Virus record (IMG/VR): IMGVR_UViG_3300026512_000065
Coordinates: 1-22,267 of that record
DNA from: a virus
DNA: 22,267 nucleotides
Direction: 5' to 3' (one strand)
Below are positions 1-22,267 of this stretch, in pieces. Below the pieces are notes generated by a model. It was given only the letters and a program-made list of their open reading frames with translations, searched no databases and was not told where the DNA came from. Position 1 is the first letter of the stretch, and the number at the start of each line of letters is the position of its first letter. A program made the translations under genes and the position numbers.

Positions 1-189
1 ATCGCCCCCGTCTCCACCATCATCTACATCAGTGCCATCATCCTTCGGTTCAGGTTCATCTTTATTATCCTTTACATCCTTCACATCCTTGTCATCATCA
101 GGATTAGGTGTGTCCTTGGGCTCAGGATTGCCCCCTCCATTGTCCTTGATGCCGTTCAAGATTGCATCAATGTCATCCTTCAACCCCAT
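1..189 (-). CDS. Probable phage scaffold/capsid-assembly protein, N-terminal part (runs off the left edge)
   Basis: The reading frame is open from an ATG at 187-189 to the window edge, giving 63 codons. The start has a good ribosome binding site (AAAGGAGC, about 5 nt upstream). The protein begins MGLKDDIDAILNGIKDN and then becomes extremely rich in Asp, Glu, Lys, Pro and Gly (PEPKDTPNPDDDKD and similar). It lies directly downstream of the portal gene and one small gene. A low-complexity acidic N-terminus in this position is typical of phage scaffold proteins, which help capsid subunits assemble and then leave. The function is inferred from position and composition only; a head maturation protease or minor head protein would also fit. 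It overlaps the upstream gene by 17 bp, which suggests translational coupling. Confidence 0.6.
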   Translation of the reverse strand, partial: MGLKDDIDAILNGIKDNGGGNPEPKDTPNPDDDKDVKDVKDNKDEPEPKDDGTDVDDGGDGGD

Positions 190-448
190 GACGAGCTCCT
201 TTCTTATGTTTAGTTTTACTTTGGTTTAACAATTCCTGTTCATGAATCATAACATCTACTACAGCCATCATACGACGATAGGCTGCAATTTCCCCCTGCA
301 GACGCAACAGCGTATCCCAGTCATCTACAGTCTCTAACGAGCTCTTTGCGTCTTGCAGAATGTCTCCCACAAAGCCTACAATATCAGCCCATATTTGGGA
401 GTTGAGGAACTCCTTCAGGTCCTCCGCTCGGCTCTTCACTTTGTACAT
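173..448 (-). CDS. Small helical protein between portal and scaffold, function unknown
   Basis: This is a 91-aa protein beginning MYKVKSRAEDLKEFLN. I chose the ATG at 446-448 because GGAGG lies 5 nt upstream; an in-frame GTG four codons earlier overlaps that ribosome binding site. The protein is predicted mostly helical and ends in a basic tail (SKTKHKKGARHG). The segment LQGEIAAYRRMMAVVDVMI resembles short proteins often found just after phage portal genes, but I know no assigned function. It overlaps the portal gene by 65 bp and the next gene by 17 bp, so it belongs firmly to the head-gene operon. Confidence 0.75.
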   Translation of the reverse strand: MYKVKSRAEDLKEFLNSQIWADIVGFVGDILQDAKSSLETVDDWDTLLRLQGEIAAYRRMMAVVDVMIHEQELLNQSKTKHKKGARHGVEG

Positions 449-2306
449 TTTGACCTCCACTAAAATATTGATTGTACGGAACTAAATTACCTTGTTGTAC
501 TCCTTTGTCAATCTGATCAGGTGTTAAGGGCTTTGCCTTTAGTACAAAGGACTCGACTTCCTTTGCACCCAGATTACGAGCAATGTGCTTAAAGATACGT
601 ACCATATCAAACTGTCCAGCCAACTCTGGGTTTTGTAGCATTATTTGGTATAGCTGAACCCACAACTGCCCATTCTCACCCCCAGGCACACTACCATCAT
701 GCACTTTTACATCATACTCCATGTTTAGTAGTTTTGGACTTGGGTCGACTCCATATTCAGATTTTAATTGTTCAGCTACTTTCGCTCCAATACGTTCGAT
801 CATCTGATCACTCATTAACTGTATTGTCTGTGCTCCAAACATATAGCCAATATCCTGCATTGACTGGTATGAGATTATTTTTGCAATATGCTCCAATCGA
901 GTCAATGACGACTCACGTGCTCCGGCTGCCTCCGTTGCACTCCGCCGCTCAGATGAGCGCCTCATAATCCCTTGCACCATATCAGTTGCTGCACTTACAC
1001 GTTGTACAATATCAAATAAGAACATCACATCTGAAATGTGGTCTTTCGTAACATCAACGACTTTCAATTGCTCAACTGCCCCACTAACTCCACGACCCCA
1101 AGCAGCTTTCCTCAACCTAATGATACGGCCAGCACTAGGACGTGTTAAGTCAGCCATATTCACAAGGTATGGGTCGACTACAATCATATCATTAATCGCC
1201 TTTCGGACATTCTTAATGTGAGACGAGAACAACCAGTCAATTGTCTTCTGCATCCCATACAGCACTTCAAGACGTGACGTAGGTGTCATACTATGACCAT
1301 CATAATCCGGAGACGTAACAACAACTGGGAACATATCGTGATCGAGTTTGAGGGGCTGTGCCTTTAACAGGATTGACCCAGCACCAATCATAAAGAACCA
1401 TTTCTCAATCTGCTTTGACGCACTCAACCCATAGTCAGATGGGCGAATTTTAGCATACATATACAGCACATCAATAGGCTTAGTCAATTCATCATCGCCG
1501 TGAGTAGGATACACAGACTCATTGTTTTTCAAAAACTGCAGACGTCCATCTCCTACGTCTTTCAAATAATCAACATTAAATATCTCACTGTCCTCTGCCT
1601 CTAGTATTTGCAGATTACGTAATGTATCACGATCGTACCATCCAACATAGCTCATCCTCTGTACATCCATTACAGGCATGTTAGGGTCAGGCAGAAATCG
1701 ATATGGGTCAATCGAGAATAGAGTACTCGTCTGGTCGACTACTACGCTACTGGTACGAGCATATGAAATGCCTGGGAATAGCATAGCTAACTTATCCATA
1801 ATAGGATTCCCTCTAACAGTCCTCTTCCTTGTAACCTGTTCCCATCCTACAACACCTACACCCACTCCATAGGCCAACGCATCACGCCAGATTGTATGTA
1901 GATATAATGGAACTTTCGCCTTTGTCGTCTGATAATCGACTAATGTTTCGAGAAGAGCTGCACCAGCATGGTCACTTGCATCAATCCCCTCATAGCGAAA
2001 TATTGGGTTGTTGATGAATGCAGCCACTAAATACGTTAATATTGTTTCGAGAGATGCAAACATAATTGGGACGACTATTGAAACGGGCTTTCGGTCGTCT
2101 CCTTCCAGCACGTCCTGCTCATCATCATCCAACTGTACGTAGGCACTCAACGAGTTGCCAATCTCATCCCACGTGTCATATTTGTCAGACATCGCATTAT
2201 ATGAAGATGTAGCAAGCTCCATTAGTAGGCGAACAAGATCATCATGTTCTTTAGTGCCAGGAACCATCCGCACTTTTGTTGGATATTTGTAGCCTAAATC
2301 CTTCAT
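384..2306 (-). CDS. Phage portal protein
   Basis: This 640-aa protein has the length and character of a tailed-phage portal, the dodecameric ring through which DNA is pumped into the head and to which the tail attaches. Supporting features are the position directly downstream of the large terminase, an acidic N-terminal stretch (residues 59-71), a helical segment around 75-100 (PVSIVVPIMFASLETILTYL), and the motif RDALAYGVGVGVVGWEQ near 141-157. That motif resembles the typical portal signature in which a conserved Tyr-Gly pair precedes a hydrophobic strand ending in Gly-Trp. The C-terminus is Gly/Pro-rich and probably flexible. The ribosome binding site AAGGAG lies 9 nt before the ATG. A 17-bp dyad operator-like repeat sits immediately upstream in the 39-bp gap after the terminase gene. 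Confidence 0.85.
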   Translation of the reverse strand: MKDLGYKYPTKVRMVPGTKEHDDLVRLLMELATSSYNAMSDKYDTWDEIGNSLSAYVQLDDDEQDVLEGDDRKPVSIVVPIMFASLETILTYLVAAFINNPIFRYEGIDASDHAGAALLETLVDYQTTKAKVPLYLHTIWRDALAYGVGVGVVGWEQVTRKRTVRGNPIMDKLAMLFPGISYARTSSVVVDQTSTLFSIDPYRFLPDPNMPVMDVQRMSYVGWYDRDTLRNLQILEAEDSEIFNVDYLKDVGDGRLQFLKNNESVYPTHGDDELTKPIDVLYMYAKIRPSDYGLSASKQIEKWFFMIGAGSILLKAQPLKLDHDMFPVVVTSPDYDGHSMTPTSRLEVLYGMQKTIDWLFSSHIKNVRKAINDMIVVDPYLVNMADLTRPSAGRIIRLRKAAWGRGVSGAVEQLKVVDVTKDHISDVMFLFDIVQRVSAATDMVQGIMRRSSERRSATEAAGARESSLTRLEHIAKIISYQSMQDIGYMFGAQTIQLMSDQMIERIGAKVAEQLKSEYGVDPSPKLLNMEYDVKVHDGSVPGGENGQLWVQLYQIMLQNPELAGQFDMVRIFKHIARNLGAKEVESFVLKAKPLTPDQIDKGVQQGNLVPYNQYFSGGQNVQSEEPSGGPEGVPQLPNMG

Positions 2307-2322
2307 TTTATCACACTCCTTG

Positions 2323-2339
2323 TGTTACATTTTGTAACA
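2323..2339 (-). promoter_or_regulatory. 17-bp dyad repeat, copy 1 (portal leader)
   Basis: TGTTACATTTTGTAACA on the plus strand, which reads TGTTACAAAATGTAACA on the minus strand, in the orientation of transcription. It fills most of the 39-bp gap between terminase and portal and ends 17 bp before the portal start codon. The conserved flank CTA precedes it on the minus strand, as in most other copies. It is a likely protein-binding site, inferred from its perfect symmetry and its recurrence between genes. Confidence 0.8.
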
Positions 2340-2345
2340 TAGTTA

Positions 2346-3884
2346 TCAAATGACCATCCAGTCATCTGGTATTGGCTCCTCATCGAGCTGTTCAAGTTCT
2401 TTATACTCTTGCTCGACGTCGTAGTTCGGGTCATCTACCAGGTCTTTAGGATAGAAGAACCGACCTCCAACGTCCATCATTTCTACTATATACGCCGTAA
2501 CATCCATAACATCCCACTTCTTCGCCTTTGGGAAGGATAAGAGTTGTTGTTCCAAGATACTGCACACTTGCTTATTGTGGTATACTAGTCCCTGTCTGTA
2601 ATACGGCACGAGAGAACGAATACGCTCTACCTTCCCAGCCTCTTCAACGCCCCGTCGTGGGATGAGCCAAATCAATTCATACATCTTGCCCCTACGCATC
2701 ATCTCATTCTTAATAGGCTGTTGAATGAATTCCTTCAGACCTTTGTCTTCAACTCCAATCACGCGGGCTTCAAGACGATCAGCCATCGCAAACATTTCTG
2801 CGTACAATTCGTCAGGAGTCATAGGCCGTGCCACAATGTCTCGGATGAACAACCTATTTCCTCTGAGATCAACTCCAATACCTACTATTGCCGTATCTGC
2901 ACTGTGTGCAGTCTTTGTACGCCCTGGGTCAACCAGCACGACAGTTTCAATCTGCCTCTCCTCCAACAGCTTAACAAAGAACTCATCATCTTCATTGTAG
3001 TGTCGAAAGTATTCAGCCTTGAAGGGGGCATGTTTCCCACCTGTCGCTTTATTCATCAGCTCCATGTAGAATGTGTCAACAACGCCCTTCTCAAGAGCAC
3101 TCTCGTACTCGGCCTTTATTTCTTCAGTCGTCATATAATCAGGGACTTTAGACACAAGATCATCATCGCATACAGACAATGTAGTTCCAATCCAGTCTTG
3201 ACTATCAAGCAGTGTCTGTAATAGAGAATCCTCATGTTTTAATGTATCAATGTAGATGACTGTCCAGTCATTCCTGTATTTGTCAATAGACTTCATAACA
3301 TCGCCAAAGAACCATTGCTTCAACTCAAATCGCAGCTGTTCATTTTTAACTTCTTTTATATCTTCAAGGTCATCAATAATAATTAAATCCGGACGGTGAT
3401 TGCGCCAGTTCAAACCACGCACCTGCTGTTTAGCACCCCTCGGCAACACAAATACATCACCGAAAGCTACCCAACTCTTCTTAGAAAATGTCTCATCTCC
3501 AGTCTTCGAATACGACACCGTCACGTCACCAAAGAATTTCTTAATCGTGGGATTGCCCATTAACTCTGACTTAATATTCTCAGTCTGCATAATAGCCATC
3601 GTTTCACTGTGGCTTATGTATACTACAAAATGGACTTTCCGAAATAAAATGTCTCTAATAATCCGTGCCCGAACAATAGACGTCTTCCCAATACCACGAG
3701 GTGCAGCAATAACCACCCTTTTGTAGCCACTATCAATTAATGAGAATATCTCATTATGCAACACGTTGTAGGGAGCTGTAAATATATCATCCAGAAATAG
3801 CTTCCCAAAGTACGCTGTGTTGATAGATGATGCGGCCAGAATTGATTCGACAGATTCGTCTATTTCAGGCAACATTACTTCCAT
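2346..3884 (-). CDS. terL: Large terminase subunit (ATPase and nuclease)
   Basis: This 512-aa protein is the motor that packages DNA and cuts it into genome lengths. Visible motifs are an N-terminal ATPase with Walker A (APRGIGKTS, residues 61-69) and Walker B followed by the catalytic acidic residue (DLIIIDDLED, 166-175). A C-terminal RNase H-like nuclease follows, with acidic residues in LVDPGR (D319), GVEDKG (E379, D380) and WDVMDVTAY (D458, D461). The length is normal for the family. The gene overlaps the upstream DUF5675-like gene by 20 bp. Two in-frame ATGs lie nine bases apart; the first is used here with a weak GAGGTG upstream. The motor assignment is secure; whether packaging is headful or cos-type cannot be told. 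Confidence 0.95.
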   Translation of the reverse strand: MEVMLPEIDESVESILAASSINTAYFGKLFLDDIFTAPYNVLHNEIFSLIDSGYKRVVIAAPRGIGKTSIVRARIIRDILFRKVHFVVYISHSETMAIMQTENIKSELMGNPTIKKFFGDVTVSYSKTGDETFSKKSWVAFGDVFVLPRGAKQQVRGLNWRNHRPDLIIIDDLEDIKEVKNEQLRFELKQWFFGDVMKSIDKYRNDWTVIYIDTLKHEDSLLQTLLDSQDWIGTTLSVCDDDLVSKVPDYMTTEEIKAEYESALEKGVVDTFYMELMNKATGGKHAPFKAEYFRHYNEDDEFFVKLLEERQIETVVLVDPGRTKTAHSADTAIVGIGVDLRGNRLFIRDIVARPMTPDELYAEMFAMADRLEARVIGVEDKGLKEFIQQPIKNEMMRRGKMYELIWLIPRRGVEEAGKVERIRSLVPYYRQGLVYHNKQVCSILEQQLLSFPKAKKWDVMDVTAYIVEMMDVGGRFFYPKDLVDDPNYDVEQEYKELEQLDEEPIPDDWMVI

Positions 3885-4281
3885 TGCAGTACTGCACCTC
3901 CATTGTTATTTCATCCTTGTTGTAGAGACGACTCATCAATTCATTGAAGGCCGCCCCACTCCTCAATATCCCAGGCCGTCCACTCAATACACCAAACTCT
4001 TCTCCCACTAAAATACATCCTTCTGTGTCGTCACTTAGGTTTCCTTTATGTATCAATATATCGCTACGGCCAGGCACTCCTTGTACCTCAAACACTTCTC
4101 CGTGATGCATAGACATCACACGCCGACATGTGTAAGAGCCGGATGGAATACAAGACTTAAATGGCTCATTGTCCCTCCAAGGCAACTCAAGAGTCACGCC
4201 GATTGGAGTATCTCCAACGACCAATACTCCAAACGTACCATCTTTATTTTCTATAACCCGAATAACTCTTATGTCTGCCAT
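3865..4281 (-). CDS. DUF5675-like protein, candidate lysis or cell-wall enzyme
   Basis: This 138-aa protein has the pattern I associate with the DUF5675 family: LELPWRDN followed by CIPSGSY (residues 31-50), then VPGRSDILIHKGN and DDTEGCILVG (69-93). The His-Gly followed by a spaced Gly-Cys loosely recalls the catalytic motif of L,D-transpeptidase (YkuD) enzymes, so an action on peptidoglycan is possible but unproven. It is placed after the small membrane proteins and before the terminase, and no other endolysin is visible in the window. This makes it the best candidate for the wall-acting lysis enzyme. It overlaps its upstream neighbour by 38 bp and the terminase by 20 bp. The family call is from memory of the motif, without a search. 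Confidence 0.7.
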   Translation of the reverse strand: MADIRVIRVIENKDGTFGVLVVGDTPIGVTLELPWRDNEPFKSCIPSGSYTCRRVMSMHHGEVFEVQGVPGRSDILIHKGNLSDDTEGCILVGEEFGVLSGRPGILRSGAAFNELMSRLYNKDEITMEVQYCNGSNVA

Positions 4282-4588
4282 CTTCTATTCCATCCTTCAC
4301 TAGTACTTGTAATTCTATTATTGATTCGTTGATTTGTTCAACTTTTGCATTCAGAGCTTTTAATTCTTGACACATCTTTTCGTAGTTCTCATCAATGCGG
4401 GATTTGTTCTGTTTAACCCGCTCATTCATCACAGCAACATCAATTGCACTGTTGCCTGTTAATCCAGAGGGAGCTGAGATCACATTGTAACCGCCTATTG
4501 ATAATACAGATGATATTAAGGCAGCTACGATAAGACGCCATGTGTCGCTTATCCAACTCTTAAAACGATTATCACCATTGCCATTCAT
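4244..4588 (-). CDS. Membrane-anchored coiled-coil protein, possible lysis accessory
   Basis: This 114-aa protein has one predicted membrane segment (about residues 16-34, WRLIVAALISSVLSIGGY). A long charged helix with heptad-like spacing follows (about 52-98, ending in EQINESIIELQVLV), and the tail is basic. This shape, a short N-terminal anchor with an extended coiled coil, is seen in Rz-type inner-membrane spanins and XhlA-type lysis helpers. The neighbourhood of small membrane genes fits. The start codon overlaps the previous stop (ATGA), implying coupled translation; the nearest strong Shine-Dalgarno is 14 nt away. The exact role is not recognisable. Confidence 0.7.
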   Translation of the reverse strand: MNGNGDNRFKSWISDTWRLIVAALISSVLSIGGYNVISAPSGLTGNSAIDVAVMNERVKQNKSRIDENYEKMCQELKALNAKVEQINESIIELQVLVKDGIEDGRHKSYSGYRK

Positions 4589-4848
4589 ACGATCTTATAA
4601 TACCTCCCTATTAAGTACAACGTCTTCGACACGCCCACCAGTAGATAGCTAAGCCACTTATTCTTTACAAATGGGGCAAGACGCTCAAGTTCCATCCCAT
4701 ATCTGATTACGTAATATGGAATCATTCGCACTAAAGAATATTCTTGCACCTCTCCAACTGGGATTGGCTCTACTACCGGTAGGCCAAGTTTAGATGCACT
4801 TGATTCGAGTCTGTTTATTTTGTCAATGTCGATCTTTTTTGGTTTCAT
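4585..4848 (-). CDS. Small protein in the lysis/membrane cluster, unknown function
   Basis: This is an 87-aa protein starting MKPKKIDIDKINRLE. I use the ATG at 4846-4848; a GTG three codons earlier is also open. The ribosome binding site is weak (GTGAG). The N-terminus is charged. The C-terminus (about residues 64-87, WLSYLLVGVSKTLYLIGRYY) is hydrophobic and aromatic and could lie on or in a membrane. It is the first gene after a 17-bp dyad repeat and a strong hairpin, so it may begin a separately regulated sub-operon. I recognise no family. Confidence 0.65.
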   Translation of the reverse strand: MKPKKIDIDKINRLESSASKLGLPVVEPIPVGEVQEYSLVRMIPYYVIRYGMELERLAPFVKNKWLSYLLVGVSKTLYLIGRYYKIV

Positions 4849-4863
4849 AATGATCACTCACTT

Positions 4864-4880
4864 TGTTACATTTTGTAACA
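4864..4880 (-). promoter_or_regulatory. 17-bp dyad repeat, copy 2
   Basis: TGTTACATTTTGTAACA on the plus strand, in the same orientation relative to transcription as copy 1. It lies 15 bp upstream of the start codon at 4848. On the minus strand it is preceded by CACTA and followed by AAGTGAG. It is in the 90-bp gap between two small membrane-cluster genes. Confidence 0.8.
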
Positions 4881-4887
4881 TAGTGCT

Positions 4888-4907
4888 GGGGAACATCCAT
4901 GTTCCCC
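4888..4907. other. Perfect hairpin in the intergenic gap
   Basis: The arms GGGGAACAT and ATGTTCCCC are perfectly complementary around a 2-base centre. No T-run follows on either strand, so it is not a standard terminator. It lies just upstream of dyad copy 2 in the direction of transcription and could be an RNA processing site, an attenuator or a second operator. Its role is unknown. Confidence 0.6.
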
Positions 4908-4938
4908 TACACACCATGCCCTCCCACAGAAGTGGAAG

Positions 4939-5145
4939 TCATTTCCTCTTCACGTCCTTTAAGATCGCTCCAATCTGATCGTATAGAGACTCCAGCTCAT
5001 CAACCGTCAGTTTACCATCAGACGCATACTTGATGATGTCTTGTACCAAGTGTGTAGTCTTCTGGTATAACGGCGATTTGATGATGAGCCCCAATAAGAA
5101 TGTTACAATGGGAGCTGCGATTGCAAGAATTATGGATTCTGTCAT
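4939..5145 (-). CDS. Small single-span membrane protein, holin candidate
   Basis: This is a 68-aa protein starting MTESIILAIAAPIVTFLLGLI. I chose the ATG at 5143-5145 because AGGAGG lies 9 nt upstream and the start overlaps the previous stop (ATGA). A longer upstream reading has no support. The N-terminal ~22 residues form one membrane span. The remainder contains SDGKLTVDELESLYDQIG, an EF-hand-like stretch of the kind seen in some small phage holins. Holin function is inferred from size, topology and location in the lysis-like cluster. It is the last gene before a hairpin and dyad repeat. Confidence 0.65.
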   Translation of the reverse strand: MTESIILAIAAPIVTFLLGLIIKSPLYQKTTHLVQDIIKYASDGKLTVDELESLYDQIGAILKDVKRK

Positions 5146-5507
5146 AATACAAACCCTCCTGTTAGTGTTACTAAATTGATGACTAATATTGTTATCCAGT
5201 ATTGGGCAGGTGTGCGCCAGATTCCCAACCAGGAATTGTAGCACACCCGCTTCTTTCTCACCGAATCGATTATGTAGTATGTTGCATCTTCGGCGCTATA
5301 AGCAGGCAACATCCATAATATGTTCCAGTTGCCCATTGTGCCTGCCTTAGCTACCAGCAACAGTACGTAGCCAATAAAGATTGTTATATGCCAGCTCCAG
5401 CCTCTGTAAAATGTATGTAGTTTGTTATATGCAACGACTCCTTTTATCGTATAATCAAACACTCCAACGATCACTGCATATAAGAGAGCCGTCAAATAGC
5501 AATCCAT
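5142..5507 (-). CDS. Multi-span membrane protein, unknown function
   Basis: This is a 121-aa protein starting MDCYLTALLYAVIVGVFDYTI. I place the start at the ATG at 5505-5507 because GGGGGG lies 3 nt upstream; the frame is open to 5549 but without a ribosome binding site. It is strongly hydrophobic, with likely spans near residues 3-24, 37-55, 59-75 (less certain) and 101-121. It overlaps its upstream neighbour by 16 bp and its downstream neighbour by 4 bp. Together with the adjacent gene it forms a pair of small polytopic membrane proteins. This could be a lysis or superinfection-exclusion pair, but nothing in the sequence decides this. Confidence 0.7.
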   Translation of the reverse strand: MDCYLTALLYAVIVGVFDYTIKGVVAYNKLHTFYRGWSWHITIFIGYVLLLVAKAGTMGNWNILWMLPAYSAEDATYYIIDSVRKKRVCYNSWLGIWRTPAQYWITILVINLVTLTGGFVL

Positions 5508-5821
5508 ATTCCCCCCAGCACAAGGCCAATAAACAATCCGAGCATCCACCCAATTACAAAGAATCGAGTATCCCGTCGACTGTTGTATTGAAAGTTCTCA
5601 TAGCAACCATACTTCACAACTATATTGCTGTCAACTGCCTGAGTCCACTCGTTTACAAACTGCAGTGTCCATAACAGCAAAGAGGTGATTATAACTATGT
5701 ATAGAGATACAGATGACCAATACTTCATAGCAATTGGGTACAATACGACTTGTGTGATAAGAGGAATCAGTCCATGCCAGTAATCAAAAGGAACTCCAAA
5801 ATATGAATTCTTACCCAACAT
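5492..5821 (-). CDS. Three-span membrane protein, unknown function
   Basis: This is a 109-aa protein starting MLGKNSYFGVPFDYWHGLIP. Three hydrophobic segments are visible, at about residues 18-33, 37-56 and 87-109. The start is supported by AGGGGGT close upstream. The start region overlaps the end of the HNH endonuclease gene by 11 bp and the end overlaps the next membrane protein by 16 bp. There is no recognisable family. The position within a run of small membrane genes suggests a lysis or membrane role. Confidence 0.7.
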   Translation of the reverse strand: MLGKNSYFGVPFDYWHGLIPLITQVVLYPIAMKYWSSVSLYIVIITSLLLWTLQFVNEWTQAVDSNIVVKYGCYENFQYNSRRDTRFFVIGWMLGLFIGLVLGGIWIAI

Positions 5822-6455
5822 ACACCCCCTTTCCTAACACAGCTTGACTATAAGTCCAGCCTCTTGCTAATCTTTTAAATATTGTGGATGGTCTCATTTC
5901 AACAATCTCAGCCCACTCAGCAACAGTCTTTCTAACACCACCAATAACAACAAAAAAGCTTCTTCTAGTATTTCTAGCCTGCTCAGTAGCAGTAGCCCAT
6001 CTGCAATTCTCTGGAGAGTAATCACCATTAACATTTATTCTATCAAGACTGTGCATAGCAGTAGGAGCTTCTCCCATATCAGCTAAAAAGTTCTCAAATG
6101 AATGCAACCACCTATCACAAACTTTTATTCCACGACCTCCATAGTCAATGTATGACTTATGATTAGGGTTATAACACCGCTCCTTCATAGCTTTCCAGGC
6201 ACGCCACTCTTTAGACACACTAGTAGTAGATGTATGGCCATGCTTTCTTTGCGCTTTAGCTGCAGCTTCTCTTTGCAAGCAGCCACAGCTTTTCGACCTC
6301 CCACTCAGTAAGTCACCGCTTGCAACATTACGAACTGTTCCACAATCACATTTACACAGCCAGTACCTCTTTTTAGGTACTCCTGCGCTATGCGAGTATT
6401 CTAATACAGTCCAACGCCCAAATCTTCTGCCTGTTAAATCAATAGCTCTGGGCAT
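5811..6455 (-). CDS. HNH homing-type endonuclease with C-terminal DNA-binding helix
   Basis: This 214-aa protein is of a common phage type that cuts DNA site-specifically and can spread its own gene. The N-terminus opens with the RFGRWTVLE signature, then Cys-rich zinc-binding motifs CKCDCG (residues 34-39) and CGCL (57-60). Next come YGGRGIKVCDRW (105-116) and the HNH-like core HSLDRINVNGDYSPENCRW (135-153). The C-terminus (about 172-206, VRKTVAEWAEIVEMRPSTIF) resembles a NUMOD-type helix-turn-helix that recognises DNA. The ATG has GGAGG 7 nt upstream. The gene sits 1 bp after its upstream neighbour and overlaps the membrane-protein gene downstream, so it is tightly integrated in the operon and uses the late promoter. 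Confidence 0.9.
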   Translation of the reverse strand: MPRAIDLTGRRFGRWTVLEYSHSAGVPKKRYWLCKCDCGTVRNVASGDLLSGRSKSCGCLQREAAAKAQRKHGHTSTTSVSKEWRAWKAMKERCYNPNHKSYIDYGGRGIKVCDRWLHSFENFLADMGEAPTAMHSLDRINVNGDYSPENCRWATATEQARNTRRSFFVVIGGVRKTVAEWAEIVEMRPSTIFKRLARGWTYSQAVLGKGVYVG

Positions 6456-6456
6456 T

Positions 6457-6666
6457 TTACTTCCTCCCTTTCTTCGACTTAATTGCGTTCAATGCAGCCT
6501 GTGCCTGACGTCGTGTTCTTAAGTCATACCTGTCTTTGTTCTTAAGAACGTGTCGGGCAAATGCACTGGCACTTTTAAAACCTGCTTTCTCAGCCTTTGC
6601 CGTCAATAGACCACGACGACTGGGCTTAAAAGCTTTTTGCATCCATTTCTTTGGCCTCTTTGCCAC
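6457..6666 (-). CDS. Tiny highly basic protein, probably nucleic-acid binding
   Basis: This 69-aa protein (MAKRPKKWMQKAFKPSRRG...) contains 14 Lys and 9 Arg, so one third of the residues are basic. It starts with GTG at 6664-6666, preceded by AGGAGG with a 6-nt spacer, which makes the start convincing. The composition resembles small phage proteins of the DNA-packaging or nucleoid-binding kind, and it is expressed with the late genes. The binding role is inferred from charge only. Its ribosome binding site lies inside the 3' end of the upstream gene, which it overlaps by 41 bp. Confidence 0.75.
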   Translation of the reverse strand: MAKRPKKWMQKAFKPSRRGLLTAKAEKAGFKSASAFARHVLKNKDRYDLRTRRQAQAALNAIKSKKGRK

Positions 6667-7240
6667 CTTTCACCTCCTTTTCTACAAACCCATTTTTCCA
6701 ATTAGAAAGGTACTTACGTACCTTCCCTATATCAGGGTACACACCCCATACTTTAATCAACCCGTCTTTGTAGGCACGCTTTACCTCTTTGATTCGACTC
6801 TTATTGATTCGTTGCTCTATTACAGCACAAGTACTGTCAAGAGACAGACGAGACTGACTCCATCTTATGGAAGCATTCAATCCGTATTTAGCAAATAAGT
6901 CCGATGTGTCTTTGGCACAGATCACATAATAAAGGCGAACAAATCCGGCCTTTTTCAGCTGCCTTTGGTGCCTAACAAAACGGGCATATTCAACTAAAGA
7001 CTGTTGCTTGTGTAATAGTCGTTGGGCTTTGTGTAGTTGTTGCTTGTAGTAACGGGTTGAGTCTTTCCATGCACTTAGCTTTTCAACACGATTCTTTTTC
7101 ATCACTGTATCTTTCTTCGTATCGATCTTTACCGTCACAACTTTAGATACGCCCATAAAGTGTCGTATTGTTTGCCCCCTCGTATTGAATACGAGGATAA
7201 GTAACATTGTTACAATTTGTAACATAGTTGCACGAATCAT
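6626..7240 (-). CDS. N-terminally anchored or secreted helical protein, unknown function
   Basis: This is a 204-aa protein beginning MIRATMLQIVTMLLILVFNTRGQ, a short hydrophobic stretch that is either a signal peptide (possible cut before Gln) or a membrane anchor. A charged, largely helical body follows, with many Lys, Arg and Gln (residues about 50-95), and then a mixed C-terminal region. The start is well supported: GGAGG lies 8 nt upstream and the ATG overlaps the previous stop (ATGA). One copy of the 17-bp dyad lies inside codons 6-11, so the regulatory site is accommodated in the coding sequence as MLQIVT. An Rz-like spanin or a virion membrane protein are possibilities; I do not recognise a family. 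Confidence 0.7.
   Translation of the reverse strand: MIRATMLQIVTMLLILVFNTRGQTIRHFMGVSKVVTVKIDTKKDTVMKKNRVEKLSAWKDSTRYYKQQLHKAQRLLHKQQSLVEYARFVRHQRQLKKAGFVRLYYVICAKDTSDLFAKYGLNASIRWSQSRLSLDSTCAVIEQRINKSRIKEVKRAYKDGLIKVWGVYPDIGKVRKYLSNWKNGFVEKEVKGGKEAKEMDAKSF
7208..7224 (-). promoter_or_regulatory. 17-bp dyad repeat, copy 3, inside a coding start
   Basis: TGTTACAATTTGTAACA on the plus strand, still a perfect dyad but with the centre changed by one base compared with all other copies. It keeps the conserved 5' flank AACTA on the minus strand. It lies within codons 6-11 of the gene that starts at 7240, the only full copy not located between genes. Confidence 0.75.
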
Positions 7241-9951
7241 TGGAAATACCTCCGTGTATTGTTATAGATTTTTTGGATGTAACGTTGGTAGTAGTTCGAT
7301 GGCATCACACTGGCACGACCGTCTTGACCGTCGAATAGATAATAAGGCAATAATGAAAGCTGACCTTCATAAAGATCACCCCAGAACTTACCAACTCGAA
7401 AATGATCGGTGTTCTCAAAATACGTATAGGGAGAAACCCAATCTCCTACAAACTCGGCATCAAGATAAACCAACCACTTTGTATTCTGTGAATCATAGAT
7501 TAAAGTGCCAAAGTACCATTCACCATCTCTGTGATCAATTGAATCGAAATAATGAGATGTACTATTTGTCCCATCCCCCACATTGAGTCTAAAATATCCA
7601 GCAGAAAGATAAAAAGTAAATCCATTTGATGTAGCTGATTCGCTTTTCCCAAACAAAGGCAGATATGTTTTTGTAGAACTTGTTTTAAACCAAAACGGAA
7701 TTATGGCCGAATGATCTTTTATGTTAAACACATCCCCAAAATCCACATAGTCATCCACCCCATCAAACTCCCACGCATACGGGAAGACAGGCTGGTTTGC
7801 TTCAAGGCCACCTTGAGCAAGGCCGTGATTGCCGTTGGAGACTTTATAAACTTCAATCTCATCTATTTCTACCCAGTCTCCTTCTACGCTTGTGTTTGGC
7901 ATTACATATAGAGTTTTCTGTCCTGTACTCGATGCAATTTCATATCCAACATATTCGACTGCATTTCCCGTATTAGAATGCGGATACAATTTCGTAAAAA
8001 ATCCTATTTTTAAAGTAACATTACTACGATACCTTACGCGAATCTTATAAATTTCACCAATATTAGTTACATTTATAACATTGTTCTGGTATAAATACCC
8101 TTGCCCAGAAGCACTATTTTCTATACGTTGAGCATTTCCGGAGAATCCATTTCCAGTTACTACAGACAAAACAGGAGAATTACCAGTACTCCAATAATCA
8201 GGCACACCATCTCCATTATTATCTACCCAGTTTGTGGCATTCAAAACAGGGTTGTTGATTTCCTTCGCCCCACCTTTCGAGAAATCCTCAACAAAATTAC
8301 TCCCAACTGCATCCACATTCGTAACATCCTTAACCCCAGCATAAGTCCAAGTCCCATCCCCGATCGTGATTGTATGGCTTGTAGTGTTTCCAAAGTAATC
8401 AACATTGTTAGCCGTCGTACTTATTTTCTGTTCTTTGTACAGGGTCTCGTCATCCGTCGTAATGTCTTGTGACAGTTCAGCACCACCACTCAACTCAGCT
8501 TTGAAATTGTTGTTTGTGATAGTACCAGTTTCGTTCCAAGTCCAGTACTTGGGTTTGCCATAGAGAGCTTTTACTTCGGTGGCAGAAAGGGCTCGGTTGA
8601 ACAAAGCGGCATTATACAAAAAACAATCAAAATAACCATTTGCATAGAAAGCGGATTTTCCAATATCAAATTTAGAATCAAAAGTAAAAGTGGTGTATGA
8701 TGTAGAAATACTCTGTTTTAAATTACCATTAACATATATATCTAACTTATTATTGTTCTCATCGTAAGAGCAAATAACTAAATAATCTTTATTTTCATTT
8801 ACAGAACATATAGAAACATATTTACCGTTTGAATCATCATCCTTCAAATTAAAATGTAATGTTCCGTCCGATTTAATATACAAGCCAGCATAACCAGGAG
8901 AGCCTAAAGCACTAAATACATTTTTATCATAACCCAAAACACCACTATTAAAATAAAATAAATACGTCATACTATGATCTTGTGGAGAATAAACGTTTGT
9001 GTAAGTCTTTGATAACAATAAATAATCATCCACCCCATCGAACTCAAGTGCATTTCCATTCTTGTAAACAGGGTCATCTCCGGTCAACTGATTCTCGTAA
9101 TCAAATCCACCGCTTGCAGTAAGATCATAGCCATTTCCACTCAGGTCTTGCAGGATGGTTTTGCCGGTGCCTTCCTGTGCGTGATAGTAGGAGTCAAACT
9201 GCCACCAAGCGATGAGGCCAACTTTTTGGACTTTGATGTCTTTTACATAGAAGATGTCGTCTGAGGAGGAACCGGCACCTGTAAAAGTTATATCGTGGCT
9301 TGCTGTTGCACCATAAATACGCATATACGGATTAGTACTTTGATTATGATTTATTTCAACCTCAAAATCAACCCAAGTATCTTGCGTATCAATAAAAATA
9401 CACCCTTCGACAAGTTTTTCAGATCCAATAATAACAGATTTTAAATTTGTGTTTGTCGATGGAATATATACCTTGCCAGTTACTTTGTAATACTGATTAT
9501 TGGTTGTCAACAAATTTTGCACAATATAATGCGCACCATCTTCAGTACTGGCATAATACTTTAACGTGTTAGTCTCACCTGTTGTAGGCTCTGTCTCAGG
9601 AGCATTTTCTGTTCCACGAACTGCATTCCACCCATCTGTCCCATCCTTAAAATCACTCTCATAAAACGGGTCAGGCTCCCCGATCGACGGGTAGTCGATT
9701 GTAAAGTCGTGGAAGTCGGCATTTTGAACAATCTCTTCAGACGTCTTAAGTGCTGGGTATTGACTATTGCCCTTTGCCCCATCGATCATTTGAGCACCAG
9801 GATTCACGAATAGAGCGAGATTATCTTGTGGCACTAAATGACGCATTAAATGAGACCAGTCAGGACGCCTGCTCCATTCATTCCACTGCCCTGTGACGAC
9901 TGACGTCGCCATCATTATCAACAGTGTTATGTACGACAAAATCCGCTTCAT
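7237..9951 (-). CDS. Large secreted protein with two LamG-like and two carbohydrate-binding-like regions
   Basis: This 904-aa protein begins with a clear Sec signal peptide (MKRILSYITLLIMMATSVVTGQ, probable cut near residue 21). Two concanavalin/laminin-G-like beta-sandwich domains are recognisable. The first spans about 245-465, containing LEFDGVDDY near 303 and ending in the typical LFNRALSATEVKALYG. The second spans about 720-880, containing WEFDGVDDYVDFGD. Before each is a region resembling a CBM-type jelly roll: about 95-240 (ESDFKDGTDGW) and about 570-715 (NWVDNNGDGVPDYW, with a calcium-loop-like DNNGDGVPD). Such domains bind sugars or surface polymers, so the protein may be a receptor-binding, fibre or cell-surface protein. 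A signal peptide is unusual for a virion protein. GGAG lies 7 nt before the ATG. Confidence 0.85.
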   Translation of the reverse strand: MKRILSYITLLIMMATSVVTGQWNEWSRRPDWSHLMRHLVPQDNLALFVNPGAQMIDGAKGNSQYPALKTSEEIVQNADFHDFTIDYPSIGEPDPFYESDFKDGTDGWNAVRGTENAPETEPTTGETNTLKYYASTEDGAHYIVQNLLTTNNQYYKVTGKVYIPSTNTNLKSVIIGSEKLVEGCIFIDTQDTWVDFEVEINHNQSTNPYMRIYGATASHDITFTGAGSSSDDIFYVKDIKVQKVGLIAWWQFDSYYHAQEGTGKTILQDLSGNGYDLTASGGFDYENQLTGDDPVYKNGNALEFDGVDDYLLLSKTYTNVYSPQDHSMTYLFYFNSGVLGYDKNVFSALGSPGYAGLYIKSDGTLHFNLKDDDSNGKYVSICSVNENKDYLVICSYDENNNKLDIYVNGNLKQSISTSYTTFTFDSKFDIGKSAFYANGYFDCFLYNAALFNRALSATEVKALYGKPKYWTWNETGTITNNNFKAELSGGAELSQDITTDDETLYKEQKISTTANNVDYFGNTTSHTITIGDGTWTYAGVKDVTNVDAVGSNFVEDFSKGGAKEINNPVLNATNWVDNNGDGVPDYWSTGNSPVLSVVTGNGFSGNAQRIENSASGQGYLYQNNVINVTNIGEIYKIRVRYRSNVTLKIGFFTKLYPHSNTGNAVEYVGYEIASSTGQKTLYVMPNTSVEGDWVEIDEIEVYKVSNGNHGLAQGGLEANQPVFPYAWEFDGVDDYVDFGDVFNIKDHSAIIPFWFKTSSTKTYLPLFGKSESATSNGFTFYLSAGYFRLNVGDGTNSTSHYFDSIDHRDGEWYFGTLIYDSQNTKWLVYLDAEFVGDWVSPYTYFENTDHFRVGKFWGDLYEGQLSLLPYYLFDGQDGRASVMPSNYYQRYIQKIYNNTRRYFQ

Positions 9952-9952
9952 A

Positions 9953-10474
9953 TCAGTTCTCCGTTACATACGTAAAACCTAACGAATATCCATTAGATTG
10001 TGTTCCGATCTCTTCTATTTTAAAATATATTTTTTGTATCGGCGCCTGTAATTCAGGATAGTCTAACAGATTATATTCATAATCACCATCAGATGTAATC
10101 TCACCCAACTCAACCGATTTGTATGCCCAACCTCCAGTATGAGCATCATTTAGTGTAGGCGTATCTTCATTTTGCACTGTGGCATAGTAGGCATAAACCT
10201 TAAAATCCATCGTGCCTACATCATTCTCACAGCCAATCCGTAAGACAGCACTCCCAGTTGCATAGCTGAAGTCGATGGGTTTAGTATAGATAGTACTTGC
10301 TCCAGTATCGAGTGACAATACAACATTGTTGTCGCTAACTTCACCATCAATATTAGTCGACCAACTCGTATTGTATTCACGTGTCACCAGATCTGTAGTG
10401 TTAAGAGTATGCACTATATTACGTGCCCACACTACACTGAGCACAAATAACAGTATGACTAAAAAACGCTTCAT
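9953..10474 (-). CDS. Secreted beta-rich protein, unknown function
   Basis: This 173-aa protein begins MKRFLVILLFVLSVVWARNI, a typical signal peptide with a probable cut after Ala17. The mature part is rich in Thr, Ser, Asn and Tyr with alternating hydrophobic residues, typical of beta-sandwich extracellular proteins. It contains an isolated TNIDGEVSDNN and a C-terminal IGTQSNGYSLGFTYVTEN. I chose the ATG at 10472-10474 because GGAGG lies 9 nt upstream; an ATG three codons earlier sits directly on that site. It lies between the small terminase and the LamG-like protein, and the two secreted proteins probably work together. No family is recognised. Confidence 0.75.
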   Translation of the reverse strand: MKRFLVILLFVLSVVWARNIVHTLNTTDLVTREYNTSWSTNIDGEVSDNNVVLSLDTGASTIYTKPIDFSYATGSAVLRIGCENDVGTMDFKVYAYYATVQNEDTPTLNDAHTGGWAYKSVELGEITSDGDYEYNLLDYPELQAPIQKIYFKIEEIGTQSNGYSLGFTYVTEN

Positions 10475-10475
10475 A

Positions 10476-10970
10476 TTAATCATCCTCCATTGTTTGTTTG
10501 ACTATTTCAACCCCACTCGCCCCAAAGACAGAACGAGCAACCTCATTGCCCTTCTCTCGAAGTCGTGCGATGTCGTCAGGTGTCAAATGGGCATGGAGTT
10601 CAGCCACCTTCTTAACTGGAGCATACCCACTCCTATCGAGCACATCTTTAGCTGCAGCAATGCGTTCTGAAGGACGTGCCCCTGGGTCGTCCATCACTTC
10701 TTTCAACACCTCTACAGCCTTTGGTGCAAGCGATTTGACCTGATCGAGTATGTTGACGGCTGATTGATCACGTTCTGCACGAAGACGTTCTATTTCTTGG
10801 CGGGCTATTCGAGAGTTTTGGATATTGGAGACGGTTTGTGGGGTGATGTCCAGTTCACGGGCTATATCTTTGGGCTTTTGCCCGATCACCAGTCGCCTGA
10901 TGACTTCATGCTGCACTTCCCAAAGGTGTTGAATCTCCCATTTCCTATGTCCAGTTGGATGTCGTCCCAT
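10476..10970 (-). CDS. terS: Probable small terminase subunit (helix-turn-helix DNA-recognition protein)
   Basis: This is a 164-aa protein starting MGRHPTGHRKWEIQHLWEVQ. A helix-turn-helix is visible at about residues 22-58 (GQKPKDIARELDITPQTVSNI). A helical stretch, VKSLAPKAVEVLKEVMDDPGARPSERIAAAKDVLDRSG, follows and is characteristic of phage small terminase or terminase-like HTH proteins, which mark the packaging site and load the large subunit. The frame is open to 11012, but the promoter's predicted start point is near 11014, so I prefer the ATG at 10970 with AGGGG 8 nt upstream; a GTG at 10997 with AGGAG 4 nt upstream is an alternative. It is the first gene of the late operon. It is separated from the large subunit by about 6.6 kb, which is unusual, so a transcription regulator remains possible. 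Confidence 0.7.
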   Translation of the reverse strand: MGRHPTGHRKWEIQHLWEVQHEVIRRLVIGQKPKDIARELDITPQTVSNIQNSRIARQEIERLRAERDQSAVNILDQVKSLAPKAVEVLKEVMDDPGARPSERIAAAKDVLDRSGYAPVKKVAELHAHLTPDDIARLREKGNEVARSVFGASGVEIVKQTMEDD

Positions 10971-11020
10971 CTTTCGTACCCCTAAAGTTAATTCCACATT
11001 TCTCCTATTCATTCACCAAT

Positions 11021-11049
11021 AATATACGGCATACAGATGTAGATGTCAA
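11021..11049 (-). promoter_or_regulatory. Late leftward promoter (TTGACA-N17-TATATT)
   Basis: On the minus strand the -35 box TTGACA is at 11044-11049 and the -10 box TATATT at 11021-11026, with exactly 17 bp between. Transcription would begin near 11014 and run through the small terminase and the whole late operon. The hexamers and spacer are identical to three other promoters in this window. Confidence 0.85.
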
Positions 11050-11385
11050 GGAACAATGCGACACAAATAGCACAACTCTATCACATAGCCCAAACATCTG
11101 CGATGAAGTCACCTATTGTGTGTTAGGTGGGTTGTGCCGTCCCATCGATACAGTTGGCACAGATGGGGGGTGTTTATCGCATCTTTGAGTAATTGTGGAT
11201 ACCGTCGAAATTGCGTTGTACGGGGCGATTGGCCACCGGACACCCCACAATATACCCAAAACCGTAATCGTTTAATACGGGCGAAATGCGTGCGTCGTGC
11301 GGGGTGTTATTCATTATTATATAATGAGGGGATGGGAATGTGCCCAACACACCGAAAATGACCTACGCAAATAGTCTCCAAATCA

Positions 11386-11397
11386 CCATCCGGCCAA
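11386..11397 (-). promoter_or_regulatory. TTGGCCGGATGG motif near the late promoter
   Basis: On the minus strand this reads TTGGCCGGATGG, identical for 12 bases to the sequence just downstream of the rightward promoter at 13443-13454. It lies about 340 bp upstream of the late promoter. It is a possible second type of operator site. Confidence 0.45.
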
Positions 11398-11434
11398 CGT
11401 GCTAAACGAGACGGGCGTGGGGGCGGGCGAACTA

Positions 11435-11451
11435 TGTTACAAAATGTAACA
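11435..11451 (+). promoter_or_regulatory. 17-bp dyad repeat, copy 4
   Basis: TGTTACAAAATGTAACA preceded by GAACTA and followed by AAG. It lies in the non-coding spacer upstream of the late leftward promoter and is oriented opposite to that promoter. Confidence 0.75.
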
Positions 11452-11544
11452 AAGTCAGTGAGATAATGAACAATGTTGTGGAATTTAGAAAACATCAGAA
11501 ATTTTGTAGAGATGTGGGTAATCATGGATGCCCAAGCCATTTCC

Positions 11545-11579
11545 CCCTAGGGCACGTCTTTCGACGTGCGCCTATAGGG
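11545..11579. other. Long imperfect hairpin
   Basis: The inner arms GCACGTC and GACGTGC pair perfectly around a TTTC loop (11552-11569). Outer arms CCCTA and TAGGG (11545-11549 and 11575-11579) extend the stem with small bulges. No T-run follows on either strand, so it is not a clear terminator. It may be a structured RNA element or protein-binding site downstream of the 11714-12504 unit. Confidence 0.5.
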
Positions 11580-11654
11580 CATTATTATTGTCGTCGCTAT
11601 TGTTTGTTGGATGATTGTTCATCGTATTGAGGGGCAATTGCCCGATGGGGCAAT

Positions 11655-11690
11655 AAAAAAGCCCGTATCGTGAATGATACGGGCTATTGT
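11655..11690 (-). terminator. Intrinsic terminator of the 11714-12504 unit
   Basis: The arms AGCCCGTATC (11660-11669) and GATACGGGCT (11676-11685) form a perfect 10-bp stem with a 6-base loop. On the minus strand a run of T follows (six A on the plus strand, 11655-11660). It begins about 30 bp after the stop codon at 11714, so it ends leftward transcription of the two small genes. Confidence 0.85.
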
Positions 11691-11713
11691 TGTGGGATAT
11701 GGGAATAGTGGGA

Positions 11714-12157
11714 TTATTTGCCCGATTTATCCGATTTGTTTTTGGACTCGGTGTTGCCGTTGGATGTGGCACGGGCAATGGATGCCTTGACGGCATCCTC
11801 ATCATATCCTTTACCTGTTGTGATGGTAATGATCTCGGCCTCACCAACACCGAGTGCTAACAACGACGCGACGGCCTTGTCGAGCTTTGACCGTTTTTGA
11901 CGTTCGACGATTGGACGTTCCGTTAAATACTTTTTAACATCGAATACAGTCCCATCGAGATCATCCTTGAGTTGTGCCGGATTGCCGGCATATTTTTTGC
12001 GCCATATTCGTTGCAAATCAATGATGAGGGCACGAGTTGCCAACACCAATATCGAGGTGTTGGGGACGTGTGACCAATCGAACGATATTGACGTCTCGAC
12101 CTCATGGCCGTTGATCGTCGTCGTGAATTGTTTTTTTACGACCGTTGTGTTACTCAT
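11714..12157 (-). CDS. Conserved-looking small protein of the leftward regulatory unit, unknown function
   Basis: This is a 147-aa protein starting MSNTTVVKKQFTTTINGHEV. I chose the ATG at 12155-12157, which has GGAGG 10 nt upstream; the frame is open upstream to 12232 but without support. The N-terminal third looks beta-stranded, the middle (SILVLATRALIIDLQRIWRKKYA) helical and basic, and the tail is hydrophilic and Lys/Ser-rich (ESKNKSDKSGK). I recognise no family. The gene is followed by a strong terminator and is the second gene of a two-gene unit with its own promoter. CpG is markedly more frequent than in the rightward operon. Confidence 0.7.
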   Translation of the reverse strand: MSNTTVVKKQFTTTINGHEVETSISFDWSHVPNTSILVLATRALIIDLQRIWRKKYAGNPAQLKDDLDGTVFDVKKYLTERPIVERQKRSKLDKAVASLLALGVGEAEIITITTGKGYDEDAVKASIARATSNGNTESKNKSDKSGK

Positions 12158-12195
12158 TTTTTTTGTACCTCCATTTTGGTTAATTGATTGGTATA

Positions 12196-12504
12196 TTAAA
12201 CGAAATACACGCGATCTATCGATCGTATGCACTCATTTAACACGTCAATTTTTTGATACCAATAAACGATGGAATCGCGTATTAGGTTAATGCGTGATTC
12301 TAGATCGTCGACCTCAAACGAGGCAATGGTCATATGAATCACATGACCATCGACGCTAACCGTATTAAATTGATTGGTGTCGTTAATCATGTGGGCAACG
12401 AATAATGTAAAATCATTGCCCATCGTCCCTAGGTCAACCTCGATGGACACGTGTCCATGTTCGAGGTCAATCGTCGGATTAATAACGAATTTTCGTTTTT
12501 TCAT
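12196..12504 (-). CDS. Small protein, first gene of the leftward regulatory unit, unknown function
   Basis: This is a 102-aa protein starting MKKRKFVINPTIDLEHGHVS, with GGAGG 8 nt before the ATG. The first two thirds look like alternating beta strands (VSIEVDLGT, FTLFVAHMIND, VIHMTIASFEVDD). The C-terminal third is a long helix (LESRINLIRDSIVYWYQKIDVL). The predicted transcription start is only about 25 bp upstream, so it should be the most directly expressed leftward gene. It has no recognised family. Its position opposite the rightward promoter suits a regulatory or takeover protein, but nothing in the sequence shows this. Confidence 0.7.
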   Translation of the reverse strand: MKKRKFVINPTIDLEHGHVSIEVDLGTMGNDFTLFVAHMINDTNQFNTVSVDGHVIHMTIASFEVDDLESRINLIRDSIVYWYQKIDVLNECIRSIDRVYFV

Positions 12505-12535
12505 TTTGGATACCTCCGTTTAATTGTTCGCACAC

Positions 12536-12564
12536 AATATAATAAATAACGTCTCAATTGTCAA
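12536..12564 (-). promoter_or_regulatory. Leftward promoter of the 12504-11714 unit (TTGACA-N17-TATATT)
   Basis: On the minus strand TTGACA is at 12559-12564 and TATATT at 12536-12541, with 17 bp between. The first gene starts about 30 bp downstream. The boxes are identical to those of the rightward promoter at 13404, which faces away from it. Confidence 0.85.
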
Positions 12565-12615
12565 CACCAATTTTATCTACGATAAAAATATTGTTGAGAT
12601 GTGTGATATGGGTCA

Positions 12616-12708
12616 CATCGTCCTCGGACGATGGATGCGGGCATCTATGTTACAAAATGTAACACAATATCTCAAATGATGGACGGTGTCCATGTGGACG
12701 ACGTCCGC
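12616..12708. repeat. Cluster of GGAC/GTCC dyads
   Basis: Three small dyads occur within 93 bp: CATCGTCC-TC-GGACGATG (12616-12633, a perfect 8-bp stem), ATGGAC-GGT-GTCCAT (12679-12693) and GGAC-GAC-GTCC (12696-12706). They surround dyad copy 5 and lie 50-140 bp upstream of the leftward promoter, so they may bind a regulator or initiator. Confidence 0.5.
12648..12664 (+). promoter_or_regulatory. 17-bp dyad repeat, copy 5
   Basis: TGTTACAAAATGTAACA preceded by TCTA and followed by CAATATCTC. It lies about 85 bp upstream of the leftward promoter and points away from it. Confidence 0.75.
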
Positions 12709-12903
12709 AACACAAGGACGATATGACGTGTGTACTACTTACATTTCTACACAGAGAGACGGAAGACGAGATTCCCTGGGCATTAGATATATGGATTGTG
12801 GTTTTGTGTATGATTGATTGTATTGATTGATTAAATATAGGGGTGTATTCCGTGAAATTTATTTTGCATCAAAAATTTTTCTCAAATAAAATCCAACAAC
12901 AAC

Positions 12904-12960
12904 TTCGTCGATAAAAACAATCTCGCTGACAGAAATAAGTTCGTCGATAAAAACAATTTC
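12904..12960 (+). repeat. Two direct repeats with 36-bp period (iteron-like)
   Basis: TTCGTCGATAAAAACAAT followed by YTC occurs at 12904-12924 and 12940-12960 with one mismatch. Related shorter matches containing CGATAAAA are at 12580-12592 and at 14327-14340 just before the first Met-Cys gene. The period is close to three and a half helical turns. Two copies are few for a classical iteron origin. Confidence 0.5.
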
Positions 12961-13022
12961 ATTGTTATTCTCTTTTTCGTTCTGTGATTTTGTTTTGTTA
13001 GTAGTTTTTCTTTCTTCTGTCT

Positions 13023-13097
13023 AAAAAAAATAAAAAGAGAAAGAAAGAAGAAAGAACAAAAAGAACAACAACAAAAAGAACAAAAAGAACAACAACA
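13023..13097 (+). repeat. Purine-rich strand-asymmetric tract with 16-bp repeat
   Basis: Over 75 bases the plus strand contains a single T; it is almost entirely A with G and C. CAAAAAGAACAACAAC occurs at 13057-13072 and 13081-13096. The 60 bases before it (12961-13020) are T-rich, so the strand bias flips sharply. Arms TTCTTTCTTCT and AGAAGAAAGAA can pair across the junction. It could be an unwinding element or origin structure. Confidence 0.5.
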
Positions 13098-13127
13098 TTG
13101 AGAGTATAAAGGAGAGAATGTAATATA

Positions 13128-13147
13128 TTTTTTCTCTAGAGAAAAAA
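13128..13147. repeat. 20-bp perfect palindrome
   Basis: TTTTTTCTCTAGAGAAAAAA is its own reverse complement, with no loop. It may be a protein-binding dyad or cruciform element in the putative origin; a terminator is unlikely because the stem is AT-rich and lacks a loop. Confidence 0.5.
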
Positions 13148-13189
13148 AATAAAAACCACAATATTGTTAATAATTACAATCTGATAATG

Positions 13190-13204
13190 TTTTGTAACAT
13201 AGTT
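13190..13204 (-). promoter_or_regulatory. Half copy of the 17-bp dyad
   Basis: TTTTGTAACATAGTT matches one arm, the centre and the conserved CTA flank (read on the minus strand) of the dyad. The other arm, expected at 13183-13189, reads GATAATG and is lost. It lies 64 bp from full copy 6, in the same orientation. Confidence 0.5.
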
Positions 13205-13253
13205 GAGAGTAGTGATTGTTTCTTGAGTTTTTGATGGATTGGGTTAGTTATTG

Positions 13254-13270
13254 TGTTACATTTTGTAACA
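13254..13270 (-). promoter_or_regulatory. 17-bp dyad repeat, copy 6
   Basis: TGTTACATTTTGTAACA on the plus strand, oriented leftward, about 135 bp upstream of the rightward promoter. The minus-strand flank is CAACTA. It points away from the nearest promoter, as copies 4 and 5 do. Confidence 0.75.
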
Positions 13271-13403
13271 TAGTTGAAAAATGTTTTTCGTAATAAAGGT
13301 AATATGTTTTTGTTTTATGAGAAATGAAATTGAATCAAAATAAATTGGCCGGAATATGGGGGTGTATTTAATCAATCAATACAATTAATCAATCAAAAAA
13401 TAT

Positions 13404-13432
13404 TTGACAATGTGGAATCAATTTGTTATATT
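13404..13432 (+). promoter_or_regulatory. Main rightward promoter (TTGACA-N17-TATATT)
   Basis: TTGACA is at 13404-13409 and TATATT at 13427-13432, with a 17-bp spacer. Transcription should start near 13440. It drives the operon beginning at 13514. The leader between start point and ribosome binding site carries GGCC-containing dyads that could block or respond to a repressor. Confidence 0.88.
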
Positions 13433-13441
13433 ATACACGTA

Positions 13442-13483
13442 ATTGGCCGGATGGCCATCAATATCGGCCAAATGGCCGATCAA
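13442..13483 (+). promoter_or_regulatory. Tandem leader operators with GGCC arms
   Basis: Two related dyads lie just downstream of the -10 box: TGGCC-GGAT-GGCCA (13444-13457) and ATCGGCC-AAAT-GGCCGAT (13463-13480), each followed by ATCAA. The four GGCC sites are at 13445, 13453, 13466 and 13474, so the two dyads are 21 bp apart, two helical turns. The first 11 bases, AATTGGCCGGA, recur at 13344-13354 upstream of the promoter. The arrangement suits a repressor bound over the initial transcribed region. Confidence 0.6.
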
Positions 13484-13513
13484 TCAACAACTAAGAATGG
13501 AGGATTCATAAAA

Positions 13514-13828
13514 ATGAAACCCAACATAAAATCGACACTAGTAATGTCTGGGAAGAACAAATTCTGGGCACTGTTTAGTCTAGATGTGCATGATGAGCAG
13601 AGTGCAGAAGTTATAGCAAGAGCCGTGCGTAAAGCAGGAATCGGGATGGCAACTCGTTATGACAAAAGTACGTACACCCTGCAAATGGCATCAGAAGAGA
13701 TTAAAGCTACATACATGACAGCACGAAGGGTACTGAGTATTATTGAAAGAGACGTTATAGAGGTTATTGAAAATACGTTGATTAAAAACACAGTATTAGT
13801 AAATAAAATATCCTGGAGGGCTGAATGA
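13514..13828 (+). CDS. First gene of the rightward operon, small protein of unknown function
   Basis: This is a 104-aa protein starting MKPNIKSTLVMSGKNKFWAL. The ATG at 13514 has GGAGGA 9 nt upstream; the frame is open further back but that reading runs through the promoter and cannot be translated from it. The sequence alternates short strands and helices (EQSAEVIARAVRKAGIGMATRYD, then TYMTARRVLSIIERDVIEVIENTL). It overlaps the downstream RHH gene by 4 bp (ATGA), so the two are probably made together. No family is recognised. Confidence 0.75.
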   Translation: MKPNIKSTLVMSGKNKFWALFSLDVHDEQSAEVIARAVRKAGIGMATRYDKSTYTLQMASEEIKATYMTARRVLSIIERDVIEVIENTLIKNTVLVNKISWRAE

Positions 13829-14280
13829 ATATTCATCAAAATGTTACGATTCCCATTCCGCTGTACAATGCTGTAAAGGCGGAATTTGGAGAGAGGAAGT
13901 TAGGAATTGTTGTCAGGTCAGGGCTCTATCATATTATTAACGGTAAAGCCGTGCGTCCACTACCAGAGATGATGCAACCTAAGACAACGAGACAAATCAC
14001 CATCAACCCAAATCAATTGGAGCAGGCGATGAGTGTGCTGGGTGTGCAAAATAAGTCCTATGTAATCGCCGTTGCAATTACGAGTACCTTATCACACGGA
14101 ATCGTGTCGGAAGAGACTGTTAAAGAGAGTACTAACACGCAAGGGGTGATTGCCCGAGCACAAGCCGCACGGATTGCCCAGCAACACGGTGCGTCTATTG
14201 AAGAGTTGAGGAAGAGTGACAAGTACAGGATGTTGGAAGAGCACCTGATGGGGCTTGATGAAGACGAAGAGGATGATTGA
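13825..14280 (+). CDS. Tandem ribbon-helix-helix protein, candidate repressor
   Basis: This is a 151-aa protein. Two segments look like ribbon-helix-helix folds: residues about 5-40 (NVTIPIPLYNAVKAEFGE then LGIVVRSGLYHII) and about 56-92 (RQITINPNQLEQAMSVLG then KSYVIAVAITSTL). RHH proteins bind short dyads in DNA through a beta-ribbon. The C-terminal part is helical and ends in an acidic tail (DEDEEDD). It is the only obvious DNA-binding regulator in the window, lies next to the control region, and is directly followed by the best copy of the 17-bp dyad. This makes it the leading candidate to bind that repeat, an inference without direct support. GGAGG lies 5 nt before the ATG. Confidence 0.65.
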   Translation: MNIHQNVTIPIPLYNAVKAEFGERKLGIVVRSGLYHIINGKAVRPLPEMMQPKTTRQITINPNQLEQAMSVLGVQNKSYVIAVAITSTLSHGIVSEETVKESTNTQGVIARAQAARIAQQHGASIEELRKSDKYRMLEEHLMGLDEDEEDD

Positions 14281-14290
14281 TATGTAACTA

Positions 14291-14307
14291 TGTTACAAAA
14301 TGTAACA
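14291..14307 (+). promoter_or_regulatory. 17-bp dyad repeat, copy 7 (most extended)
   Basis: TGTTACAAAATGTAACA, here with CTA on the left and TAG on the right, so the perfect symmetry extends over 23 bp (14288-14310). It lies in the 90-bp gap between the RHH gene and the first Met-Cys gene and is oriented with transcription. Confidence 0.85.
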
Positions 14308-14370
14308 TAGCATCTCACAACCATTGTCGATAAAAGTAATACCAATCAACTAAGCAAAAAGGAGATAAAA

Positions 14371-15006
14371 ATGTGCTTTTTCGTTCATGACCTATTCTCA
14401 GAGCCAATTACAATAGGGATTAACAATAATCACATCCCTATTAGAAAGGTGGCTCAAGTAATAATAACTCGTGCGAAAGACGCGGTAGAGGTAAAGTTCA
14501 GATCACCCTACCAAAAACAAGTATATCGCACTCTTTACGTAAAACGTAAAGACGTGCGTGAGATGAAAACTGATATGTATCCCTTTTACATTGTCCTGCC
14601 TAAAGTAAAGATGGGCAGCCCAGATGACTTTGATTCCATCGATGAGGGATATCATTCCTATGTTGCACATAGGACAACTCTCATACGTGGACTTGATGTG
14701 GAAGACGCAGATAAGCAAAGGTCATTCTACATAAGCACTCATATCCCACTGTCTGGGATAATCCCATCAAAGGCACAGTTCTACTACGACCCGATCTATG
14801 CAGAATACGTGTCTGACCATATTGCTATCGGGCTTGATAAAGATGCGGCAATTATGGTATCGAATTATGATAAGACACTATTCTATGTCGTAAGAGCGGT
14901 GGACTACATCGCCCTTCTGGCATATGTATCGTTGTACGGGAGGACAACAAAATGGTACGACAAAAAACTGCATGCGATGGCGATGGAATACGCTGCAGAG
15001 TCATAA
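14371..15006 (+). CDS. Met-Cys family protein 1, unknown function
   Basis: This is a 211-aa protein starting MCFFVHDLFSEP. It is the first of four proteins here that begin Met-Cys and share ordered motifs: an N-terminal strand region (VAQVIITRAKDAVEV), SPYQKQVYRTLYVKRKDVR at 45-63, GYHSY at 93-97, IPSKAQFYY at 131-139, and EYVSD at 145-149. The C-terminal YGRTTKWYDKKL is at 189-200. Such a pattern (Met-Cys start, G-F/Y-H-S, P-K-G-x-x-Y-Y) is one I recall from uncharacterised proteins in many bacteria and phages. Because the initiator Met is usually removed before Cys, Cys2 may become an N-terminal reactive group. GGAG lies 6 nt before the ATG. Confidence 0.8.
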   Translation: MCFFVHDLFSEPITIGINNNHIPIRKVAQVIITRAKDAVEVKFRSPYQKQVYRTLYVKRKDVREMKTDMYPFYIVLPKVKMGSPDDFDSIDEGYHSYVAHRTTLIRGLDVEDADKQRSFYISTHIPLSGIIPSKAQFYYDPIYAEYVSDHIAIGLDKDAAIMVSNYDKTLFYVVRAVDYIALLAYVSLYGRTTKWYDKKLHAMAMEYAAES

Positions 15007-15028
15007 TAAGTAGAAAGGAGAAAAAAAG

Positions 15029-15661
15029 ATGTGTTTCGTCATAACACCTCAGTTCTCAAAGCCTATGAAGGCTGTACAAGACATCCCTATCAAGAAGATA
15101 GTACACGCCGTAATAACCCGAAAGAAAGATGGGGTTCAAGTTGTAATGAAGTCTCCCTACATGGAGCAGGAATACAAGACACTATTTGTGCCTCGCAAGG
15201 ATGTACGCAAGAGAGTTTTCTCTCACTATCACCTGTCCATCCAACTACCTCATGTAGAATTAGGTATTAGTGATGACCAATCACGCATAAGTCGAGGTTA
15301 TCACTCTTATCCGCTGAATCGGATGATAGAGACATCGTTCACTCGTATTAGTAACACCTACAAGGACAACAGGAGCGTAGTTGATCAGATTGAGATAGGC
15401 GTTCCCGCGGAGGGATACATCCCTCAGGGGTCGACGTTCTACTTCAATCAAGTTGACCTCGAGTACGTATCCGAAGACATATCACTATCTATTGAACCGA
15501 CAGACACTACCATAGCGGAAGAGGACAAATCCTATACGATGCACGCTGTAGAGGTTGATCGATTACTAGCACTCATCGCCTATCGTGTTCTGTATAGCAA
15601 AAGCTCAAAGTGGTATGATAGGGAGCTGACAAAACTCGAAAATGGTGTATTAATGCCTTGA
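15029..15661 (+). CDS. Met-Cys family protein 2, unknown function
   Basis: This is a 210-aa protein starting MCFVITPQFSKP and is the closest relative of the preceding gene. Shared motifs fall at nearly identical positions: SPYMEQEYKTLFVPRKDVR (42-60), GYHSY (90-94), IPQGSTFYF (131-139), EYVSE (145-149) and YSKSSKWYDREL (189-200). The two genes clearly arose by tandem duplication followed by divergence. GGAG is 9 nt before the ATG. Function is unknown, and nothing suggests a membrane or secreted location. Confidence 0.8.
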   Translation: MCFVITPQFSKPMKAVQDIPIKKIVHAVITRKKDGVQVVMKSPYMEQEYKTLFVPRKDVRKRVFSHYHLSIQLPHVELGISDDQSRISRGYHSYPLNRMIETSFTRISNTYKDNRSVVDQIEIGVPAEGYIPQGSTFYFNQVDLEYVSEDISLSIEPTDTTIAEEDKSYTMHAVEVDRLLALIAYRVLYSKSSKWYDRELTKLENGVLMP

Positions 15662-15677
15662 GAGAGGGGGGAAAAAG

Positions 15678-16280
15678 ATGTGCTTCTTCGTAAGTCCAAA
15701 CGACAAACGGCGGCATATCGCTAAAGTTAACATAACGGCGAGGAAATGGTTTCGCCTAAAGGTCATTCCATTGCAAAAGCAGCGGGTGGAGATTGTATTT
15801 GAGTCCCCTGCAATGGGTTACATCTACAGAAATCTTGCGGTTAATGTAGAGGACCTAACACACAAAATCGAATATGGTGATATAAAAGGAGAGATGCCTC
15901 ACAGCAACTTAAATCCAAACAAGCTGGATGAAATCTATGTGGGCTTCCACGCCCTGTTGGGTTCTGCCGAGAAAGGCAACATTACAGATAGTAGTTGCTT
16001 CATCCAACTGCCCATCATAATACCAAAGGGGGCTCGCTACTACTTAAATCCAGAGGACGGAGAAATAGTGTGCAACAAGTTCTATGTGGACAACGCCGCA
16101 CTGTACAACAGTGCAATAGTAATGCTATATGGAACTGATTTGGAGCAACAGCGTAATGGAGTACATACTCCCCCTTACGCATTGATTATTAACTCCATTG
16201 ATATTGCTATTAGAGCCCGTGCTCTAAGCATAGTGCATAACTACCCATACGCCGATGTGGTTAAACAGTTAAACAATTAG
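15678..16280 (+). CDS. Met-Cys family protein 3, diverged, unknown function
   Basis: This is a 200-aa protein starting MCFFVSPNDKRR. It retains SPAMGYIYRNLAVNVEDL (43-60), GFHAL (89-93), IPKGARYY (115-122) and EIVCN (129-133), but it lacks the WYD motif near the end and has shorter spacing in the middle. It is therefore an older duplicate than the first two. A strong purine-rich ribosome binding site (GGGGGG) lies 6 nt before the ATG and 16 bp separate it from the previous stop. Confidence 0.75.
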   Translation: MCFFVSPNDKRRHIAKVNITARKWFRLKVIPLQKQRVEIVFESPAMGYIYRNLAVNVEDLTHKIEYGDIKGEMPHSNLNPNKLDEIYVGFHALLGSAEKGNITDSSCFIQLPIIIPKGARYYLNPEDGEIVCNKFYVDNAALYNSAIVMLYGTDLEQQRNGVHTPPYALIINSIDIAIRARALSIVHNYPYADVVKQLNN

Positions 16281-16296
16281 TCAAAAGGAGGAAAAA

Positions 16297-16668
16297 ATGT
16301 GGCTCTTACGAGATGATGATGTAGTCATCGCTGCATCCGAGTACAAAGACGTACTCAGCACAATTCGCCGAACGTTTCATCTGGACAGTGCTGAGATCAC
16401 TGAAGTCCCATCCTACATTCGTACTGACGTACAGGGAATTGATGGGAAAGAGGCATGGCATATTGCCCTTAATGCTGAAAGGGGCAGATTATTATACACA
16501 AGCCGTGTTAGTGATCTTCAGATGGCCGGTCTGAAATGGTGGCTTGGAGAGGAAACAAAGGTGATCTGGAACAAAGATGGCGTGTTCCACTGTTATTGTT
16601 TTGCTCCTTCGGAGCGAAAGGCACTTGTAATAGCACGTCGTATTTTTAGAGGAGAGAACTATGAGTAA
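16297..16668 (+). CDS. Small protein, unknown function
   Basis: This is a 123-aa protein starting MWLLRDDDVVIAASEYKDVL with GGAGG 5 nt before the ATG. It contains an internal Trp-rich segment (GLKWWLGEETKVIWNKDGVF) and a basic C-terminal helix (ERKALVIARRIFRGE). No membrane span or known motif is visible. It overlaps the next gene by 8 bp and sits between the Met-Cys genes and two helical proteins, so it is expressed with them. No family is recognised. Confidence 0.7.
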   Translation: MWLLRDDDVVIAASEYKDVLSTIRRTFHLDSAEITEVPSYIRTDVQGIDGKEAWHIALNAERGRLLYTSRVSDLQMAGLKWWLGEETKVIWNKDGVFHCYCFAPSERKALVIARRIFRGENYE

Positions 16669-17059
16669 CCCAGAACCAATTAGTGATGAATTAAAAGACA
16701 TTGCCATGCAATGTGCTGGATATTTGACCAGACTAAATGCTCAATATGTAGAGGGCAAGAGTGACATAATTATCACTGGCATTGAGGCATTTAGGCGTGG
16801 CATTAATCTAAGCCGTATGCACGGTGCACTGATGATTCCTGTAGTTCGTGTGTTATTAGACAGTGCTCCAACCGATGTAACAGGGATAATAGACAGGATA
16901 GTCAACAGTCGCTTTGATGAAACCCCAGAGGACACTGTCGAACCCACCCAAATCCTAGAGTGGGTATACGAGGAGACACGTACGATCGGAGAATTTACAA
17001 TGGCTTGTCTAGTATTTGGCATTATAACTCATGCCCAGGAGGAAGAGGAGGTAAACTAA
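16661..17059 (+). CDS. Helical acidic protein, unknown function
   Basis: This is a 132-aa protein starting MSNPEPISDELKDIAMQCAG, preceded by GAGGAG about 6 nt upstream. It is predicted almost entirely helical and ends with EEEEVN. Its final stop shares a base with the next ATG (TAATG), which couples translation to the downstream gene. The next gene is of similar size and also all-helical; residues ITGIEAFRRGINLSR here and NICYQAFNFGRDLSFS there suggest the two may be distant relatives, which I could not verify. Confidence 0.7.
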   Translation: MSNPEPISDELKDIAMQCAGYLTRLNAQYVEGKSDIIITGIEAFRRGINLSRMHGALMIPVVRVLLDSAPTDVTGIIDRIVNSRFDETPEDTVEPTQILEWVYEETRTIGEFTMACLVFGIITHAQEEEEVN

Positions 17060-17502
17060 TGGACTCAACACGTCTAAAGGAAGTAATCGAGCAGTTCCAG
17101 AACTTCTTGCTTGAGGCATCTGTAGAGGAGCCCTCTGAGATAAGCACATTCAACATATGCTATCAAGCATTCAACTTCGGACGGGACTTATCGTTTAGTG
17201 CAGACGAATCTCTATTAAGACAAATCATCCTATTTCTGCTGAACTCAAGTGGCCGTAGGAAGGAAGTGCTCACTACAATACACGTGGTACGTGCAATACT
17301 CCAAGCAATGAATGAAGTGGACTCAAGTCAGCATGTTGCAAAGCTCGTCATGATTGCTCTTGCAATTAGCAAATCTAAGACGATAGCAGATGCTATACTG
17401 GTATCTATTGTTCTTGGTACTGCTGGAGGAATGGCCAAGGCGATAGAGGTGGGAGATGAACTAATCAGCATGTTCAACGAAGGGAAAGGAGGTGGTGATT
17501 AA
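17059..17502 (+). CDS. Helical protein, possible paralogue of its neighbour, unknown function
   Basis: This is a 147-aa protein starting MDSTRLKEVIEQFQNFLLEA. I chose the ATG at 17059, which overlaps the previous stop and has GGAGG 7 nt upstream; the frame is open upstream to 16960 but lies inside the previous gene. It is strongly helical with hydrophobic patches (LRQIILFLLN, LVMIALAIS, AILVSIVLGTAGGMAKAI) that look like packed helices rather than clear membrane spans. It is the last gene before a strong terminator. Confidence 0.7.
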   Translation: MDSTRLKEVIEQFQNFLLEASVEEPSEISTFNICYQAFNFGRDLSFSADESLLRQIILFLLNSSGRRKEVLTTIHVVRAILQAMNEVDSSQHVAKLVMIALAISKSKTIADAILVSIVLGTAGGMAKAIEVGDELISMFNEGKGGGD

Positions 17503-17505
17503 CTA

Positions 17506-17522
17506 ACACACTTTAGGTGTGT
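17506..17522 (+). other. Small hairpin before the terminator
   Basis: ACACAC-TTTAG-GTGTGT forms a 6-bp stem four bases after the stop codon and ten bases before the main terminator stem. It may assist termination or protect the RNA end. Confidence 0.4.
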
Positions 17523-17531
17523 CCCCCTTAC

Positions 17532-17565
17532 AGGCGCCTCATATTAGGGGAGTGAGGCGCCTTTT
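17532..17565 (+). terminator. Intrinsic terminator inside the rightward operon
   Basis: The arms AGGCGCCTCA (17532-17541) and TGAGGCGCCT (17553-17562) form a perfect 10-bp GC-rich stem with an 11-base loop, followed by TTTT. No promoter like the four recognised ones follows before 17640, so downstream genes rely on read-through or an unseen promoter. A 17-bp dyad begins 8 bp after the T-run. Confidence 0.85.
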
Positions 17566-17572
17566 GCAACTT

Positions 17573-17589
17573 TGTTACAAAATGTAACA
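17573..17589 (+). promoter_or_regulatory. 17-bp dyad repeat, copy 8
   Basis: TGTTACAAAATGTAACA with left flank ACTT (others have ACTA) and right flank CAGTATCTC. It lies between the terminator and the small zinc-finger-like gene, oriented with transcription. Confidence 0.8.
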
Positions 17590-17639
17590 CAGTATCTCAT
17601 AACAAATTATTATTACAAGCGTAATATGGAGGATAAGTA

Positions 17640-17837
17640 ATGGAACCTCATGAAATAGTTCAACAGATTGAGGCCCTTGAGGATGAAATTAGTAAGCTGC
17701 GGAAGGAATATGCACAAATAGTCCCTCCGTGTGCTAATACAGACTGTTCATTCTATGATGAGCGCACCACAGGAAACTGTAGGTGGACACACTATGTTGC
17801 AGATTGCAAGGATTATATACCTGAAGGGGGTGATTAG
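17640..17837 (+). CDS. Small Cys-rich (zinc-finger-like) protein, unknown function
   Basis: This is a 65-aa protein starting MEPHEIVQQIEALEDEISKL, a short coiled-coil-like helix. It is followed by a compact region with four Cys (residues about 31, 36, 47 and 56, in PPCANTDCSF, GNCRWTHY and ADCKDY). Four Cys in 26 residues suggest a bound zinc ion. GGAGG lies 7 nt before the ATG. Such small zinc proteins are often phage regulators or partners of host proteins, but no family is recognised. It is followed at a 2-bp distance by the fourth Met-Cys gene. Confidence 0.7.
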   Translation: MEPHEIVQQIEALEDEISKLRKEYAQIVPPCANTDCSFYDERTTGNCRWTHYVADCKDYIPEGGD

Positions 17838-17839
17838 AG

Positions 17840-18529
17840 ATGTGTCTAATAAAACCAATCCCAATTACTTCAGAAATACCAATCATGTCCTATAGACAAA
17901 TGGGCGTCGTAGTTAGAGACGGACAAATGCTGGGCATTCCATCTATAAGTCCTATGTCGGATGAATACGAAATAGATAACACGTCCGGACTCTCCGACCC
18001 AGCCCGCCTTTACTCTACATGCCCAAAGGACTTTGGCTATCACACAATGTTTTTGCATTATGGTTTAGTGGATACTTTTGCTTTCGTACCAACTAAAGTA
18101 CAATCTCTAAAGGAAGGAGTCCAAGCACTGGGTGTGTACTCTGTACTAATACACCCAAAGCACTTAATGTACACGGACTTCGAGGACATCACAAGTAATT
18201 ACTTCTACCTAAACCCAACACCCATAGGCATACACGAACATGTACTGTACACTCCACTGCTGTGGGACAGGATATCCTGCGCACTATGGGTTGATGCACA
18301 AGAGGTCAACATTAGCTACAGTGGAGATATAAACGTCATCATGGACGACAACTCAGTTCATACGTTTAAAACTCGGGATGCTGTCATCCCATACGAGAAG
18401 GCTCTACAAAAAGAACTTAGACGAAACAGGAAAGTTGGTCATATCATTACTCTATTATGGCAACGTAATAGGATAAAGAGCTTTTTATCTAAATCACCTT
18501 ATGATGGTGAGAGAGGAGGAAAGGAATGA
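17840..18529 (+). CDS. Met-Cys family protein 4, distant, unknown function
   Basis: This is a 229-aa protein starting MCLIKPIPITSEIP. It keeps the Met-Cys start, GYHTM (66-70), a strand-rich middle with VLIHPKHLMY (102-111), and ITSNYFYLN (117-125) in place of the YVS motif of the others. The spacing differs, so it is the most diverged member and its membership is less certain. It is separated from the other three by the terminator and dyad copy 8. A GGGGGTG site lies 9 nt before the ATG and it overlaps the next gene by 4 bp. Confidence 0.65.
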   Translation: MCLIKPIPITSEIPIMSYRQMGVVVRDGQMLGIPSISPMSDEYEIDNTSGLSDPARLYSTCPKDFGYHTMFLHYGLVDTFAFVPTKVQSLKEGVQALGVYSVLIHPKHLMYTDFEDITSNYFYLNPTPIGIHEHVLYTPLLWDRISCALWVDAQEVNISYSGDINVIMDDNSVHTFKTRDAVIPYEKALQKELRRNRKVGHIITLLWQRNRIKSFLSKSPYDGERGGKE

Positions 18530-18807
18530 CGTATGATCTTTCTACTTTAATAGGTGGGCTGTGCGTTGTACTGGGTGTACTGAGTATGGTAAGCTGGACG
18601 GCATTCATGATTGCCTTGTTTGTGGCAATGAGCAATTGTGATATACCAGACAACTACACATTTATTGACTTCATACTAGGCAAAATACCCAAGGACTCAT
18701 TCTATTCTACAAGCGATGCAGGTGCACAGTATATGACAACTTACTTACTACGTGCAGCTACAATACTGACGATGTTGTACGTTCTGATACGTCCGATAAA
18801 ATTATAA
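18526..18807 (+). CDS. Two-span membrane protein, unknown function
   Basis: This is a 93-aa protein starting MTYDLSTLIGGLCVVLGVLS. Hydrophobic segments at about residues 7-35 and 71-89 flank a polar loop. GGAGG lies 5 nt before the ATG, which overlaps the previous stop (ATGA). It shares this region with a second two-span membrane protein 230 bp downstream. No family is recognised. Confidence 0.7.
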   Translation: MTYDLSTLIGGLCVVLGVLSMVSWTAFMIALFVAMSNCDIPDNYTFIDFILGKIPKDSFYSTSDAGAQYMTTYLLRAATILTMLYVLIRPIKL

Positions 18808-18810
18808 CTA

Positions 18811-18827
18811 TGTTACAAAATGTAACA
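18811..18827 (+). promoter_or_regulatory. 17-bp dyad repeat, copy 9
   Basis: TGTTACAAAATGTAACA preceded by TAACTA and followed by AAG. It lies 3 bp after the previous stop codon and 30 bp before the next ATG, oriented with transcription. Confidence 0.8.
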
Positions 18828-18857
18828 AAGCCACTAACCAAAATGGAGGATTTTAAG

Positions 18858-19037
18858 ATGAACGCAAAAGAACTTCGAGATGCCGTTGAGGCTCTGATGG
18901 ACATACTACGTCTTCATGCTGAGGCTGTTATGTCGGCTGGAAAGCCAACAAGCGACATGGTGCGTACTACGCATGAGATACTTGGGGATATGGATGCAGT
19001 GATTTACAGCTACAAAGAAGGGAGGAATGAGAAATGA
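18858..19037 (+). CDS. Small helical protein, unknown function
   Basis: This is a 59-aa protein starting MNAKELRDAVEALMDILRLH. The ATG at 18858 has GGAGG about 9 nt upstream; an open extension to 18810 begins inside the dyad repeat and has no ribosome binding site. It is predicted to form two helices. It overlaps the next gene by 4 bp. Confidence 0.65.
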   Translation: MNAKELRDAVEALMDILRLHAEAVMSAGKPTSDMVRTTHEILGDMDAVIYSYKEGRNEK

Positions 19038-19564
19038 ACGAACCAATTATTAGCCCTTGGATTTTCTACATTGCTGATGTAATTAAAGCTCTTAATATGG
19101 TAGCAGCAGTGTTATTAGTGATATCTCTCTGTGGCGCTGTCATCCTTTGGTCAACGTACTATGTTAGCTTACCTGACTTACAGAATAGAGTTAAAAGAGC
19201 ATATCACAAATTCAACCTAAAGGAGCTACTATCTTCTGACAACGTTGATAAAGAGAAGATATCCATTGTACTAAGTTATCTACACGATGATACTGTCCCA
19301 GTGTTAGAAATATTAAGGTGGGCAAAATTATCTACAGCTCTCCTTGTACTGTCTGTACTCTTACTATTGGTCGTCCCGTCAAAGGACACATATTATAAAA
19401 TCGTAGTAGCTAAATACGTAACCCCTGCAACAGTAACAAAAACACTGGATGTAGGCAACACAGTACATAAAGAGCTAAAGAAAGATATCCTCGACATAAT
19501 AGACCACATAAAGGCAAGCGATGTAACTAAGCAGAAAACAAAGAGCCCAAAAGATAGTCGATAG
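19034..19564 (+). CDS. Two-span membrane protein of a phage-typical kind, unknown function
   Basis: This 176-aa protein starts MNEPIISPWIFYIADVIKAL. Spans are visible at about 19-42 (ALNMVAAVLLVISLCGAVIL) and about 99-118 (LSTALLVLSVLLLLVVPS), with a charged region between them. The sequence after the second span, PSKDTYYKIVVAKYVTP, and the start SPWIFYxxDV match a pattern I recall from small membrane proteins that recur in many tailed phages, all uncharacterised. The C-terminus is a soluble helical tail rich in Lys. GGAGG lies 8 nt before the ATG. It is the last gene before the second rightward promoter. Confidence 0.75.
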   Translation: MNEPIISPWIFYIADVIKALNMVAAVLLVISLCGAVILWSTYYVSLPDLQNRVKRAYHKFNLKELLSSDNVDKEKISIVLSYLHDDTVPVLEILRWAKLSTALLVLSVLLLLVVPSKDTYYKIVVAKYVTPATVTKTLDVGNTVHKELKKDILDIIDHIKASDVTKQKTKSPKDSR

Positions 19565-19573
19565 CTAAGTGTT

Positions 19574-19586
19574 TGTCATTTTGACA
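19574..19586. repeat. Short dyad TGTCA-TTT-TGACA
   Basis: A perfect 5-bp dyad nine bases after the last gene of the operon and about 105 bp upstream of the second rightward promoter. It may be an operator; the short arms give it little weight. Confidence 0.3.
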
Positions 19587-19690
19587 TGAATATCGGAAAT
19601 ATTTACATGACGTACCAGCGTACAGATTCCACCGGACGTCAAAAAATTCAAAATATTTTACCAAATCACATAAAAATATTTGAAAAACGC

Positions 19691-19719
19691 TTGACACGTG
19701 ACACAAAATTTCGTATATT
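19691..19719 (+). promoter_or_regulatory. Second rightward promoter (TTGACA-N17-TATATT)
   Basis: TTGACA at 19691-19696 and TATATT at 19714-19719 with a 17-bp spacer, the same hexamers and spacing as the other three. The start point should be near 19727. It drives the 112-aa gene and, past a terminator, the recombination genes. Confidence 0.87.
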
Positions 19720-19742
19720 ACAAACACCAAAACAAAATAACC

Positions 19743-19764
19743 CCATTAACCATCCGGTTAATGG
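19743..19764 (+). promoter_or_regulatory. Leader hairpin/operator of the second rightward promoter
   Basis: The arms CCATTAACC and GGTTAATGG (9 bp, perfect) enclose ATCC. On the minus strand the centre reads CC-GGAT-GG, the same core as the leader dyad at the main rightward promoter. It lies between the transcription start and the ribosome binding site (GGAGG at 19786), so it could act as an operator or as an RNA-stabilising stem. Confidence 0.6.
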
Positions 19765-19794
19765 AAAACCAAAAATCAAACAAGTGGAGGTCTT

Positions 19795-20133
19795 ATGAAG
19801 TTTAAAGTATCCGCTCCCAAAGTTAACGTCTCAGGCGCCGAATTCGAGTATGACTTCGGTGAAAACCTGCAGGACGCGGCTCAAAAGTACGGGGAAGATA
19901 CTGTCTTCAAGCTGTATCGGCAACAGGCAGTTGTAAGAGCACAAGCTGTGGCTCGTACCCATTTGACGGCTGGCAAGTCGATTGATGAAGTACAGCAAGT
20001 ACTGAATGGTTGGAAGCCTGATGCCACAATGAGTCGTGCAAAGAGTCCGGTTGAAAAGCTGGCAGCTAAGTTTGCTAAGTTGAGTCCGGAAGAGAAACAG
20101 GCTCTGTTGGAATCTATCAAACAAGGTCTGTAA
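19795..20133 (+). CDS. Probably highly expressed helical early protein, unknown function
   Basis: This is a 112-aa protein starting MKFKVSAPKVNVSGAEFEYD with GGAGG 4 nt before the ATG. It has a beta-rich N-terminus, then FGENLQDAAQKYGEDTVFKL, a helical middle with AVARTHLTAGKSIDEVQQVL and WKP near 73-75, and a C-terminal helix SPVEKLAAKFAKLSPEEKQALLE. It stands alone between a perfect promoter and an intrinsic terminator, so it should be among the most strongly expressed genes. Proteins with this layout (DAxxxxGEDxV, WxP, LSPEEKQALLE) occur near phage replication genes in my memory, with no function I can name. Confidence 0.75.
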   Translation: MKFKVSAPKVNVSGAEFEYDFGENLQDAAQKYGEDTVFKLYRQQAVVRAQAVARTHLTAGKSIDEVQQVLNGWKPDATMSRAKSPVEKLAAKFAKLSPEEKQALLESIKQGL

Positions 20134-20142
20134 CAATTGTTG

Positions 20143-20166
20143 GGGATACCGTATGGTATCCCTTTT
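20143..20166 (+). terminator. Intrinsic terminator after the 112-aa gene
   Basis: GGGATACC (20143-20150) pairs with GGTATCCC (20155-20162) around GTAT and is followed by TTTT. It lies 10 bp after the stop. The genes downstream have no recognisable promoter, so this is likely a partial terminator that lowers their expression relative to the first gene. Confidence 0.85.
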
Positions 20167-20197
20167 CTATTAATTAAAAATGTGGAGGTTTAAGGAA

Positions 20198-20494
20198 ATG
20201 AAATACTCAATCAATTGGAATCATGCAAAAGACAGCGTAAGTGGAGCGTTAGGCATCTCTAATACTCGACAAGAAGAACTGGTAAAAGATGCTAGAGAAC
20301 GTCTCAATCGTGCTGATGATGAACGAGATGGGCTGTCTAAATCTGAAGCCCTTGAGATATCGCTTGAGGGATGTAACAATGCAGCCGAGGTGATATACAT
20401 GGCGTTTCACACCGGCTACTTTTTTGGAAGAAAAACGATGGGCATAATGACTGAACTAAAAGACATGTTGAGAGGGGCTAAAGGTGATAACTGA
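20198..20494 (+). CDS. Small helical protein preceding the recombination genes, unknown function
   Basis: This is a 98-aa protein starting MKYSINWNHAKDSVSGALGI. I chose the ATG at 20198 because GGAGG lies 9 nt upstream; an earlier ATG at 20180 lies before that site. It is rich in charged helices (EELVKDARERLNRADDERD) and contains a conserved-looking ECxNAxEVIYMAFHTGYFFGRK-type segment near 56-78. It overlaps the nuclease gene by 11 bp. No family is recognised. Confidence 0.7.
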   Translation: MKYSINWNHAKDSVSGALGISNTRQEELVKDARERLNRADDERDGLSKSEALEISLEGCNNAAEVIYMAFHTGYFFGRKTMGIMTELKDMLRGAKGDN

Positions 20495-21497
20495 TCGACA
20501 CCCATCGATATGGACGTTGGACGCTTCAAAGATAAAGTCCTATATGGAGTGTCCTCGGTCGTTCTTTTTCCGCTACGTCTTAGGATGGGAGCCTGACACA
20601 TATCGATCAAAGTATCACCTTGTATTTGGCCGTGCTCTTCACATCGCCCTTGAGCATCTATTGCTGCACGGGATGGATGACAAGTCTATCATGGAGGCCT
20701 ACGACAAATTCCTCGAGGATTACAGAAGCGAGCCGGAATTCACTCCAGAGACTGACGATATGAGAGAGCCAAAGACCCCTTCTCGGGCATTGCAGGCTCT
20801 TGTTGGCTACGCCGAGCGCTATAAGCACGAGGATGCTGAGCTCGACGTCCTCTACACTGAGACAAGCGGACAAGTACTAGTGGCCGAAGACATTCCTATT
20901 CTATTCAGGGTTGATGCCATTGTTCGAGACGATCACGGAATCTTCGTGCTCGAGCACAAAACCGCATCACGATTGAGTCAGGGCTGGATTGATCAATGGG
21001 CACTTAGTGTCCAAGTTGGTCTCTACATACATCTACTAATGTCTCTATTCAATCCAGACGAAGTTTGGGGTGCTAAGATAAATGGCATCTTCTTGTACAA
21101 GTCGAAGAAGCCTGACTTCGTTCGTGTCCCAATCATGAAAAACGAGACGATGTTGGAGAACTGGCGTCTTAATATGTTGAAGTGGGTACAGTCAATAATG
21201 GATGACCTGATGAGTGTCGATAAAGACACCGGTCGCTACATGACCACATTCCGAATGAACACTCAATCCTGTAGCAACTACTACGGCTGCCCCTACCGTG
21301 ATCTGTGTATGAGTTGGGACAATCCCGTACTGAGAAGTGATGAACCCCCTGCTGGATTTCGTGTAAGATGGTGGGATCCTCGTGATCTCGACGAGGGAGC
21401 ACAGGCTCACTTGGAAGGGGCACCTATTAAAGACGTCAATCAAACTGGACAGCTCGATTTATTCGATTGGGCTAAAAAACGGGAGGAAAAGAAATGA
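20484..21497 (+). CDS. PD-(D/E)XK exonuclease of Cas4/RecB type with probable iron-sulfur cluster
   Basis: This is a 337-aa protein starting with GTG, with AGGGG 6 nt upstream. Visible motifs are SKIKSYMECPRSFFFRY (16-32, with Cys23), GRALHIALEHL (49-59), the catalytic FRVDAIV (Asp144) and LEHKT (Glu157, Lys159), and QVGLY (177-181). Three Cys lie at 263, 269 and 275 (CSNYYGCPYRDLC). One Cys before and three after the nuclease core is the classic Cas4/AddB arrangement that holds a 4Fe-4S cluster. In phages such nucleases work with a single-strand annealing or recombinase protein. The neighbour is a Sak4-like ATPase overlapping by 4 bp, which supports a role in DNA end resection and recombination. 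No CRISPR array or cas1/cas2 is nearby. Confidence 0.9.
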   Translation: MITDRHPSIWTLDASKIKSYMECPRSFFFRYVLGWEPDTYRSKYHLVFGRALHIALEHLLLHGMDDKSIMEAYDKFLEDYRSEPEFTPETDDMREPKTPSRALQALVGYAERYKHEDAELDVLYTETSGQVLVAEDIPILFRVDAIVRDDHGIFVLEHKTASRLSQGWIDQWALSVQVGLYIHLLMSLFNPDEVWGAKINGIFLYKSKKPDFVRVPIMKNETMLENWRLNMLKWVQSIMDDLMSVDKDTGRYMTTFRMNTQSCSNYYGCPYRDLCMSWDNPVLRSDEPPAGFRVRWWDPRDLDEGAQAHLEGAPIKDVNQTGQLDLFDWAKKREEKK

Positions 21498-22255
21498 ACC
21501 AACTATTGCAGGATGTACTAAAGCGGTACAAGGAAGACCCAGGGCAACGTACATTTAATTGTATTGTTGCCGGAGATATGGGCACTGGAAAGACACGTCT
21601 ATTGGGGACTGCTCCAGGGCCTGTACTCGTACACTCATTCGACCCTGGCGGTCTAAAAGTACTCCGGCCTGAGATCGATAAAGGAATTGTAATCCCCGAT
21701 GTGCGTTATGAAGACGAAGACCCAAAACACCCAACTGTATTTCAACTGTGGGAAAAGGAATTTGAGAAACTTCGGAAAGAGGGAGTCTTCAATGAAATCG
21801 GCACGTTTGCTATCGATTCAGTGACAACGTTTGCTGATGCGCTGATGAACGAAATCCTCCGGAAACAAGGACGCCCAGGCGGTGTCCCCTACCAACAGGA
21901 CTACTTACTACAGATTAATGTAATGCGTGACTACATGAAAATCTTCACTACACTACCTTGCAACGTTGTTCTTACTGCCCACCTTGACCCAGTTAAGGAT
22001 GAGGTGACAGGGAAGGTGAAGATGGACATTCTTGTAACTGGGAAACTGAAGGTCAAAATCCCACTGTTGTTTGACGAAATCTATGTGGCGATGACCAAAC
22101 GCACATCAAAAGGCGTTGAGCATGTACTATTGACAAAGAACGATGGATACTACAGTGCCCGCACTCGAATTGGTCGGGATATCTTTGATACCTATGAGAA
22201 ACCTGACCTGACGTATTTGATGAAGAAAGCAGGACTATTAAAGGAGGATCAATAA
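21494..22255 (+). CDS. Sak4-like RecA-fold ATPase (phage recombinase/annealing protein)
   Basis: This 253-aa protein contains Walker A (GDMGTGKT, residues 27-34), a Walker B-like strand (TFAIDSVT, Asp108) and the downstream strand NVVLTAHLD (157-165). Together these are typical of the AAA_24/Sak4 group of small RecA-like ATPases. In phages they act with a single-strand binding protein in recombination and replication of DNA ends. Its ATG overlaps the stop of the Cas4-type nuclease (ATGA), so the two are made together. A role as an ATP-dependent replication helper rather than recombinase cannot be excluded. Confidence 0.88.
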   Translation: MNQLLQDVLKRYKEDPGQRTFNCIVAGDMGTGKTRLLGTAPGPVLVHSFDPGGLKVLRPEIDKGIVIPDVRYEDEDPKHPTVFQLWEKEFEKLRKEGVFNEIGTFAIDSVTTFADALMNEILRKQGRPGGVPYQQDYLLQINVMRDYMKIFTTLPCNVVLTAHLDPVKDEVTGKVKMDILVTGKLKVKIPLLFDEIYVAMTKRTSKGVEHVLLTKNDGYYSARTRIGRDIFDTYEKPDLTYLMKKAGLLKEDQ

Positions 22256-22267
22256 TGAGCAAAATAG
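22255..22267 (+). CDS. Start of the next gene (cut by the window edge)
   Basis: An ATG at 22255 overlaps the previous stop (TAATG) and has AGGAGG 7 nt upstream; only MSKI is visible. In Sak4 loci the following gene is often a single-strand binding protein or a DUF669-type partner, but four residues cannot show this. Confidence 0.55.

Follow-up and report, generated by a model that had tools for sequence, protein, structure and literature searches.

Evenly spaced dyads in a lytic phage group as candidate loading sites for a ParB-methyltransferase fusion protein

ParB with parS and Noc with NBS form CTP-gated clamps on 16-bp palindromes, and ParB, Noc, and KorB close and slide. KorB is a repressor that acts with KorA and has 12 operator sites on plasmid RK2. 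The stoperators of phage L5 (Cluster A) are asymmetric 13-mers bound by the lysogeny repressor. The SAS/ESAS elements of Cluster K mycobacteriophages are short repeats just ahead of start codons; some of them contain inverted repeats of 17 bp, and the SAS is asymmetric and able to pair with 16S rRNA (PMC3203893). Fusions of a ParB-CTPase to an N6/N4 methyltransferase have been catalogued and are common in phages; their function was left open, with a role in anti-defence suggested, and no description of a cognate site was found in that account (PMC12704722). A text search of a report on replication-linked plasmid methyltransferases found no ParB fusion there (PMC7736820).

The nine palindromes described here belong to a large and rapidly changing family of sites that recur at even intervals in a lytic phage group. 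Like ParB-parS and Noc-NBS, these phages have many dispersed palindromic sites (in the window, by eye, with the letters TGTT.CA...TG.AACA) and a ParB_N fold carrying the GGRR and ENxxRK boxes, the latter in a fusion protein whose HTH residue after a GKS motif tracks the site letters. Unlike in those systems, an N6/N4 methyltransferase replaces the C-terminal dimerisation domain, the phages are lytic with a new specificity per phage, the annotation of the complete Desulfofustis phage lists no ParA, and the core is 17 bp, one bp more than the ~16-bp parS, within 25 bp. The predicted ParB-family clamp, with roughly a dozen palindromes per replicon, also recalls KorB, whereas the phage fusion has a methyltransferase, and the phage sites are regular, running through structural operons and even within genes. 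The catalogued phage fusions have the same domain pair; in contrast to that account, the present analysis proposes a network of cognate sites and part of a recognition code. The L5 stoperators are likewise short, dispersed, intergenic, and one per few kb, but the phage dyads are symmetric, mixed in direction, and found in a group with lytic relatives. The Cluster K elements are also short repeats near start codons, whereas the phage element is a dyad, is distinct from the ribosome-binding site, and is also present within long genes.

Dyads in the window

The window, that is, the whole stretch of DNA analysed, is a phage record of 22,267 bases. The nine TGTTACA-N3-TGTAACA copies of the original prediction were all present at the core positions below with 0 mismatches in each, as was the half copy at 13190; the 17-bp unit, however, was too short, and the real dyad is 25 bp, ACTWTGTTACA-N3-TGTAACAWAGT.

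Dyad site 1: 2319..2343 (core 2323-2339), minus strand, in the 39-bp gap between the TerL stop and the portal start
Dyad site 2: 4860..4884 (core 4864-4880), minus strand, in the gap upstream of ORF 4848-4585
Dyad site 3: 7204..7228 (core 7208-7224, centre AAT), minus strand, within the first codons of ORF 7240-6626
Dyad site 4: 11431..11455 (core 11435-11451), plus strand, in the 700-bp gap ahead of the TerS operon
Dyad site 5: 12644..12668 (core 12648-12664), plus strand, ~80 bp upstream of the leftward early promoter
Half site (TTTTGTAACATAGTTGA): 13190..13206, minus strand
Dyad site 6: 13250..13274 (core 13254-13270), minus strand, preceding the rightward early promoter (TTGACA at 13404) by ~130 bp
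Dyad site 7: 14287..14311 (core 14291-14307), plus strand, 18 nt past the stop of ORF 13825-14280
Dyad site 8: 17569..17593 (core 17573-17589), plus strand, 3' of a terminator-like hairpin
Dyad site 9: 18807..18831 (core 18811-18827), plus strand, in the gap ahead of the ORF starting at ~18858

The half-site TGT-T-ACA is itself palindromic. When up to 3 mismatches were tolerated, no further copies were found in the window (1.99 expected from shuffles), and no 7-3-7 dyad of any kind occurred more than twice per simulated window in 300 first-order Markov simulations. A chance origin of the nine copies was excluded by the shuffles and simulations.

All but one of the copies had been placed between genes. 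By gene calls, seven sites lie in gaps, whereas the 7208 copy forms codons 5-11 of ORF 7240-6626 and the 18811 copy overlaps just the first codons of one called start, with a better start, preceded by GGAGG, downstream. A separate AGGAG-like sequence comes after the dyad where it precedes a gene, and the dyad itself is not the ribosome-binding site. The AAA centre runs along transcription at 2323, 4864, 7208, 14291, 17573, and 18811 and is opposed to the neighbouring operon at 11435, 12648, and 13254. The proposed direction rule thus holds within the window, but it does not hold generally: the transcript-strand centres of 121 operon-internal sites in the window and its relatives were mixed (AAA, 40; TTT, 20; AAT, 18; ATT, 17; TTA, 10; TAA, 8). 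The dyads are more evenly spaced than chance, with a coefficient of variation of ~0.5 compared to ~1.0 for random gaps, in five of five genomes (p ≤ 0.02). Five records, at least two of which are near-copies, have a site within a gene of 4.3-5.8 kb.

The phage family and its ParB-methyltransferase gene

Four genes of the window have counterparts in the complete Desulfofustis phage; pink-berry phages including this one are predicted to be strictly lytic (PMC10370329).

Portal protein, family marker: 384..2306, minus strand, SU10_portal E=4.4e-17, 38% to Desulfofustis phage
Terminase large subunit (TerL), family marker: 2346..3884, minus strand, PHROG 38 E=1.6e-67, 45.7% to Desulfofustis phage
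PD-(D/E)XK nuclease: 20484..21497, plus strand, Pfam PF12705, 39% to Desulfofustis phage CDS 5613-6575
AAA_24 ATPase: 21494..22255, plus strand, Pfam PF13479, 42% to Desulfofustis phage CDS 6889-7677

The nuclease gene is conserved, belongs to the early region, and lies upstream of where the ParB-methyltransferase locus is expected. The window contig ends before the fusion-gene locus, and it stops just short of it, because the AAA_24 homologue of the Desulfofustis phage lies 2.7 kb ahead of the ParB-methyltransferase gene; the window phage presumably carries this gene beyond the contig end. A ParB_N-HTH-N6/N4-methyltransferase fusion is encoded in 11 of 11 records that hold the region past the window end. 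Among 28 fusion proteins of relatives, all have Pfam ParB_N, and all have N6_N4_Mtase in place of the C-terminal dimerisation domain; the nucleotide-binding boxes GGRR and ENxxRK are nearly or fully invariant. Foldseek matched the fusion protein to Noc and ParB (including CTP-bound ParB and Noc), KorB, and CcrM-type methyltransferases. In a survey of 84,980 bacterial and archaeal species, close full-length homologues occurred only on whole-phage-sized contigs of 45-50 kb. In almost every locus that covers the region, an RHH protein is encoded ahead of the fusion gene, and the RHH-like ORF of the window (13825-14280) matched no family.

In related phages, equally spaced dyads of 25 bp occupy comparable gaps and differ in their letters, including TGTCCCA, TGTTCAA, TGTTCAT, TGGGGA, TGGTAA, and AGATnGTTTAA, and a few have a 4-bp centre. 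Nine CTATGTCCCA-N3-TGGGACATAG sites are present in the complete Desulfofustis phage, and the TerL relatives L121-L124 and L126 have a divergent dyad in the same gap directly after TerL. De novo discovery, in which no letters were assumed, recovered dyads of at least three copies from 74 of 205 loci and from no shuffled version of these loci, whereas about half of the family loci of at least 15 kb yielded none by the criteria used. Three copies were reached in 7 of 112 control loci, of which three are members of the dyad family and four look low-complexity or AT-rich. A direct search of viral contigs with the 17-mer gave mostly single and unrelated matches, including a few unrelated phages with similar letters. 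The predicted dispersed network of dyads between genes, putatively protein-binding, was thus borne out and is genome-wide in relatives, and each phage has one dyad specificity.

Co-variation of protein residues and dyad letters

The HTH recognition-helix columns of the fusion protein were compared with the dyad letters in 57 non-redundant genomes. H146 was associated with G7 (7/9 vs 0/48, p=1.4e-7; about four concordant independent pairs and none opposed), Q146 with A7 (3/3 vs 2/54; three independent pairs), R151 with C10 (4/4 vs 0/53; two to three independent pairs), D146 with A6 (5/5 vs 3/52), and R155 with G2 (28/28 vs 1/29; one origin), where the residue-base pairs were chosen after inspection and independent origins are few. 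The His-G pairing was noted first, and new loci found afterwards confirmed it; against it, L244 has His146 with T7. Residue 136 was strongly associated with position 9 in a first small set and is not claimed as its determinant, because independent pairs were about even in direction. With phylogeny regressed out, HTH columns supplied 21 of the top-100 column-by-position correlations (6.2 expected, p=4.5e-7), and RHH columns supplied 14 (16.5 expected), showing no enrichment. The RHH protein had been proposed as the reader; this was attractive with eight sequences and failed with more genomes, since the conserved RHH of relatives has no excess co-variation, and the HTH of the ParB-methyltransferase does.

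These patterns suggest that the fusion protein is very probably the reader of the dyads. A point against this is the 25-bp length of the dyad, which would mean that the outer bases are read too, by some part of the protein. The co-varying residues sit in the recognition helix of an AlphaFold model (pLDDT 87.6). The first parS/NBS base is read by Arg173 of ParB and Gln173 of Noc (PMC7383237), and residue 146 follows the GKS motif as Arg173 does in ParB, although Arg173 reads the equivalent of dyad position 6, not 7. The equivalence is based on GKS aligned by eye and on the model, because HMMER alignments to PDB failed in the HTH: the full-profile alignment to Noc slipped there, and an HTH-only profile gave weak matches to just sigma-like and antitoxin HTHs. 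By eye, the window core TGTTACAAAATGTAACA and parS TGTTTCACGTGAAACA have TGTT.CA and TG.AACA in common, and many relatives differ more.

Proposed role of the dyads and alternatives

We consider it likely that the dyads are parS-like loading sites to which the phage ParB clamp-HTH-N6/N4 methyltransferase fusion would bind. Two HTHs would read the two palindrome arms, and the ParB fold at the N terminus, which contains the nucleotide-binding boxes, would probably close round DNA, putatively in a CTP-dependent manner, and then slide off, as ParB, Noc, and KorB do, carrying the methyltransferase across neighbouring kilobases. With sites every 2.5-5 kb, between stop codons and ribosome-binding sites and inside very long genes, the enzyme could cover the whole genome. 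The simplest use of such cover would be protection against host restriction, and genome-wide methylation may tentatively be regarded as its purpose. It is also conceivable, if speculative, that with clamp delivery the loading sites, not just the short recognition motif of the enzyme, set the methylation pattern, and that rapidly evolving specificity lets each phage mark its own genome and not that of a competitor.

The dyad-HTH co-variation suggests how the widespread ParB-methyltransferase fusion finds phage DNA. Its function is now testable, because the analysis proposes cognate sites for these fusions, part of their recognition code, and a phage set with many natural specificities. If true, ParB-type clamps would be extended from segregation and silencing to enzyme delivery along a genome, and many orthogonal ParB-site pairs would be available for imaging or engineering.

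Binding by the same protein mainly for transcription control, in which clamps loaded between genes act from a distance to halt or modulate RNA polymerase and methylation is a switch, is unlikely. The placement of sites within operon gaps and upstream of the two early promoters agrees with it, and KorB reaches promoters as far as 1.5 kb away by sliding (PMC11790492); however, particular promoters explain neither the even spacing through late operons nor the sites inside 4-6 kb genes, and a KorA-like partner was not identified, although the RHH protein ahead of the fusion gene could be one. Genome organisation, in which the ParB-type protein would serve compaction, sister-genome sorting, or packaging while the methyltransferase marks phage DNA, is improbable: it would account for the ParB fold, the palindromic parS-like sites, and their regular spacing, but the complete Desulfofustis phage lacks an annotated ParA, lytic phages do not need partition, and no DNA condensation by KorB-CTP was observed in vitro (PMC11790492).

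Operators of another repressor, be it the RHH protein, a CI-like repressor, or a stoperator system, are considerably more doubtful. The position of the RHH gene and the palindromic half-site, which suits RHH dimers, speak for this idea; against it stand the lytic lifestyle, the unenriched RHH columns (14 of the top 100 vs 16.5 expected), and the RHH strand RLSIEIT, which occurs alike with GGGGA, GTTCAT, and GGTAA sites. The likeness to L5-type stoperators drawn in the original prediction is disfavoured because the relatives are lytic (PMC10370329, for the Desulfofustis phage), close full-length homologues of the fusion protein were confined to whole-phage-sized contigs in the survey of 84,980 species, the sites are symmetric dyads and not asymmetric 13-mers, and direction is not conserved. 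RNA hairpins between genes, acting in processing, in stability, or as N4-type hairpin promoters, are scarcely credible despite a 7-11 bp stem, a 3-nt loop, and adjoining stop codons, since several sites lie upstream of promoters, the centres are unoriented, and imperfect pairs in transcript orientation are C.A in 98 cases and G.U in 46, a bias contrary to what selection for RNA pairing would produce.

Palindromic dyads in the window and its relatives

All nine perfect copies of TGTTACA-N3-TGTAACA proposed in the original prediction were found in the window at their expected positions, and allowing up to three mismatches added no copies. More than two copies of any single dyad with 7-bp arms and a 3-bp centre were never obtained in 300 Markov-1 simulations. 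Aligned flanks revealed that the full unit in the window is a 25-bp palindrome, ACTWTGTTACA-N3-TGTAACAWAGT. Relatives with 44–48% TerL identity had the identical frame directly past the TerL stop codon, with changed inner letters.

Dyads following TerL in related loci
L121–123: TGTTCAT-AAT-ATGAACA
L124 and L126: TGTTCAA-TTT-TTGAACA

In the complete 44.4-kb genome of Desulfofustis phage LS06-2018-MD01 (OP947158.1; TerL 45.7% identical to that of the window), nine GCTATGTCCCA-AnT-TGGGACATAGC sites were spread round the genome. Additional contigs, recruited by scanning for the outer frame alone, turned out to come from a single family with TerL, portal, TerS, capsid, PD-(D/E)XK, and AAA_24 genes in common, and each family genome had its own version of the dyad.

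Dyad counts in family genomes
G002: 21 sites in 52 kb
G003: 15 sites in 48 kb
G011: 15 sites in 49 kb
G012: 17 sites in 50 kb

Of 205 family loci, 74 yielded dyads with at least three copies in letter-free discovery, and their shuffles yielded none. Among 112 control loci, seven reached three copies, of which three were family members and four appeared low-complexity or AT-rich. Relatives L238 and L248 had a 4-bp centre instead of 3 bp.

Co-variation of the dyads with a ParB-methyltransferase fusion protein

A 430–470-aa protein containing ParB_N, HTH, and N6_N4_Mtase domains was encoded in all 11 records extending past AAA_24, although in one of them (G001) only the N-terminal part was present; in the window phage, the gene presumably lies past position 22255. 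Further relatives were gathered by three alignment searches. In 57 non-redundant genomes, recognition-helix residues co-varied with dyad letters; the individual pairs listed were selected after inspection and have few independent origins.

Residue-letter pairs (residues numbered as in the Desulfofustis phage protein; dyad half 1–11)
His146 and G7: 7/9 vs. 0/48 (p = 1.4e-7); five independent pairs, 3–4 concordant, 0 opposed
Gln146 and A7: 3/3 vs. 2/54; three independent pairs, all concordant, spanning both major site types
Asp146 and A6: 5/5 vs. 3/52
Arg151 and C10: 4/4 vs. 0/53; 2–3 independent pairs, concordant
Arg155 and G2: 28/28 vs. 1/29; single origin

The His-G link was recorded before later loci were retrieved, and L305 and L318 then fitted it; L244 was an exception to the residue-letter link. 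When every protein column was ranked against every dyad position with phylogenetic distance regressed out, the 100 highest-ranking pairs included 21 involving HTH columns, compared with an expectation of 6.2 (p = 4.5e-7). The neighbouring RHH protein showed no excess (14 of the top 100 vs. 16.5 expected), and an RHH protein as reader of the dyads was not supported. This conserved protein of about 80 aa is encoded ahead of the fusion gene in nearly all loci with the region (L219–L298), and it may work with the fusion protein or regulate it, in the way that KorA serves KorB.

When the L263 protein was modelled with AlphaFold (mean pLDDT 87.6, pTM 0.69), residue 146 was placed as the first residue of the recognition helix (151–166 in L263 numbering), and residues 151, 152, and 155 lie inside it. 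Foldseek hits were Noc, CTP-bound ParB, and KorB for the N-terminal half; for the C-terminal half, they were CcrM, M.BceJIV, and N4-cytosine methyltransferases. GK(S/T) followed by residue 146 resembles G170-K171-S172 followed by Arg173 in Caulobacter ParB, an equivalence judged by eye where HMMER alignments slip. Arg173 of ParB contacts G1 of parS, and Gln173 of Noc contacts A1 of NBS (PMC7383237). Aligned by eye, the window core TGTTACAAAATGTAACA and parS TGTTTCACGTGAAACA have TGTT.CA and TG.AACA in common, with one more base pair mid-site in the window core.

Placement of the sites and their putative role

In DNA that is about 90% coding, 102 of 126 sites were intergenic, and another 15 were no more than 60 nt from where a gene starts or stops. 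Typical sites had their centre 11–25 nt past a stop codon and lay ahead of the ribosome-binding site. One site lay within a 4.3–5.8-kb gene in each of five records (G002, G003, G008, G011, and G012), the G011 and G012 copies being identical. Direction of the dyads did not hold as a general rule, since AAA/TTT, AAT/ATT, and TTA/TAA centres were all present; in the window it arises in part because the right arm merges into AAAGGAG-like ribosome-binding sequences at some sites.

At the sequence level, the dyads form an evenly spaced network in which each phage has a single specificity and the letters change together with the HTH of the ParB-methyltransferase. The fusion protein would bind at the dyads and, by likeness to ParB, Noc, and KorB, may shut as a clamp and slide, carrying its methyltransferase along the genome, most likely to counter host restriction. 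The main alternative is that the same protein acts in transcription control like KorB, which has 12 sites on RK2 and slides as far as promoters 1.5 kb away (PMC11790492). Spacing CVs were 0.49–0.57 in each of the five genomes that were complete or nearly so vs. 0.92–1.05 for random choice of gaps (P = 0.02, <0.0002, 0.0006, 0.0014, and 0.0034), with widest gaps of 5.5–7.8 kb; this beyond-chance regularity suggests that selection acts on coverage of the entire genome and not on the regulation of individual genes. A stoperator-type lysogeny-repressor network, as first envisaged, is unlikely, because Desulfofustis phages are reported as strictly lytic, with the host inferred from CRISPR (PMC10370329), and close full-length homologues of the fusion protein among 84,980 species (one genome each) occurred solely on 45–50-kb contigs of whole-phage size that had been binned with metagenome-assembled genomes. 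An RNA stem was rejected, as imperfect pairs in transcript orientation comprised 98 C.A and 46 G.U, the reverse of the expectation under RNA-stem selection.

ParB and its sites are the known system to which the dyad network would be related. The fusion architecture has been described, with its function not known (PMC12704722), and no report of cognate sites or such networks was found in the open-access literature searched; the proposed clamp-delivered methylation is possibly a new principle.

Other features of the window and related loci

Window 12802–12889 and 13313–13400: 88-nt inverted repeat (74%) bracketing an AT-rich non-coding stretch
Window 13404 (+; TTGACA) and about 12564 (−): two divergent early promoters, with that stretch between them
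Window 14371–16280: three successive ORFs (211, 210, and 200 aa), all starting MCF(F/V), with similar start regions
L126 7018–10074: portal gene with an intein-like insertion (CYDEETEVLTERGWM...), 1018 aa compared with 640 aa for the portal of the window

The region within the inverted repeat resembles a replication origin or control region, and the three ORFs look like tandem paralogues. Small ORFs of OP947158.1 named 'tellurite resistance' and 'aminoglycoside resistance' appear to be spuriously annotated. Four ggTGTTACAAAATGTAACAcc-like dyads in IMGVR_UViG_3300036832_000975 (65 kb; L031 and L053), some followed by a ribosome-binding-like sequence, have flanks that do not match the CTW..WAG frame and possibly belong to a separate system sharing core letters. 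In a different group of phages (L011 and L039), dyads resembling TGTGTGT-N3-ACACACA recur and possibly represent an independent dispersed dyad system.
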